NCBI RefSeq assembly: GCF_017795745.1
Contig: NZ_CP059067.1
Span: forward strand, 5,022,001 to 5,086,000
Direction of reading: 5' to 3'
From: Rhizobacter sp. AJA081-3
GTDB lineage: Bacteria; Pseudomonadota; Gammaproteobacteria; Burkholderiales; Burkholderiaceae_C
Length of the DNA stretch: 64,000 nt
Shown here: positions 1-64,000 of the stretch, in pieces
Layout: every line of letters begins with the position of its first letter
Numbering within the stretch: the first letter of the stretch is position 1
Program-made: the position numbers and the translations under genes
The notes under the pieces: generated by a model
The model's input: only the letters and a program-made list of their open reading frames with translations
Database searches by the model: none
Told to the model about the DNA's origin: nothing

Positions 1-604
1 AGTTCACCGTCAGGCCATCGACGGTGCAGGTGCCCGCGGCCGCATCGAGGTTGCTCACCGTGCCCTTGACCTCGAGTTCGCTGACGCCGTTCTGAAACAG
101 CCCCTGTCGCTCCATGCGGGTGGCGCGCAGGCGGTTGTTGGCCGGATCGGGCAGGCAGCTGACCTCGACCTGGTCACCGATCGCGAAGCTGTTCATGTCG
201 CGCAGCGTGACGCCATCGAACACGGTGTCGTCGTCCACCAGCACCGTCTGGCCGAGCACGGTGACGGTGTTCTGCACCTGGTTCATCGCCGTGATCGGGC
301 CCTGCACGCAGTCGTTGTAGCGGATGGTGTTGGCCACGCCCGTGCCGTTGGCGTTGATGCGGCCGCGCACCTGGACCACCATGCCCACGCGCAGCCGATC
401 GCGCGTGCCCGCGCTGTCGTCCATGGTGATGCTGGCCGCGGTGTCGTCGAAGCGCACGCCATTGACGACCAGGCTGCCGAAGCTGCTGATCGTGCCGATG
501 GCCGTCTGAGTGGGGTCGGTGGCGGGGTCGTCGCCGCCGCCGCAGGCGGCGAGCATCGACAGCGCGCAGGCCGCCGCGGTGGTCTTCCAGTGATGCGCAT
601 GCAT
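1..604 (-). CDS. DUF5666 domain lipoprotein (partial, 3' end beyond window)
   Basis: The frame is open from the window edge to an ATG at 604, giving 201 residues without a stop, so the C-terminus is missing. An AGGAG ribosome site lies about 6 bases before the ATG. The N-terminus is a lipoprotein signal with lipobox LAAC followed by GGGDD at about residues 20-24. The rest shows the repeated small beta-barrel pattern of DUF5666: phrases such as GTISSFGSLVVNG, VGMVVQVRG and GDQVEVS, each unit ending in a conserved GxxV. Function of the family is unknown; it is exported and probably anchored to the outer membrane. It lies 103 bases downstream of the FN3 lipoprotein on the same strand, but a terminator sits between them, so it is probably a separate transcript. 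Confidence 0.85.
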   Translation of the reverse strand, partial: MHAHHWKTTAAACALSMLAACGGGDDPATDPTQTAIGTISSFGSLVVNGVRFDDTAASITMDDSAGTRDRLRVGMVVQVRGRINANGTGVANTIRYNDCVQGPITAMNQVQNTVTVLGQTVLVDDDTVFDGVTLRDMNSFAIGDQVEVSCLPDPANNRLRATRMERQGLFQNGVSELEVKGTVSNLDAAAGTCTVDGLTVN

Positions 605-641
605 GGCATGGCTCCTTTGGTGTGGGTTGAGGAACGGCACC

Positions 642-677
642 AAAGACAAACGGCGGCTTCTCTTGCGAGAGCCGCCG
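642..677 (-). terminator. Rho-independent terminator of the FN3 lipoprotein gene
   Basis: Read on the minus strand, a long GC stem (CGGCGGCT... pairing with ...AGCCGCCG, one bulged base, loop GCAA) is followed by TTTGTCTTT. It starts about 30 bases after the stop of the gene ending at 708. Stem plus T-rich tail is the intrinsic terminator pattern. Confidence 0.7.
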
Positions 678-707
678 TCGACTTGCGTGCCGGGGTGTGT
701 CGGCCGG

Positions 708-2882
708 TCAGTTCACGGTGATCACCACCGATGAACTCAGGCCGTCGGTGGCCAGCGTCGCGCCGGCATCCGACTTGCTGACCATCGTCACGTGGTTCGG
801 CACGGTCTCCGTGCCCACCGTCGCCTGCGGATCCAGGCTGAAGGTGATCCGGTACTGGCCCGCCTTGTTAGGCACGCCGGTCACGGAGCTGAGCCGGAAG
901 TTGTAGCCGTAGACGATCGAGCCGGCGACGTTCAACTCGGCACCGTACTTGGTCGAGACCACGGTGCTGCCGCCGCCACCCTCCTCGGACGCGCCGAAGC
1001 CTTCGTACACGGCCTTGTCGAAGACGACCGTGTCGGCGCCGCCGCCGGTGGCGATCTTCTCGATCTTCAGCCGCGCGTTGATCGCGAACACATTGCGGGT
1101 CGGCGATGCGATGGTCGTGCCGTCGGTGCCTTGCAGCTCCGTCGTCTGCGAACCGGACAGCAGCGCCATCCTGTACGCCGTCATCGTGTCGGTCACGCCG
1201 GCAATGGTGGCATCCTGCTTGAGCGTCGTCTCGATGCGCACGATGGAGCTCGACGTGTAGGTCTTGCTCAGCAGCGCGTCACCCCAGTCGACGATCGCTT
1301 CCATCTGCGCACCCGTGGCGTTGTTGCGCCACTCCGCCTGCCACGTGCTGGCCGTGGCTTGCGGGTAGTAGGTGGTGCCGCCCAGGGACACGGCGGTGGC
1401 ACTGCTCAGCAGCGGGAAGCTCGTCAGCGTCTCCGTCGACAGCGGGCGCAGCCCGGTGTTGAAGTCGAAGGTCGGCAGCGTGGTGAACGGGCCCGTGCCC
1501 GGCCAGGTGCCGGCCAGCTTCAGGCCGGTGATGCCATAGCCATCGGCGAACACGATCGGGAACGACAGGTTGTTGCCGAAGCCGGTATCGCCGCCGCCAC
1601 CACCACCGCCACCGCCGCCACCGGCACGGCCGGTCGTGGCCGAGACCTCACCCGAAGGCGCGCTCTCGACATCCGGGATGGCCGGCACGAAGCTGGTCAC
1701 CACGTAGTAGTAAGTGGTGGCGTTGGCCACGGTCGCGTCGACGAACGGCGCGGTGACGTTGGCGATCTTCGTGGCGCGCGACGCATCCTTGTAGTACGTC
1801 GCCAGGCCCGGTTGGAGGCCGCGGTAGATGTGATAGCCGAGCTGGATCGGAGAGACCGCCGACGGATAGTCGGTGACGTCGAACCACTGCACGGTGACCT
1901 GCGTCACGTCCTTCGGCGCAATCGCCGTCAGGCCCAGCGGTGCAGGCGGTGCCGGGGGCAGCGGCCGCACGGAGACTTCGGAAGACACCGCGCTCTCGCC
2001 GCCCGCACCGATGGCGCTCACCACGTAGTAGTACGTGTCACCGTTGGTCAGGCCGGTCGGCTCGTAGCTCGTTGTCGTCACGCCGGGAATCTGCGTCACG
2101 CCGACTGCGCCGGGGACGATGCCCGCGGTGTTCGACCAGTACACGTTGTACGAGGTCGCCCCCTGCGAGCCGGACCAGGACAGATGCACGTGAGTGTCGC
2201 CCGTGGTGGCCGTCAGGTTGGCCGGGGCGCCAGGCGCGGGCGGCAGCGGCGTGGCCGAAGCTTCCGCCGACACCACGCTCTCGCCACCCGTGTTCACGGC
2301 CGTCACCAGGTAGTAGTAAGCGGTGCCGTTCGTGAGAGTCAGATGCGCGTAGCTGGTGGCCTGGATGTTCTCGATCTTCGTCACCCCAGCGCCGCCGGGC
2401 GCGAACCCGGCCGTGTTCGACCAGTACAGGGTGTACGAGTCCGCACGCGACACAGGAGCCCAGTCGATGGTGACCATGCCGTCACCCGGCGTGGCGTTCA
2501 CCGTGCCGGGAGGTGCCGGCACCGGTGCAACGGGCATCGCGCCGATCTCGGTCGACAAAGCACTCTCGCCGTCGGCATTGACCGACGTGACGGCGTAGTA
2601 GACAAGCCGGCCGTTCGTGCGGCCCGTGTGCAGATAGGGCGACACTGCGCCCGTGACCACCTGCGCGGTCGCCTTGGCGACCGGCGTGGTTTCCGACCAG
2701 TACAGGTTGTACGAGGTGGCTCCGGCCACGGCCGGCCACTGCACCGTGTTCAGTTCGTCACCGGGTTGCACCGACAGGCTTGTCGGTGCCGGTGGCGGCG
2801 GTGGCGGGTCATCCGACCCTCCGCATCCCAACATCACACTGCTGATGCAGGCGATCAGCAGTCCCCTCAACCAAGTCTTCAT
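708..2882 (-). CDS. Lipoprotein with four fibronectin type III domains and poly-glycine linker
   Basis: A 724-residue exported protein. The ATG at 2882 is preferred over the in-frame ATG at 2990 because it follows GAAAGGAACC and begins a clean lipoprotein signal (MKTWLRGLLIA..., lipobox MLGC at about 17-20). After a DDPPPPPP stretch come four FN3 repeats at about residues 27-120, 121-215, 216-310 and 311-418, recognised by repeating TSYNLYWS, NGTAYYYLVTAVN and GESAxSxE blocks. A run of twelve or so glycines (about 421-433) links them to a C-terminal beta-rich domain of about 290 residues that I do not recognise. FN3 modules suggest carbohydrate or protein binding at the cell surface. The Gly run is encoded by GGN triplet repeats and may vary in length between strains. 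Confidence 0.9.
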   Translation of the reverse strand: MKTWLRGLLIACISSVMLGCGGSDDPPPPPPAPTSLSVQPGDELNTVQWPAVAGATSYNLYWSETTPVAKATAQVVTGAVSPYLHTGRTNGRLVYYAVTSVNADGESALSTEIGAMPVAPVPAPPGTVNATPGDGMVTIDWAPVSRADSYTLYWSNTAGFAPGGAGVTKIENIQATSYAHLTLTNGTAYYYLVTAVNTGGESVVSAEASATPLPPAPGAPANLTATTGDTHVHLSWSGSQGATSYNVYWSNTAGIVPGAVGVTQIPGVTTTSYEPTGLTNGDTYYYVVSAIGAGGESAVSSEVSVRPLPPAPPAPLGLTAIAPKDVTQVTVQWFDVTDYPSAVSPIQLGYHIYRGLQPGLATYYKDASRATKIANVTAPFVDATVANATTYYYVVTSFVPAIPDVESAPSGEVSATTGRAGGGGGGGGGGGDTGFGNNLSFPIVFADGYGITGLKLAGTWPGTGPFTTLPTFDFNTGLRPLSTETLTSFPLLSSATAVSLGGTTYYPQATASTWQAEWRNNATGAQMEAIVDWGDALLSKTYTSSSIVRIETTLKQDATIAGVTDTMTAYRMALLSGSQTTELQGTDGTTIASPTRNVFAINARLKIEKIATGGGADTVVFDKAVYEGFGASEEGGGGSTVVSTKYGAELNVAGSIVYGYNFRLSSVTGVPNKAGQYRITFSLDPQATVGTETVPNHVTMVSKSDAGATLATDGLSSSVVITVN

Positions 2883-2948
2883 GATGGTTCCTTTCAACGA
2901 CGGACAAAAAGCATTCTTGGCGTCGTGGTCGGGAAGCGATTGAGTGTG

Positions 2949-2964
2949 CGCAACGCTCGCGCCA
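2949..2964 (-). promoter_or_regulatory. Candidate sigma-54 promoter for the FN3 lipoprotein
   Basis: The minus strand reads TGGCGC-N5-TTGCG, with GG and GC separated by exactly ten bases as in -24/-12 promoters. One base differs from the TGGCAC-N5-TTGC consensus. The predicted start would be near 2938, about 56 bases before the ATG at 2882. In a GC-rich genome chance matches occur, so this stays a candidate. Confidence 0.4.
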
Positions 2965-3038
2965 TCTCGGTGCAGTGTTTCAACTGCCATCCGACATGGA
3001 TCAAGCCGATGACGCGTCGCGCCTGGGCAGCGACGAGC

Positions 3039-3578
3039 TCACGCGCGTGCGACGAGCGCGACGAGACCGAATCCCGCGTTGAAGAACGCATGCACGAACA
3101 CGGCCGGCAGGACGCTGCCGAAACGTTCGCGCAGATGGCCGAGCAGCAGCGACGGTGCGGCGATTGCCAACGCCCACGCCAGCGGTTGCGAAATCAGGTG
3201 CAGGCCGACGAAACCGGCCGTCGTCGCGAGGTTGGCCCAGGTGAACGGCCCCGCCCCGCGTGTGCCGCCGAGTCGCAGCAACTGGCCTTGAAGCACGCCG
3301 CGAAAGACGAGTTCCTCGGCGATGGGCTGCACCAGCACCAGCGACAACCAAGCACCCCAGGTGTGCGCCACCTGCATGCGGCCACCCATGGTCATGCCCA
3401 GGGCGAGCCAGACCGGCAAGGCCGCCAGAAGGCTGGCCAGAACATGCGCATCACCCAGCCAGCGCCACCACCCTGAAGGCGGGGTCACCAGCCCGCATTC
3501 CCGGCGCAAAGCGCCTGCCGATGCGCGATCGAGATCCTGCGTCATGTGCGCCATCGTCTCATGCGCTTCGGCCTGCAT
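3039..3578 (-). CDS. CPBP-family glutamic intramembrane protease, likely JDVT-CTERM sorting protease
   Basis: A 179-residue membrane protein of the CPBP/Abi (CAAX-protease-like) family. The family motifs are all present: E88-E89 with R93 in PIAEELVFRG, H127 in FVGLHL, and H163/N167 in FVHAFFN. Four or five hydrophobic helices are visible from about residue 44 onward. It is small for the family. It is divergent from, and directly next to, a gene whose product ends in a GGGCT + transmembrane + RR tail of the JDVT-CTERM type; this gene arrangement is the described context of the JDVT-CTERM protease. The likely role is cleavage of that tail in the inner membrane during surface sorting. Later ATGs at 3554 and 3545 are also possible starts, and none has a strong ribosome site. 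Confidence 0.85.
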   Translation of the reverse strand: MQAEAHETMAHMTQDLDRASAGALRRECGLVTPPSGWWRWLGDAHVLASLLAALPVWLALGMTMGGRMQVAHTWGAWLSLVLVQPIAEELVFRGVLQGQLLRLGGTRGAGPFTWANLATTAGFVGLHLISQPLAWALAIAAPSLLLGHLRERFGSVLPAVFVHAFFNAGFGLVALVARA

Positions 3579-3602
3579 GCCGGTTCGGGGCGAGCGTCAT
3601 CG

Positions 3603-3629
3603 ATGAGCGAACGCAACGCGAGCGCTCAT
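3603..3629. promoter_or_regulatory. Inverted repeat in the divergent JDVT promoter region
   Basis: ATGAGCG and CGCTCAT form a perfect 7-bp inverted repeat separated by 13 bases, inside the short region between the divergent protease and substrate genes. It could be an operator shared by both; no regulator is known. Confidence 0.3.
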
Positions 3630-3704
3630 TCCCTGCGGAACCATAGGCAGGCGGATGCGAGGGGTCGCATTGGCACAGGTCAAGGTCTGATCAGGAGTCC
3701 CAAC

Positions 3705-6077
3705 TTGAAAGTCAGCGTCAAGCTCGGTGTCGGTGTGTTGTCTTGCGCGATTGCGGCGGCGGTGCTGGCGGCGACGGCGCTCAAGTCGGCGTCGACTGTG
3801 AATGTCAGTCAGACGCCCACGGGCACGGAAAAGGCGAAGGCCGTGCGCCTCGCCTACTTCGATGGCAGCGCATTCAGGAAGGTGTGGCTCTACACCTACG
3901 GCGATGGGCCGGTGGGCCGCCAGGACGTGTACGCACGCCACTCCTTCGACGATGGCGTGTCGTGGTCGGCGCCGGTGCTGCTGTCGCGCGATGCGGCCGG
4001 CGCGGCGACAGGTGGCCAGTCGATCACCGTGCGCGACGCGCTGGCCTTCAGCGTCGACAACGAAAAGCCCAGCATCTTCGCGCCGCCGGACACATCCGGC
4101 CCGAAGGTGGTGATCACCTGGAACAGCGCCTACTGTCCGCAGGACCCGGCCGCGACCGGCAATGCAGGCAGCTACACCAACCCCGTGCAAGGGGCCAGTG
4201 ACTTCGACGGGGACGGCGTCGTCGACCGGCCGTTCCACTGTGTGTGGACGGCGACCACCGTGGATCCAACGCTCGCCGCGTGGGACGTTCAGCAGCTGAC
4301 CAACGGCCAGCGCGATGCCATCGGCGAAGTGGTCTCGGGCAATGCCACCGGCACGGCCTACGCGCTGGCCTGGCAGGAAGATCCGGCAGGCCTGCAGCCG
4401 GGCGAGGCCGAAGGCCGGGGCGACGGCGGCATGGGCTCGCACGTCACCGGCGGCACCAACATCTGGTACACGCACGCGCCGGCGCTCAGCGGCGCCACCT
4501 GGCGCGCCAACCTCGCGCAGCTCAGCGACAACAACGCCACGGGAACCGGGCAGCCCGGCGCATCGCGACCGAATCTGCAGGTCAGCGGCAGCGTGGCGGC
4601 GGTGGGCTACGAGGAATCCGCCTGCCCCGGCGGCAATGGCGGCAAGTGCGTGGTCTACCACGCCTTCCCCTACTCGAGCCACGACACGAACTCGCCCGGC
4701 ACCATCGTCAGCGACGTGACGAAGAACGCGCGCCGCGTGCGCTTCGTGCTGCAGGGCGCCGCGGCCGCAGGGACTTCGGCGCTGCGCACCGTGATGCTCT
4801 GGCGTGAATCGCCGACCGCCACGCCGGGCGCGCCGGCCGACATCGTGGTGCGGCGCGGCCTGGTCGACACGCTCGCGCGCCCGGGCTCGAACGGTTTCCT
4901 GCCCACCGACATCCTGGCCGATGCGACGCAGCGCATGACCGACGTGGCGGCGTCCGGCGGCAACGCCAACGCGCATCGAGCCATCGTGCGCGGTGGCTTC
5001 ATCGGACTGGCCTACGACCTGACGCCCGACATGCTCGGCGCCGACCCGGAGAAGACAGCCACCCCTTCGGCGAACTACAACCTCTTCTTCACCCGCTCGA
5101 CCGACGACGGGCGCGCCGGCAGCTGGAGCAGCCCGGTCGACCTGTCGCGCGTCCAGTCGCCCGCGCTGACGGTGGTGGAGCCGCGCCTGGTGCCGACGCC
5201 GGGAACGATCGTCAACCCGCTCACCGGCTCGCCCGACGCCGGCGACACGCAGGACCCGAACGTGCTCTACATCGCCTACGCGACCGAGAGCAACACGCTG
5301 GCCGGCGAGGCGGGCCGCGTGTACGTGTCGCGATCGACCGACCTGGGCGTGAGCTTCGAGCCCTTCGTGCCGGTGTCGGCAGGCGCGGCCGGCCAGTCCG
5401 AATCGCAGCTGCGGCCCCTGCCCGACGGCTCGTCGACCATGGTGCTGTGGATGGGCGAAACCTCGCCCGGCAATGCGGCCAGCAAGGAGGCCATGTACGC
5501 GGTCATGTCCGCGTTCGACCTGCCCGACCTGAGCCTGAGCAGCAGCGGCGTCTCGTTCACGGCCGGTGGCCAGCAGACCGTGACGCTGGAGGTGTCGAAC
5601 CATGGCGCCGGCATGGCCAGGAACGTGACCGTGAGCGGCACCCTGCCCGACAACCTGCGGCTGGTCGGCATCGGCGATCCGAGCGCCTGCACGGTGCAGG
5701 GCTCGACCTTCCGGTGCACGCTGCCCGAGCTCGGGGTGGCGCAGAGCCGCACCGTGTCCGTCACCGTGGGTGCGGCCGCCGAAGGCAGCTACACGCTCAG
5801 CGCCGGCGTGAGCAGCGAGGATCTGGATGCGAACGCGGCGGACAACGCCAGCTCCGCGACGATTCTCGCCACCGCGCAGGCCGTGGAGCCGCCGCCCGGG
5901 CCGGGCACCGACCCGATCCCGGCGGCCGACGAGGGCGGCGGCTGCACGATGGCACGCGGGCAGTCACCGTTCGATCCGGTGCTGCCGTTGCTGGCCGGTC
6001 TGGGACTCGCCGGCCTGGCGCTGCGGCGCGTGGGCGGCCGGCGCACTCAGCCGCCGCAGGTCTCTCGCGTCGAGTAG
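3705..6077 (+). CDS. JDVT-CTERM surface protein with Asp-box repeats and DUF11-like domain
   Basis: The start is TTG at 3705: AGGAG lies 7 bases before it and it begins a signal peptide (MKVSVKLGVGVLSCAIAAA...). A GTG at 3546 would put about 50 non-signal residues in front. The 790-residue product has at least three BNR/Asp-box motifs of sialidase-like beta-propellers (HSFDDGVSW, RSTDDGRAGSW, RSTDLGVSF), then a DUF11-type Ig-like domain at about 605-725 (LEVSNHGAGMARNVTVSG...). The tail from about residue 744 is GGGCT, then FDPVLPLLAG with a hydrophobic helix, then RR: the layout of JDVT-CTERM sorting signals. Cys747 is the probable processing or lipidation site. It is probably the substrate of the divergent CPBP protease. 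Its 3' end overlaps the convergent DUF2202 gene by 31 bases. Confidence 0.88.
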   Translation: MKVSVKLGVGVLSCAIAAAVLAATALKSASTVNVSQTPTGTEKAKAVRLAYFDGSAFRKVWLYTYGDGPVGRQDVYARHSFDDGVSWSAPVLLSRDAAGAATGGQSITVRDALAFSVDNEKPSIFAPPDTSGPKVVITWNSAYCPQDPAATGNAGSYTNPVQGASDFDGDGVVDRPFHCVWTATTVDPTLAAWDVQQLTNGQRDAIGEVVSGNATGTAYALAWQEDPAGLQPGEAEGRGDGGMGSHVTGGTNIWYTHAPALSGATWRANLAQLSDNNATGTGQPGASRPNLQVSGSVAAVGYEESACPGGNGGKCVVYHAFPYSSHDTNSPGTIVSDVTKNARRVRFVLQGAAAAGTSALRTVMLWRESPTATPGAPADIVVRRGLVDTLARPGSNGFLPTDILADATQRMTDVAASGGNANAHRAIVRGGFIGLAYDLTPDMLGADPEKTATPSANYNLFFTRSTDDGRAGSWSSPVDLSRVQSPALTVVEPRLVPTPGTIVNPLTGSPDAGDTQDPNVLYIAYATESNTLAGEAGRVYVSRSTDLGVSFEPFVPVSAGAAGQSESQLRPLPDGSSTMVLWMGETSPGNAASKEAMYAVMSAFDLPDLSLSSSGVSFTAGGQQTVTLEVSNHGAGMARNVTVSGTLPDNLRLVGIGDPSACTVQGSTFRCTLPELGVAQSRTVSVTVGAAAEGSYTLSAGVSSEDLDANAADNASSATILATAQAVEPPPGPGTDPIPAADEGGGCTMARGQSPFDPVLPLLAGLGLAGLALRRVGGRRTQPPQVSRVE

Positions 6078-6718
6078 GCAATCGCGTCCCACTCCTGCTG
6101 CGTGATCACCTGAGCGCTGTAGGTCACGCCGAGAGCGAGCAACGCGCCATTGAAGGCGCGAAGGTGGTTGCGCGAGCCGCACAGCAGGCTGCCGTAGACG
6201 TTCAGTATGTCCGCCTCGTCGGTGACGGCCTGGCGCTGCACGATGTCGCGGATGTCGGTCTCCTCGATCAGCGCACCGACCTTGAGCCCCTCGACCAGGC
6301 TGGCTGCGCCGGCCTTCACCAGCGTGTCGTAGAGGGCCTGCAGCTGCGGATCCTCGAACACGCCGGCGGGCTTGCCCGCGGCCGGGTCGTCGACACCGTA
6401 CTTCGTCAGCAGCGCGAGGATCGCCTGCGTGTGCGTCGTCTCGCTCAGCGCGATGTTGGCGAAGGTCCGGTGGCTCCACAAGGCGTCCATCGCGACGTAG
6501 ACGTCGTGGGCGAGCTTCTCCTCCTCGCGCATGAACTTGAGCCCGGCAACCTCGTCGGGCGACAGCAGGCCGAGCGAGGTCGGCACGGCGGTGCCTGCGG
6601 CGAGTGCCGACGAATCCGTGGCGTCGCCGGTACCGCCGCCGCAGGCGGCGATCAGCGGGCCGATCGCGGCGGTGCCGGCCAGGGCGCCGAGGTGACGCAG
6701 AAACTGTTTGCGTTGCAT
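6047..6718 (-). CDS. DUF2202 ferritin-like lipoprotein
   Basis: A 223-residue protein with a lipoprotein-type leader (MQRKQFLRHLGALAG..., lipobox IAAC at about 26-29 followed by GGG). The body is the DUF2202 ferritin-like helical bundle: KFMREEEKLAHDVY carries the first Glu/His metal-ligand motif, ETTHTQ the second, and EETDIRDI and NHLRAF the later helices. The family is related to rubrerythrin/ferritin folds; its precise reaction is not established. The RNHLRAFNGALLALG end is typical of the family. It converges on and overlaps the JDVT protein gene by 31 bases. The DUF6515 gene lies 26 bases upstream, so the two may be cotranscribed. Confidence 0.9.
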   Translation of the reverse strand: MQRKQFLRHLGALAGTAAIGPLIAACGGGTGDATDSSALAAGTAVPTSLGLLSPDEVAGLKFMREEEKLAHDVYVAMDALWSHRTFANIALSETTHTQAILALLTKYGVDDPAAGKPAGVFEDPQLQALYDTLVKAGAASLVEGLKVGALIEETDIRDIVQRQAVTDEADILNVYGSLLCGSRNHLRAFNGALLALGVTYSAQVITQQEWDAIAYSTRETCGG

Positions 6719-6744
6719 GGGTGTCCTTCGAATGGGAGAGTGTT

Positions 6745-7398
6745 TCAGCGCACGGTGTAGCCGCGCGCGTCCATGCACGCCGCTACCGCGCGCTGGAACA
6801 CGCTCGCGTCGTTCATCGCCGAGGGTTGCGTGGTCGCCCAGCGGTTGCATTCGCGCCGATCGGCCTCGGTCTGCTCGGCGCTCTGCCCGTTGCGCGGATA
6901 GATCACCGGCTCGGGCACGATGGCAGCCGACGCCGCTGTGGACTCGGCGGGGGGCTCGACGACGACGTAGCCGTTCGCACCCGCCGGTGCGTAGTAGATC
7001 CCGTTGGCGTAGTAGTAGTACGTGCCGCCGATCCACAAGGTGACATAGGCCGCCGGCAGGATCGGCACGAAGATGCCGATCGGCGGCAGCACCACGACGA
7101 AGCGCGTGCCCGAAGGCCGGTACCACACGCCACCGTGGAAGAAGTAGCTGCCGCCCCCGAAGGCGATGCTGATGCTGCCGGTGGGCAGGCTCGGCACCGC
7201 GTAGCCCTGCACCGGGTAGTAGTGGTTGTGCAGATGCTGTGCGTCGAAGCGGATGTGCGGCGTGCGGAATTGCGGCGCGGCAGGACGCCGCGCGTCGGGC
7301 CCGGCCCGGCGCTCGGGGCCCGGCTGGGCCCCCATCGCCGTACCGAGCAGGGCCAGGGCCGCGAAGGCCGCGGCCAGGCGGCGAGTCGTGGTTCTCAT
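6745..7398 (-). CDS. DUF6515 family secreted protein
   Basis: A 217-residue protein with a signal peptide (RRLAAAFAALALLGTAMGAQ). The mature part holds the DUF6515 signature: SYFFHGGVWYRPSG, FVVVLPPIGIFVP and a tyrosine-rich TYYYYANGIYYAPAG segment, then a C-terminal helix with two cysteines (ECNRWAT... CMDARGY). Proteins of this family are exported and of unknown function, and the tyrosine-rich beta region suggests an envelope structural role (inference). It lies in a row of minus-strand small secreted proteins (6745, 7426, 7968) divergent from a two-component regulator. Confidence 0.88.
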   Translation of the reverse strand: MRTTTRRLAAAFAALALLGTAMGAQPGPERRAGPDARRPAAPQFRTPHIRFDAQHLHNHYYPVQGYAVPSLPTGSISIAFGGGSYFFHGGVWYRPSGTRFVVVLPPIGIFVPILPAAYVTLWIGGTYYYYANGIYYAPAGANGYVVVEPPAESTAASAAIVPEPVIYPRNGQSAEQTEADRRECNRWATTQPSAMNDASVFQRAVAACMDARGYTVR

Positions 7399-7425
7399 GA
7401 CTTCATCTCCTGCTCGTTGCGGCGA

Positions 7426-7908
7426 TCAGCGGCCGCCACCACCACCGCCGGCGCCACCGCCACCGCCGCTGCCGCCACCGCCGCTGCCACCGCCGCTGCC
7501 ACCGCCGCTGCCGCCACCGGCACCACCGCCGCTACCGCCACCACCGCCCGCGCCGCCGCTGCCACCCGCGCCCGTACCCGTCCCCGCCGCCGTGCCTTGC
7601 CGGCTGCGGGTCTGTTCTTCGGTGCGCACCTTGGCTTCGGTCTTGGTGCGGGTCTGCGTCTTCACCTTCGTCTGGGTCTGATCCTTGGCCTGATCCTTGG
7701 TGCGGTCCTGGTCCTTGACGCGATCACGGTCCTGATCCTTGGTCTGGTCCTTGACCTGGTCCTTGGTGCGGTCCTGGTCCTTGATCTGGTCCTTGGCCTC
7801 GGCCCGGACCTGGTCGCGTGTCTGATCCTGCGCCTGTGCCGATGCACCCGCCGCGGCGGCCAGTGCGACGGCTGTCATGAGGGCCTTGAGCGTTTGACTC
7901 GTGTTCAT
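7426..7908 (-). CDS. Secreted low-complexity protein: KDQ repeats and poly-glycine tail
   Basis: The ATG at 7908 follows AAGGAGAGAT. The 160-residue product has a signal peptide ending ASAQAQ at about residue 26. From about 28 to 80 it is built of repeats such as TKDQ, KDQDR and VKDQ, strongly charged and hydrophilic and predicted to be a long helix or disordered. A TKTxTRTK section follows, and from about 112 to the end the sequence is almost only Gly and Ser (GGGSGGGSGGG). No fold or homologous function is recognisable. The composition suggests an extended surface or matrix polymer, or a desiccation-type hydrophilic protein (inference). It is 27 bases upstream of the DUF6515 gene on the same strand. 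Confidence 0.75.
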   Translation of the reverse strand: MNTSQTLKALMTAVALAAAAGASAQAQDQTRDQVRAEAKDQIKDQDRTKDQVKDQTKDQDRDRVKDQDRTKDQAKDQTQTKVKTQTRTKTEAKVRTEEQTRSRQGTAAGTGTGAGGSGGAGGGGGSGGGAGGGSGGGSGGGSGGGGSGGGGGAGGGGGGR

Positions 7909-7967
7909 CTCGATCTCTCCTTGGGTTGAAACAGAGGCCAGTGGCCTCGACTGAAAATCCTGTGGCT

Positions 7968-8369
7968 TCATCGGCCCTTGCCGTTGCCGCCGCGTGGCCC
8001 CCCCGGCGCACCGTTGCCACCGCCCTGCGGCCCGGCTCCCGTGGCGCCGGCTGCCCCGGTGAAGGCACCCGCAGACATCCGTGCCTCGTAGCCCGTGCCG
8101 TAGGGCTGCGGCCGCGAATGCACGGCCGGCGAGCGCGGCTGCTGCGAACCGGCGCCGAGCTCCGGCCGCGCGTCCGGGCGCTCTCGCGAGGCCACACCGG
8201 TCCACTGCCCGGCTTGCCGCGGCAGCGACAGATCCAGCGGCTTCGGGGCGGCTTCGTCTGCGGCCTGCACCGCGTCGGCGCCGCCCAGCGCGACGAGCAC
8301 CACTGCCGCGATGCGCAACTGCACCCGCGCCGCTTGTGCGATCCCCGTGATGAGTTCGTGCCTGACCAT
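7968..8369 (-). CDS. Hypothetical secreted protein, proline/glycine-rich
   Basis: A 133-residue protein when started at the ATG at 8369; an ATG at 8444 would add 25 residues and would run through the phased repeats at 8423-8459, so it is disfavoured. There is a signal-type hydrophobic stretch (AAVVLVALGGADAVQA) followed by DEAAPKPLDLSLP, a polar arginine- and proline-rich middle, and a Gly-rich end (GGGNGAPGGPRGGNGKGR). No domain is recognised. It is the first gene of the minus-strand group facing the response regulator, so it is a plausible target of that regulator. The start codon lacks a clear ribosome site. Confidence 0.6.
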   Translation of the reverse strand: MVRHELITGIAQAARVQLRIAAVVLVALGGADAVQAADEAAPKPLDLSLPRQAGQWTGVASRERPDARPELGAGSQQPRSPAVHSRPQPYGTGYEARMSAGAFTGAAGATGAGPQGGGNGAPGGPRGGNGKGR

Positions 8370-8422
8370 GGCCCGCATCTTGGGCGGCGGCCATTGCCTG
8401 GCGATTTCCAGCCCGCAGCATC

Positions 8423-8482
8423 GCGTTTCACTGCGTTTCAGCAAGAGTCACCGCGTTTCCGAGGCAGTGCGCTGGCTACACT
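8423..8482 (+). promoter_or_regulatory. Three phased GCGTTTC repeats and -10 element before the response regulator
   Basis: GCGTTTC occurs at 8423, 8433 and 8453, spacings of 10 and 20 bases, so all copies lie on the same face of the helix, as OmpR/PhoB-family regulators bind. A -10-like TACACT is at 8477-8482, and the third repeat falls where the -35 element would be. The predicted start (about 8489) is almost at the ATG (8491). Autoregulation by the adjacent regulator is inferred. Confidence 0.45.
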
Positions 8483-8490
8483 GCCTCTTG

Positions 8491-9222
8491 ATGAATGCCG
8501 CCGCGCCTGCCCGCATCCTCGTCGTCGACGACGACCCCGCGCTGCGCGAATTGCTGGCCGATTACCTCGGCGCCAGTGGCTTCGTCGTCGACACCGCGGT
8601 CGATGGCCGGCAGATGCACGAGCGCATCGCGCAGGTGCCGCCCGACGCGATCGTGCTCGACCTGATGCTGCCCGGCGAGGACGGCCTGAGCCTGGCGCGC
8701 GAGCTGCGCAAGTCCAGTGAGGTGCCGATCCTGATGGTGTCCGCGCGCGGCGAGGAGATCGACCGCGTCGTCGGCCTCGAGGTCGGTGCCGACGACTACC
8801 TGCCCAAGCCCTTCAGCCCGCGCGAACTGCTGGCCCGGCTGCGCGCCCTGCTGCGGCGCGCGCGGCCGGCCGCACCGGCCCTTGCTCCGGCCGGGTCGGC
8901 GGCCGCGAGCCTGCCCGTCTTCGGGCCCTACACGCTGGACAGCGCGGCGTGGCGGCTGATGCGCGGCGACACCGAGGTGCCGATCTCGACGGCGGAGTTC
9001 CAGCTGCTGCAGGTGTTCGTCGAGCACCCCAACCGGGTGCTGTCGCGCGACGACCTGATCGAGCGGCTCAAGGGCTACGAACGCAGTGCGTTCGACCGCA
9101 GCATCGACGTGCGCGTCACCCGGCTGCGCCGGCGTATCGAGGCCGACCCCGCCCACCCGGCCTACATCCGCACCGTGCGCGGCGAGGGCTACCTGTTCAA
9201 CCCGCAGGGCGAGTCGGCCTGA
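8491..9222 (+). CDS. OmpR-family response regulator
   Basis: A 243-residue two-domain regulator. Receiver domain about 8-120: acidic pocket VVDDD, phospho-acceptor D57 in VLDLMLP, and K106 in YLPKPF. Winged-helix DNA-binding domain about 140-238, with the RSIDVRVTRLRRRIE recognition region and the typical IRTVRGEGYLF hairpin end. It overlaps the histidine kinase gene by one base (TGATG), so the pair is translationally coupled. The family acts as phosphorylated dimers on direct repeats, which fits the phased repeats just upstream. The signal is unknown; the divergent secreted-protein genes are candidate targets. Confidence 0.95.
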   Translation: MNAAAPARILVVDDDPALRELLADYLGASGFVVDTAVDGRQMHERIAQVPPDAIVLDLMLPGEDGLSLARELRKSSEVPILMVSARGEEIDRVVGLEVGADDYLPKPFSPRELLARLRALLRRARPAAPALAPAGSAAASLPVFGPYTLDSAAWRLMRGDTEVPISTAEFQLLQVFVEHPNRVLSRDDLIERLKGYERSAFDRSIDVRVTRLRRRIEADPAHPAYIRTVRGEGYLFNPQGESA

Positions 9223-10577
9223 TGGGCCGAACCCGGCCGCCGACGGGGCTGGCACAGCAGTACGTGCGCTGGCTCGCGGCGCTGTTCATCACGCTCGAGC
9301 TGGTCACCGCGGCCGCGGCGCTGGGCTTCATCTTCCTGCCGATGGCGCGCCGCGCGGCCGACGACCTGGCGGGCCTGATGGTGCTCTCGGCGCAGACCTG
9401 GAACGAGCTGCCGCCCGAGACGCGACCGGCCTTCGAGCAGGAGCTGGAGCGCAGCCACCAGCTGGCGCTGCGGCCGGACATGCCGCCGCCGCAGGACACG
9501 GGCTTGCACCATGGGCCCTACCTGCTCTTCCTCGAACGGGCCTTCGAGCGCCGCACCGGCCATGCGGTGTTCTTCCTGGATGAGACAGCCGCCGACGGCC
9601 GGCTCTGGCTGTGGACGACGGTGCCGGCCGGGGGCCGCTCGATCGGCGTCGGCTTCGCGGCGGATCGCATGAAGACGCAGCCTCTGGGGGCATTGGCTCT
9701 GCCGTTCGGCGTCGGCATCGTGCTGGTGGCGCTGCTGTCGTGGTGGCTGGCACGGCGCATCGCGCAGCCGGTCGCGCAGCTCGAGCTGGCGGCAGCTCAA
9801 CTGGCCCGCGGCGCCAGCCCCGAACTGCTGGCCGAAACCGGCCCGCGCGAGCTGGCTGGCCTGGCGCGCCACTTCAATCGCATGGCGCTGCAGGTGCGCG
9901 AGCTGCTGGACGCGCGCACGACGCTGTTCGCTGGCGTCTCGCACGACCTGCGCACACCGCTGGCGCGCATGCGACTGGCCATCGAGATGCTGACGCTGCG
10001 TCCTGATCCGGCGTTGCTGCAAAGGCTGGAGCACGACATCGAGGAGATGAACGCGCTGATCGGCCAGATGCTCGAGATCGCGCGCGGCATGAACACCGAG
10101 ACAGCCGAGGACTTCGAACTCTGCGGCTGGCTGCGCGAGCGCGAGCGGGTGCACGAAGAGGCCGCGCGATCGGCCGGGGCGCAGCTCACGCTGCGATGCG
10201 ACCTGTCGATCCGGGTTCATGCGGCGCCGGGGGCGCTGGCACGCGTCGTCGACAACCTGCTGGGCAACGCCTTGCGCTACGCGCCCGGGCCGATCGAGCT
10301 GGTCGCCCGGGTGGTGCCTTCGGCCGACCAGGGCGGCGACGTGGGCCAGGTCTACATCGGCGTGCTCGACCGCGGGCCGAGCATTCCGGAAGACCAGCTC
10401 GCGCTGGTGTTCCGCCCCTTCCATCGCGGCCAAGGCCAGGCTGACGCGGCGCCGGGTGCCTTCGGCCTGGGCCTGGCGATCGTGCAGCAGCTTGCGCGTG
10501 CGAACGGCTGGCAGGTCGGTGTCACGCCCCGCGCAGGTGGCGGGCTGGAGGCCTGGGTGGTGGTGCCCGCAGCCTAG
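9222..10577 (+). CDS. EnvZ-type sensor histidine kinase
   Basis: A 451-residue inner-membrane kinase. Transmembrane helices at about 17-39 and 156-177 enclose a roughly 115-residue periplasmic sensor with no recognised fold. A HAMP linker follows, then the dimerisation domain with H241 in SHDLRTPLARM, and an ATP-binding domain with N box NLLGNALRYAP, G1-like LDRGPSIPE and G2 AFGLGLAIV. The G1 box reads DRGPSI rather than the usual DxGxGI, a mild deviation. It is coupled to the regulator upstream by a one-base overlap. A short GC hairpin (10577-10589) lies between its end and the convergent GntR gene, without a T tract. Confidence 0.93.
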   Translation: MGRTRPPTGLAQQYVRWLAALFITLELVTAAAALGFIFLPMARRAADDLAGLMVLSAQTWNELPPETRPAFEQELERSHQLALRPDMPPPQDTGLHHGPYLLFLERAFERRTGHAVFFLDETAADGRLWLWTTVPAGGRSIGVGFAADRMKTQPLGALALPFGVGIVLVALLSWWLARRIAQPVAQLELAAAQLARGASPELLAETGPRELAGLARHFNRMALQVRELLDARTTLFAGVSHDLRTPLARMRLAIEMLTLRPDPALLQRLEHDIEEMNALIGQMLEIARGMNTETAEDFELCGWLRERERVHEEAARSAGAQLTLRCDLSIRVHAAPGALARVVDNLLGNALRYAPGPIELVARVVPSADQGGDVGQVYIGVLDRGPSIPEDQLALVFRPFHRGQGQADAAPGAFGLGLAIVQQLARANGWQVGVTPRAGGGLEAWVVVPAA

Positions 10578-10595
10578 GGCCGAAGGCCCGCGCGA

Positions 10596-11315
10596 TCAGC
10601 GCTGAGCCGCGCGTGCGCGCAGACGCGCCTCGTGCAGCGTGCCGAGCGTGATCTTGCGCACCTCGGTCTTGCTCTGCTCGATGTGGCTCTTCAGCAGCAA
10701 CTGCGCCTGGTCGAGCTTGCGCTGCAGCACCGCGCGCAGGATCTTCGCGTGCTCGGCGTAGGTGGCGTCGATGCGGTCCTCGCGCGTGAAGTCCAGCCGC
10801 CGCACGATGCGGATGCGCTCGGTCACGTCCCAGTGCACCTTGGCGATCTCGGCGTTGCCGGCGGCACGCACCAGCGTCGCGTGGAACTGCTCGTCGAGCG
10901 CGCCGACCTCGCGCATCTCCGTCAGGCGCTCGGCGGCCGGCACCAGCCAGGCGGCTTTGAGCGCGTCGAGCTCGGGTGGGTCGCTCTCGCGCGCGCACAG
11001 CCGCGCCACGCTGGCGAGCTCGAGCAGCACGCGCAGGTCGTAGAGCTGGTCGAGCTTGTCGAAGTCGATCGGCTTGACGTACCAGCCGGCCTTGCTCTCG
11101 ACCTCCATGAAGCCTTCGTTGCGCAGCCGGAACAGCGCCTCGCGCACCGGCGTGCGGCTCACGCCCAGCCGCGTGCCCATCTCGTTCTCGGAGAAGCGGT
11201 CGCCGGGCAGCAGCTGGAAGTCGTGGATCAGCGCCTTCAGCTGCGCATAGGCCTGCTCGGCCAGGTTGCTGCGGATGCTGATCGGGGGGCTCGGGGAGGC
11301 GGCGCGCAAGGGCAT
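10596..11315 (-). CDS. GntR-family regulator (FCD domain), probable regulator of the ureide operon
   Basis: A 239-residue regulator: winged helix-turn-helix at about 16-82 (FSENEMGTRLGVSRTPVREALFRL in pieces) and an FCD ligand domain at about 90-225. The metal and ligand histidines of FCD proteins are visible in DEQFHATLV, EHAKILRAV and KSHIEQ. It is the last gene of the sixteen-gene minus-strand row, 9 bases after the dipeptide-type ATPase gene. FCD regulators of this kind bind sites like TNGTATACNA, and such a site (TTGTATACCA) is present at the start of the operon, so autoregulated control by a pathway intermediate is a reasonable inference. The effector is unknown. Confidence 0.9.
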   Translation of the reverse strand: MPLRAASPSPPISIRSNLAEQAYAQLKALIHDFQLLPGDRFSENEMGTRLGVSRTPVREALFRLRNEGFMEVESKAGWYVKPIDFDKLDQLYDLRVLLELASVARLCARESDPPELDALKAAWLVPAAERLTEMREVGALDEQFHATLVRAAGNAEIAKVHWDVTERIRIVRRLDFTREDRIDATYAEHAKILRAVLQRKLDQAQLLLKSHIEQSKTEVRKITLGTLHEARLRARAAQR

Positions 11316-11324
11316 GGGGCGAGT

Positions 11325-12338
11325 CTACGGCGCGAGCCGATCGATGAAATGGCAGGCCGCGAGCTGTGGCCCCACGGCACGCAACACCGGCGCCTCGCGG
11401 CCGCAACGGTCTTCGCCGCGCGGGCAGCGGCCATGGAAGCGGCAGGCCTGCGGCGAGGGGTCGATCGGGCTGGCCACCTCGCCGGAGAGCCTGATGCGCG
11501 GCCCCTGCCCCGGGATCGCCGACACCAGCGACTGCGTGTACGGATGCTTGGGCGAGCGGAACACCTGCTCCGACGGGCCGATCTCGACCAGCTTGCCCAG
11601 GTACATCACTGCCACGCGGTCGGTGAGCAGGCGCACCACGTTGAGGTCGTGCGACACGAACAGCAGGCTCAGCCCCAGCTCGGCGCGCAGCTGCTCGAGC
11701 AGCTGCAGCACCACCGCCTGCACCGAGACGTCGAGCGCGGCGGTGGGTTCGTCGAGGATGAGCAGCCGCGGCTTGACGGCGAGCGCCCGCGCGATGCCCA
11801 CGCGCGCCTTCTGGCCGCCCGAGAGCTGGTGCGGGAAGCGCGACAGCAGCGCCGCCGGCAGGCCGACCTGCGCCGCCACCTCGTCGACGCGCGCGTCGGC
11901 CGCGCCACGCGCCAGCCCTGACAGCAAGGTCAGCGGTTCGCGGATCGCCTCGCGCGCGGTGAAGCGCGGATTCAGGCTGTCGGTCGGGTCCTGGAAGACC
12001 ATCTGGATCGCGCTGCGCTGCGCCGCCTTGGCGAAACGCCGCGCCGGCACCGCGGCGAGGTCGACGCCTTCGAACACGATGCGGCCCTCGCTCGGGTCGA
12101 GCAGCCGTGCGATCAGGCGCACCAGCGTGCTCTTGCCACAACCGGACTCGCCAACCAGGCCGATGCTCTCGCCGGCCATCAGGCCGAGGTTGAGGTCGTC
12201 GACGGCATGCAACTGCTTGCCGCCGGCCACCGTGAAGCGCTTGTGCAGCCGCTCGATGGTCAGCAGCGGCGCGGCCGGCGGCACGAGCCTGTCGGGCGAG
12301 GGCGTGAAGCCGTTCATCAGCGGCGCGGCATCAAGCAT
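11325..12338 (-). CDS. Dipeptide-type ABC importer ATPase (DppF/OppF-like)
   Basis: A 337-residue nucleotide-binding subunit. Walker A GESGCGKST, Q loop FQDP, signature LSGGQ, Walker B LLILDEP and H loop VSHD are intact. The C-terminal oligopeptide-type extension is present with its cysteine pattern (ACRFHGRCP ... CHF). It overlaps the preceding ATPase gene by 8 bases. Together with the other ATPase, two permeases and the solute-binding protein encoded at 23405-25012, it completes a peptide/opine/nickel-class importer. Location inside the AtzF/BiuH gene row suggests that it imports a ureide-like nitrogen source; the substrate cannot be read from the sequence. Confidence 0.93.
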   Translation of the reverse strand: MLDAAPLMNGFTPSPDRLVPPAAPLLTIERLHKRFTVAGGKQLHAVDDLNLGLMAGESIGLVGESGCGKSTLVRLIARLLDPSEGRIVFEGVDLAAVPARRFAKAAQRSAIQMVFQDPTDSLNPRFTAREAIREPLTLLSGLARGAADARVDEVAAQVGLPAALLSRFPHQLSGGQKARVGIARALAVKPRLLILDEPTAALDVSVQAVVLQLLEQLRAELGLSLLFVSHDLNVVRLLTDRVAVMYLGKLVEIGPSEQVFRSPKHPYTQSLVSAIPGQGPRIRLSGEVASPIDPSPQACRFHGRCPRGEDRCGREAPVLRAVGPQLAACHFIDRLAP

Positions 12339-13356
12339 GGCGAACACTCCCGCGCGAACGCGCCGGCGGCCCGAACAGCGGGTGCCAGCAGGCCGCGCTG
12401 TGCGGCGCCACGGGGTCGAGCGCGGGGCGCTCGTGCACGCACAGCTCGCTGCCTCGCTCGCAGCGCTCGACGAAGCGGCAGCCCGGCAGATCGTCGCGGC
12501 GCAGGTCGGGCAGGTTGCCCGGCACCGGCTTGAGCTCCTGCGCCGAGCGCGTCTTCTCGCCCGGCGTGGAGCTGAGCAGCCGCGCCGTGTAGGGGTGGCG
12601 CGCCTGCGTGAAGAGTGCGCGCGCCGGCGCGGCTTCCACCGCATGGCCGGCGTGCATGACGACGATGCGGTCGCAGTGGTCGGCGGCGAGCGCGAGGTCG
12701 TGGGTGATGAACAGCGTGGCCATCTGCCGTTCGCGCGCCAGCGAGGTGATGAGGTCCATCACGGCGGCCTGCGTGGTCACGTCCAGCCCGGTGGTGGGCT
12801 CGTCGGCGATCAGCAGCGCCGGCCGGCAGGCCAGCGCCAGCGCGATCATCACGCGCTGGCACATGCCGCCGGACATCTCGAAGGGGTAGGCGCCATGGCG
12901 GCGCTCGGGGTCGGAGATGGCCACCTCGCGCAACGCCTGCACGGCGCGCTCGCGCAGGCTCACGCCGAGGTTGGCGCCGCGGGCAGCCGCGTGGCGGCGC
13001 AGAACGTCTTCGATCTGCAGGCCGACGGGGCGGATCGGATTGAGCGCCGTGCGCGGGCTCTGGAAGATCATCGAGATCTCGCGGCCGCGCAGGTCGGCGA
13101 GCGTGCGTTCGTCGGCCTTGAGCAGGTCCAGCCCGCCGAACATCGCATTGCCGCTGGTGACCTTGGCGGCGCGGTCGGAGATGCCGAGCAGCGCATAGCT
13201 CAGCACCGACTTGCCCGAGCCGCTCTCGCCGACCAGGCCGACGATCTCGCCCTTGCGGATCTGCAGGTCGACGCCCTGCAGCGCATGCACGGTGCCGCTG
13301 CGCGTGCGGAACTCGAGGCCGAAGTCGGTGACATCGAGCAGGGGAGGCGCGCTCAT
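12331..13356 (-). CDS. Dipeptide-type ABC importer ATPase (DppD/OppD-like)
   Basis: A 341-residue nucleotide-binding subunit. Walker A GESGSGKS, Q loop FQSPRTALNP, signature variant MSGGM, Walker B LLIADEP and H loop ITHD are present, as is the C-terminal cysteine-bearing oligopeptide domain (GCRFVERCERG). The start overlaps the permease stop by ATGA (13353-13356), and its stop overlaps the next ATPase start. It pairs with the DppF-like subunit as a heterodimeric motor. Confidence 0.93.
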   Translation of the reverse strand: MSAPPLLDVTDFGLEFRTRSGTVHALQGVDLQIRKGEIVGLVGESGSGKSVLSYALLGISDRAAKVTSGNAMFGGLDLLKADERTLADLRGREISMIFQSPRTALNPIRPVGLQIEDVLRRHAAARGANLGVSLRERAVQALREVAISDPERRHGAYPFEMSGGMCQRVMIALALACRPALLIADEPTTGLDVTTQAAVMDLITSLARERQMATLFITHDLALAADHCDRIVVMHAGHAVEAAPARALFTQARHPYTARLLSSTPGEKTRSAQELKPVPGNLPDLRRDDLPGCRFVERCERGSELCVHERPALDPVAPHSAACWHPLFGPPARSRGSVRHA

Positions 13357-14201
13357 GTCCGCCTCCGCGGATCGAAGATGTCGCGCAGCGCGTCCCCCAG
13401 CAGGTTGAAGGTGAACACCGCCAGCATCAGCACCGCGCCCGGGAAGAAGCTCACCCACCACTCGCCGGAGACGATGAACTGCGCGCCTTCGGCGACCAGG
13501 ATGCCCCACTCCGGCGTCGGCGGCCGCACGCCCAGGCCGATGAAGGACAGACCGGCCGCGTTGAGGATCGCCCAGCCCATGTTCAGGCTCACCTGCACCA
13601 TCGCCGGCGGCAGGATGTTGGGGAACAGGTGCACGGCGAGGATGCGCACGTCGCCGTTGCCCGACAGCCGCGCCGCCTCGATGAAGCCGGCGCCGCGCCG
13701 CACGTTGGCCTCGGCACGCGCCACGCGGATGTAGAAGGGCAGGTTGATGATCGCCGTGGCCAGCACGATGTTGCCCACTGTGTTGCCCATCGCCGCGACG
13801 ATGCCCATCGCCAGCACGAAGAGCGGGAAGGCCATGATGGTGTCGGACACGCGGGTGATCGCCGTGTCCCACCAGCCGCCGAAGAAGCCGGCCGCCAGGC
13901 CCAGCGCGATGCCCAGCGCGAACGACAGCGCCACCGCCGAGATGGCGATGCCCAGGTCGAGCCGCGTCGCCACCAGCGTGCGCGAGAAGATGTCGCGGCC
14001 CAGCGCGTCGGTGCCGAACCAGTGTGCGCCCGAGGGCGGCTGCAGCGCCGCCGTGGCGTTGCTCGCCAGCGGGTCGTGCGGCACGATCGCCGGGCCGATG
14101 AGCGCGATCAGGATGAACAGCGCAAACAGCGCCGCCGCGGCCATCGTCACCGGGTTCTCGGAGAGCACGTGCCTGACGTGCTTGAGCGTCTCATTGCTCA
14201 T
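13353..14201 (-). CDS. Dipeptide-type ABC importer permease (DppC-like)
   Basis: A 282-residue inner-membrane permease. It has the DppC N-terminal feature GTDALGRDIFSR, about six hydrophobic helices, and the EAA loop EAARLSGNGDVRILAVHLFPN that docks on the ATPase. The segment FIGLGVRPPTPEWG is characteristic of the family. ATGA overlaps join it to the neighbouring permease and ATPase genes, indicating one transcript and coupled translation. Confidence 0.93.
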   Translation of the reverse strand: MSNETLKHVRHVLSENPVTMAAAALFALFILIALIGPAIVPHDPLASNATAALQPPSGAHWFGTDALGRDIFSRTLVATRLDLGIAISAVALSFALGIALGLAAGFFGGWWDTAITRVSDTIMAFPLFVLAMGIVAAMGNTVGNIVLATAIINLPFYIRVARAEANVRRGAGFIEAARLSGNGDVRILAVHLFPNILPPAMVQVSLNMGWAILNAAGLSFIGLGVRPPTPEWGILVAEGAQFIVSGEWWVSFFPGAVLMLAVFTFNLLGDALRDIFDPRRRT

Positions 14202-15214
14202 GACCCCTCCAGCGTCACGCGCGGGTCGATCAGCGTGTAGAGCAGGTCCACCACCAGGTTGAGCAGCACGAACAGCACGCCCATCGCCAGCACGAAGCCC
14301 TGGATCGGCGCGTAGTCGCTCGCCGTCAACGCGTCGATCGCGTAGCTGCCCACGCCCGGCCAGCCGAATACCTTCTCGATGACCACGCTGGAGCCGAGCA
14401 TGAAGCCGAACACCATGCCCAGCGTCGTCACCACCGGCAGCAGCGCATTGCGCAGCGCGTAGGTGACGAGCACCGTACTGCTCGTCAGGCCCGAGGCGCG
14501 CGCGGTGCGGATGAAGTCGCTGCCGAGCACCGAGAGCATCGAGGCGCGTGTCATGCGCGCGATCGGCGCGAGCACGAAGATCGCCATGGTCAGCGTCGGC
14601 AGGATCAGCTGCTTGAAGCTCGCCCACCATAGCGAGCCGTCGCCGATCAGCGCCGCGTCGATCAGGTAGAAGCCGCTGACCTGCGGCGGCGGCGAGAACA
14701 TCGGGTCGAGCCGGCCCAGCGGCGAGGGCGCCCAGCCGAGCAGGAAGTAGAAGACGTAGGCCAGCACCAGCCCCGTGAAGAAGGTCGGCAGCGAGACGCC
14801 GGCGGTGGTGACCAGGCGGCACAGCTGGTCGATCCACGAGCCCGGCCGCGTGGCGGCGAGCACGCCCAGCGGCAGCGCGATCGCGCAGGCCAGCGCCAGC
14901 GCCAGCAGCACCATCTCGATCGACGCCGGCAGCCGCGTGATCAGCTCCTGCAGCACGGGTTGCCCGGTGGTGATGGACGTGCCGAGCTCGCCATGCGCCA
15001 GGTCGGCCACGTAGCGGAAGAACTGCTCGATCATCGGCTTGTCCAGGCCGAGCTGGGCGCGCACCTGGTCGACCGCTTCCTGCGTGGCCGCGCCGCCGGC
15101 GAAGTAGGCCGCCGGGTCGCCGGGCAGCGCGCGCGTGAGCAGGAAGGTCACGACGATCACGCCGGCCAGGTTGGGCAGGGCACCGAGCAGGCGCTTGGCG
15201 ACGATCTTGAGCAT
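14198..15214 (-). CDS. Dipeptide-type ABC importer permease (DppB-like)
   Basis: A 338-residue permease with the DppB opening (LPGDPAAYFAGG, AQLGLDKPMIEQFFRYV) and six predicted helices. The docking loop FIRTARASGLTSSTVLVTYALRN is split in the usual place, and the end YTLIDPRV is typical. The region LGWAPSPLGRLDPMFSPPPQVSGFYLIDA is longer than in peptide permeases and is seen in relatives that transport non-peptide substrates. It begins 1 base after the isochorismatase stop, inside the same gene row. Confidence 0.93.
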   Translation of the reverse strand: MLKIVAKRLLGALPNLAGVIVVTFLLTRALPGDPAAYFAGGAATQEAVDQVRAQLGLDKPMIEQFFRYVADLAHGELGTSITTGQPVLQELITRLPASIEMVLLALALACAIALPLGVLAATRPGSWIDQLCRLVTTAGVSLPTFFTGLVLAYVFYFLLGWAPSPLGRLDPMFSPPPQVSGFYLIDAALIGDGSLWWASFKQLILPTLTMAIFVLAPIARMTRASMLSVLGSDFIRTARASGLTSSTVLVTYALRNALLPVVTTLGMVFGFMLGSSVVIEKVFGWPGVGSYAIDALTASDYAPIQGFVLAMGVLFVLLNLVVDLLYTLIDPRVTLEGS

Positions 15215-15215
15215 C

Positions 15216-15877
15216 TCAGCGAAGCGCCGATTCGATGTCCGCGAGCGGTGCCGCCCAGCCGACGATGCCGCCCTGCGCCACCACCATCTCGATCACCGCG
15301 GCGTGGAACTGCGGGAAATAGCTCGCCGCACAGTCGGTGACAAGCAGGCATTCGTAGCCGCGGTCGTTGGCCTCGCGCATGGTGCTCTGCACGCAGACCT
15401 CGGTGGTCACGCCGCCGATCAGCAGATGCGTGATGCCCTGCGCATGCAGGATCGCGTCGAGGCTGGTGGCGTGGAAGGCGCCCTTGCCCGGCTTGCGCAG
15501 CACGATGTCGCCGGGTTGCGGCTGCAGCTCGGGCACGAAGCCCGCGCCCGGCTCGCCGGCCACCAGCACGCGGCCCAGCGGGCCAGGGTCGCCGATGCCG
15601 CAGCTCAAGGCGCCGCGCGCGCGCTTCGAGGGCGGGCAGTCGGCCAGCTGCGCGTCGTGCGCCTCCTGCGTGTGGATCACCGCCATGCCCTTTGCGCGCG
15701 CCAGCGCGAGCAGCCGCGCGCAGGCCGGCACGATGGGCCGCAGCAGCGAGACGTCGTTGCCCAGCATCGCGCCGAAGCCGCCGGGCTCGAGGAAGTCGCG
15801 CTGCATGTCGATCATCAGCACGGCGGTGTGCGCCGGCTCGAACGGGAAGTCGTAGGGGCGGGCGTGCACGGTCGGCA

Positions 15878-15878
<1 letters not shown>
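15216..15878 (-). CDS. Isochorismatase-fold cysteine hydrolase, candidate triuret hydrolase
   Basis: A 220-residue amidohydrolase of the isochorismatase superfamily. The catalytic triad is visible as D24 (LMIDMQRDF), K129 (LRKPGKGAF) and C162 (GGVTTEVCVQST), followed by the cis-peptide pattern VTTE and the [11 protein letters not shown] block. It is a clear paralogue of the biuret hydrolase encoded at 17508-18203, but the substrate-lining segments differ (FLEPGGFGAMLGND versus [14 protein letters not shown]). In known triuret degraders a triuret hydrolase of this family (TrtA) makes carboxybiuret, the substrate of AtzEG, which is also encoded here; that makes TrtA the best guess. Other ureide or N-carbamoyl amidases remain possible. 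Coupled by a one-base overlap to the ATPase gene. Confidence 0.8.
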
Positions 15879-17503
<1,625 letters not shown>

Positions 17504-17507
17504 GGTT

Positions 17508-18203
17508 TCAGCCCAGCGCCGCGAGGATGGTCGCCGATGCGGCCACCGCGCCGAACACGCCGCCCTGCATCGTCACCATCTTCAGCGCCGCCTCGTGGTT
17601 GCCGCGGTCGGTGGCGCCGGTGCCGTCGCTGACGATCAGGCACTCGAAGCCGCGGTCGTTGGCCTCGCGCATCGTCGTGTGCACGCACACGTCGGTGGTG
17701 ATGCCAGTGAGGATGAGGTTGCGGATGCCTCGCGTGTGCAGGATCAGCTCGAGGTCGGTGGCGCAGAAGGAGCCCTTGCCGGGCTTGTCGATCACCGGCT
17801 CGCCTTCGATCGGCGCGAGCTCATCGATGATCTGCCAGCCCGGCTCGCCGCGCACCAGGATGCGGCCGCAAGGGCCGGGGTCGCCGATGCCCACGCCGTT
17901 GGCGCCGATCTGCCGCGAGCGCCAGCGCTTGTTGGCCGGCAGGTCCGCGAGGTCGGGCCGGTGGCCCTCGCGGGTGTGGATGACGTGCATGCCGAGCGCG
18001 CGGGCCTTCGTGAGCAAGGCCTGGATCGGGCCGATCGGCGCGCGCGTCATCGACAGGTCGTAGCCCATGCGGTCGACGTAGCCGCCGATGCCGCAGAAGT
18101 CGGTCTGCATGTCGATGATGACCAGCGCGGTGTTCGCCGGCGTCCAGTCGCCGTCGAAGGGCCAGGCGTAGGGGTTCGCGTCGACGGTGGCGAAGGGCTT
18201 CAT
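17508..18203 (-). CDS. biuH: Biuret hydrolase (biuret amidohydrolase)
   Basis: A 231-residue isochorismatase-family enzyme, closely matching my recollection of Rhizobium leguminosarum BiuH: DPYPWP-like N-terminus (NPYAWPFDG), [23 protein letters not shown], [21 protein letters not shown], and [14 protein letters not shown]. Triad residues by alignment are D31, K140 and C173 ([14 protein letters not shown]), which line up with the reported D36/K142/C175. It should convert biuret to allophanate and ammonia in the cytoplasm, feeding AtzF encoded in the same row. It has a small insertion ([12 protein letters not shown]) relative to that sequence. The closeness of these motifs makes this the most specific functional call of the cluster. 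Confidence 0.88.
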
Positions 18204-18215
18204 CGGATTCGCTCC

Positions 18216-19142
18216 TCAGCGGTTCAGCGAGAGTTCGCCCGGCGCGCCGTGGCTCGGGCCCGGCTTGCCCAGGCCGATCAGCACGGCCAGCGTCAGCGCA
18301 TAGGGCAGCGCGGCGAGCAGGTAGTAGCCCTGGCTGTAGCCCAGCGCCTGCAGCGCCGGGCTGATGGCGCTGGCACCGCCGAACAGCAGCCCGGCGAGCA
18401 CGCAGCGCCGCGGGTCCCAGCGCGCGAAGATGACCAGCGCCACCGCCATCACGCCCTGCCCGCTGGACAGCGCCTCGCTCCAGGCGCCGGGGTAGACCAG
18501 CGACAGCGACGCGCCACCCACGCCGGCACAGGCGCCGCCGAAGGCGGTGGCGGCGATGCGGTAGGCGGTGGGCGAGAGGCCGAAGGCCCGCGCCGCGTTC
18601 TCGCTGTCGCCAACCACGCGCAGGCGCAGGCCGAAGCGCGTGCGGCCCAGCGCCCAGTGCGTGGCGAAGGCGAGCACGAGCCCGATGGCGAACAGCGGGT
18701 TGATGGCCAGCGAGGCCTTCACCGCTGCGACATCCGACCAGCCGCCCAGCGCGATGGCCGGCAGGCCCGGCGCGCTCGGCTGGATCAGCGGCTTGCCGAG
18801 CCAGAAGGCGAGGCCCGAGCCGGCGAGCATCAACGCGATGCCCATGGCGGTGTCGTTGACGCGGTTCAGGCTGCACAGCGCGCCGTGCAGCATGCCCAGC
18901 AGCACACCCACGCCGGCGGCGGCCAGGCAGCCGAGCCAGGGGTTGCCGCTGGCCAGCGACACCGCGAAGGCCGTCATCGCGCCCATCAGCAGCGTGCCTT
19001 CGAGGCCGAGATTGATGCGGCCGGCCTTCTCGGTGACCGTTTCGCCCAGGCTCACCCAGAGCAGCGGCGTGCCCACGCGGATCGCGCCGCCGAGGATGGC
19101 CAGCGGCACGCCCCACCACCCCAGTGCGCTGGCATCGGTCAT
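18216..19142 (-). CDS. BMP/nucleoside-type ABC importer permease
   Basis: A 308-residue permease of the branched-chain/nucleoside type (BPD_transp_2). Marks are ETVTEKAGRINLGLEG near the N-terminus, a docking region GLRLRVVGDSENAARAFGLSP (read in two parts), and FGGACAGVGGASLSL. Eight or so hydrophobic helices are evident. It overlaps the partner permease gene by ATGA (19139-19142) and precedes biuH by 12 bases. It forms the channel with the larger permease. Confidence 0.93.
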   Translation of the reverse strand: MTDASALGWWGVPLAILGGAIRVGTPLLWVSLGETVTEKAGRINLGLEGTLLMGAMTAFAVSLASGNPWLGCLAAAGVGVLLGMLHGALCSLNRVNDTAMGIALMLAGSGLAFWLGKPLIQPSAPGLPAIALGGWSDVAAVKASLAINPLFAIGLVLAFATHWALGRTRFGLRLRVVGDSENAARAFGLSPTAYRIAATAFGGACAGVGGASLSLVYPGAWSEALSSGQGVMAVALVIFARWDPRRCVLAGLLFGGASAISPALQALGYSQGYYLLAALPYALTLAVLIGLGKPGPSHGAPGELSLNR

Positions 19143-20239
19143 TTGGAAGCCTTGAAGAATTGCCGACCGCGCAGCGTCTCGCAGGCGATCAGCGCGACGA
19201 AGGCGAAGCCGAGCAGCACCGTCACCGCGGCGTCGGGCAGGCCCAGGCGCCGCTGCAGCAAGCTGCCGCTGGCGGCGATGCCGCCCACGAGAATGGCCAC
19301 CGGCACCACGCCGGCCGGCGAGAAGCGCGCCGCGAAGGCGATCAGGATGCCGGTGTAGCCGTAGCCGGCGATCAGCGAGGCGTTGGCCGCGCCGTGCACG
19401 GCCGCCACTTCCACCGCGCCGGCCAGGCCCGCGCAGGCGCCGCCGGCCGCGCAGGCGCCGATCGTGAGCTTCACCACGGGCAGGCCGACGCCGAGCGCGG
19501 TGCGCGCATTGCCACCGGCAACGCGCAGCGCCAGGCCGAGCGGCGTGAAGCGCATGACGGCCCAGGCGGCCAGCGCGACGAGCAGGCCGAGCAGCAGGCC
19601 GTAGTGCACGTCCAGCCCCGGCATGGTCGGCAGGAGCAGCGCGTCGGGCAGCGGTTTCGTCGAGGGCTTGTTCAGGCTCGCCGGATCGCGCAGCACCGTC
19701 TCCACGCACTGGTTGAACAGCGCGATGGCGATGAAGGACATCAACAGCGAGGCGATCGTCTCGTTGACCTCGCGCTTCTCGCGCAGCAGCCCGACCAGGC
19801 CGATCCAGATGCCGCCCGCCAGCGCCCCGGCAATGGCCATCGCCGGCCACACCAGCCAGGCCCCGGCCTGCGCCGAGGCGAGCACATTGCCGAATGCCGC
19901 GGCCGCCAGCCCCCCGAGCACCAGCGCGCCTTCGTTGCCGATGATCACGCGCCCGGCCTGCGCCGGCAGCGCCACCGCCAGGCCGGTGAGGATCAGCGGC
20001 GCGGCGCGCTGCAGCGTGTTCTGCCATGCGAACGCGTCGCCGAAGCCGCCGAGCACGATCAGCCCCCACACCTCGAAGGCGTTGAAACCGGCCAGCGCGA
20101 CGGCGGCCGAGAACAGCAGCACCGTCAGCACCAGCGCGGCGGCGGCCGGCACCAGCGACTCGGCCAGCGCGCGCCACTTCAGCGCCGCGGCCGAGGGCTC
20201 GGCCGCCGGCATGCCGGCCGGGACGGGGATGCTGCTCAT
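19139..20239 (-). CDS. BMP/nucleoside-type ABC importer permease
   Basis: A 366-residue permease, the longer partner typical of BMP importers. It shows the family block VIIGNEGALVLGGL, the docking loop LGLALRVAGGNARTALGVGLP (two parts), and AGLAGAVEVAAVHGAANASL. The first 30 residues are a cytoplasmic, alanine/proline-rich leader. A segment REKREVNETIASLLMSFIAI matches nucleoside permeases. It lies 13 bases after the binding-protein gene. Confidence 0.93.
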   Translation of the reverse strand: MSSIPVPAGMPAAEPSAAALKWRALAESLVPAAAALVLTVLLFSAAVALAGFNAFEVWGLIVLGGFGDAFAWQNTLQRAAPLILTGLAVALPAQAGRVIIGNEGALVLGGLAAAAFGNVLASAQAGAWLVWPAMAIAGALAGGIWIGLVGLLREKREVNETIASLLMSFIAIALFNQCVETVLRDPASLNKPSTKPLPDALLLPTMPGLDVHYGLLLGLLVALAAWAVMRFTPLGLALRVAGGNARTALGVGLPVVKLTIGACAAGGACAGLAGAVEVAAVHGAANASLIAGYGYTGILIAFAARFSPAGVVPVAILVGGIAASGSLLQRRLGLPDAAVTVLLGFAFVALIACETLRGRQFFKASK

Positions 20240-20252
20240 GGCGTGGCGCCAG

Positions 20253-21383
20253 TCAGCCGGGGATCGAGCCGATGACGCCTTCCACCAGGTAGTTCATCTT
20301 CTCGAGCTCGGCATCGAACTGGTCGAGGTTCTTGCCGGCCGGGATGACCACCGCGCCCTTGTTGTCCTTCAGGCCGCCCTTGAAGATCGCGTAGCCGCCC
20401 TTGACCATCAGCGCCTTGATCTCGTCGGCCTTGGCCTTGGCGGCCGCACCCACCGCGGCGCCGTAGGGTGACATCTTCACGTAGCCGTCCTTCAGGCCGC
20501 CGCGCAGGAAGTTGGGCATCGGCGCGCCGCTCTGTGCCGCCTTGATCTGCGCGTTGTAGGGCGTGGCCCAGTCCCACTCGGCGCCGGTCAGGTAGCCCTT
20601 CGGTGCCAGCGCGGCCTGGCTGGCGTGGTAGCCGCTGGAGAACACGCCGCGCTTCTCTGCTGTCTCGACGATCACCTTCGGGCTGTCGACGTGGCAGGTC
20701 AGCACATCCACGCCCTGGTCGATCAGGCTCGTCGAGGCTTCGGCCTCCTTGACCGGCATCGACCATTCGCCGGTGAAGATCACCCGCGTGGTGATGCTCG
20801 GGTCGACCGAGCGCGCGCCCATCGTGAAGGCGTTGATGTTGCGCAGCACCTGCGGGATCGGCTTGGCGGCGATGAAGCCGAGCTTCTTCGTCTTGCTGGT
20901 GTAGCCCGCCACGATGCCGGCGAGGTACTGGCATTCGTCGATGTAGCCGAAGTAGCTGCCGGTGTTGGCCGGGTGCTTGCCCTGGGTCCACATGCCGCCG
21001 CAATGCGCGAAGCGCACCTTGGGGTACTTCTCCGCCATCTTCAGCATGTGCGGGTCGAAGTAGCCGAATGAGGTCGGGAAGATCAGCGAGGCCTTGTCCT
21101 GGTTGATCATGGCCTCCATGGTCTTCTGCACCGATGCGGTCTCGGGCACGTTCTCTTCCTCGACCACCTTCACGCCGGGCAGCTTCTTGATCGCCGCGGC
21201 GGCCTGAGCCTGCGCCTGGTTGTAGCCGAAGTCGCCGCGCGGGCCGACGTAGATCACGCCGACGACGATCGGCGTCTGCGCGAGCGCCTCGCGCAGCGCA
21301 CCGGGCAGCACGAGCGAGCCGGCGCCGAGGGCGGAGCCGGCGAGCAGTCGGCGGCGCAGCGCATCGTGGGTGGGTTGGTCCAT
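20253..21383 (-). CDS. BMP-family solute-binding protein
   Basis: A 376-residue periplasmic binding protein of the BMP (basic membrane protein / purine nucleoside) family. The leader has a twin-arginine-like start (ALRRRLLAGSALGAG) and cleavage near REALAQTP, so Tat export is possible. Family hallmarks: VGVIYVGPRGDFGYN, a buried YFGYIDECQYLAGIVAGYTSK and KLGFIAAKPIPQVLRNINAF. In characterised relatives the ligand is a nucleoside or another small polar heterocycle. In this context a ureide such as biuret or triuret is a plausible ligand (inference). The DUF3225 gene lies 14 bases upstream. Confidence 0.92.
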   Translation of the reverse strand: MDQPTHDALRRRLLAGSALGAGSLVLPGALREALAQTPIVVGVIYVGPRGDFGYNQAQAQAAAAIKKLPGVKVVEEENVPETASVQKTMEAMINQDKASLIFPTSFGYFDPHMLKMAEKYPKVRFAHCGGMWTQGKHPANTGSYFGYIDECQYLAGIVAGYTSKTKKLGFIAAKPIPQVLRNINAFTMGARSVDPSITTRVIFTGEWSMPVKEAEASTSLIDQGVDVLTCHVDSPKVIVETAEKRGVFSSGYHASQAALAPKGYLTGAEWDWATPYNAQIKAAQSGAPMPNFLRGGLKDGYVKMSPYGAAVGAAAKAKADEIKALMVKGGYAIFKGGLKDNKGAVVIPAGKNLDQFDAELEKMNYLVEGVIGSIPG

Positions 21384-21397
21384 GGGGTTCTCCTCGT

Positions 21398-21799
21398 TCA
21401 GGGTGGGGTGGGGGTGGACTTCGGCAACAGGCTCACGTGGGCGGCCACGACGCGCCAGCCGCCATGGCCGGGCGCGGCGGTGCGCACCCAGGTCTGGCTC
21501 TGGCGGCCGCTCACGGCGGGACGGGCGAACTCGGTCATCGCGGTGGCGACATCGCGGCCGAAGGTGGTGATGACGGTGTGGCGCAGCTCGCGCGCCAGGC
21601 CGACCGGCGAGCGCGCGTTGCGGAAGGCGCGGATCGCCTCGATGCCGACCAGGTTCTCGCCGACGCCGTAGCGCACGGTGTGCGGAGAGTCCCAGAAGAG
21701 CTGGTCGAGCAGCGTCACGTCGTTGCTCGTCAGCGCCTGCTCGTACAGCGCGAACACGGCGCTGACTTCGGCGTGGATGTCGGGCAGGTTGATGTCCAT
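21398..21799 (-). CDS. AtzH-like DUF3225 protein
   Basis: A 133-residue protein of the SnoaL/NTF2-like DUF3225 group that includes AtzH and HpxZ. Typical pieces are [40 protein letters not shown] and [14 protein letters not shown]. AtzH from Pseudomonas sp. ADP is reported to hydrolyse and decarboxylate 1,3-dicarboxyurea to allophanate, so the pathway position between AtzEG and AtzF fits; HpxZ of oxalurate catabolism is the alternative. Seven bases separate it from the amidase gene. The sequence supports the family strongly and the exact reaction only through context. Confidence 0.85.
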
Positions 21800-21806
21800 G
21801 CGCGGC

Positions 21807-23192
21807 TCAGTTCAAGGCGGCCACGGGGGCGGTGGCCAGGCCCTGGGCCTCGAGCTCGGCGGCCACGCGCAGCGCCAGGTCCTCGCGCCAGGGCGCGGCG
21901 ATCACCTGCACGCCGATGGGCAGGTGCGGCGCTGCCGGGTTGCAGCCCCACAGCGGCACGGTGACCACCGGCAGGCCGATGCAGGAGATGGGCTGCGTCA
22001 GCAGGCCCATGCTCGCGCGCGCCGGCAGGCGCTGGCCGTTGATCTCCAGCCACTCGGTGCCGATGACCGGGGCGACACAGGGCGTGGCGGGCGCGAGCAG
22101 CACGTCGACCGTCTCGAAGGCGCGCGCCAGCTGCCGCGCGAAGACGTGGCGCACCCGCTGCGCCTGCGCGATCCAGGCGGCGGGCAGCAGCGCGCCGGCG
22201 AGGAAGCGGTCGCGCGACAGTGGCTCGAAATCCTGCGCGCGTGTCTTCAGGTCGGCCAGGTGCAGCGTCGAGCTCTCGGCGTTGGTGATCAGGAAGGCGG
22301 CGGCGCGCGCGCGGTCGACGTCGTGCAGCTCGACCAGGCGCGTGGTGCCCAGCGCCTGCGCGACGGCATCGACGGCGGCCAGCGCCTCGGGCATCGCCAT
22401 CTCGCGGAACCAGCCGCCGAGCACGGCGATGCGCAATCCGTCGGCGCGGCCGCCGAGCAGCTCGCGCGTCGGCTCGGGTGGGCGCTGCGCGCAGGCCGGG
22501 TCGTCCGGCGCGGGGCCTTGCATCGCGTCGTAGGCGAAGGCGAGGTCGGCGACGCTGCGCGCGAAGGGGCCGAGGTGGTCGAGGCTGGCGACGAAGGGGT
22601 AGCTGCCCAGCCGCGGCAGGCGGCCGTAGGTGGGCTTGAGGCCGAACACGCCGCACAGCGACGAGGGCACGCGGATCGAGCCGTTGGTGTCGGAGCCGAG
22701 CGTGATCGGCACCTGCCCCGCCGCCACTGCCGCGCCGGAGCCGCCGGAAGAGCCACCCGAGATGCGCGTCAGGTCGTGCGGGTTGCGCGTCGGCCCGTAG
22801 TGGGTGTTCTCGGTGGTGAAGCCGTAGGCGTACTCGTCCATGTTGAGCGCGCCGACGAGGATGGCGCCGGCCGCTTCCATGCGGCGCACCAGCAGCGCGT
22901 CGCGCGAGGCCGGCGCGGCATCGCGTTCGATCTTCGAGCCGGCCAGCGTGGGCAGGCCGGCGATGTCGAACAGGTTCTTTACCGCGAAGGGCACGCCGGC
23001 CAGCGACAGCTCGGCGCGGCGCGTGTGCTTGTCGATCTGCCCGGCGCGCTTGAGCGCGCGCTCGGCGAGCACGGCGGTGAAGGCGTTCACCTTGGGATCG
23101 GTGGCGTAGATCAGCGCCAGGCTGGACTGCACGACGCTGCTGGCCGAGAGTTCGCCGGAGCGCACCTTCGCGGCGATCTCGACGGCCTTCAT
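21807..23192 (-). CDS. atzE: AtzE-family amidase (1-carboxybiuret hydrolase catalytic subunit)
   Basis: A 461-residue amidase-signature enzyme, the usual AtzE length. The Ser-cisSer-Lys triad is K72 (FAVKNLFD), S148 (GGSSGGS) and S172 ([10 protein letters not shown]). The segment [17 protein letters not shown] is characteristic of the AtzE/HpxY group. The start overlaps the AtzG-like stop by ATGA, matching the subunit pairing known for AtzE-AtzG. The expected role is cytoplasmic hydrolysis of 1-carboxybiuret to 1,3-dicarboxyurea and ammonia. Because HpxY of oxalurate catabolism is a close relative, the substrate rests on the neighbouring biuH and atzF genes. Confidence 0.9.
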
Positions 23193-23401
23193 GCCAGCGG
23201 CCCCCGCGGCGACACCGGCACGAACACGGCGCCGGATTCGTCTTCGACGCCGAGCTCCTGCCCCATCACGCGCTCGGCCATGGCGGCGGCCAGCGTCACG
23301 AAGGCGATCACGCCGGGCTTGTGCTCGGTGGCGATGCGCAGGCCGAGCGCGGCGGCGTTGGCCTGCACCATCGCCTCGATCTGAGCGGGCGTGAGGCTCA
23401 T
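23189..23401 (-). CDS. atzG: AtzG-like small subunit (DUF4089)
   Basis: A 70-residue helical protein, mostly two or three amphipathic helices (IEAMVQANAAALGL, GVIAFVTLAAAMAERVM). It matches the DUF4089/AtzG family in size and in its position immediately before the AtzE gene, with which it overlaps by four bases. In Pseudomonas AtzG is needed to fold and stabilise AtzE in a heterotetramer that resembles GatCA. The same role is inferred here. Confidence 0.85.
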   Translation of the reverse strand: MSLTPAQIEAMVQANAAALGLRIATEHKPGVIAFVTLAAAMAERVMGQELGVEDESGAVFVPVSPRGPLA

Positions 23402-23404
23402 GGC

Positions 23405-25012
23405 TCAGGCCTTCGACAGCTGCCGGTAGTCCGGCTGCAGGTGGAACCAGTACATGTAGCCCTGCACGTCCTTCTGCATGGCCACGTCCATGGTCGGCTG
23501 GAACAGCGGCACGCGCGGCACCTCGTCGAAGGCGATCTGCACCATGTCCTTCACGAAGGAGTCGTACAGCGTCTTGCTCTCGGCGAAGCGCGCGTTGGTG
23601 ATGATCTTGTCGAGCTTGGCGTTCTGGTAGCTCATGGTGTTGAACACGGCGTTCTGCCCGTGGTAGCACCAGAAGAAGAAGTACTCGGGGAAGTCCAGCC
23701 AGCCGCCGAAGCGGTTGATGATCAGCGGCATGTCCTTCTTCAGCAGCGCCGAGCGCCAGGTGGCGCCGGGGATCTTGTTGATCTGCGTCTTGATGCCGAT
23801 CGCGGCCAGCGACTCCTGGATGAGGATCGCCATCGGCTCGCTGATCGTGCCGCTGCCCAGATCGAAGCTCAGCGTGGTCTCGAAGCCGGCACTGGCGCCG
23901 GCCTCGGCCATCAGCGCCTTGGCCTTCGCGAGGTCGGTCTTGTAGCCGGTGGGCTGCGGCCACGCAGTGCTGGTGACCTGCATCGACGGGGCGCCGTACA
24001 GCTTGATGGCGCGGCCGTACAGCGCGTTCTCGTAGAGCTTGTCGTAGGGCAGCGCCAGCGCCACGGCCTGGCGCACCTTCGGGTTGTCGAAGGGTGCCTT
24101 GGTGGTGTTCATGCCGAGGTAGAACATCGCGTTCTCGATCGGCGTGCTGCTCACCTTCACCGCCGCGCCCTCCTTCGACAGCTCGGAGAAGTCCTTCGGC
24201 GGCAGGTCGTAGGTGATGTCGATGTCGCCCTTGACGAGCAAGGCGCGGCGGTTGCCGGCGTTGGGCACCTCGCGCTGCACGATGCGGCGCAGCTTCGGCA
24301 GCGGGCCGCTCTTCCACTCGTCGAAGCGCACGTAGACGATTTCCTGCCCGGGGCGGAAGGCCTCCACCTTGTACGCGCCGCCGCCGGCGGTGTTGTTGCG
24401 CGTCCAGACCAGGCCCCAGGGGTCGGCGGCGGTGGCGTTCTTCTTCACCAGCTCGCTGTTGAAGATCGACGGCACCGGCACCGCCAGGTCGTTCATCGTC
24501 AGCTTGTCCTTGCGCAGGAACTTGACGGTGAAGGTGTGGTCGTCCACCACGACGAACTGCTCGGGCTTCTCCAGCGAGCCGGCGGCCATCTGGAAGGTCG
24601 GGAAGCCGCCCACCGTGACGGCGCGGTCGAAGCTCCACTTGACGTCTTTCGCGGTCACTGGCGTGCCGTCGTGGAACTTGGCGTTCTTGCGCAGCTTGAA
24701 GGTCACCGAGCCGCCGTCGGGCGCCATCTGCCAGCTCTCGGCGAGCTCGGGCTCGAGCTTGTTGCGGTCGTAGACGACGCGGCCGTCGGGCAGCGTCTTC
24801 TTGCCGTAGCTCATCAGCCGGTCGTAGCAGATCCAGCTCACGCCGTAGCTCGCGCGATTCGCGCCGACGGTGTGGATGTCCAGCGAGTTGGGGCCGAACT
24901 CGTTGGCGACGATGAGCACGTCCTTCGGGCGCGCCTGTGCGCGGGCGGCCAGCGGCAGCGCGCCGAGCGCGGCAGCGGCGCTGCCCGATTGAATGAAACG
25001 ACGACGGTCCAT
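23405..25012 (-). CDS. Dipeptide/opine-type ABC solute-binding protein
   Basis: A 535-residue family-5 extracellular binding protein. The leader has a twin-arginine motif (MDRRRFIQSGS) and ends around ARAQAR. Family landmarks are KLRKNAKFHDGTPVTAKDVKWSFDR (two parts), YKVEAFRPGQEIVY and NPKVRQAVALALPYDKL. The rest of its transporter (DppB, C, D, F-like) is encoded about 8 kb further along the same row, with the BMP importer and enzymes between. It lies 13 bases after atzF and 3 bases before atzG, so it is embedded in the catabolic unit. Ligand unknown; a ureide is inferred. Confidence 0.92.
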   Translation of the reverse strand: MDRRRFIQSGSAAAALGALPLAARAQARPKDVLIVANEFGPNSLDIHTVGANRASYGVSWICYDRLMSYGKKTLPDGRVVYDRNKLEPELAESWQMAPDGGSVTFKLRKNAKFHDGTPVTAKDVKWSFDRAVTVGGFPTFQMAAGSLEKPEQFVVVDDHTFTVKFLRKDKLTMNDLAVPVPSIFNSELVKKNATAADPWGLVWTRNNTAGGGAYKVEAFRPGQEIVYVRFDEWKSGPLPKLRRIVQREVPNAGNRRALLVKGDIDITYDLPPKDFSELSKEGAAVKVSSTPIENAMFYLGMNTTKAPFDNPKVRQAVALALPYDKLYENALYGRAIKLYGAPSMQVTSTAWPQPTGYKTDLAKAKALMAEAGASAGFETTLSFDLGSGTISEPMAILIQESLAAIGIKTQINKIPGATWRSALLKKDMPLIINRFGGWLDFPEYFFFWCYHGQNAVFNTMSYQNAKLDKIITNARFAESKTLYDSFVKDMVQIAFDEVPRVPLFQPTMDVAMQKDVQGYMYWFHLQPDYRQLSKA

Positions 25013-25025
25013 CGAAGACTCCGGT

Positions 25026-26852
25026 TCAGTGCAGGGAAGCGAGGTAGGCGCGCCAGCCGCCGAAGCCGCTGACGTCGGGCGCTGCGGCGACGGCGTGCGC
25101 CTCGCACAGGAAGCCGTGCACGCGCCGCCCGTCGGCCAGTTCGATCGAGCCCAGCCCCAGCGGCGCGGGGATCAATGCAAGAAAGCTGCCCACCGCCGAT
25201 TGCGGCATCGCCCAGACCTCGAGTGCGATGGCGTGGCCGGCGGCCTCGTCGCGCACCAGGCCGGGTTTGGGCGGCACCGTGCCGGGCAGCGCGTGCAGGC
25301 GATAGCGCGGTGCGGTGGTGGTGGCTTCGATCAGCGTGGCGCCGCGTTCGATCAGCTGCCCGTTCAGCGGCAGGCCCGAGAGGTGCGCGCCGACCACGGC
25401 GATCGGCAGCAGCCGCTCGTGTCGCGGCCACAGCGTGGGCGTGGCCGCTGGCAGCGAAGGCACCCTGCTGGCGGCGCCCATCGGCAGTGCGGCGGCGGCC
25501 TGCCAGCCGCGGGCGAAGCGCGCCAGCGCAGCGTCGTGCCGCGGCGGCGCGATGAAGGTCACGCCGAAGGGCAGGTGCGCCGTCGTGGTGCCGCTGGGCA
25601 CCGCGATCGCGCACCAGTCGAGCAGGTTGACGAAGTTGGTGTAGCGGCCGAGCTGCGAGTTCAAGCCGATCGGGTCGGCGTCGATGTCGGCGAAGCGCGG
25701 GTGGCCGGTGGTGGTGGGCACCATCAGCACATCGCAGCCGGCCCACACCGCGGCAGCCTGCAGCGCCAGCTCGCGCAGCCGGTACTGCGCGACGAAGGCG
25801 TCGGTGGCGCTCATGTCGAGCGCGCGCGAGATCACGCGGCGCACCGTGTCGTCGAAGGCCTCGGGCTGGCGCGCCAGCAGCGTGCGCACGGCGGCGTGGC
25901 GCTCGGCCACCCAGGGGCCGTCGTAGAGCAGCGCGGCGACCTCGTGCAGCGGCGAGAAGTCGATCGGCACCACGCGGTGGCCGAGCGACCCGAGCCGCTC
26001 CAGCGCTGACGGCCACGCGCTGACGTAGGCGGCGTCGCCGAAGAACTCGGGCTGCGCGGGCACGCCGATGCTTAGCGCCGGCGCGTAGGCGGCCGGGCCG
26101 GGCGCGAAGCGGCTGTAGGCGTCGGCGGGGTCGGCGCCTTCGATGACGGCGAGCACGCCGGCGGCGTCGTCCACCGTCTGCGCGAAGATCGACACGCAGT
26201 CGAGGCTGCGGCAGGCCGGCACCACGCCGGCGGTGCTGGTGCGCCCCGGTGTCGGCTTGAGGCCGACGATCTGGTTGAAGCCGGCCGGCACGCGGCCCGA
26301 GCCGGCCGTGTCGGTGCCCAGCGAGAACGGCACGTCGCCGCGCGCGACCAGCACCGCCGAGCCGGCGCTGGAGCCGCCGCTGATGCGCTCGGGCGCCAGC
26401 GCGCTGGCCGGGCGGCCGTAGGGCGAGCGGGTACCGACCAGGCCGGTGGCGAACTGGTCGAGGTTGGTCTTGGCGATCCAGACGGCGCCGGCGGCCTCCA
26501 GCCGCTGGACAACGGTGGCGCTGCGCTCTGCGCGGTGCGCGAAGGCCGGGCAGGCAGCGGTGGTCTCGATGCCAGCGATGTCGATGTTGTCTTTCACTGC
26601 GAAGGGCACGCCGAACAGCGGCAGCGCGGCCAGCAGCGCGGCGCGGTCGGCATGTTTCGCGGCGGCGGCATCCAGCGCGGCCAGGCGCGCCTGCAGTTCG
26701 GCGTCGCTGATCAGGCGGATCACCGCCACGTCATGCGTGCGCGCCGCCAACCGGCCGCGCAGCGAGCCCAGCAGCGCGGCCGGCGAAGCACCGTCGCGGT
26801 AGGCCTGCAGCCAATCGGGGAGCGTGAGGGGCGTGACGGGGGTCGGGATCAC
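25026..26852 (-). CDS. atzF: Allophanate hydrolase
   Basis: The 608-residue product from GTG at 26852 matches AtzF length (about 605). An ATG at 26906 is in frame, but it lies within the predicted sigma-54 -24 box and would translate the operator, so GTG is preferred; its ribosome site is weak. The amidase domain has triad K87 (FAVKDNIDI), S161 (GGSSAGS) and S185 (DTAGSGRVP). The separate C-terminal domain from about residue 455 (HLSGLPLNGQLIERGA, YRLHALPGTVPPKPGLVR, EVWAMPQSAVGSFLA) is the allophanate hydrolase C domain. The enzyme splits allophanate to ammonia and carbon dioxide in the cytoplasm, the last step of biuret or urea-carboxylase routes. There is no urea carboxylase gene beside it. 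First gene of the row. Confidence 0.92.
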   Translation of the reverse strand: MIPTPVTPLTLPDWLQAYRDGASPAALLGSLRGRLAARTHDVAVIRLISDAELQARLAALDAAAAKHADRAALLAALPLFGVPFAVKDNIDIAGIETTAACPAFAHRAERSATVVQRLEAAGAVWIAKTNLDQFATGLVGTRSPYGRPASALAPERISGGSSAGSAVLVARGDVPFSLGTDTAGSGRVPAGFNQIVGLKPTPGRTSTAGVVPACRSLDCVSIFAQTVDDAAGVLAVIEGADPADAYSRFAPGPAAYAPALSIGVPAQPEFFGDAAYVSAWPSALERLGSLGHRVVPIDFSPLHEVAALLYDGPWVAERHAAVRTLLARQPEAFDDTVRRVISRALDMSATDAFVAQYRLRELALQAAAVWAGCDVLMVPTTTGHPRFADIDADPIGLNSQLGRYTNFVNLLDWCAIAVPSGTTTAHLPFGVTFIAPPRHDAALARFARGWQAAAALPMGAASRVPSLPAATPTLWPRHERLLPIAVVGAHLSGLPLNGQLIERGATLIEATTTAPRYRLHALPGTVPPKPGLVRDEAAGHAIALEVWAMPQSAVGSFLALIPAPLGLGSIELADGRRVHGFLCEAHAVAAAPDVSGFGGWRAYLASLH

Positions 26853-26865
26853 GGTTTCGGTGCAC

Positions 26866-26883
26866 CTGCTGGTATACAAGCAG
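26866..26883. promoter_or_regulatory. GntR/FCD-type operator palindrome before atzF
   Basis: CTGCTGGTATACAAGCAG is an 18-bp palindrome with one mismatched pair; its core TGGTATACAA reads TNGTATACNA on both strands, the pattern bound by FadR-subfamily GntR proteins. It covers the start site predicted from the sigma-54 element, a position suited to repression. The GntR gene at the far end of the row is the likely ligand. Confidence 0.6.
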
Positions 26884-26889
26884 GGATTC

Positions 26890-26905
26890 AGCAGAAACCG
26901 TGCCA
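26890..26905 (-). promoter_or_regulatory. Sigma-54 (-24/-12) promoter of the ureide operon
   Basis: The minus strand reads TGGCAC-GGTTT-CTGCT: the -24 box is perfect, GG and GC are ten bases apart, and only the first T of TTGC is changed. Start predicted near 26879, about 27 bases before the GTG of atzF. RpoN control with NtrC is usual for nitrogen-scavenging genes; no convincing NtrC site was seen nearby. Confidence 0.6.
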
Positions 26906-27181
26906 TGGCCTGGCCGGGCCGTGGCCTCCTGGGAACGGCGGATCAGCCGGTCGCGCTGCCCGTCAGCGGCTGATTCGAGGCGGTGCGCCGCGCGCCGAAA
27001 CGGGGCGATGGCCCAGGCGGCCATGCAATGCAAACGACTCGCCCACCGGCCATCGGCCGGTCGCCGCTGCGGACAGGCTGCGCCCCTTGAGTTCTTGCTG
27101 GCCGCTGGCGCCTGAGTCCGTCAGCCAGGCGCTGATTCGCGTGCCCGGGAAGTCATGGCGCGTGAGTGCGCCGGTCGGCCT
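26906..27181. other. Intergenic region upstream of the ureide operon
   Basis: No coding region can be supported in these 276 bases. It should hold any activator sites for the sigma-54 promoter at 26890-26905. A hairpin (GCGCCTG at 27108-27114 pairing with CAGGCGC at 27126-27132, 11-base loop) lies after the hydrolase gene but has no T tract. Nothing else was recognised. Confidence 0.5.
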
Positions 27182-28219
27182 TCAGTGCCATTGATCGGCG
27201 AAGAAGCCGGCCACTTGGTTCGCCAGCTCGGGCAAGAAGGCGACGCGGTCGAAGCCGACTGGATTGGCCGCCGCGTCACCTGCCGCCGAGGGCAGCGGGA
27301 AGGTCGGTTGCGCCATGAAGGCAAAGTGCCCTGCGCCGGCCACCGTGCTGGCCTGAGTTCGGGCCAGGCTGGCGACGACATATCCGCCGTGGTACCTGCT
27401 GTTGAGCACCACATCCTGCTCGGCCACGATGACGCGAACGGGCACCGTGACGGCCGCAAGGCTCTCGGGCGTGAACACCACGGCCATGGGTGCCATCGCG
27501 ACCACGGCGCGGATGCGGCGGTCCGGCACCGAGACCGGTCGTGCGTCCGGCGGGGGGGCGCTGGCGGCGGGTGCAGCCTGCACCCCGGTGGCCTCGGTGA
27601 CTGCCGAGCCCTTCGCGAGGGAGCAGTAGCCCGGATCATCTTGCACGGTCCGGCAATGCCGCGCCGAGCGCTGGGCATCGGCCTGCGCACCCACCAACGC
27701 CAGTACGCTGTAGCCGCCGGCGGAATGGCCCACCGCGCCGATGCGTTCGGTCGGGATGCGCGGCCCCCATTCGGGGCTCGCCAGCAGCGCATCCAGCACG
27801 CGACTGATCTGGAGCGGCCGCTCGCTGAAATAGCGGCCCGATGTGACGAGCGAACGGTCCTTCCAGTTGTCGCCCGCATGTCGCACGGCCGCCACCAGGT
27901 AGCCGTCGCGGGCGAGCCGGGTGCCAAGGTCGTGGTGGTTGAGCTCCGTGCCTCCCGTGCCGTGTGAGATCAGGATCAGTCCCTTGAGCTTGGCATCGGA
28001 GACCGGTGCCCCCGGGGCCACGACGGGCAGCCAGGGCCCCATCGGCACGACGCGGTCGGCCACGGCGGTGGGATAGAACAAGGCCACGGTGGTGGGAGCG
28101 TCACCGGCGATCGTGAGCGTGCGGTAGCCCGCATGCTGCGCGCGCGCAGGCCCGGCCAGGGACAGCAGCACGGCGGTGACGAGCGCGACAGGTTGCAGAA
28201 CGGTGCGGAACAGAGTCAT
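27182..28219 (-). CDS. Secreted alpha/beta hydrolase (dienelactone hydrolase-like)
   Basis: A 345-residue exported hydrolase. The ATG at 28219 begins a signal peptide ending GPARAQ; the open frame continues upstream to 28360 but without signal features. The nucleophile elbow is GHSAGG (Ser about 169), the oxyanion loop is HGTGG, the acid is probably Asp in VIVAEQDVVL, and the His is in GAGHFAF. Relatives act on lactones, esters or xenobiotics (PAF acetylhydrolase / dienelactone-like). It contains a proline-alanine insertion (AAPAASAPPPDARP) before the cap region. It is the last of four minus-strand genes that start at the MerR-type promoter, although 112 bases separate it from the DUF2798 gene. 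Confidence 0.85.
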   Translation of the reverse strand: MTLFRTVLQPVALVTAVLLSLAGPARAQHAGYRTLTIAGDAPTTVALFYPTAVADRVVPMGPWLPVVAPGAPVSDAKLKGLILISHGTGGTELNHHDLGTRLARDGYLVAAVRHAGDNWKDRSLVTSGRYFSERPLQISRVLDALLASPEWGPRIPTERIGAVGHSAGGYSVLALVGAQADAQRSARHCRTVQDDPGYCSLAKGSAVTEATGVQAAPAASAPPPDARPVSVPDRRIRAVVAMAPMAVVFTPESLAAVTVPVRVIVAEQDVVLNSRYHGGYVVASLARTQASTVAGAGHFAFMAQPTFPLPSAAGDAAANPVGFDRVAFLPELANQVAGFFADQWH

Positions 28220-28331
28220 CTGGTTCTTTCGGGAGCCGATGGGGTAACGGCATGCGCAGACTCTGGGGCCGCGACCCGGACTCGTCCATGGCCCTGCGAC
28301 GAAATGCCTGAGGGCGGCGCGAGTCGCTGTT

Positions 28332-28562
28332 TCAAGGCCGCTTGTCGACGAGCGCGGCAACCGTTCGGCGCGCGAGCGGCGCGACGATCAGCACGACGGG
28401 GAAGGCCACCAGCCAGGCGGTCAACCAGGCGCCGGTCCACATGCCGGCATAGCCATCGCTGAAGCCGACGGCGCGGTAGGTCGAGATGCCGGAAACCAGC
28501 AGGGACATCAGCCCCGACAGAATCAGGCCGAAGAGTGCAGGTGCACAGGACTTGGGAAGCAT
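28332..28562 (-). CDS. DUF2798 small membrane protein
   Basis: A 76-residue protein with two transmembrane helices (about 8-27 and 43-63), with the family pattern GLMSLLVSGISTYRAVG and WLVAFPVVLIVAPLARR. DUF2798 proteins are small inner-membrane proteins of unknown function, often next to MerR or TetR regulators and oxidoreductases. It is 25 bases from the flavodoxin gene and so probably in one transcript with it. Confidence 0.88.
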   Translation of the reverse strand: MLPKSCAPALFGLILSGLMSLLVSGISTYRAVGFSDGYAGMWTGAWLTAWLVAFPVVLIVAPLARRTVAALVDKRP

Positions 28563-28587
28563 GAGGAAGCTCCTGAAAGTGGCGCGT

Positions 28588-29157
28588 CTACGCGGGGACC
28601 ATCACACGGTTCAGGCTCTCGGCGAAGTGGCGGCCGAACATCCTGGCTGTCTTGACGTCACCCGGCACGAACGAGTCCGCCGGCGCCGAGTGACCGGCCT
28701 GGGCCATCAGGCCCGACCACGATCCGAGCCGGTTCGCGGCCTCGTCGTACGGCACGCCGTTGTGCTGCTCGGGCAGGATGGGGTTGCCGACCCACAGCAT
28801 CCCGTGCTGCATGGCGAAGACGAACATCGACAGCAGCGTCGACTGCTTGTCGCCGGCGGGAAGCGACGACACAGTGAACCCCGCGGCGAGCTTGCCCTTG
28901 AGTTGCTGGGTGCGCCACAGACGACCCGTGGCGTCCATGAAGGACTTGAACGGGCCGGAGACGCCGCCGAGGTAGGTCGGCGAGCCCAGGATGAGTCCGT
29001 CGTACTCGACGAGCTCGTCCGGCGTGCGGGCGATGTCCTCGGCCTTGACTAGGTGGGCCTCGACGTCTTCGACCTGCCGGGTGCCGACGAGCACCTGACG
29101 CGCGATGAACTCGGTGTGCCCGTGGGCGCTGTGATAGATGATGGCAAGTTTGCTCAT
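28588..29157 (-). CDS. Flavodoxin-family NAD(P)H:quinone oxidoreductase-like protein
   Basis: A 189-residue flavodoxin-fold protein. The ATG at 29157 follows TGGAGT; an upstream ATG at 29202 would add 15 unlikely residues. FMN-phosphate loop IYHSAHGHTEFIA at residues 6-18; the GSPTYLGGVSGPFKSFMD segment is the WrbA/YhdA-like isoalloxazine loop. The family makes two-electron reductions of quinones or nitro compounds. Located between DUF2938 and DUF2798 genes under the MerR-type promoter, which suggests a response to electrophiles or metals (inference). Confidence 0.9.
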   Translation of the reverse strand: MSKLAIIYHSAHGHTEFIARQVLVGTRQVEDVEAHLVKAEDIARTPDELVEYDGLILGSPTYLGGVSGPFKSFMDATGRLWRTQQLKGKLAAGFTVSSLPAGDKQSTLLSMFVFAMQHGMLWVGNPILPEQHNGVPYDEAANRLGSWSGLMAQAGHSAPADSFVPGDVKTARMFGRHFAESLNRVMVPA

Positions 29158-29215
29158 GACATGGACTCCAGAGGGGTTGCAGGATTTCTCGGGGTGGTGC
29201 ATCGGGGTCGGCCGC

Positions 29216-29710
29216 TCACCTGGCGGCCTGCGCCAGAGCGGAGGCCGCCAGGTACAGGCCTGCGCCGAACGCCGTGTGATGGGTCAGGTTGCGCAGGCAG
29301 TTCTTCAGCGGCGCTGGCGTCTTCGACGCCAGAAAGCCCGAACCCATGGCCGGCTGCATCACGAACCAGGGCGCCGCCACGGTCACCACACCAAAAGCCA
29401 CGGCAGGCAGCAGCGTCGGCTGCTCGAGCCACGCAGTGCCCTGGACGGCAACCAGGACCGCCGCGTAGGCGATGCCGATGACGTAGTGAGTCAGCCATCC
29501 CAGGCCGAGCTCGAACGGGACGGGTGCCGCCTTCGAGATGACTGCATGGGCGAACTGACCACGTGCGAAGTGACCAACCCAGCGCCCCACCATGGCGAAG
29601 CCGGTGCTGGGTACGCCCAAGCGCGCCAGGAGCAGCAGCCAGACGTCCATGGCGGCCGTGGCGCCGATTCCGACCAGGGCGATTTGTCCGAAGGTGTGGA
29701 ACGAGGGCAT
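29216..29710 (-). CDS. DUF2938 membrane protein
   Basis: A 164-residue membrane protein with four helices (about 8-28, 62-85, 95-115, 138-160). It has the DUF2938 hallmarks ATAAMDVWLLLLARLG, GWLTHYVIGIAYA and APWFVMQPAMGSG. The family is of unknown function, often regulated by a divergent MerR protein. It is the first gene behind the MerR-type promoter at 29754-29784; the expected 5' leader is about 37 bases. Confidence 0.88.
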   Translation of the reverse strand: MPSFHTFGQIALVGIGATAAMDVWLLLLARLGVPSTGFAMVGRWVGHFARGQFAHAVISKAAPVPFELGLGWLTHYVIGIAYAAVLVAVQGTAWLEQPTLLPAVAFGVVTVAAPWFVMQPAMGSGFLASKTPAPLKNCLRNLTHHTAFGAGLYLAASALAQAAR

Positions 29711-29753
29711 TGGAGTCTCCGTGAAGCGATTGACTCTTCGATGTCTTGAAGGC

Positions 29754-29784
29754 AGCATAGAAGTTGAAGTCAACTTCAAGTCAA
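29754..29784 (-). promoter_or_regulatory. MerR-type promoter with 19-bp spacer and operator dyad
   Basis: On the minus strand -35 TTGACT (29784-29779) and -10 TATGCT (29759-29754) are 19 bases apart, the overlong spacer of MerR-activated promoters. Inside lies the perfect dyad TTGAAGT-CA-ACTTCAA (29764-29779 on the plus strand). The MerR gene starts at 29795 on the other strand. Confidence 0.75.
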
Positions 29785-29794
29785 GCGGTTTCTC

Positions 29795-30223
29795 ATGGAC
29801 ATCTCGGAAGTCGCCAAGAAGTCGGGTGTGGCCGCATCGGCGCTGCGGTACTACGAACGCAAGGGCCTCATCCGCTCGCTGGAATCGGACGGCGCCCGGC
29901 GCAAGTTCTCGCCCGCGGTGCTGGACCAGCTGGCGCTCATCGCTCTGGGGCAGGCGGCCGGGTTCTCGCTGGACGAGATTCGGGTGATGTTCACTCCCGG
30001 CGGTGAGCTGAACATCGACCGCGCGATGCTTGCGTCCAAGGCCGATGAGCTCGAGCGAATGGTCAAGCGGCTGAAGGCGATGATCGAGGGCCTGCGGCAC
30101 GCCGTGGCATGTCCCGCGCCGAGCCATGCGGCCTGCCCTTCATTCCAGCGGCTGCTGAAGGCCGCCTCGGCCGGGGCGCTGGAGAATCGACAGCGGCGCC
30201 TCGTGCCCCCGAGAAGCAGGTGA
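29795..30223 (+). CDS. MerR-family transcriptional regulator
   Basis: A 142-residue regulator. The N-terminal winged helix (DISEVAKKSGVAASALRYYERKGLI in parts) is followed by a coiled-coil helix (about 85-105) and a C-terminal effector segment with cysteines in HAVACPAPSHAACPSFQRLL. The C-x9-C-type pattern could sense metals, thiol oxidation or electrophiles, as in SoxR- and CueR-like proteins, but it does not match a single known sensor. It is divergent from the DUF2938-flavodoxin row and sits beside the 19-bp-spacer promoter it probably controls. Confidence 0.92.
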   Translation: MDISEVAKKSGVAASALRYYERKGLIRSLESDGARRKFSPAVLDQLALIALGQAAGFSLDEIRVMFTPGGELNIDRAMLASKADELERMVKRLKAMIEGLRHAVACPAPSHAACPSFQRLLKAASAGALENRQRRLVPPRSR

Positions 30224-30248
30224 ACCGGGCCGCCGCCCGGCCAGCCGC

Positions 30249-31121
30249 TCAGCGCATCGACAGGTCAACCACGACGCCGGCGAACACCGCGAAGCCGACC
30301 CAGTGGTTGAGACGGAAGGCGCGGAAGCAGCCGTCACGCGAGCGGCCGCGGATCAGCGTGTAGTGCCACAGCGCGATGGCCGTGGCCACGGCGAGGCCGG
30401 CGAAGTAGGGCCAGCGCATCGCCAGGCCCGCGCCCAGCGCGGCCCAGATCGCCAGGTAGGCGGCGTAGAAGGCCATCACGCCGGCTACGTCGAAGCGGCC
30501 CAGCGTGATCGCCGAGGTGCGGATGCCGATCTTCAGGTCATCGTCGCGATCGACCATGGCGTACTCGGTGTCGTAGGCGAGCACCCAGAACAGGTTGCCG
30601 ATCAGCAGCCACCAGGCCAGCGCCGGCACCTCGCCGCGCACCGCGGCGAAGGCCATCGGGATGCCGAAGCTGAAGGCCACGCCGAGCACCGCCTGCGGCA
30701 TCGAGAAGAAGCGCTTGGTGAAGGGGTAGAAGATCGACACCGCCAGCGCCACCACGCTCCAGGCGATGGTGGCGAGGTTGGTGGTCAGCACCAGCAGGAA
30801 GGCCGTGAACGCGAGCACGGCGCCGAAGCGCAGCGCCTCCTGTGGGCTCAGCGCGCCGCTGGTCACCGGGCGCTGCGCGGTGCGCTTGACGTGGCGGTCG
30901 AAATCGCGGTCGGCGACGTCGTTGACCGCGCAGCCGGCGCTGCGCATCAGGAAGGTGCCGAGGACGAACACGATCAGCAGGTGCCAGCCCGGGAAGCCGC
31001 CGGCGGCGATCCACAGCGCCGCGAGCGTAGGCCACAGCAGCAGGTAGCTGCCGGCCGGGCGGTCCCAGCGGATCAGGTGCAGGTAGAGCGCCAGACGAGA
31101 GGGCGCCGCGAGCGTGTTCAT
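30249..31121 (-). CDS. ubiA: 4-hydroxybenzoate octaprenyltransferase
   Basis: A 290-residue polytopic membrane enzyme of ubiquinone synthesis. The two Asp-rich motifs that bind prenyl diphosphate through magnesium are NDVADRDFD (about 68-76) and [12 protein letters not shown] (about 190-201). [18 protein letters not shown]-like opening ([19 protein letters not shown]) and length agree with UbiA. It prenylates 4-hydroxybenzoate at the inner membrane. It ends 25 bases from the convergent MerR gene and is divergent from the toxin-antitoxin pair. Confidence 0.95.
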
Positions 31122-31172
31122 GGCGAGATTGTGCTGCGGCGCACGCCGGCTTCGGCCGCATTGGCCCTTCCC

Positions 31173-31201
31173 TTGCACATGAACGAGAACAGGACTATTC
31201 T
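31173..31201 (+). promoter_or_regulatory. Sigma-70 promoter of the Xre/RES pair
   Basis: TTGCAC (31173-31178) and TATTCT (31196-31201) are separated by exactly 17 bases. The predicted start is about 31208, four bases before the ATG at 31212, so the transcript would be almost leaderless. Confidence 0.55.
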
Positions 31202-31211
31202 TTCATCTGAA

Positions 31212-31610
31212 ATGAGCGCCCTGCACAGCCCCTCCCGCCGAAACGCCCCTCGAGGCGGTACCGATTCCGCCGCCGTACTGGCCACGGCCACGCAGCGTGC
31301 CGCCGCCCTGCTGGGCCTCAGCGGTGCCGGCCTGGCGCGCATCCTCGGCGTCAGCGAGGCCACGGTGTCGCGCATCGGGCGCGGCGAACGCGGCCTGCCG
31401 CCGGATTCGAAGGAAGGCGAACTGGCCCTGCTGCTGGTGCGCCTGTACCGCTCGCTCGACGCGCTGGTCGGCAACGACGAGGCGCGGCGCCTGGCCTGGA
31501 TGCGCAGCCACAACGACGCGTTGAACGGCGTGCCCGCCACGCTGGTGCTCAGTGCGCAGGGGCTGGTGGCCGCGGTCGCCTACCTCGACGCGATGCGCGC
31601 GCCGATCTGA
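31212..31610 (+). CDS. Xre/MbcA/ParS-type antitoxin
   Basis: A 132-residue protein. An Xre-like helix-turn-helix (LSGAGLARILGVSEATVSRI, about 36-58) is followed by the toxin-binding C-terminal domain (DUF2384), with LVRLYRSLDALVGNDEARRLAWMRSHN and the typical end GLVAAVAYLDAMRAPI. An in-frame ATG at 31179 lies within the promoter, so 31212 is preferred. It neutralises and probably co-represses with the RES toxin encoded 10 bases downstream. Confidence 0.9.
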   Translation: MSALHSPSRRNAPRGGTDSAAVLATATQRAAALLGLSGAGLARILGVSEATVSRIGRGERGLPPDSKEGELALLLVRLYRSLDALVGNDEARRLAWMRSHNDALNGVPATLVLSAQGLVAAVAYLDAMRAPI

Positions 31611-31620
31611 CCCGTTTCTC

Positions 31621-32322
31621 ATGCAGCCCTGGCGCGACGAGTGGTTCGCTGACGGCGTGCGGCCGGCCTCGGCCCTGCTGTGGCGCGGCGTGGAAGCGCA
31701 GCACAAGGTGGCCACGATGAGGCTGGTCGACAGCCTGGACGACCAGGCCGAACTCGAGCGCCTGCTCGAAGCCAGCAAGCCGCCACTGCCGCCGGCCGCG
31801 CAAGGCCTCCACTACCTGCTGTCCACGCCCTTTCGCTACCGCTCGCCACACCCCTCGCGCTTTCGCGCCGGCACCGACGCGGGTGTCTGGTACGGTGCCA
31901 AGGAACGCGAGACCGCCTGCACCGAGGTCGGCTACTGGCGCTGGCGCTTCCTGATGGACAGCGCCGGCCTGCGCGAAGGCGAGCTGGTCACCGAGCACAC
32001 CTTCTTCCAGGCCCAGGCGCGCGGGCCGGCGGTCGACCTGACACGCGAGCCCTGGTCACGCGGGGCCGAAGCCTGGAAGCAGCGCAACGACTACGCGCCC
32101 TGCCAGGCGCTGGCGCGGGCCGTGCGCGCGCACGGCAAGGCGCAGTGGATCCGCTATGAATCCGTGCGCCGGCCGGGCGGCTTGTGCGGCGCGGTGCTGG
32201 CGCCGCAGGCGCTGAGCCTGCCCGCGGCGCACCGGCTGGAGACCTGGGTGTGCAAGGTGAACGCGAAGCAGGCCTTGATGCTGCACGACGAGGACCGCGT
32301 GACGGTCCCCATCGAAGCCTGA
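31621..32322 (+). CDS. RES-domain toxin
   Basis: A 233-residue RES-domain protein. The conserved Arg, Glu and Ser of the family are found in LLWRGVEAQ, RFRAGTDAGVWYGAKERETACTEVGYWR and WIRYESVRRPGG. RES toxins are NAD+-degrading ADP-ribosyltransferase-like enzymes that stop growth when freed of the Xre antitoxin. The RFRAGTDAGVWY/ETACTEVGYWR form belongs to the longer RES subgroup. It converges on prfC with only 6 bases between the stops. Confidence 0.9.
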   Translation: MQPWRDEWFADGVRPASALLWRGVEAQHKVATMRLVDSLDDQAELERLLEASKPPLPPAAQGLHYLLSTPFRYRSPHPSRFRAGTDAGVWYGAKERETACTEVGYWRWRFLMDSAGLREGELVTEHTFFQAQARGPAVDLTREPWSRGAEAWKQRNDYAPCQALARAVRAHGKAQWIRYESVRRPGGLCGAVLAPQALSLPAAHRLETWVCKVNAKQALMLHDEDRVTVPIEA

Positions 32323-32328
32323 ACGAGA

Positions 32329-33966
32329 TCAGCCCTCCAGCTGCTTCTGGAAGACGAGTCCCGCGTGCTCGCGCAGCGCGTGGAACTTGATCTTCGGCCA
32401 GTTCTCCTGCATCGCGCGCAGCTCGCCCGCGTACTCGAGCAGCACGCAGGGCGCGTTGACGGCGTCGTGCGCCACGCGGTGCGAGTTGCCGTCGATGAAA
32501 CGCTTGAGTTCGCGCTCGTCGGCAGCAGGCCCCTCGCCCGTCTCGCAGGTCACCCAGCGCGCCACGTTGTAGCGCGCCGGCGTGATGCGCGCCTTCACGC
32601 CGTACTCGTGCTCGAGCCGGTGCGCCACCACCTCGAACTGCAGCTGGCCCACCGCGCCGAGCAGCAGCAACGTGCCGGCCATCGGGCGGAACACCTGGAT
32701 CGCGCCCTCCTCGCCAAGCTGCGTCAGGCCGGCGCGCAGCTGCTTGGTCTTCAGCGGGTCGGCCACCTCGACGGTGCGGAACATCTCCGGCGCGAAGAAG
32801 GGCAGCCCGGTGAACTGCAGGCTCTCGCCTTCGGTGAGCGTGTCGCCGAGCTGCAGCACGCCGTGGTTCGGGATGCCGATGATGTCGCCGGCGAAGGCTT
32901 CGTCGAGCAGCTCGCGCCGCTGCGACAGGAACGACACCACGGTGTTCGGCCGCAGCTCCTTGCCCGAACGCACCACCTTCAGCCGCATGCCGCGTTCGAA
33001 GTGGCCCGAGGCCACCCGCACGAAGGCGATGCGGTCGCGGTGCGCCGGGTCCATGTTGGCCTGGATCTTGAAGACCACGCCGGTGAACTTGGGCTCGTCG
33101 GGGTGCACCACGCGCTGGATCGAACTGCGGTCGCCCGGCGAGGGCGCCAGGTCGACGAGTGCATCGAGCACTTCCTGCACGCCGAAGTTGTTGATCGCCG
33201 AGCCGAAGAACATCGGCGTCTGGTGGCCTTCGAGGAACTGCTCCTCGTCGAACGAGGGCGCGGCTTCCCGCACCAGTTCCACTTCGTTGGCGGCCTGCTC
33301 GTAGGCGGCGCCGAAGCGCTCCATCAGCGCCGGGTTCGAGAGGCCGTCGACGATCTCGTCGCCGCCTTCCTTCACCCGATCTTCGCCGGGTGAGAAAACG
33401 CGCATCTGGTTCTTGCGCAGGTCGAGCACACCGCCGAACAGCTTGCCCATGCCCACCGGCCAGGTGAAGGGCACCACGCTCATGCCGAGTTCGCGCTCGA
33501 TCTCGTCCATCAGCGCCAGCGGCTCCTGCACCTCGCGGTCCATCTTGTTGACGAAGGTGAGGATGGGCGTGTTGCGCGCGCGGCAGACCTGCAGCAGCCG
33601 CCGCGTCTGCGGCTCCACGCCGTTGGCCGCGTCGATGACCATCAGCGCCGCGTCCACCGCGGTGAGCACGCGGTAGGTGTCTTCGGAGAAGTCCTGGTGG
33701 CCCGGCGTGTCCAGCAGGTTGATGACGCAGTCTCGGTACTCCATCTGCATGACGGACGAGGCCACCGAGATGCCGCGCTGCTTCTCGATCTCCATCCAGT
33801 CCGAGGTCGCATGGCGCGTGGCCTTGCGCGCCTTCACCGAGCCGGCGATCTGGATCGCGCCGGAGAACAGCAGCAGCTTCTCGGTCAGCGTGGTCTTGCC
33901 CGCGTCGGGGTGCGAAATGATGGCGAAGGTGCGGCGGCGCCGCACCTGGGGCGTGAGTTCGGACAT
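32329..33966 (-). CDS. prfC: Peptide chain release factor 3
   Basis: A 545-residue translational GTPase. G1 SHPDAGKTTLTE, G2 region RGISVASSV, G3 DTPGHQDF and G4 NKMD are present in the first 150 residues, followed by domains II and III typical of RF3 (QVFRPMAGTLLLLGAVGQLQFEV). It recycles RF1/RF2 from the ribosome after termination. Length and motifs agree with full-length RF3 (about 529 in E. coli). Confidence 0.96.
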   Translation of the reverse strand: MSELTPQVRRRRTFAIISHPDAGKTTLTEKLLLFSGAIQIAGSVKARKATRHATSDWMEIEKQRGISVASSVMQMEYRDCVINLLDTPGHQDFSEDTYRVLTAVDAALMVIDAANGVEPQTRRLLQVCRARNTPILTFVNKMDREVQEPLALMDEIERELGMSVVPFTWPVGMGKLFGGVLDLRKNQMRVFSPGEDRVKEGGDEIVDGLSNPALMERFGAAYEQAANEVELVREAAPSFDEEQFLEGHQTPMFFGSAINNFGVQEVLDALVDLAPSPGDRSSIQRVVHPDEPKFTGVVFKIQANMDPAHRDRIAFVRVASGHFERGMRLKVVRSGKELRPNTVVSFLSQRRELLDEAFAGDIIGIPNHGVLQLGDTLTEGESLQFTGLPFFAPEMFRTVEVADPLKTKQLRAGLTQLGEEGAIQVFRPMAGTLLLLGAVGQLQFEVVAHRLEHEYGVKARITPARYNVARWVTCETGEGPAADERELKRFIDGNSHRVAHDAVNAPCVLLEYAGELRAMQENWPKIKFHALREHAGLVFQKQLEG

Positions 33967-34053
33967 GGGGTGCGGCCAGAAGGGGCGGCCGCCTCGTGAA
34001 TCGACAGGAAGGAGCGGCGATTATCCCAGCCCGGGGCTGGCACACTGCGGCGC

Positions 34054-34941
34054 ATGCCGGAACTGCCGGACATCACCGTCTACGTCGAGAGCCTGGCTGC
34101 CAAGTTGCGCGGCGCCACGCTGCAGCGTGTGCGCATCGCCAATCCCTTCGTGCTGCGCACCGCGCTGCCGCCGATCGGCAGCGCCGAGGGCCGGCACGTG
34201 ACCGGCCTCGAGCGGCTCGGCAAGCGGGTGGTGATCGCGCTCGACGGCGATCTGTTCCTCGTCATCCACCTGATGATCGCCGGCCGGCTGCAGTGGCTGG
34301 CCGCCGGCGCCAAGCCGGCGAAATCGGCGCTGGCGTCCTTCGAGTTCGACGCCGGCACGCTGGCGCTCACCGAAGCCGGCACGAAACGCCGTGCCTCGCT
34401 GCACCTGCTGGCGGGCCGCGAGGCACTGGCCACGCAGGACCCCGGCGGCATTGACGTAATGAGCGCCGAGCCTGCCGCCTTCATGGCGCGGCTGCAGGCC
34501 GAGAACCACACGCTCAAGCGCGCGTTGACGAACCCGCGCCTGTTCAGCGGCATCGGCAACGCGTATTCCGACGAGATCCTGCACCGCGCGCGGCTGTCGC
34601 CTGTCACGTTGACGCGCTCGCTCGACGCCGACAACGCGACCCGCCTGCTCGCGGCGACGCAGGCCGTGATGCAGGAATGGACCGCCCGCCTGCGCGACGA
34701 GGCGCAGCGCCAGGGCGGCTGGCCGAAGCAGGTGACCGCCTTCCGCCCCGAGATGGCGGTGCATGGCCGCTACGGCCAGCCCTGCCCGGTGTGCGGCAGT
34801 CCGGTGCAACGCATCGTGCATGCCGACAACGAGACCAACTACTGTGCGCGCTGCCAGACCGGCGGCAAGCTGCTCGCCGACCGCGCCCTCTCGCGGCTGC
34901 TCAAGGCGAGCTGGCCGCGGCACATCGACGATATCGACTGA
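34054..34941 (+). CDS. Formamidopyrimidine-DNA glycosylase family protein (MutM/Nei-like)
   Basis: A 295-residue base-excision DNA glycosylase. After Met removal the catalytic Pro and Glu are present in the N-terminus (MPELPDITVY); the usual fifth Glu is Asp, a sign of a divergent branch and not of inactivity. The helix-two-turn-helix block is LTNPRLFSGIGNAYSDEIL. The zinc finger at the C-terminus is C-x2-C-x16-C-x2-C (CPVCG...YCARC). MutM- and Nei-type enzymes remove oxidised purines or pyrimidines; the sequence does not decide which. A CACACT -10-like box lies 7 bases before the ATG. Confidence 0.92.
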   Translation: MPELPDITVYVESLAAKLRGATLQRVRIANPFVLRTALPPIGSAEGRHVTGLERLGKRVVIALDGDLFLVIHLMIAGRLQWLAAGAKPAKSALASFEFDAGTLALTEAGTKRRASLHLLAGREALATQDPGGIDVMSAEPAAFMARLQAENHTLKRALTNPRLFSGIGNAYSDEILHRARLSPVTLTRSLDADNATRLLAATQAVMQEWTARLRDEAQRQGGWPKQVTAFRPEMAVHGRYGQPCPVCGSPVQRIVHADNETNYCARCQTGGKLLADRALSRLLKASWPRHIDDID

Positions 34942-34970
34942 GCCCCAAGGCATTGGGGCAATGCCCCCAA
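34942..34970 (+). other. Three mutually exclusive hairpins after the glycosylase gene
   Basis: Directly after the stop codon, GCCCCAA/TTGGGGC (34942-34959), GGCATT/AATGCC (34949-34965) and TTGGGG/CCCCAA (34953-34970) can each pair, and each excludes the next. No T tract follows, so a simple terminator is unlikely; the arrangement resembles an attenuator or switching RNA. No function is established. Confidence 0.35.
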
Positions 34971-35075
34971 CTGGGCCACTACCCCCAATCGGCCAGGCTG
35001 GAGCGGGCGTCGGCGAAACCTGGAAATTCCCGTCGAATCAGGTACTTATGAATCGGCTCCGGTCGCCGATTCGCA

Positions 35076-35091
35076 TGGCACGGCGGCTGCA
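35076..35091 (+). promoter_or_regulatory. Candidate sigma-54 promoter of the poly-glycine lipoprotein
   Basis: TGGCAC-GGCGG-CTGCA has a perfect -24 box, GG and GC ten bases apart, and one mismatch in the -12 box. The predicted start is near 35102, 24 bases before the ATG at 35126. Confidence 0.5.
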
Positions 35092-35125
35092 ACGGACTGA
35101 TGCAGACCCCCCACCGGCCATCACC

Positions 35126-36055
35126 ATGAACCATACGAAAACCGCCCTCGGCCTTGCCGCCCTGGCCCTCATGCTTTCCGCCTGCGGGGGCGGCGAAGCC
35201 GACTCCGCATCGACCACCCAGGCCTCGGCACGTCGTGCACAGGTGCTCAAGGGCGGTGGTGGTGGCGGCGGTGGCGGGGGTGGCGGCGGAACCGTCAGCC
35301 CCACGACATCGGTTCTGCCCACCACGCCGCCGGCGCCGGACATCCTGGTGCGCGAATCCTTCGGGCCGGGCCCCGACATCCAGCGTCCGGCCAGCGGGAA
35401 AGGCGTGCTGAAACCGACCTATGTGCACACCACCATTGGCGGCTTCTGGGTGGAGTACCCGGGCAGCAAGAACACCTCGTGGATCACGCCGGACGGCGAC
35501 CAGACCTGGAAGTTCTGCGGCATCGGCGGCTACCTCGACCCGTACGAGCTGCCCTCGCCGCTGCAACCCGACGAGAGCACGCAGGGCTGCGTGTCGTCGG
35601 AGTGGTTCGACCTGGTCACGCAGTACCCCACCGCGCTGCTGCCATTCACGCCTCCGGCCACGCCCTATGCGGTGTCCATGGAGGGCTGGCCTTCGGTGGT
35701 GCCGGGGGCCTACGTCGCCATCGGCCTCACCGGCTCGAGCGCGACCCTGAGCAACTTCACCAGCGTCGGCCAGGTCTGGCTGGGCCTGCGTACGCAGGAA
35801 GCGATGGTCAGCGGCGCGCTGGTCTACGAACTGCGCACCAACGGCATGAACGGGGCCCTGCTGGCCAGCGGCGTGATCGACGACATGACCTGGAACCAGA
35901 TGCTGCTGCGCTACGACCCGCGCGCCAAGGTGCTGAGCGCCAGCCTGAATGGCGTGTCGCTGGGCGAGTTCCCGCTGGACATGCCCGCGCCGCGCTACGC
36001 AGGCTTCGAGGGTGTGGGCATCCTCGACAACTTCGTCATCCGCCACGCGCCCTGA
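35126..36055 (+). CDS. Hypothetical lipoprotein with poly-glycine linker
   Basis: A 309-residue protein. The ATG at 35126 begins a lipoprotein signal (MNHTKTALGLAALALMLSAC) with lipobox LSAC followed by GGG. After a short Ser/Thr region comes a run of thirteen glycines (about 44-56), then a beta-rich domain of about 240 residues with two cysteines that could pair (FCGIGGYLDPY and STQGCVSS). The phrases VYELRTNGMNGALLASG, YDPRAKVLSASLNGVSLGEF and AGFEGVGILDNFVI suggest a concanavalin-like or laminin-G-like jelly roll, but I cannot assign it. The lipobox-linker-beta design resembles the FN3 lipoprotein at 708-2882, and both have sigma-54-like elements upstream. Confidence 0.8.
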   Translation: MNHTKTALGLAALALMLSACGGGEADSASTTQASARRAQVLKGGGGGGGGGGGGGTVSPTTSVLPTTPPAPDILVRESFGPGPDIQRPASGKGVLKPTYVHTTIGGFWVEYPGSKNTSWITPDGDQTWKFCGIGGYLDPYELPSPLQPDESTQGCVSSEWFDLVTQYPTALLPFTPPATPYAVSMEGWPSVVPGAYVAIGLTGSSATLSNFTSVGQVWLGLRTQEAMVSGALVYELRTNGMNGALLASGVIDDMTWNQMLLRYDPRAKVLSASLNGVSLGEFPLDMPAPRYAGFEGVGILDNFVIRHAP

Positions 36056-36067
36056 GGCCGAGCACGC

Positions 36068-36670
36068 TCAGCTGTCGAGGAACGGCTTGACGACGCCGAG
36101 CAGCCGCTCGACGTAGGCGTCCTTCTCGCCCACCGGCGCCACGTAGTGCAGCGCCTGCGTGGTGGCCTCCAGGCCGGCGCGCTTAGCCATCATCCAGGCG
36201 GCGAGGTATTGCGCGGAGAGGCAGCCGCCGGCGGTGGCGATCGGCCCGCGTGCATGGAAGGGCGCGTCGATGACGCGCACGCCGGCCTCCACCACCCAGG
36301 GCTTGGTGGTCAGGTCGGTGCAGGCCGGCAAGTCGGCGATCAGCCCCAGGCGCGCCAGCAGCAGCGTGCCTGAACACTGCGCGCCGATGAGCTGGCGCAG
36401 CGGGTCCAGTCGAAGGCGGTCGAGCAGCTTGCTGTTCTCGGCGATGGCGCGCGTGTAGATGCCGCTGCCGAAGATCACCGCATCGGCCTCGTTGGCGAAC
36501 TCCAGCGAACGCTGCGCCTGCACGGTGACGCCGTTCATCGAGGTGACGTGCGAGGTCGGGCTCGCGATCTCGGCCTTCCAGCCCTGCGCGCCCAGCCGGT
36601 TGAGCATCCCGAGGGCGATGAAGGAATCGAGCTCGTTGAAGCCGTCGAAGGTCAGGATGGCGATGCGCAC
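36068..36670 (-). CDS. DJ-1/PfpI family protein
   Basis: A 200-residue protein of the class I glutamine amidotransferase-like superfamily. The conserved nucleophile is C99 in the elbow [12 protein letters not shown], with the acidic partner near FNELDSF (Glu13). The group is close to ThiJ/PfpI and DJ-1-like proteins, variously glyoxalase, chaperone or hydratase. It begins 12 bases after the dps stop, so it is probably the last gene of the katG-dps block; a role in repairing or detoxifying oxidation products fits (inference). Confidence 0.88.
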
Positions 36671-36682
36671 GGTGCCGCCCGC

Positions 36683-37198
36683 TCAGTCTTCGAGCAGGGA
36701 GCGCAGCATCCAGGCCGTCTGCTCGTGCACCGTCAGGCGCTGCGTGAGCAGGTCGGCCGTGGGCTCGTCGCCGGCGGCATCGGCCAGCGGGAAGATGCTG
36801 CGCGCCGTGCGCGCCACCGCCTCGTGGCCGTCGACGAGGATCTTCACCATCTCCATCGCCTTGGGCGGCTTGGCCGGCGCGTCCTTGATGGAAGCCAGGG
36901 CGCCGAATTGCGCGTAGGAGCCCGGTGCCGGCGAACCCAGCGAGCGGATGCGCTCGGCGATCGGGTCGACGGCCGTCCACAGCTCGGTGTACTGGGCCAT
37001 GAACATCGCGTGCAGCGTGTTGAACATCGGCCCGGTGACGTTCCAGTGGAAGTTGTGCGTCGTCAGGTACAGCGTGTAGGTGTCGGCCAGCAGGCGCGAG
37101 AGTCCGCCGGCGATGGCCATGCGGTCCTTCTCGCTGATGCCGATGTTGATGGCGGGCCCGGACGGGGCCTTGACCTTCTTGCTGCTGTTCTTGGCCAT
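36683..37198 (-). CDS. dps: Dps ferritin-like DNA-protecting protein
   Basis: A 171-residue Dps. The intersubunit ferroxidase ligands are present at the E. coli numbering: H51 (HNFHWNVTG), H63, D78 and E82 ([11 protein letters not shown]). The lysine-rich N-terminus ([10 protein letters not shown]) is of the DNA-binding type. A CGGAG ribosome site precedes the ATG. It stores iron with hydrogen peroxide as oxidant and shields DNA. It lies 98 bases after katG on the same strand, in a locus that also holds oxyR. Confidence 0.95.
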
Positions 37199-37296
37199 GC
37201 GAACTCCGGAAGACTGGGTACGACCCCCGACACTGTAGCGAAGTGCCGGGGCCGCGGGTTGAGACAGATTCAGGCGATGCGCCGCGCGATGCGTGC

Positions 37297-39593
<2,297 letters not shown>

Positions 39594-39630
39594 AGCAATT
39601 GACTTTAATGAGGCGATAGCCGAAGACAAT
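39594..39630 (-). promoter_or_regulatory. Candidate OxyR binding site at katG
   Basis: On the minus strand four tetramers sit at exact 7-base spacings: ATTG, CTAT, TTAA, TGCT, compared with the OxyR pattern ATAG-N7-CTAT-N7-ATAG-N7-CTAT. The distal dimer site matches 7 of 8, the proximal half poorly. It abuts the katG -35 element, as at OxyR-activated promoters. Confidence 0.45.
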
Positions 39631-39660
39631 ATGGCCGGGACAGGCGGCCGACGCTCCGGT

Positions 39661-40584
39661 TCAACCGGTCAGCCGCTTCACGCCCGGCAATTCGCAGGCG
39701 TAGATGGCGTTGCGCAATGCCGCGATCGCCTCGTAGCGCGTGAAGGTGCGCCGCCACGCGAGCACCACGCGGCGCGTGGGCACCGGTGCGCTGAACTTCA
39801 CGTAGCGCACGTGCAGCTGCAGCTCCTTGGGCACGCTGAGCTGCGGCACCACGGTGACGCCCATGCCCGAGGCGACCATGTACTTGATCGTCTCCAGCGA
39901 GCTGCCCTCGAAGCTCTTGCGGATGCCCTCGGCGTCGCTGGAAAAACGCGCGTACTCCGGGCAGACCTCGAGCACGTGGTCGCGGAAGCAGTGGCCGGTA
40001 CCGAGCAGCAGCATGGTCTCGTTCTTCAGCTCCTCGGCGGTGATGCTCTTGCGCTTGGCCAGCGGGTGGTTCTTCGGCACCGCGGCCATGAAGGGCTCGT
40101 CGTACAGCGGCGCCACCGCCAGGCCGGTGTCGGGGAATGGCTCGGCCATGATCGCCGCGTCGAGGTCGCCGGTGCGCAGCATCTCGAGCAGCTTGGCGGT
40201 GAAGTTCTCCTGGATGATCAGCGGCATCTGCGGCACGCGCTCGATGGCCTGCTTGACCAGGTCGGGCAGCAGGTAGGGCCCGATCGTGTAGATGATGCCC
40301 AGGCGCAGCGGGCCCGAGATCGGGTCCTTGCCGCGCTTGGCGATCTCCTTGATCGAGGCCGCCTGCTCGATCACCGACTGCGCCTGGCGCACGATCTCGT
40401 CGCCCAGCGGCGTGACGCTGACCTCGCTGGCGCCGCGCTCGAAGATCTTCACGTCGAGCTCTTCCTCGAGCTTCTTGATCGCCACGCTGAGCGTGGGCTG
40501 CGACACGAAGCAGGCCTCGGCGGCACGCCCGAAGTGCTTCTCGCGGGCGACCGCCACGATGTAGCGGAGTTCGGTGAGGGTCAT
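39661..40584 (-). CDS. oxyR: LysR-family peroxide sensor OxyR
   Basis: A 307-residue LysR-type regulator. N-terminal helix-turn-helix (HFGRAAEACFVSQPTLSVAI). The redox cysteines are C199 and C208 (GTGHCFRDHVLEVC), at exactly the E. coli OxyR numbers. Peroxide forms the C199-C208 disulfide and activates the protein. katG, dps and a PfpI-like gene lie immediately downstream on the same strand, and recG is nearby as in other Burkholderiales. Confidence 0.96.
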   Translation of the reverse strand: MTLTELRYIVAVAREKHFGRAAEACFVSQPTLSVAIKKLEEELDVKIFERGASEVSVTPLGDEIVRQAQSVIEQAASIKEIAKRGKDPISGPLRLGIIYTIGPYLLPDLVKQAIERVPQMPLIIQENFTAKLLEMLRTGDLDAAIMAEPFPDTGLAVAPLYDEPFMAAVPKNHPLAKRKSITAEELKNETMLLLGTGHCFRDHVLEVCPEYARFSSDAEGIRKSFEGSSLETIKYMVASGMGVTVVPQLSVPKELQLHVRYVKFSAPVPTRRVVLAWRRTFTRYEAIAALRNAIYACELPGVKRLTG

Positions 40585-40725
40585 GGCGGCAAGTATCGCA
40601 GCGCCGCGCATCGCCCGCCGCGACGCGTGGCATCGCGCTTCGATACCGGCGCGCTTGCGCCTTGCGGGCGCCGCGTGGCCCGCGGATTCTTCGCTGGCGG
40701 CATGTGCCGCGTCACCCGAGAACGC

Positions 40726-41289
40726 ATGAACACCCACTCGCCCCGGACTGCCTCACGCCTTGCCCTGCTCGCGGCCTGCGCCGCCGCCCTCGCCGGGCTC
40801 AGTGCCTGCTATGTCGTGCCCATCGATCCGCGTACCGGGCAAGCCTATCCGCCGCACGGGTTGCATGCGGCGCGCGAACCGGCCAGCGTCACCGTCGTCA
40901 CGCCGCCCGCGCCCAGTGCGCCGCCGCAGCCCGGCCTGCTCAGCGTGCGCCTGTACCCGCTCAATCCGCAGGCCAACCAGGGCGGCATGCTCACCGCCAT
41001 CGTCGTCGACAGTCACACCGGCCGCGGCAGCTTCACGCTGGCCTACCTGGGCGACACACTGCAGGGAGAGGCGACTCGCGTGGACGCGAACTACGCCGCC
41101 TTCGGCCGCCTGCACAACGAGGTGCTGGGCAGCGCGGCACGCAACTTCAGCGGCCGCCGCGGCATCGCCAATGCCTTCGGCAGCAAGGGCGTGAACGTGC
41201 AGTGCGAGTACCTGATCAGCGGGCCGACGCTGGGCACTGGCGTGTGCCTGTTCTCCGACGGGGCGAAGTACCAGATGCACTTCGGATGA
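40726..41289 (+). CDS. Hypothetical lipoprotein
   Basis: A 187-residue protein with a lipoprotein signal (lipobox LSAC at about 25-28: AALAGLSACYVVP). A proline-rich spacer (VTPPAPSAPPQPG) precedes a domain of about 130 residues with LSVRLYPLNPQANQGGMLTAIV, GEATRVDANYAAFGRL and ANAFGSKGVNVQCEYL; two cysteines near the end may pair. Similar small lipoproteins occur in Burkholderiales, but no function is known to me. It converges on recG with 10 bases between the stops. Confidence 0.8.
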   Translation: MNTHSPRTASRLALLAACAAALAGLSACYVVPIDPRTGQAYPPHGLHAAREPASVTVVTPPAPSAPPQPGLLSVRLYPLNPQANQGGMLTAIVVDSHTGRGSFTLAYLGDTLQGEATRVDANYAAFGRLHNEVLGSAARNFSGRRGIANAFGSKGVNVQCEYLISGPTLGTGVCLFSDGAKYQMHFG

Positions 41290-41299
41290 ACCGAGCGCC

Positions 41300-43369
41300 T
41301 CAGGCCTTCAGGTAGTCGGTCTTCGAACCCAGCCAGCGCATCACGTGGCGCTCGGCGGCCTGCGGATGCTTCGCCAGCAGCGCCGTGGCGCTCTGGCGGG
41401 CCAGATGCACCAGCGGTTCGTCGAGCGCCAGGTCCGCAAAGCGCAGCAGCGGCGCGCCGGATTGCCGCGCGCCGAAGAACTCGCCCGGCCCGCGGATGTC
41501 GAGGTCGCGCCGGGCGATCTCGAAGCCGTCGTTCGTCTCCATCATCGCCTTCAGGCGCGACTTCGCCGTCTCCGACAGCGGCGAGCTGTACAGCAGCACG
41601 CACACGCTGGCCACCGCGCCGCGGCCGACGCGCCCGCGCAGCTGGTGCAGCTGGCTGAGGCCGAAACGTTCGGCATGCTCGATGACCATCAGCGAGGCAT
41701 TGGGCACGTCCACGCCGACCTCGATCACCGTGGTCGAGACCAGCACGCCCATCTGCCCCGAGGTGAAGAGCGACATCACCGCCGCCTTCTCCGCCGCCGG
41801 CATGCGGCCGTGCAGCAGGCCGATCATCTGGCCCGGTAGTGCCTCGCACAGCTGCTGGTGCGTGGCGGTGGCGTTCTGCAGGTCCAGCGTTTCCGATTCC
41901 TCGATCAGCGGGCAGACCCAGTAGACCTGCCGGCCCAGCGCCACCTCGCCGCGGATGCGCGCGACCACCGCGTCGCGCTTGTCGTCGGCGAACAGCTTGG
42001 TGACGACCGGCGTGCGGCCCGGCGGCAGCTCGTCGATGGTGCTGATGTCGAGGTCGGCGAACAGCGTCATTGCCAGCGTGCGCGGGATCGGCGTGGCCGA
42101 CATCATCAGCGTGTGCGGCTCCAGCGGGCCTTCGGCCAACTTGCTTCTGAGTGCGAGGCGCTGCTGCACGCCGAAGCGGTGCTGCTCGTCGATGATCGCC
42201 AGCCCCAGGCGCGCGAACTCCACCTGGTCCTGGATCACCGCGTGCGTGCCCACCACCAGTGCCGCCTCGCCCGAGGCCACCTGCGCGAGCATCTCGCGGC
42301 GACCCTTGCCCTTGCGGCTGCCGGTCAGCCAGGCCACCGTGATGCCCAGCGGCGCGAGCCAGCCGACCAGCTTGCGCAGGTGCTGCTCGGCGAGGATCTC
42401 GGTGGGCGCCATCAGCGCGCACTGCCAGCCCTGCTGGATGGCCACTGCCGCGGCGAGTGCGGCCACCACGGTCTTGCCCGAGCCGACGTCGCCTTGCAGC
42501 AGCCTGTGCATCGGCGTTTCACGGGCGAGGTCACGCGCGATCTCCTCGACGACGCGGCGCTGCGCCTCGGTCAGGGAAAAGGGCAAGGCGGCGAGCAGCT
42601 TCTCCTGCAGGCCGCCGGGCTGCAGCGCGAAGGCGGGGGCGCGCTGCCGCTCGCGCTCCTGCTTGGCCTTGAGCTGCGAGAGCTGCTGCGCGAGCAGCTC
42701 CTCGAACTTCAGGCGCTGCCAGGCCGGGTGGCTGTGGTCCTCCAGCGTCTCGACGCTGACGTCGGGCGCCGGGTGGTGCAGGAAATCCAGCGCCTCGCGC
42801 AGGCTCATCATGCCGGCCGGCACGCTGCCCGGCGGCAGCTGTTCGGACAAGTCCGCGCGCGACAGCCCCGAGGCGACGACCTTGCGCAGGTAGGCCTGCG
42901 GCAGCTGCGCGGTGGTCGGGTAGACCGGCGTGAGCGCGCGGGCCAGCGGCGTCGCCTCGTCCACCGCCTTGAAGGCCGGATGCACCATCTCCAACCCGAA
43001 GAAGCCGCCGCGCGCCTCGCCGCGCACGCGCACCCGCGCGCCTTCGGCCAGCGCCTTCTGGTGCGAGGGATAGAAGTTCAGGAAGCGCAGCACCAGGTCG
43101 TCGCTGCTCTCGCCCGAGGCGTCGTGGATCTTCACCACCAGCTGGCGCCGCGGGCGGAACTGCACGCGGCTGTCGGTCACCACGCCCTCGACCTGCGCCA
43201 CGTCGCCGTCGCGAAGCGAGGCGATGGACACGAGCTTCGTCTCGTCCTCGTAGCGCAGCGGCAGGTGCAGCGCGAGGTCGATATCGCGCACCAAGCCGAG
43301 CTTCTCGAGCGCGCGTTGCGGCGCGCTCTTGGGCTTGTTCTCCATCGATGGGGACGCGGCCTCGACCAT
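41300..43369 (-). CDS. recG: ATP-dependent DNA helicase RecG
   Basis: A 689-residue helicase from the ATG at 43369, matching E. coli RecG (693); ATG 43345 would give 681. The wedge/OB domain is at about 60-150 ([18 protein letters not shown]). Helicase motifs: Walker A GDVGSGKT, motif [10 protein letters not shown] (DEQH), motif [13 protein letters not shown], and motif [11 protein letters not shown]. It reverses stalled replication forks and branch-migrates Holliday junctions. Neighbour oxyR and queA are common for the order. Confidence 0.96.
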
Positions 43370-43544
43370 GGGCGGATTCTCGCCGCTGCGACGGGCGCTG
43401 CCGGCAGCGTGACATCTGCCCGCGGGCCGTCGCGCCGGCAGAGCGCCCGGCCCCACAAGTACGCAACTGCATGTCACGGGCCCTTGCGCACGCGATGGGC
43501 TGGCATAGCATCGCGCCCTGTCATCTTCAACCGCGTCCCTCTTC

Positions 43545-43673
43545 ATGCACTTCGTCGCCCGCGTGGCCCTCGTTCTCGTCATCGTCGCCGTGGTCAGCGC
43601 GCTGGTGGCCCTGGCCTGGGATCGTTCGGAGCGCGCGGCGACACAGCCCGCGGTGCGCGTCGGGCCGAACTGA
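43545..43673 (+). CDS. Possible 42-residue single-pass membrane protein
   Basis: A short frame from ATG 43545 encodes [19 protein letters not shown], then LVALAWDRS and a polar tail ending VGPN. One strongly hydrophobic helix (about residues 4-25) is followed by charged residues. It sits in the 372-base gap between recG and queA. A promoter-like pair, TTGCGC and TAGCAT with a 16-base spacer, lies upstream (about 43484-43511). No ribosome site is seen. It may be a real small protein or a chance frame. Confidence 0.35.
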
Positions 43674-43741
43674 GCCGCGGAACCGGGCGCGTCCCGGCAT
43701 GGCACCATCGCGGCCTCTCAGCACAGGCCGGTACAGCCTCC

Positions 43742-44818
43742 ATGCCCTCTTCCAAGTCCTCCTGGACGCTCGGCGACTTCGACTTCGAACTCCCGCCCGA
43801 GCTGATCGCCCAGCACCCCGCCCCTGAACGCAGCGCCTCGCGGCTGCTCGATGCCACCGGTGCCTCGCCGGTGGACCGCGTGTTCCGTGAACTGCCCGGC
43901 CTGCTCAACCCCGGCGACCTGCTGGTCTTCAACGACACCCGCGTGATCAAGGCACGGTTGCTCGGCGCCAAGGCCAGCGGCGGCGCGGTCGAGGCGCTGG
44001 TCGAGCGCGTGCTGCCTGGCAACGAGGTGCTGGCGCACCTGCGCGCGAGCAAGTCGCCCAAGCCGGGCAGCGCGGTGCGATTCGCCAGCGGCGATGCGGC
44101 CTCGTCGTTCGAGGCCGAGGTGCTCGGCCGCGGCGGCGCCGACAGCTCGCTGTTCCACCTGCGCTTTCCCGGCGAACCGCTGGCGCTGCTGGAACGCCAC
44201 GGCCACGTGCCGCTGCCGCCCTACATCACCCATGCCGACAGCGCCGAGGACGAGCGCCGCTACCAGACCGTGTTCGCGAAGCACCCCGGCGCGGTGGCGG
44301 CACCCACGGCAGCGCTGCACTTCGACGAGGCCGTGCTGGCCGCGCTGCGCGAGCGCGGCATCGCCAGCGCCAGCGTGACGCTGCACGTGGGCGCCGGCAC
44401 CTTCCAGCCGGTGCGCACCGAGAATCTCGCCGAGCACCGCATGCACAGCGAATGGTTCGAGGTCGCTCAGGCCACCGTCGACGCGGTCGAACGCACCCAC
44501 GCCGCAGGCCGGCGCGTGGTGGCCGTGGGCACGACCACACTGCGAGCGCTGGAGTCGGCCGCGCTGCCCGGCGCGCTGAAGGCCGGTGCGCGCGACACCG
44601 ACATCTTCATCACGCCGGGCTTCGAGTTCCGCGTCGTCGACCGGCTGGTGACCAACTTCCACCTGCCACGCAGCACCTTGATGATGCTGGTCAGCGCCTT
44701 TGCCGGGCATGACAAGGTGATGGCGCTGTACCGCCACGCCATCCAGGAGCGTTATCGCTTCTTCAGCTACGGCGACGCGATGCTGCTCGATCGCGGCGCA
44801 GCCTGTGCTCCGCCTTGA
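43742..44818 (+). CDS. queA: S-adenosylmethionine:tRNA ribosyltransferase-isomerase
   Basis: A 358-residue enzyme of queuosine synthesis that transfers and isomerises ribose from SAM to preQ1 in tRNA. Family blocks are [25 protein letters not shown] (parts), [25 protein letters not shown] and [19 protein letters not shown]. Length matches QueA. Its usual neighbour tgt is 5.5 kb further on, separated by the cytochrome c and TonB/YfiR/kinase genes. Confidence 0.96.
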
Positions 44819-44878
44819 CACAGGGCGTGGCGCGCTCGCGCCGGCGCATGCTCCACTCTGGCAATACACCCGGCTCAG

Positions 44879-44919
44879 TTGACTGCCGTCAAACTTGACC
44901 AGGCCGGCCTTCCTAGGAT
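44879..44919 (+). promoter_or_regulatory. FNR/CRP-type box and -10 of the cytochrome c gene
   Basis: TTGAC-TGCC-GTCAA (44879-44892) is a perfect dyad of the FNR/Dnr/FixK type. A -10-like TAGGAT is at 44914-44919. With a start near 44926-44927 the box is centred at about -41.5, the class II activator position. Confidence 0.5.
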
Positions 44920-44956
44920 GGATCGCAGACAACCGATCCCATCCAGGAGAACCACG

Positions 44957-45340
44957 ATGCTCAACAAGAGCTTGTTCACGCTCGCGCTCGTCGCCGCACC
45001 CGCACTCGCCGCGGCCGCGGGCCACGACGAGGCCATGACGCAACTGGCGCGCAATGCCGGCTGCCTGACCTGCCACCAGGTCGAGCCCGGCGGCAAGGGC
45101 CCCGACGGCCTGCCGCCGATCGGCCCGGCCTGGCGCGACGTCGCTGCCAAGTACCAGGGCCAGAAGGGCGCCGCCGCCGCGCTGACCGTCACCGTGATGA
45201 AGGGTTCCAACCCCTACGAGAGCCACTGGAAGGGCAAGGTCAGCGGCCTGGCGATGCCGCCGAACGCCGTGGCGATCAAGGAGGCCGATGCGAAGAAGCT
45301 GGTCGGCTGGATCCTCGCGCTGGAGGTGCCCCGGAAGTAG
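44957..45340 (+). CDS. Periplasmic class I cytochrome c
   Basis: A 127-residue monohaem cytochrome. Signal peptide ends near AALAAAAG. Haem attachment C36-L-T-C39-H40, with axial Met probably M100 (SGLAMPPN). The short size and QLARNAGCLTCH / GWILALE frame are of the c551/c8 type electron carriers. An AGGAG site precedes the ATG. The FNR-type box upstream suggests expression under low oxygen or nitric oxide (inference). Confidence 0.92.
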   Translation: MLNKSLFTLALVAAPALAAAAGHDEAMTQLARNAGCLTCHQVEPGGKGPDGLPPIGPAWRDVAAKYQGQKGAAAALTVTVMKGSNPYESHWKGKVSGLAMPPNAVAIKEADAKKLVGWILALEVPRK

Positions 45341-45400
45341 CCGTCGCGGGACCGGCTTTTCGGGCGATCGCCACGGGCGTTGCCCGGTACTCTGGGCGGT

Positions 45401-47431
45401 ATGTTCCGTATTCCGCCCCCCGAGCGCCCGCGCCCGACGGCCCCGCTCGTGCAGGGGCTGATGGTCGCGGCATTTGCCCTGCTCCTGTCGTCGCCGACTC
45501 GGGCCAACGACGCCAGCGCGGCGGCCGACGATCTGGCCGAGGTGCTGGCGCAGCCGGTGATCGGCGGATCGAGGCTGGCCGTGGCCTCCAAGTACGAGCA
45601 GGATGCCGCCGAGGCGCCGAGCATCGTCTATGTGCGCACCGGCGGCGAGATCCGTGCCCAGGGTTACCGCACGCTGGCCGAGGTGCTCGAGAGCCTGCCC
45701 GGCGTGCACCTGCGACAGGACCGCTCCTACACCTACGTCGGCGTGCGCGGCATCGAACGGCCCGGCGACTATTCGTCGCGCCTGCTGCTGCTGATCGACG
45801 GCATCCGGGCCAACGAGGCCATCTACGACTCGGCGACGGCCGGGCGCGAGTTCCCGCTCGACGTCGGGCTGATCGACCGCGTGGAGTTCATCCCCGGTCC
45901 CGGCTCGGCGCTGTATGGCTCCAACGCCGTGCTCGGCGTGGTGAACATCGTCACGCGCACCGCGTCGCAGCTGCCCGGGGCGGCGGCCACGCTGGAACTC
46001 GCGTCGGCGGCGCGCCGCAAGTTCACCGCCACCTGGGGCGGCGACCTCGGGGCGGCGCGGCTGCTGATCGGGCTGGCCAGCGAACGCAGCCGCGGCCTCG
46101 GCAGCCTGTACTTCCCGGCCTACGACAACCCCGAGAACAACAACGGCGTTGCGGTCGGACGCGACGCCGAGCGCAACGACAAGCTGTTCGCGAAGGCGCG
46201 ATGGGGTGAACTGAGCCTCACGGCTGCGCTGTCCGAGCGGCTCAAGGCCGACCCGACAGGCGCCTACGGAGTCCTGTTCAATACGCGCAGCGATTCACTG
46301 GACCGCTATGCGCTGGCCGACCTGGCCTACGGGCACCGCTGGGGCGACGCGCAGGAGATCTTTGCGCGCGTGGGCGTGGCCGGCTATGGCTACCGCGGCT
46401 TCGGCATCTACGGCACGACACAGGCGCCTGTGCCGGCACAGACGCAGTCGGATTCGCGCTGGCTCTCTGGCGAGCTTCGCTACGTGTGGAGCGGCTGGCC
46501 AGGGCACCGCATCCTGCTCGGCACCGAATTCCAGGACAACTGGCACCAGCGCCTGTATTCGGCCGACCTCGCGCCGCCGCTGCAGGTCTACACCGACATC
46601 ACGACGCATTCCTCGCGCCACTCGCTGTTCATCAACGACGAGTGGCAGATCACGGCGCCGCTGCGCCTGAACCTGGGCTTGCGCGGCGACCGCCAGCTCG
46701 ACGGACAGTTCACGGCCACGCCGCGCGTGGCCGTGCTGTGGGCGGCCGCGCCGCAGTGGAACTTCAAGCTGCAGCGCGGCAGTGCGTTCCGCGAACCCAA
46801 CATCTCCGAGACCAGCTACCAGGACAGCGGCCAGGCCACCAATCCGGCGCTCAAGGTCGAGTCGGTCCGTTCGACCGAGCTCACCGCGCTGTGGCGGCCG
46901 ACGAACCGCTTCGAAGCCAGCGCCACCTGGTACCACCTCGACCTGAGCGACTCGATCAACTTCATCGACCTGCCTGACGGGCAGCAGATCTACGCCAACA
47001 CGGGCAACGCGCGGGCGCGCGGGGTGGAGTTCGAGGCCACCCTGCAGTGGAGCAGCGAGCTGCGCCTGCGCGGCAGCTGGTCGCGGCAGAGCACCCGAGA
47101 TCTCGACAGCAGCGCCGTGCTGAGCGACTCGCCGCGTTCTGTGAGCAAGCTGATGGTCACCCTGGCCGGCCCGTGGCAGGGCACGACGCTGGGCCTGAAC
47201 CTGCTGCGTGTCGGCGAGCGACTCACCCTGGCGGGCCAGCGCCTGGATCCCTACCTGCGCCTGAACGCGCAGTTCAGCCTCGCCCCTGCCGGCGAGCGCT
47301 GGTCGGCCAGCCTCGGCCTGTACAACCTGACCGGCGCACGCTACGCCGACCCGGGGGGCCCGGAGCATCTCGAAGACTCGCTCGCGCAGGACGGCCGGCA
47401 GTTCCGCGCCCAGTTCGGCTGGAGCTTCTGA
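45401..47431 (+). CDS. TonB-dependent receptor
   Basis: A 676-residue outer-membrane receptor with a signal peptide ending PTRAND. The plug domain (about 45-165) contains LAEVLESLPGVHLRQDRSYTYVGVRGIERPG (parts), LLLIDGIRANE, and VEFIPGPGSALYGSNAVLGVVNIVT. The beta-barrel follows and ends in the aromatic F-GWSF, recognised by the Bam machinery. The ligand is not evident. It is followed after 2 bases by a YfiR gene and then a hybrid kinase; this trio recurs in Proteobacteria and may act in signalling rather than uptake (inference). Confidence 0.93.
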   Translation: MFRIPPPERPRPTAPLVQGLMVAAFALLLSSPTRANDASAAADDLAEVLAQPVIGGSRLAVASKYEQDAAEAPSIVYVRTGGEIRAQGYRTLAEVLESLPGVHLRQDRSYTYVGVRGIERPGDYSSRLLLLIDGIRANEAIYDSATAGREFPLDVGLIDRVEFIPGPGSALYGSNAVLGVVNIVTRTASQLPGAAATLELASAARRKFTATWGGDLGAARLLIGLASERSRGLGSLYFPAYDNPENNNGVAVGRDAERNDKLFAKARWGELSLTAALSERLKADPTGAYGVLFNTRSDSLDRYALADLAYGHRWGDAQEIFARVGVAGYGYRGFGIYGTTQAPVPAQTQSDSRWLSGELRYVWSGWPGHRILLGTEFQDNWHQRLYSADLAPPLQVYTDITTHSSRHSLFINDEWQITAPLRLNLGLRGDRQLDGQFTATPRVAVLWAAAPQWNFKLQRGSAFREPNISETSYQDSGQATNPALKVESVRSTELTALWRPTNRFEASATWYHLDLSDSINFIDLPDGQQIYANTGNARARGVEFEATLQWSSELRLRGSWSRQSTRDLDSSAVLSDSPRSVSKLMVTLAGPWQGTTLGLNLLRVGERLTLAGQRLDPYLRLNAQFSLAPAGERWSASLGLYNLTGARYADPGGPEHLEDSLAQDGRQFRAQFGWSF

Positions 47432-47433
47432 GC

Positions 47434-47972
47434 ATGCGCGGCCGCATCTGGCATCGACTCGCGCTGGTGGCGGCGTTGGCGTGCAGCGCGCCCGGCATCG
47501 GCGTGCGCGCGCAGGCGCCCAGCAATGAAGCGGAGGCGAAGGCCCGCTTTACGCTGACGCTGGCCCGCTTCATCCAGTGGCCGGCCGCCGCCTTTCCTTC
47601 CGACGGCGCGCCGCTGCGCCTGTGCGTGCTGCACAACAGCCCGGCCGTGGCCGCCGCCTTCGGCAGCCAGCAGGGCGCCGTCGTCGCAGGCCACCCGCTG
47701 AACGTGAACAGCGGCGCCATCACCCGATCGTCCTGCGACCTGCTGTTCGTCGACAGCAGCGCAGCGCGGGCGGCTGCCGAGCCGCTGCTGGCGCCGGGCG
47801 AGCGGCCGATGCTCACGCTCGGCGCGACAGACGGATTCCTGTCGCAGGGTGGCATGGTCGAGCTGGTCAACATCAACGACACGCTGCGCTTCGACGTCAG
47901 CCTGCGGGCCCTGCGCAGCGCGCATCTCGGGCTGTCGGGCCAGGTGCTCAAGCTCGCACGGCAGGTGCGCGA

Positions 47973-47976
<4 letters not shown>
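47434..47976 (+). CDS. YfiR-family periplasmic protein (DUF4154)
   Basis: A 180-residue exported protein. Signal peptide ends GVRAQA; the family signature is KARFTLTLARFIQWPAAAF, then LRLCVLHNSPAVAAAF and the late block GGMVELVNINDTLRFDVSLRAL (parts) with N-x-L-R-F-x-V/I-N-like end. YfiR proteins bind and restrain membrane sensors (YfiN) in the periplasm. The overlap ATGA with the kinase gene suggests that this kinase is its partner. Confidence 0.9.
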
Positions 47977-51493
<3,517 letters not shown>

Positions 51494-51577
51494 ATCCCGG
51501 CGCGGCTTGACGCGGGTCAGCGCCGCCGCGCACCACCGCGGTGAAGATCGTCGTCCTTTCGACGACGGCTGACCGCG

Positions 51578-52885
51578 ATGACCTCCTCGACCGCCCCCCA
51601 CGACACCGACGTGCTCATCATCGGCGCCGGCCCGAGTGGCCTCGCGCTGGCCGGCGCATTGGCCGACGCGAACCTGCGCAGCATCGTGCTCGATGCGAAC
51701 AGCGCGCAGACGCTGGCCGACCCCGCACCCGACGGCCGCGATATCGCGCTGACGCACCGCGGCATCGCGATCCTGCGCCGGCTGCGCCTGTGGGAGCGCT
51801 TCCCGGCCGAGGAGGTCGCGCCGCTGCGCGAGGCCGCCGTCTACAACGGCCGTGACCCGCGGCCGCTGCACTTCGACCCCAAGGGCTCGGGCGAGGACGA
51901 ACTGGGTCACCTCGTCGCCAACCATGTCATCCGCCGCGTGAGCTGGGAGGCGGTGCAAGGCCGCCCCGAGATCGAGGTCCGCCCCGCGACGCTCGTGCTC
52001 GGCCTGCGCATCGAGCCCGAGCAGGCCGTGGTGCGTTGCCGCGGCGCCGATGGCGAGGAGCACGAGTTGCGCGCGCCGCTGGTGGTGGCCGCCGACAGCC
52101 GTTTCTCGGAGGCGCGTCGCCAGGCCGGCATCGGAGCGCAGATGCGCGACTTCGGGCGCAGCGTGATCGTCGGCCGCATGGCCCACACGCTGCCGAACCA
52201 TGCGGTCGCGCAGGAGTGTTTCCACGTCGGCCACACGCTGGCCGTGCTGCCGATGAACGGCGGCGTGAGCTCCATCGTCGTGACGGTGAGTTCGGACCGC
52301 GCGCTGGCCATGAAGCAGTGGCCCGATGCGCAGTACGTCGCCTGGGCGCAGGAGCAGCTCGGCGGGCGGCTCGGCACGATGACGCTGGCCGAGCCGCGGC
52401 ACCTGTACCCGCTGGTGGCGGTGTATGCGCACCGGTTCGTCGCGCCGCGCGTGGCGCTGATCGGCGATGCGGCGGTGGGCATGCACCCGGTCACCGCGCA
52501 TGGCTACAACTTCTGCCTCTACGGCGTCGACGTGCTCGGCTCGCTGCTCGCCGCCGCGCGCCGGGACGGCCGTGACCTCGGCAGCCTCGAGGTGCTGCAG
52601 CCCTACGAGACGGAGCACCGGCGCGAGACCTTCCCGATCTACCACGGCACGAACGCGGTGGTGGGCCTGTTCACCGACGACGGCGAGGCAGCGCGGCTGC
52701 TGCGCCAGGCGGTGATCCGCGTGGCCGACCGCCTGCCGCCGCTGAAGTCGCTGATCACGCAGCGCCTGACGCGCAGCAGCCCCACGCCCTGGCCCAAGCT
52801 GCCGCCGTTGCCGACGCCGCCTTCGCTGTCGTCGTTGACGGCGTTCTGGCGTTCCCGGTCGCCGACGCGGGCGCGCGGCGCCTGA
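51578..52885 (+). CDS. UbiH/UbiF/UbiM-family FAD monooxygenase
   Basis: A 435-residue flavoprotein. FAD dinucleotide loop GAGPSGLALAGALA, second motif RDIALTHRGIAILRRL, the DG motif with LVVAADSRFSEARRQAGI, and GDAAVGMHPVTAHGYNFCLYG near residue 295-315. Sequence of the last motif (HPVTAHGYN) is like UbiM/UbiF-type hydroxylases that act on ubiquinone precursors (demethoxyubiquinol). Exact position hydroxylated is uncertain. The C-terminal 45 residues are proline- and serine-rich and unlike UbiH. A CGTCGTC/GACGACG hairpin lies in the short leader. Confidence 0.88.
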   Translation: MTSSTAPHDTDVLIIGAGPSGLALAGALADANLRSIVLDANSAQTLADPAPDGRDIALTHRGIAILRRLRLWERFPAEEVAPLREAAVYNGRDPRPLHFDPKGSGEDELGHLVANHVIRRVSWEAVQGRPEIEVRPATLVLGLRIEPEQAVVRCRGADGEEHELRAPLVVAADSRFSEARRQAGIGAQMRDFGRSVIVGRMAHTLPNHAVAQECFHVGHTLAVLPMNGGVSSIVVTVSSDRALAMKQWPDAQYVAWAQEQLGGRLGTMTLAEPRHLYPLVAVYAHRFVAPRVALIGDAAVGMHPVTAHGYNFCLYGVDVLGSLLAAARRDGRDLGSLEVLQPYETEHRRETFPIYHGTNAVVGLFTDDGEAARLLRQAVIRVADRLPPLKSLITQRLTRSSPTPWPKLPPLPTPPSLSSLTAFWRSRSPTRARGA

Positions 52886-52886
52886 G

Positions 52887-53564
52887 CTACCAGTAGCCCC
52901 AGTTGCCGGTGACGATCACCCACGCGCCGAGCAGCGTGTTGGTGACGGCATGCGCGATCACCGCCACCCACAGCTTGCCGGTGCGCACGTAGAGCCACGC
53001 GTACACGAGGCCCGCGGCGATGGCCGCCAGCCACAGCGTGTGGGCGAGCATGAAGACGAAGGTCGACAGCGCGATCGCGCGCAGCGTCACACGCTGCGGC
53101 GGCACGAGTTCGAAGCGCGGGCTGTCGATCCAGCGCATCAGGAAGGAGCGCCAGAACAGCTCCTCCATCACTGGCACGACCAGCGCCGCGCCGGCCCAGC
53201 GCAGCGCCAGCAGCGGCCAGATGAGCTCACCCTGCGCGTCGACGGGGCGGAAGCTCGCAGTCGCCTCGCCCAGGCGCATCCAGGGCTCGTCCAGGTTGAT
53301 CCACAGCAGCACCACGGCCACGCCGGCGGCGACTGCCAACGCAAACTCGCGAGCGTCGGGCCAGAGCGGCCGGTAGAGCTCGCCGTAGTCGCGCCGGAAG
53401 GCGATCAGCAGCGCGCCGACCGAGACGGTCGAGAGGCCGTACAGCCAGCGTTCGTCGAAGCCCCAGGCGCCGTCGGCCGCGAAGCCGCGCAGCGCGAGCA
53501 GCAGCATGAACAGCGCGAAGGGCGCGATGCGCAGCAGCGCATGGCGGCCGAGGGAAGCGATCAC
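52887..53564 (-). CDS. CPBP-family intramembrane protease (CAAX-related)
   Basis: A 225-residue polytopic membrane protein. Motif 1 EELFWRSFLMRW has the paired Glu and Arg, motif 2 is FMLAHTLW with His, and motif 3 is VIAHAVTNTLLG (His, Asn). The N-terminal LLRIAPFALFMLLLAL is of the CAAX-related branch seen in exosortase (PEP-CTERM) genomes. It ends 1 base after the monooxygenase stop (convergent) and 7 bases from the LplT-PlsC stop. The substrate is unknown. It is a second member of the family in this window and is not close to the one at 3039-3578. Confidence 0.88.
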   Translation of the reverse strand: MIASLGRHALLRIAPFALFMLLLALRGFAADGAWGFDERWLYGLSTVSVGALLIAFRRDYGELYRPLWPDAREFALAVAAGVAVVLLWINLDEPWMRLGEATASFRPVDAQGELIWPLLALRWAGAALVVPVMEELFWRSFLMRWIDSPRFELVPPQRVTLRAIALSTFVFMLAHTLWLAAIAAGLVYAWLYVRTGKLWVAVIAHAVTNTLLGAWVIVTGNWGYW

Positions 53565-53571
53565 AGCGCGA

Positions 53572-55467
53572 TCACGACGCGAGCAGCGCGCCGACCCGAT
53601 CGCGCAGCGCTGCAGGACTGACCTGCGCGGCAGGCACCGGCTCGCCCGCGACCAGCCCCACCGGGCTGAACAGGCCGCGGCGGAAGGGCTTGGTCATCGC
53701 CGCGCCGTCGATGCGCGAGAAGAACGAGCCCCACAGGTTCTGCAGCGCCAGCGGCACCACCGGCACCGGGTTCGACTCGAGCAGCTTCATCACGCCGCCC
53801 TTGAACTCGCCGAGCTGGCCGTCGCGCGTGATCGCGCCCTCGGGAAAGATGCACAGCAGCTGGCCGTCGTCGAGCACCTCGCGGGCGCGCGCGAAGGCAC
53901 GCTCGTAGGCCTTCGGGTCTTCCTTCTGCGGCGCGATCGGCACCGCCTTGGCCAGCCGGAACAAGGTGCCCAGCACCGGCAGCTTGAAGATGCGGTGGTC
54001 CATGATGAAGACGATCGGCCGCGGGCTGGCCGCCATCAGCAGGATCGCGTCGACGAAGCTGACGTGGTTGCACACCAGGATCGCCGCACCCTGCGTCGGG
54101 ATGTGCTCGTCGCCGCGCACCTGGAAGCGGTAGACCGTGCGCGTGGCCACCCAGGCGATGAAGCGCAGCAGGTACTCGGGCACGAGCAGGAAGATGTAGC
54201 CGGCCACCAGCAGGTTCAGCACGCCGGTGATCAGGAACAGCTGCGGCACCGTCACGCCGGCCTTCAGCAGCACCGCCGCCATGCCGGCGCTGGCGATCAT
54301 GAACAGCGCGTTGAGGATGTTGTTGGCGGCGATGATGCGCGAGCGGTGGCTGGGCTGCGAGCGCATCTGGATCAGCGCGTACATCGGCACGCTGTACAGG
54401 CCCGCGAACAGCGCCAGCAGCGCCAAGTCGGCCATCACGCGCCAGTTCTGTCCGAGCGCGACGAACTGCGCGAGCGTCAGCGCGGTGTCGGGGTGCGCCA
54501 GGCCGCGCGAGGCGAAGTACAGATCGATCGAGAACACGCTCATGCCGAAGGCGCCGAAGGGCACGAGGCCGATCTCGACGTGGCGGCGCGAGAGGGTCTC
54601 GCACAGCAGCGAGCCGATGGCGATGCCGATCGAGAACACCACCAGTAGCAGCGAGGCCACCTGCTCATTGCCGCCGAGCACGTCTTTCGCGAAGGCCGGG
54701 AACTGCGTCAGGAACACCGCGCCGAAGAACCACATCCACGAGATGCCAAGCAGCGAGCGAAACACGACGATGCTCTCGTGTGCGAGCTTCAGGTTGCGCA
54801 CCGTCTCGGTGAAGGGGTTCCAGTTGATCTTCAGCGCGGCGTCGGTGGCCGGCGCGCTCGGCACGAACTGCGCCGACAGGCGGCCGAGCACGGCCACGCC
54901 CAGGCAGCTCCAGGCGACGTAGCTCGGGCCGACCTCGGGCAGCGCGATCAGCAGGCCGCCGATCACGTTGCCCAGCAGGATGGCCACGAAGGTGCCCATC
55001 TCGACCATGCCGTTGCCGCCGGTGAGTTCGCGCTCCGACAGGTGCTGCGGCAGGTAGGCGTACTTGACCGGGCCGAACAGCGTGGAGTGCACGCCGAGCA
55101 GGAAGGTGCAGCCCAGCAGCACCGGGATGTTCTTCGACGTGAAGCCGTACAGCGCGATCCCCATGATCGCGATCTCCAGGCTCTTCACGAAGCGGATCAG
55201 CGTGGCCTTGTCGAACTTGTCGGCGAGCTGCCCGCTGGTGGCCGAAAAGAGCAGGAAGGGCAGGATGAACAGCGCCGCGATCAGCTGCACCACCAGAGCC
55301 GGCGCGAGGCCGCTGGCGTTGGCGGTGCCGAAGGTCACCATCACGGTGAAGGCGAACTTGAACAGGTTGTCGTTGCCCGCACCGAGGAACTGCGCCCAGA
55401 AGAAGGGCGCGAAGCGCCGCTGGCCGAGCAGCGCGAATTGATTCGGGTGATCGTGGGGTGTGCTCAA
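53572..55467 (-). CDS. LplT-PlsC fusion: MFS lysophospholipid transporter with acyltransferase domain
   Basis: A 631-residue protein from TTG at 55467; a perfect AGGAGG lies 7 bases before this TTG, and no ATG fits. Residues 15-420 form a 12-helix MFS transporter of the LplT type (FWAQFLGAGNDNLFKFAF, SATSGQLADKFDKATLI). Residues 430-630 are a PlsC-type acyltransferase with NHVSFVD (HX4D), a FPEGAITRDG block and VPLALQNLWGS. It probably flips lysophospholipid inward and re-acylates it. The AMP-binding domain present in some related fusions is absent. Confidence 0.93.
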   Translation of the reverse strand: MSTPHDHPNQFALLGQRRFAPFFWAQFLGAGNDNLFKFAFTVMVTFGTANASGLAPALVVQLIAALFILPFLLFSATSGQLADKFDKATLIRFVKSLEIAIMGIALYGFTSKNIPVLLGCTFLLGVHSTLFGPVKYAYLPQHLSERELTGGNGMVEMGTFVAILLGNVIGGLLIALPEVGPSYVAWSCLGVAVLGRLSAQFVPSAPATDAALKINWNPFTETVRNLKLAHESIVVFRSLLGISWMWFFGAVFLTQFPAFAKDVLGGNEQVASLLLVVFSIGIAIGSLLCETLSRRHVEIGLVPFGAFGMSVFSIDLYFASRGLAHPDTALTLAQFVALGQNWRVMADLALLALFAGLYSVPMYALIQMRSQPSHRSRIIAANNILNALFMIASAGMAAVLLKAGVTVPQLFLITGVLNLLVAGYIFLLVPEYLLRFIAWVATRTVYRFQVRGDEHIPTQGAAILVCNHVSFVDAILLMAASPRPIVFIMDHRIFKLPVLGTLFRLAKAVPIAPQKEDPKAYERAFARAREVLDDGQLLCIFPEGAITRDGQLGEFKGGVMKLLESNPVPVVPLALQNLWGSFFSRIDGAAMTKPFRRGLFSPVGLVAGEPVPAAQVSPAALRDRVGALLAS

Positions 55468-55499
55468 GCGCTCGCCTCCTGGGATTCTTGTCGTTCGAT

Positions 55500-56273
55500 T
55501 CAGCGGATCACCTGGACGCTGCCGCCCAGGCCGCTGCGATTCAACCATGCGAACACCGAGTCGACGGTGACGGTCTCGATGCGGTCCGTGAATCGCTTCT
55601 CGTTCGGATGGTCGTCGAAGGCCACGTTCACCGCGGTGGCGCGCGCACCGAGCCGGGTGAAGGCGTTGAGGTGCAGCGTGGTCGGCTCGTAACCCTGCAA
55701 CTTCAGCCAGGCCTGGGCACGATCGCGGCTCGTCGCGGCCGGGTCCTGTGTCATCGCCAGCGTCTCCAAGGCCCATTGGTTGGACTGCTGGTAACGCTGC
55801 GACCAGGGGTAGGCGACCATGCTGTAGGCCGGCGTGTTCAAGCGAGTGACGCGGCCGTTGTCGCGCAGCGCCTCGAGCAGCTTCGCCTGGACCGCCGGCG
55901 CGGGGACCACGACGCCGGCCTTGTACTCGTGCAGGTCGTCGAGGAAGAATTCGCCCAGGCCCTGCCGGTACACCGCCGCCTGCGCGCTGCCGCATTGGTT
56001 GAGCTTGTGCACCACCCGCCAGCGCGCGCCGTCGCGGTAGGCCAGGCCGAGGTGCGACCAGCCTAGGCCGTACTTCGACAGGTCCTGCCCGGCACGGGCC
56101 AGCACCACCACCTGCGCGCCGCTGGCGTCGAGCGCACGTGCGGTGTGCTCGGCCAATGTCATCGCGCGCTGCACGTTGGCGGCGTCGGGCGCCTTGTTCT
56201 CGCAGGAGCGGCCGGCCTGCGCGGCGCCGGCAGTCAGGGCCAGTGCGAGCGTGATCGCCAGGGCGGCCTTCAT
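55500..56273 (-). CDS. DUF2145 family exported protein
   Basis: A 257-residue exported protein; signal peptide ends GAAQAG. The family blocks GLGWSHLGLAYRDGARWRVVHKLNQCG, FFLDDLHEYKAGVVVP and YSMVAYPWSQRYQQSNQWALE resemble NlpC/P60-like papain folds (conserved Ser/His context: HLGLAYR, HKLNQCG). Function unknown. ATGA overlap with the small upstream gene indicates one transcript. Confidence 0.87.
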   Translation of the reverse strand: MKAALAITLALALTAGAAQAGRSCENKAPDAANVQRAMTLAEHTARALDASGAQVVVLARAGQDLSKYGLGWSHLGLAYRDGARWRVVHKLNQCGSAQAAVYRQGLGEFFLDDLHEYKAGVVVPAPAVQAKLLEALRDNGRVTRLNTPAYSMVAYPWSQRYQQSNQWALETLAMTQDPAATSRDRAQAWLKLQGYEPTTLHLNAFTRLGARATAVNVAFDDHPNEKRFTDRIETVTVDSVFAWLNRSGLGGSVQVIR

Positions 56274-56689
56274 CGTGTCAGCCGTTCGTTGTGCAGCAGG
56301 GCGGCGCCGATCTCGTTGGGGATGAACGCGATCGCCTTGCCGGCGGCCGAGAGAACCCAGCCGGCGCTGAAGGCGGTCACCGTCACGGCGGTGCCGGCGG
56401 CCACCGACAGGCCACCGGCGGCCATGGCCGACAGCGTGACGCTGGCCCGTGCGCCATCGGAGGCGCGTTCCAGCACCCACACGGTGCCCTCGGCCGAGGC
56501 CTCGACGGCCACCACCGTGAGCATCACGCCGCCGGAGAGGATCATCACCGGCGCGGCCACCGACACGGCGATCGGCAGCGCCGACAGCATGCTGGCGTCC
56601 GAGGCGTTGGCGTGGGCACGTGCCGGGCCGTGCAGGCTGGCCGCCAGCGCGGCGGCGGCCAGCATCGAGCGAATGAAGGTCGTGTTCAT
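56270..56689 (-). CDS. Hypothetical exported protein upstream of DUF2145
   Basis: A 139-residue protein with a signal peptide (MLAAAALAASLHGPARA) and then two hydrophobic stretches (about 35-62 and 92-118) around a short beta region (EGTVWVLERASDGARASVTLS). It may be a membrane-inserted partner of the DUF2145 protein, with which it overlaps by four bases. No domain recognised. Confidence 0.75.
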   Translation of the reverse strand: MNTTFIRSMLAAAALAASLHGPARAHANASDASMLSALPIAVSVAAPVMILSGGVMLTVVAVEASAEGTVWVLERASDGARASVTLSAMAAGGLSVAAGTAVTVTAFSAGWVLSAAGKAIAFIPNEIGAALLHNERLTR

Positions 56690-56697
56690 GCTGTGCC

Positions 56698-57144
56698 TCA
56701 CTGTTCGTTGGCCGGGTGGCGGGCATGGCGCAGCATCTCGGCCAAGCGCGCTTCGTGCGCGTCGCGCAGCGTCTTGGCCAGCGTGAAGACGCTGGAGATC
56801 AGGAACATCCAGCTCACGCCGAGGAAGGCCTTGTAGGTTGGGTTCACTTCCATGCGCCACAGGCCCCAGCCGGTCAGCGCCATCGCCAGCACGAAGCCGC
56901 CCCACACCACCGTGCCCCACATCGGCGTGTCGACGCGGCGAGCCTGGTTGTCGCGCACGTACTTGGCGACGGCGAAGGCAGCCGAAAGGCAGAAGCCGTA
57001 GCCCATCACCATGAAGGCGCGGTCCAGATCCTGGCCGGGCAGGTAGGCCAGGCCGATGGCGCACAGGCTGGCGGCGACGGCGAAGGAGATCCAGACCTGG
57101 GCCTTCCAGGCCTTGGTGTCGTGTTGGATCGTGGCGGTGTTCAT
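56698..57144 (-). CDS. YiaA/YiaB-family inner-membrane protein
   Basis: A 148-residue protein with four transmembrane helices in two YiaAB hairpins: about 18-60 (AQVWISFAVAASLCAIGLAYLPG, then RAFMVMGYGFCLSAAFAVAKYVRDN) and 76-125 (TVVWGGFVLAMALTGWGLWRM, NPTYKAFLGVSWMFLISSVFTLAKTLRD). The YiaAB domain is of unknown function. Eight bases separate it from the next gene in the row. The HTH gene lies divergent, 133 bases away. Confidence 0.88.
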   Translation of the reverse strand: MNTATIQHDTKAWKAQVWISFAVAASLCAIGLAYLPGQDLDRAFMVMGYGFCLSAAFAVAKYVRDNQARRVDTPMWGTVVWGGFVLAMALTGWGLWRMEVNPTYKAFLGVSWMFLISSVFTLAKTLRDAHEARLAEMLRHARHPANEQ

Positions 57145-57277
57145 GCAAATCCCTGTCGGGTGGTTGAAGGTGGCCCCATGTTCGGGTGTGGCGAATCGGG
57201 TATCCATCCCCCGCAGGAGGGTTGCAGGCTCGAGGGCTCCCGGTATCTCATAGCGGTACTTTTCGGGAGTTCCCAGC

Positions 57278-58027
57278 ATGAGCACGACCCACGACCTCGT
57301 GGCCGCACTGAAAGCCGAGCTGAAAGCCGCCGGCTTGACCTACGCCGACCTCGCGCAGGAGCTCGGCATGGCCGAGTCCAGCATCAAGCGCATCTTCGCC
57401 AAGGGCGACATGCCGCTGTCTCGCATCGACGAGGTGCTGCGCGTGCTGAAGATGGACTTCGCCGACCTCGCCCGCAAGATCGCCGACGCGCAACCGCTGC
57501 GCCGCGAGCTCACGCACGAGCAGGAGGCCGCGGTGATCGCCGACCGCAAGCTGCTGCTGATGGCGATCTGCGCCTTCAGCCAGTGGACCTTCGAGCAGAT
57601 CGTCGCGACCTACACCGTCACCGAGGCGGAATGCGTCAAGTACCTGGTGCAGCTCGACAAACTGGGCATCATCGAGCTGCGCCCGCTGAACCGCTACCGC
57701 CTCAAGGTGGCCAAGGGCTTCCGCTGGCGGCCGCACGGCCCGGTGATGCTGTACTTCCGCGAGCACGTCGCCGACGACTACTTCAGCGGCGGCTTCGACG
57801 GCGAAGGCGAGATGCTGATGATGGTGCACGGTCAGATCGGCAAGAGCCTGGCGGCCACCTTCGCCGAGCGCATGCAGCGCATCGGGCAGGACTTCGCGCA
57901 GCAGCACCTGGCCGACCAGAAACTCGGCCCCGACCAGAAGCGCCCCTACACGCTGGTGGTGGGCATGCGCTCCTGGCTGTTCGCGGCCTTCCGCGACCTC
58001 AAGCGGGACGCGGCGGCTTCAGCCTAG
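57278..58027 (+). CDS. XRE-family helix-turn-helix regulator
   Basis: A 249-residue regulator. N-terminal XRE helix-turn-helix (LTYADLAQELGMAESSIKRIF, about 18-40). The remaining 180 residues form a helical, possibly winged effector domain (QWTFEQIVATYTVTEAECVKYLVQL, LNRYRLKVAKGFRWRP) without a recognised ligand site. It is divergent from the YiaAB-DUF2145 row, so may control it. Its 3' end overlaps the convergent CoA-transferase gene by 29 bases. Confidence 0.9.
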   Translation: MSTTHDLVAALKAELKAAGLTYADLAQELGMAESSIKRIFAKGDMPLSRIDEVLRVLKMDFADLARKIADAQPLRRELTHEQEAAVIADRKLLLMAICAFSQWTFEQIVATYTVTEAECVKYLVQLDKLGIIELRPLNRYRLKVAKGFRWRPHGPVMLYFREHVADDYFSGGFDGEGEMLMMVHGQIGKSLAATFAERMQRIGQDFAQQHLADQKLGPDQKRPYTLVVGMRSWLFAAFRDLKRDAAASA

Positions 58028-59204
58028 CCAACACGGCTTCGGTGTCTTCGCCGAGCGTCGGCGCACGCCGTGTGATCGCGCCCGGCGTGAGGCTGAGCTT
58101 GGGCACGATGCCCGGCACCTCGAGCGACAGGCCGTCGGCGCTGGTGATGCGCTCGATCATGCCGCGCGCGCGGTAGTGAGGGTCTTCGGCGATGTCCTTG
58201 GCGGTGTAGATGCGGCCGGCGGGGACGTTCGCCGCGTTCAAGGCCTCCAGCACCTCGACCACGCGGCGCGGCGTGGTCCACGCGCCGATGGCCGCGTCGA
58301 TCTCCGCGACGCGGGCCACGCGGCCGGTGTTGCCGGCGAGCTGCGGGTCGACGGCGAGATCGGCGCGGCCGATGGCGCCCATCAGCCGCTTGAAGATCGA
58401 GTCGCCGTTGCCGGCCACCAGCACCCAGCCGTCGGCGCAGGGGTAGGCATTGCTCGGGGCGATGCCGGGCAATGCCGAGCCGGCAGGCTCACGCACGGCA
58501 CCGAAGGCGCTGTACTCGGGCAGCAGGCTCTCCATGCAGTTGAAGACGGCTTCGTAGAGCGCCACGTCGATGACCTGTCCGCGCCCCTTCGGGCAGTCCG
58601 CCGACACCGTCGCATGCCGATGCTGCAGCGCCATCAGGATGCCGATCACGCCGTGCAGCGAGGCCAGCGTGTCGCCGATGCTCACGCCCACGCGCACCGG
58701 CACGCGGCCGGGCTCGGCAGTGAGGTGGCGCAGTCCGCCCATTGCCTCGGCGACGACACCGAAGCCGGGGCGATCGCGGTAGGGCCCGGTCTGCCCGTAG
58801 CCGCTGATGCGCAGCATCACGAGGCCTGGGTTGTGCTGCGACAGCGTTTCGTAGCCCAGGCCCCAGTCTTCCATCACGCCGGGCTTGAAGTTCTCCACCA
58901 GCACGTCGGCCTCGGCAATCAGGCGACGCACGATGTCGCGCGAGTCGGCGTCCTTCAGGTCGAGCGCCACGCTGAGCTTGTTGCGCGACTGCACCTGCCA
59001 CCACACGCTGGTGCCGTCGTGCAGCAGCCGCCACTGGCGCAGCGGATCGCCTGCCCCCGGCGGCTCGATCTTGATGACCTCGGCGCCGAAGTCGGCGAGC
59101 GTCTTGGCGGCAAACGGGCCGGCGATCAGCTGGCCGAGCTCGACCACCTTCAGGCCGGTGAGCGGGCCTGTGCGGGGCGTGTCGGTGGGGGCGGCGGCTG
59201 GCAT
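57999..59204 (-). CDS. CaiB/BaiF-family (class III) CoA-transferase
   Basis: A 401-residue enzyme that moves CoA between acyl groups. Family motifs: GLKVVELGQLIAGPFAAKTLADFGAEVIKIE in the N-terminus, SRNKLSVALDLKD, NFKPGVMEDWGLGYE, and the catalytic Asp in VGVSIGDTLASLHG. No substrate can be given. It shares 29 bases with the end of the regulator gene on the other strand. Confidence 0.93.
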   Translation of the reverse strand: MPAAAPTDTPRTGPLTGLKVVELGQLIAGPFAAKTLADFGAEVIKIEPPGAGDPLRQWRLLHDGTSVWWQVQSRNKLSVALDLKDADSRDIVRRLIAEADVLVENFKPGVMEDWGLGYETLSQHNPGLVMLRISGYGQTGPYRDRPGFGVVAEAMGGLRHLTAEPGRVPVRVGVSIGDTLASLHGVIGILMALQHRHATVSADCPKGRGQVIDVALYEAVFNCMESLLPEYSAFGAVREPAGSALPGIAPSNAYPCADGWVLVAGNGDSIFKRLMGAIGRADLAVDPQLAGNTGRVARVAEIDAAIGAWTTPRRVVEVLEALNAANVPAGRIYTAKDIAEDPHYRARGMIERITSADGLSLEVPGIVPKLSLTPGAITRRAPTLGEDTEAVLARLKPPRPA

Positions 59205-59226
59205 GCCGCCATCGTAGCGATGCAGC

Positions 59227-60270
59227 TCAGCGCTTGGGCAGCATCGTCGTGGCCGAGGTGGCCGCGGCCACCGGGGCGCCGCCGCGCGGGCCGGCGACGC
59301 GCGGGCCGGACAATGTCTCGACGAGCGGGCTCTTCAGCTTGACGGCCAGCGACACCACCGTCTGCGACGGGTCGTGCGGCAGGCTGCGCCAGGGTTCGGC
59401 GCCATGCGCCAGCAGGTAGACGGCCACGTCGCGCTGCAGCGTGGGGTCGGCGATGAAGGCCGGGGTGATCACGCGCGCCAGCGGCACCCAGGCGATCTGG
59501 TCGCCGTTGGCGGGCGGTGCGCGGTTGACCAGGGACGGAACCCGCTGCACCCACCAGTCGAGCGCCTCGAAGTTGCCGGCGCGCAGCGCTTCCTCGAAAC
59601 CGGGGCGGAGCTTGCCGTTGTAGGCGCCCAGGCCGGCGACGGCGGTGTGGCCCTGCGCTTCCAGCGTTCGTGCCAGCTGCGAGTTCAGGTGCGTGGGGTG
59701 CAGGGCGCCGAACAGGCCGAACGGCAGCTCGCGGGCGCGCAACTGGTCCTGGGCCTGCCAGCGGTCGAGCACGCCGTCGAGCCCGGCCAGACGGGCATTT
59801 GGGCAGCTCAACGTCCGCACCGCGTCGTGGTGAATGGCGTGAGCGTCCACTTCGGCCAGCCAGCGCAAGGAATCGAGTTGTGCCGGCGTCGCGCGAGCGA
59901 AGTCCGGACAGGGGTTCGCCTGCGCCAGCGCGACCCAGGGGGCGGTGATGCAGGCTTCGGGTTTCGCGCCCTTGGCGATCAGCTCGGGCAGCATCGGCCA
60001 GAACGCAGGCTCGCGTGTGGCCAGCGTCAGCGGGCAGATGGGCAGCCCCGAAGCCGCGACATCCTTGACCGCCAGCGAACCGGCCACGTACGGGCCGCAG
60101 CGCTGCTGGAAGGCGCGCTCGACGCTGTTGAGCTTGTAGCAGGAGGTCGGGTCGCCGTCGGTGAGCTTGTCGTACACATGCATCATCACCAGCGTCGTCG
60201 TGCAGCCGCTCGTCAGGAGCGAGCCGGCCGCCAGAGCCAGGGCAGCGGTGAGTCGATGCAGGGTGTTCAT
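59227..60270 (-). CDS. Hypothetical lipoprotein with repeat-like helices
   Basis: A 347-residue lipoprotein (lipobox LTSGC at about 19-23). Several cysteines (PTSCY, QQRCG, GLPICP, PEACI, PNPCPDF) suggest disulfides. The C-terminal half contains ankyrin-like helices (GFEEALRAGNFEALDWWVQRVPSLV; LQRDVAVYLLAHGAEPW). It might be an envelope protein that binds another protein. No known family was recognised. Confidence 0.75.
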   Translation of the reverse strand: MNTLHRLTAALALAAGSLLTSGCTTTLVMMHVYDKLTDGDPTSCYKLNSVERAFQQRCGPYVAGSLAVKDVAASGLPICPLTLATREPAFWPMLPELIAKGAKPEACITAPWVALAQANPCPDFARATPAQLDSLRWLAEVDAHAIHHDAVRTLSCPNARLAGLDGVLDRWQAQDQLRARELPFGLFGALHPTHLNSQLARTLEAQGHTAVAGLGAYNGKLRPGFEEALRAGNFEALDWWVQRVPSLVNRAPPANGDQIAWVPLARVITPAFIADPTLQRDVAVYLLAHGAEPWRSLPHDPSQTVVSLAVKLKSPLVETLSGPRVAGPRGGAPVAAATSATTMLPKR

Positions 60271-60448
60271 GGGAGACGACAGGTGACCGAGGTTCGGTTA
60301 CAGGGCACGTTGGAAGTATCAAGAAGCATGCCCTGGCCCGAGCTGACAGGTCCTGTCGGTTTTGGGTAAGAGAGTGTTGCCGGCCGGCCTTGCCCGCGCT
60401 CAAGCCCGCCGCTAGGCTGCTGGGATCACAGCCCAGATGGAGCGTGCC

Positions 60449-61015
60449 ATGCGTACCGCCCTCGCCGTCGTGTTGTTGGTGCTTGCTTCGTTCGCCACGG
60501 CGCAGGAACGTGCGCTGAACAAGGAAGCGATCGTGCCGGCGCCGGTCGAGGCGGTGTGGCAGGCGTGGACGACGCGCGACGGCATCGTCTCGTTCTTCGC
60601 GCCGGACGCCGAAATCGAACCGCGTGTCGGGGGCGCATTCCACGTCCACATGGATCCGCTGGCGCAGCCCGGGATGAAGGGAGCCGACGAAATGCGCTTC
60701 ATGGCGCTGCAGCCGCCCAGCATGCTCAGCTTCGATTGGAACGCCCCGCCCCACCTCGCGCAGGTGCGCCAGCAACGCACCTTCGTCGTCGTTCGGTTCA
60801 AGGACATCGACGGCAAGTCGACCAAGGTGACCTTGCACCACACGGGCTGGGGCGATGGCGGCGAGTGGGACCAGACCTATGCCTACTTCGACCGCGCCTG
60901 GGGCAACGTGCTGGGCAACCTGAAGAAGCGCTTCGAGAGTGGCCCGGTGGACTGGACGGACTGGATGGCGCGGCTGCGCAAGTTCCACGAGCAGCCGCCC
61001 GTGGCCAAGCCCTGA
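60449..61015 (+). CDS. Secreted SRPBCC (START-like, AHSA1) domain protein
   Basis: A 188-residue protein. ATG 60449 is preferred because GGAG is spaced 6 bases before it; an ATG at 60437 is in frame. Signal peptide ends FATAQE. The SRPBCC domain has EAIVPAPVEAVWQAWTTRDGIVSFF, EPRVGGAFHVHM and LHHTGWGDGGEWDQTYAYFDRAWGNVL (parts). Most AHSA1-type proteins are cytoplasmic, so export is unusual. Ligand unknown. Converges on rlmJ with 9 bases between. Confidence 0.87.
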   Translation: MRTALAVVLLVLASFATAQERALNKEAIVPAPVEAVWQAWTTRDGIVSFFAPDAEIEPRVGGAFHVHMDPLAQPGMKGADEMRFMALQPPSMLSFDWNAPPHLAQVRQQRTFVVVRFKDIDGKSTKVTLHHTGWGDGGEWDQTYAYFDRAWGNVLGNLKKRFESGPVDWTDWMARLRKFHEQPPVAKP

Positions 61016-61024
61016 GCGGGCCGC

Positions 61025-61867
61025 TCAGGCCGGGCGCTGGTCAAGCAGGTAGTTCGCGCCGTCGTACTGGCCGAGCACCTCGACCAGCCAGGGCAGCACG
61101 CCGGCCAGCGTATCGTGCAACGTGTACGGCGGGTTGATGACGAACATGCCGCTGCCGGCCAGGCCGAAGCCGAGTGAATCGGGCTTGGCCACCGTGAGCC
61201 GCGCGTGCAGCCAGCCCTTCGGGGCCAGGGCCTCGAGGCGGCGAGGCAGCTCCGCGGCCTCGACCTTCTGCACCTGCGGGTACCAGATGACGTAGACGCC
61301 CTCGGCGAAGCGCAGCAACGCATCGCGCAGGCTGGCGATCACACGGCCGTAGTCGCCGTTGCCTTCGTAGCTCGGGTCCATCAGCACGACGCCGCGGCGC
61401 GTGGTGGGCGGCAGCGTGCCCTTCAGGCCGTCGAAGCCGTCGGCATGCCTGACCTCCACGCCGCGCTGCTTGCCCAGGTAGGCGTCGAGGATCCGGTGCT
61501 CGGTGGGATGCAGCTCGAACAGGCGCATCTGGTCGGTCGGTCGCAGCAGCATCTGCGCGATCGCCGGCGAGCCGGGGTATTGCTCCAGCGCGCCTTGCGG
61601 GTTGAACTGGCGCACCAGAGACACGTAGTCGGCCAGCGGCTCGGGCAGATCGTCGCGCTCCCACAGCAGCGCGATGCCGCGCTCGAACTCGCCCTTCTTC
61701 TGCGCGTAGCGGCCCTCGAGCGAATATCCGCCCGCGCCGGAGTGCGTGTCGACATAGCGGTAGGGCTTGTCCTTGCCGTTCATGTAGCGCAGCACCTGCA
61801 CGAGCACGAGGTGCTTGAGCACGTCGGCGTGGTTGCCCGCATGGAAGGCGTGACGGTAGGCGAGCAT
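61025..61867 (-). CDS. rlmJ: 23S rRNA (adenine2030-N6)-methyltransferase
   Basis: A 280-residue SAM-dependent methyltransferase. The N-terminus MLAYRHAFHAGNHADVLKHLVL and VDTHSGAGGY are RlmJ hallmarks; the catalytic motif IV reads DPSYE where E. coli has DPPYE, a single conservative change. It methylates A2030 of 23S rRNA. Single gene divergent from the Old Yellow Enzyme. Confidence 0.95.
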   Translation of the reverse strand: MLAYRHAFHAGNHADVLKHLVLVQVLRYMNGKDKPYRYVDTHSGAGGYSLEGRYAQKKGEFERGIALLWERDDLPEPLADYVSLVRQFNPQGALEQYPGSPAIAQMLLRPTDQMRLFELHPTEHRILDAYLGKQRGVEVRHADGFDGLKGTLPPTTRRGVVLMDPSYEGNGDYGRVIASLRDALLRFAEGVYVIWYPQVQKVEAAELPRRLEALAPKGWLHARLTVAKPDSLGFGLAGSGMFVINPPYTLHDTLAGVLPWLVEVLGQYDGANYLLDQRPA

Positions 61868-61914
61868 GGGAGGGTCCGGGCAAGGCGTGGCTCGACACTG
61901 TATCGTCCTTGCCC

Positions 61915-63018
<1,104 letters not shown>

Positions 63019-63031
63019 TTCAACCCCCGGC

Positions 63032-63544
63032 TCAGGCCGGCGGGATGCGCAGCAGCTGACCCGGATAGATCTTGTCCGGGTGCGTGAGCATCGGCTTGTT
63101 CGCCTCGAAGATCTTCGGGTACGCGTTGGCGTTGCCGTAGAACTTCTTGGCGATCGCCGACAGCGTGTCGCCGCGCACCACGGTGTGGTACTGCGATTCG
63201 TCGGCAGGCTGCGCGACGGTCATCATGTCGTTGACCTGCGCCACGCCGGCGACGTTGCCGCAGCACAGCAGGATCTTCTCCTTCGTCGCCTGGTCGGGTG
63301 CCATGCCGGCCACGGTGACGGTGCTGCTGGCGCCGTCGAACTCGACGCTCAGGCCGTCGGCCGACAGCTTCTGTGTGCCGATGTAGTTCTCGATGGCGCT
63401 GGCGGCGGCGCGGTTGGCCTGCGCCGAACGTTCCTGCAGCTCGGCCTGGCTGGGTGCCTGCGCGGCCGCGGCTGCGGCAGCCTCGGCGTCCTTGTGCCCG
63501 AACAGCTTCTCGCCGGCTTCCTTGAAGAAACTCACGATGCCCAT
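63032..63544 (-). CDS. kbp: BON and LysM domain protein (Kbp/YgaU)
   Basis: A 170-residue protein. ATG 63544 gives the typical start MGIVSFFKEAGEKLFG. A BON domain at about 35-105 (LSVEFDGASSTVTVAGMAPDQATKEKILLC in parts) is followed by a LysM domain at about 120-168 (YHTVVRGDTLSAIAKKFYG, YPGQLLRIPP). In E. coli Kbp is a cytoplasmic potassium-binding protein. No signal peptide is seen, agreeing with that. Confidence 0.93.
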   Translation of the reverse strand: MGIVSFFKEAGEKLFGHKDAEAAAAAAAQAPSQAELQERSAQANRAAASAIENYIGTQKLSADGLSVEFDGASSTVTVAGMAPDQATKEKILLCCGNVAGVAQVNDMMTVAQPADESQYHTVVRGDTLSAIAKKFYGNANAYPKIFEANKPMLTHPDKIYPGQLLRIPPA

Positions 63545-63662
63545 GTCTTCGCTCCTTGGTGTCGGGCCGCGGCTGCGGCGCCTGAGGCCCATTCTGCGCG
63601 CGGCCGCATGACGGCTCGGCGGCGGCGGTGCGGCGTGCGGACCGGCCTCACGCCGCGCGCGC

Positions 63663-64000
63663 TCAGCGTCGCTGCGCGGCCACGCGGGCGCGGAACAGTT
63701 CCGTGATGCCGACGTCGCGCGGGCCGGGGATCACTTCGAAGCTTTCGCCCGCGCGCAGCGTGCCGGCCACGCGCACCTGGAGGTAGAAACCGCACCAGGC
63801 GTTGGCCGACATCAGCTTCGAGGCCTGGTCGAAGCCCATCGCGGCATTGAACTTGAAACAGGGAAAGCGCGGCTCGCTGACCGCCAGCTCGCAATCGGCG
63901 AAACGCAGCACGTCGCCGACCCAGGCGTCCTTCTCGAGCAGCCCGGTGATCGTGAGGTTCTCGCCCAGCGCGCCGGGCGGCAGCGCTTCGTCCCACAGCG
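63663..64000 (-). CDS. MOSC domain protein (partial, N-terminus beyond window)
   Basis: The frame is open from the window edge to a stop at 63663, giving 112 residues. The block GALGENLTITGLLE, then VGDVLRFADCELAVSEPRFPCFKF matches the MOSC fold; the Cys in RFPCFKF is the conserved cofactor/sulfur-carrying Cys. VIPGPRDVGITELFR is like YiiM-type proteins, which handle molybdenum cofactor-linked reductions of N-hydroxylated compounds. The start codon is outside. Confidence 0.88.
   Translation of the reverse strand, partial: LWDEALPPGALGENLTITGLLEKDAWVGDVLRFADCELAVSEPRFPCFKFNAAMGFDQASKLMSANAWCGFYLQVRVAGTLRAGESFEVIPGPRDVGITELFRARVAAQRR

What the first reader, a model, noticed from the sequence alone, without database searches (positions are those of the whole stretch)
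10596..26905. Single-strand 16-gene ureide (triuret/biuret/carboxybiuret) uptake and catabolism operon
AtzF, AtzE, AtzG, an AtzH-like protein, BiuH and a BiuH paralogue are interleaved with two full ABC importers and end with a GntR/FCD regulator, most junctions being ATGA overlaps or gaps under 15 bases. From established biochemistry: triuret hydrolase gives carboxybiuret, AtzEG gives 1,3-dicarboxyurea, AtzH gives allophanate, BiuH makes allophanate from biuret, and AtzF releases ammonia and CO2. The set thus appears complete for triuret and biuret, without AtzD (cyanuric acid ring opening). A self-contained importer-plus-pathway unit of this size with both branches is, to my knowledge, not described. 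Substrate identity is inference.
Basis: partly seen in the sequence, partly recalled or inferred. Interest (0 to 1): 0.85.

Follow-up and report, generated by a model that had tools for sequence, protein, structure and literature searches.

The report
Triuret and biuret uptake-and-breakdown operon
This is a 16-gene bacterial operon that most likely imports and digests the fertiliser by-products triuret and biuret for their nitrogen; its layout is a variant of one already noted in related bacteria, but comparison suggests that an atrazine-degrading plasmid took at least one of its genes from an operon of this kind.

Summary
Sixteen same-strand genes (10596-26852), all 15 junctions between -17 and +14 bases, encode AtzF, AtzG, AtzE, AtzH, BiuH, a BiuH paralogue, two ABC importers and a GntR/FCD regulator. 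The paralogue is triuret hydrolase TrtA by nearest structure and 13 of 13 published positions. No AtzD was found in the genome (control). Best reading: triuret -> carboxybiuret (TrtA) -> dicarboxyurea (AtzEG) -> allophanate (AtzH) -> ammonia (AtzF), BiuH taking biuret. Activities are inferred.

The layout is not undescribed: PMC6219798 reports it in Burkholderiales, and trtA-biuH-atzF operons are published. Apparently new: of 102 TrtA+ genomes among 399 of the family, 76 have AtzE, 19 an AtzH-like TrtB candidate, none both, 7 neither. AtzH Arg66 is present in 90 of 90 AtzE+ rows and absent from 25 of 27 AtzE- rows, although published Arg66 variants were not listed as impaired. The atrazine plasmid's AtzE nests among triuret-operon AtzEs. 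Outside this family the link is weaker: 4 of 33 AtzE+ genomes have a TrtA match within 5 kb.

The parts
26860..26879 (-). Probable operator of the GntR/FCD regulator, TTGTATACCAGCAGGTGCAC, just before the AtzF start
   Evidence: Only match at up to 2 mismatches in the 5.4 Mb genome, though the backwards control pattern also gave one match. The core TTGTATAC(C/A)A occurs 19 times in 19 of 60 family loci (1.17 Mb) against 0 in each of 10 Markov resamples, each time 8 to 201 bases upstream of an AtzF or BMP match (distances are to the aligned match, not to a checked start codon).
25026..26852 (-). AtzF, allophanate hydrolase, amidase plus C-terminal domain
   Evidence: TIGR02713 750 bits against cut-off 511; PF01425 and PF21986; Lys-Ser-Ser positions 91/165/189 kept (189 is named in PMC6219798, 91 and 165 are recalled)
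23405..25012 (-). Family-5 substrate-binding protein of the Dpp-type importer
   Evidence: PF00496
23189..23401 (-). AtzG, small subunit of carboxybiuret hydrolase
   Evidence: PF13318 45.7 bits against cut-off 24; no solved-structure match
21807..23192 (-). AtzE, catalytic subunit of carboxybiuret hydrolase
   Evidence: PRK09201 721 bits against 461, TIGR02715 687 against 426; same clade as pADP-1 AtzE, bootstrap 100
21398..21799 (-). AtzH, dicarboxyurea-type decarboxylating amidohydrolase with Arg66
   Evidence: PF11533; 9 of 9 published pocket residues kept
20253..21383 (-). BMP-type substrate-binding protein, nearest solved structure AtzT
   Evidence: PF02608; 6pi5 216.7 bits; altered pocket
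19139..20239 (-). Permease 1 of the BMP importer
   Evidence: Best NCBIfam NF047929, below its cut-off; position
18216..19142 (-). Permease 2 of the BMP importer
   Evidence: Best NCBIfam NF047928, below its cut-off; position
17508..18203 (-). BiuH, biuret hydrolase
   Evidence: NF050097 415.8 bits against 370; 6AZO 374 bits; BiuH states Y,Y,S,D,T,V at the six discriminating positions
15878..17503 (-). ATPase of the BMP importer
   Evidence: PF00005, two stretches
15216..15878 (-). TrtA, triuret hydrolase
   Evidence: TrtA 6XIX 290 bits against 232 and 207 for BiuH structures; TrtA states F,N,A,E,Y,I
14198..15214 (-). DppB-type permease
   Evidence: NCBIfam Opp/Dpp permease matches below cut-off
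13353..14201 (-). DppC-type permease
   Evidence: NCBIfam matches below cut-off
12331..13356 (-). DppD-type ATPase
   Evidence: NCBIfam matches below cut-off
11325..12347 (-). DppF-type ATPase
   Evidence: NCBIfam matches below cut-off
10596..11315 (-). GntR/FCD transcriptional regulator
   Evidence: PF00392 and PF07729

Best explanation
A nitrogen-scavenging operon for triuret and biuret. One or both ABC importers bring the ureides in. TrtA removes one ammonia from triuret to give carboxybiuret; AtzEG removes a second to give 1,3-dicarboxyurea; AtzH decarboxylates that to allophanate; AtzF releases the last two ammonias. BiuH turns biuret, whether imported or formed when carboxybiuret loses CO2 by itself, into allophanate, so no nitrogen is stranded. 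The GntR/FCD regulator probably acts at TTGTATACC...GGTGCAC in front of atzF. Shown here: gene identities, active-site residues, gene order, conservation, no AtzD found. Inferred: all activities, transport substrates, and the regulator-operator pairing.
For: BiuH over its curated cut-off; 13 of 13 TrtA positions present; AtzE, AtzF and AtzG over their cut-offs; AtzE in one clade with pADP-1 AtzE, bootstrap 100, apart from the Klebsiella HpxY clade. In 399 family genomes 76 of 102 TrtA+ genomes carry AtzE, against 15 of the other 297. Of the 12 TrtA+ genomes with a single match of this enzyme family, 9 (each 99-100% complete) have AtzE; the other three are G058, whose enzyme fits BiuH better, and the incomplete G209 and G266. 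AtzH carries Arg66, as do all 90 rows from AtzE+ family genomes. PMC7948467 states that TrtA and AtzD both produce carboxybiuret (sections read).
Against: I know of no biochemistry or growth data for this organism. 15 of 91 AtzE+ family genomes lack TrtA, and outside the family only 4 of 33 AtzE+ genomes have a TrtA match within 5 kb, so AtzE is not tied to triuret alone. The second importer differs between genera, so its substrate need not be triuret. 19 TrtB-type genomes do without AtzE, so AtzEG is not obligatory for triuret use. Guanylurea hydrolase GuuH, a related enzyme, was not compared.
Confidence: 0.82

Rival explanations
1. AtzG, AtzE and AtzH are really HpxX, HpxY and HpxZ: an oxalurate (purine breakdown) module that shares the operon.
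For: NCBIfam names 21398-21799 HpxZ, over the cut-off; the Klebsiella hpxX, AtzE-family and hpxZ genes have the same order.
Against: pADP-1 AtzH is itself annotated HpxZ, so the name does not discriminate. The window's AtzE groups with pADP-1 AtzE at bootstrap 100, not with the nine enteric sequences that include Klebsiella, and matches the TrtA-linked state at 9 of 10 discriminating columns (the columns were chosen from TrtA-linked rows, the window's relatives and some duplicate loci included).
Confidence: 0.07
2. A cyanuric acid operon that has lost, or borrows, its ring-opening enzyme.
For: AtzG, AtzE, AtzH and AtzF are the pADP-1 set, and pADP-1 also has a BMP-type importer.
Against: No PF09663 match in the complete genome, while the same search rings in pADP-1 and pZXPA-20-602k. 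TrtA supplies the same intermediate. The pocket of the binding protein differs from AtzT.
Confidence: 0.04
3. Triuret is degraded mainly through biuret: AtzH also decarboxylates carboxybiuret, BiuH finishes, and AtzEG serves some other amide.
For: In AtzE-less clusters an AtzH-family gene lies next to TrtA, AtzF or BMP, and carboxybiuret decarboxylates by itself with a half-life of about 20 min (PMC7948467). AtzE also occurs without TrtA.
Against: Those AtzE-less AtzH proteins lack Arg66 in 25 of 27 family rows, whereas AtzE+ genomes keep it in 90 of 90; nine nearly complete genomes with TrtA and AtzE have no BiuH match.
Confidence: 0.12

Closest known systems
Burkholderiales allophanate hydrolase/atzGEH/ABC transporter/amidase clusters of Esquirol et al. 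2018 (PMC6219798, section 14 read; its figures and supplements not seen)
   Same: Allophanate hydrolase upstream of atzG-atzE-atzH on one strand, ABC transporter genes in between in about half, ABC transporters and amidases downstream, in Rhodoferax, Variovorax, Rhizobacter, Leptothrix and Methylibium
   Different: The section I read leaves the downstream amidases unnamed and the role open; here they resolve as BiuH and TrtA. The window's genus uses a Dpp-type second importer, where 17 of the 22 two-importer full sets among my 60 fetched loci use a NitT/TauT type.
trtA-biuH-atzF(-trtB) triuret operons of Herbaspirillum, Rhizobium and nitrifiers (PMC7948467 sections, PMC12625717 passages)
   Same: TrtA, BiuH, AtzF, and in ammonia-oxidising bacteria BmpA-NupABC
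   Different: Carboxybiuret handled by AtzGEH instead of TrtB; a second importer
atzDGEHF plus AtzT-type importer of plasmid pADP-1
   Same: AtzG, AtzE, AtzH, AtzF and a BMP-type importer
   Different: No AtzD; BiuH and TrtA present; GntR instead of LysR; altered binding-protein pocket
hpx oxalurate genes of Klebsiella
   Same: HpxX, the AtzE-family gene and HpxZ correspond to AtzG, AtzE and AtzH
   Different: AtzE clade differs; no amino-acid transporter or HpxU regulator in the window's operon

Membership tests
Triuret hydrolase TrtA | Catalytic Asp24, Lys129, Cys162 and TrtA states Phe35, Asn41, Ala134, Glu160, Tyr187, Ile205 | tested here: met
   All match in 15216-15878; BiuH states match in 17508-18203
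Triuret hydrolase TrtA | Activity on triuret, very little on biuret | not testable with these tools
   Needs purified enzyme
Biuret hydrolase BiuH | Curated equivalog cut-off NF050097 | tested here: met
   415.8 against 370 bits
Carboxybiuret hydrolase AtzEG | AtzE family cut-offs, AtzG partner, same clade as the proven enzyme | tested here: met
Carboxybiuret hydrolase AtzEG | Activity on carboxybiuret | not testable with these tools
   Needs purified complex
Dicarboxyurea-type AtzH | Published pocket Tyr22, Arg46, Arg63, Arg66, Arg73, Phe94, Arg96, Gln106, Gln108 | tested here: met
   9 of 9; the nine enteric HpxZ rows keep them too, so this does not separate AtzH from HpxZ
Oxalurate hpxXYZ | AtzE homologue in the HpxY clade | tested here: not met
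   Separate clades in the 87-sequence tree
Cyanuric acid operon atzDGEHF | AtzD/TrzD ring-opening amidohydrolase | tested here: not met
   No match genome-wide; positive controls ring
TrtB-type triuret operon | AtzH-like TrtB candidate without AtzE | tested here: not met
   The genome has one AtzH-family match, 43% to the TrtB candidate, with Arg66 and with AtzE. That TrtB is this family is inferred; I did not see its published sequence.
AtzT guanine-binding importer | Glu165, Asn218, Asn220 with the Tyr45/Trp194 sandwich | tested here: not met
   Sandwich kept; Gln, His and Asp at the three polar positions
GntR/FCD control of this operon | Regulator binds the putative operator | not testable with these tools
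   Position and conservation only

The most novel reading that the evidence does not exclude
In Burkholderiales, atzGEH was shaped as the carboxybiuret branch of triuret operons, and the atrazine plasmid pADP-1 took atzE, and probably atzH, from one of them. In these operons two modules exclude each other: AtzEG with an AtzH that keeps Arg66, which reads the second carboxylate or shuts carboxybiuret out, or an AtzH-family TrtB that has lost Arg66 and sends carboxybiuret to biuret and BiuH. The linked BMP binding protein is a dedicated triuret/biuret receptor with the signature Gln165/His218/Asp220 (AtzT numbering).
Probability: 0.5. Interest if true: 0.68.

Novelty: new variant of a known kind. 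Interest (0 to 1): 0.5.

Why it matters
It gives a candidate physiological role to the atzGEH clusters that Esquirol et al. found in Burkholderiales and left open, and it points to where a well-known recent pathway (atrazine breakdown) may have obtained part of its enzymes. It offers a single-residue marker, Arg66, and a binding-protein signature that can sort triuret-degrading genomes and be tested at the bench. Triuret and biuret enter soils with urea fertiliser (PMC7948467).

Tried and rejected
Rejected: the oxalurate reading of AtzGEH, and the cyanuric acid reading. In the first AtzD search the controls were silent, so pADP-1 and pZXPA-20-602k were used as positive controls. The first TrtA alignment A1 had two rows in the wrong orientation (L014, L022) and was replaced by A2. 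AtzG gave no solved-structure match. The AtzF tree did not place pADP-1 AtzF with the window: it sits among mostly alphaproteobacterial AtzFs, so the recruitment claim is made for AtzE and, with weak support, AtzH, not AtzF; AtzG was not tested. The midpoint-rooted FastTree left the relation of the window's AtzE clade to the pADP-1 clade weak (0.439); IQ-TREE gave bootstrap 100 for their union, rooted on the enteric clade.

Results against the reading. Arg66Ala and Arg66Lys of pADP-1 AtzH were made by Esquirol et al. and are not among the five variants they list as significantly worse (PMC6219798, section 13 read), so Arg66 is not essential in that assay. Discordant rows (6 of 175): G190 and the second G020 copy (Arg66, no AtzE found); L143 and L117 (AtzE present, Val66, AtzH about 3.5 kb from AtzE); L156 (an AtzE match of 60% is listed but fell under the score rule) and L088 (cut by its contig end). 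In one search the rows of loci fetched by an AtzE match, and L193-L196, were AtzE+ by selection. In a phylum-wide sample 35 of 398 genomes had AtzE; of the 33 other than the window's genome and G114, 21 had a match to TrtA at 1e-40, but by the two tables only 4 (G429, G491, G547, G771) have it within 5 kb of AtzE, and 8 of the 11 genomes of family f18 (which holds the enteric-type AtzE rows) had none. BiuH absence is not linked to AtzE (P = 1.0). The Fisher values ignore relatedness. G058, counted TrtA+ by the E-value rule, fits BiuH better, so 101 may be truer than 102.

Dropped or soft data: L046 AtzE is absent from the AtzE trees (its match is in pieces and did not meet the length rule). 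Seven duplicate loci (L163, L135, L105, L089, L161, L138, L126) were left out but not. The AtzE genome search scored at most 4 first-look candidates per genome and the TrtA search at most 7, so single absences are soft. The five nearly complete genomes with neither module were read directly (L197, L199, L200, L201, and G215 on L198 and L281) and show AtzH without an AtzE next to it (L199 and L200 hold distant amidase matches of 32-36%). Loci for one search are 60 of the 102 TrtA+ genomes, taken partly by rank and partly for unusual cases, so its counts are not a random sample; its Dpp count of 5 uses a score rule and misses L068, which also shows Dpp-type genes.
Full report
Observation. The window lies at 5022001-5086000 of a complete 5.4 Mb genome. 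A coding-score gene call gives 16 minus-strand genes from 26852 to 10596; all 15 junctions lie between -17 and +14 bases. Four of the five other same-genus genomes searched hold the same 16 genes in the same order; the fifth has no TrtA and no AtzE match. The operon is real and maintained.

Enzymes. 17508-18203 passes the curated BiuH cut-off (415.8 against 370 bits); its paralogue 15216-15878 does not (253 bits). The paralogue's best solved structure is TrtA, 6XIX, at 290 bits, against 232 and 207 for two BiuH structures. PMC7948467 names residues that separate TrtA from BiuH (Results and the first part of the Discussion read). At Phe35, Asn41, Ala134, Glu160, Tyr187 and Ile205 the paralogue has every TrtA state, and 17508-18203 has every BiuH state (Tyr, Tyr, Ser, Asp, Thr, Val). 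Among 136 TrtA-like sequences from fetched loci, 106 have all six; position 134 differs in 29, positions 35 and 41 in one each. AtzE and AtzF exceed their curated cut-offs; AtzG, AtzH and the C-terminal domain of AtzF exceed theirs in Pfam. AtzH keeps 9 of 9 pocket residues listed in PMC6219798. No cyanuric acid hydrolase family member is found genome-wide, while the same search rings in two AtzD-bearing plasmids.

Pathway. From published biochemistry, TrtA makes carboxybiuret, which AtzD also makes from cyanuric acid; AtzEG deaminates it; AtzH is thought to decarboxylate the product to allophanate; AtzF finishes (PMC7948467, PMC6219798). The gene set is therefore complete for triuret, and BiuH plus AtzF is complete for biuret. 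That these proteins do this in this organism is inference.

Which AtzE. The name HpxZ that NCBIfam gives to AtzH raised the oxalurate alternative. pADP-1 AtzH bears the same name. In an 87-sequence maximum-likelihood tree of AtzE rooted on nine enteric-type sequences including Klebsiella's, the window's AtzE and pADP-1 AtzE fall in one clade with bootstrap 100. Apart from the two AtzD-operon sequences (pADP-1 and pZXPA-20-602k) and L175, every other member carries TrtA in the same fetched locus, the window included. L175 comes from G114, where a TrtA match lies about 1.2 kb beyond AtzE. pADP-1 AtzE is nested inside, and its closest match is Ramlibacter monticola L115 at 79%. AtzH agrees, with weaker support; AtzF does not. 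The plain reading is that the plasmid's atzE, and probably atzH, came from a triuret operon. PMC6219798 already suggested that the cluster may pre-date the cyanuric acid operon (abstract).

Two exclusive modules. In 399 family genomes, 102 have a TrtA-like protein at E 1e-70 or better (PMC7948467 gives 1-2% of recorded genomes overall); 76 of them have AtzE, 19 an AtzH-like TrtB candidate with 60% identity or more to the L056 protein, none both, and 7 neither. One of the 102, G058, fits BiuH better than TrtA. Of the seven, G209 and G266 are 81-84% complete; the other five, read directly, have AtzF, AtzH, BMP importer, BiuH, TrtA and GntR (G215 split over two contigs) but no AtzE beside them; in L200 and L281 the NitT/TauT ATPase lies 5 and 14 bases from AtzH, as if atzGE had been cut out. 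The 16 TrtB-type loci fetched all show BiuH, and the other three TrtB-type genomes (G394, G223, G005) have a second match. Of 12 TrtA+ genomes with a single match, the 9 that are 99-100% complete and fit TrtA all have AtzE. This is what the chemistry predicts, though the association of BiuH absence with AtzE is not significant.

Arg66. Of the nine listed AtzH pocket residues, Arg66 is the one that tracks AtzE. Of 117 AtzH-family rows from the family, 90 of 90 in AtzE+ genomes have Arg66; 25 of 27 in AtzE- genomes do not. Over 175 rows including named loci from other groups, 169 agree and 6 do not, and Arg66 changes at least 4 times on the tree. A Herbaspirillum locus (L112) has an AtzH-like gene without Arg66 after TrtA and no AtzE. 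I infer that this is the published TrtB, whose sequence I did not see. I propose that Arg66 either binds the second carboxylate of dicarboxyurea or keeps carboxybiuret out. Against a simple form of this, Arg66Ala and Arg66Lys are not among the variants listed as significantly worse in the published cascade.

Limits outside the family. In a phylum-wide sample, 35 of 398 genomes have AtzE. Of the 33 besides the window's genome and G114, 21 have a match to TrtA at 1e-40, but comparing the two tables only four have it within 5 kb of AtzE. The triuret link of AtzE is therefore a claim about this family, not about AtzE in general.

Importers. The BMP-type binding protein is nearest to AtzT, which binds guanine (PMC6834077; first of five parts and passages read). 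Of the AtzT pocket, Tyr45, Ser97, Phe98, Asn169 and Trp194 are kept, while Glu165, Asn218 and Asn220 become Gln, His and Asp. Among 94 other distinct binding proteins from fetched loci, His218 and Asp220 are each present in 93, and 83 have all three; 93 of the 94 loci have a TrtA match over 200 bits, and the other, L195, has one of 56% identity. A planar-ligand sandwich with changed polar contacts fits a flat ureide better than guanine; this is inference. The second importer is Dpp-type in the window's genus and in G056, with DppB also next to TrtA in G209 (L283), and NitT/TauT-type in 39 of the 60 fetched loci. Its substrate is open.

Regulation. TTGTATACCAGCAGGTGCAC at 26860-26879 precedes atzF. 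With two mismatches allowed it is the only match in the genome, though the backwards control also matched once. The core occurs 19 times in 1.17 Mb of family loci against none in ten resamples, each time 8 to 201 bases upstream of an AtzF or BMP match; 41 of the 60 loci do not have the core. A GntR homologue is present in 56 of the 60 loci, which makes this the likely operator.

Known or new. The gene layout is in print (PMC6219798), as are the separate trtA operons (PMC7948467, PMC12625717). I searched the held library for triuret with hydrolase and carboxybiuret, carboxybiuret decarboxylase, triuret with biuret hydrolase and ABC transporter, atzE with biuH, triuret with allophanate hydrolase and operon, and trtA with triuret. 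In those listings and in the sections and passages that I read, nothing joins TrtA with atzGEH in one operon or reports the Arg66 pattern. I read no paper whole, saw no supplements, and most subscription papers are not held, so this is a limited check. I rate the operon a new variant of a known kind; the evolutionary and residue patterns are its interesting part.

Noticed in passing
L196 (Pseudomonas putida plasmid pZXPA-20-602k, 4932-12722): A cluster with a ring-opening amidohydrolase, AtzF, a DUF4089 (AtzG-like) protein, AtzE and HpxZ/AtzH, followed by a solute carrier family 23 protein and an OprD porin rather than a BMP importer, near mercury resistance genes and a Tn3 transposase.
   Followed up: partly
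L194 (CP125156.1): A 5.37 Mb Klebsiella record labelled plasmid in the plasmid collection carries hpxX and hpxZ; its size suggests a mislabelled chromosome.
   Followed up: no
L143 and L117 (Beijerinckiaceae MAG and Rhizobium sp. MAG): TrtA next to AtzE, with an AtzH of the Val66 type about 3.5 kb further on and Dpp-type importer genes nearby: the clearest exceptions to the Arg66 rule.
   Followed up: partly
L282 8152-8517 (G190) and L226 (G020, contig 26): AtzH-family genes with Arg66 in genomes where no AtzE was found; role unknown.
   Followed up: partly
window 8491-10577, + strand: An OmpR-type response regulator and an EnvZ-type sensor kinase end 18 bases from the convergent GntR gene.
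   Followed up: no
L205, L206, L069, L079, L081: TrtA-AtzE-AtzH clusters without BiuH that, besides the NitT/TauT importer, hold a low-identity (32-41%) relative of the BMP importer's ATPase and permeases, an opposite-strand amidase and a distant isochorismatase-like gene.
   Followed up: no
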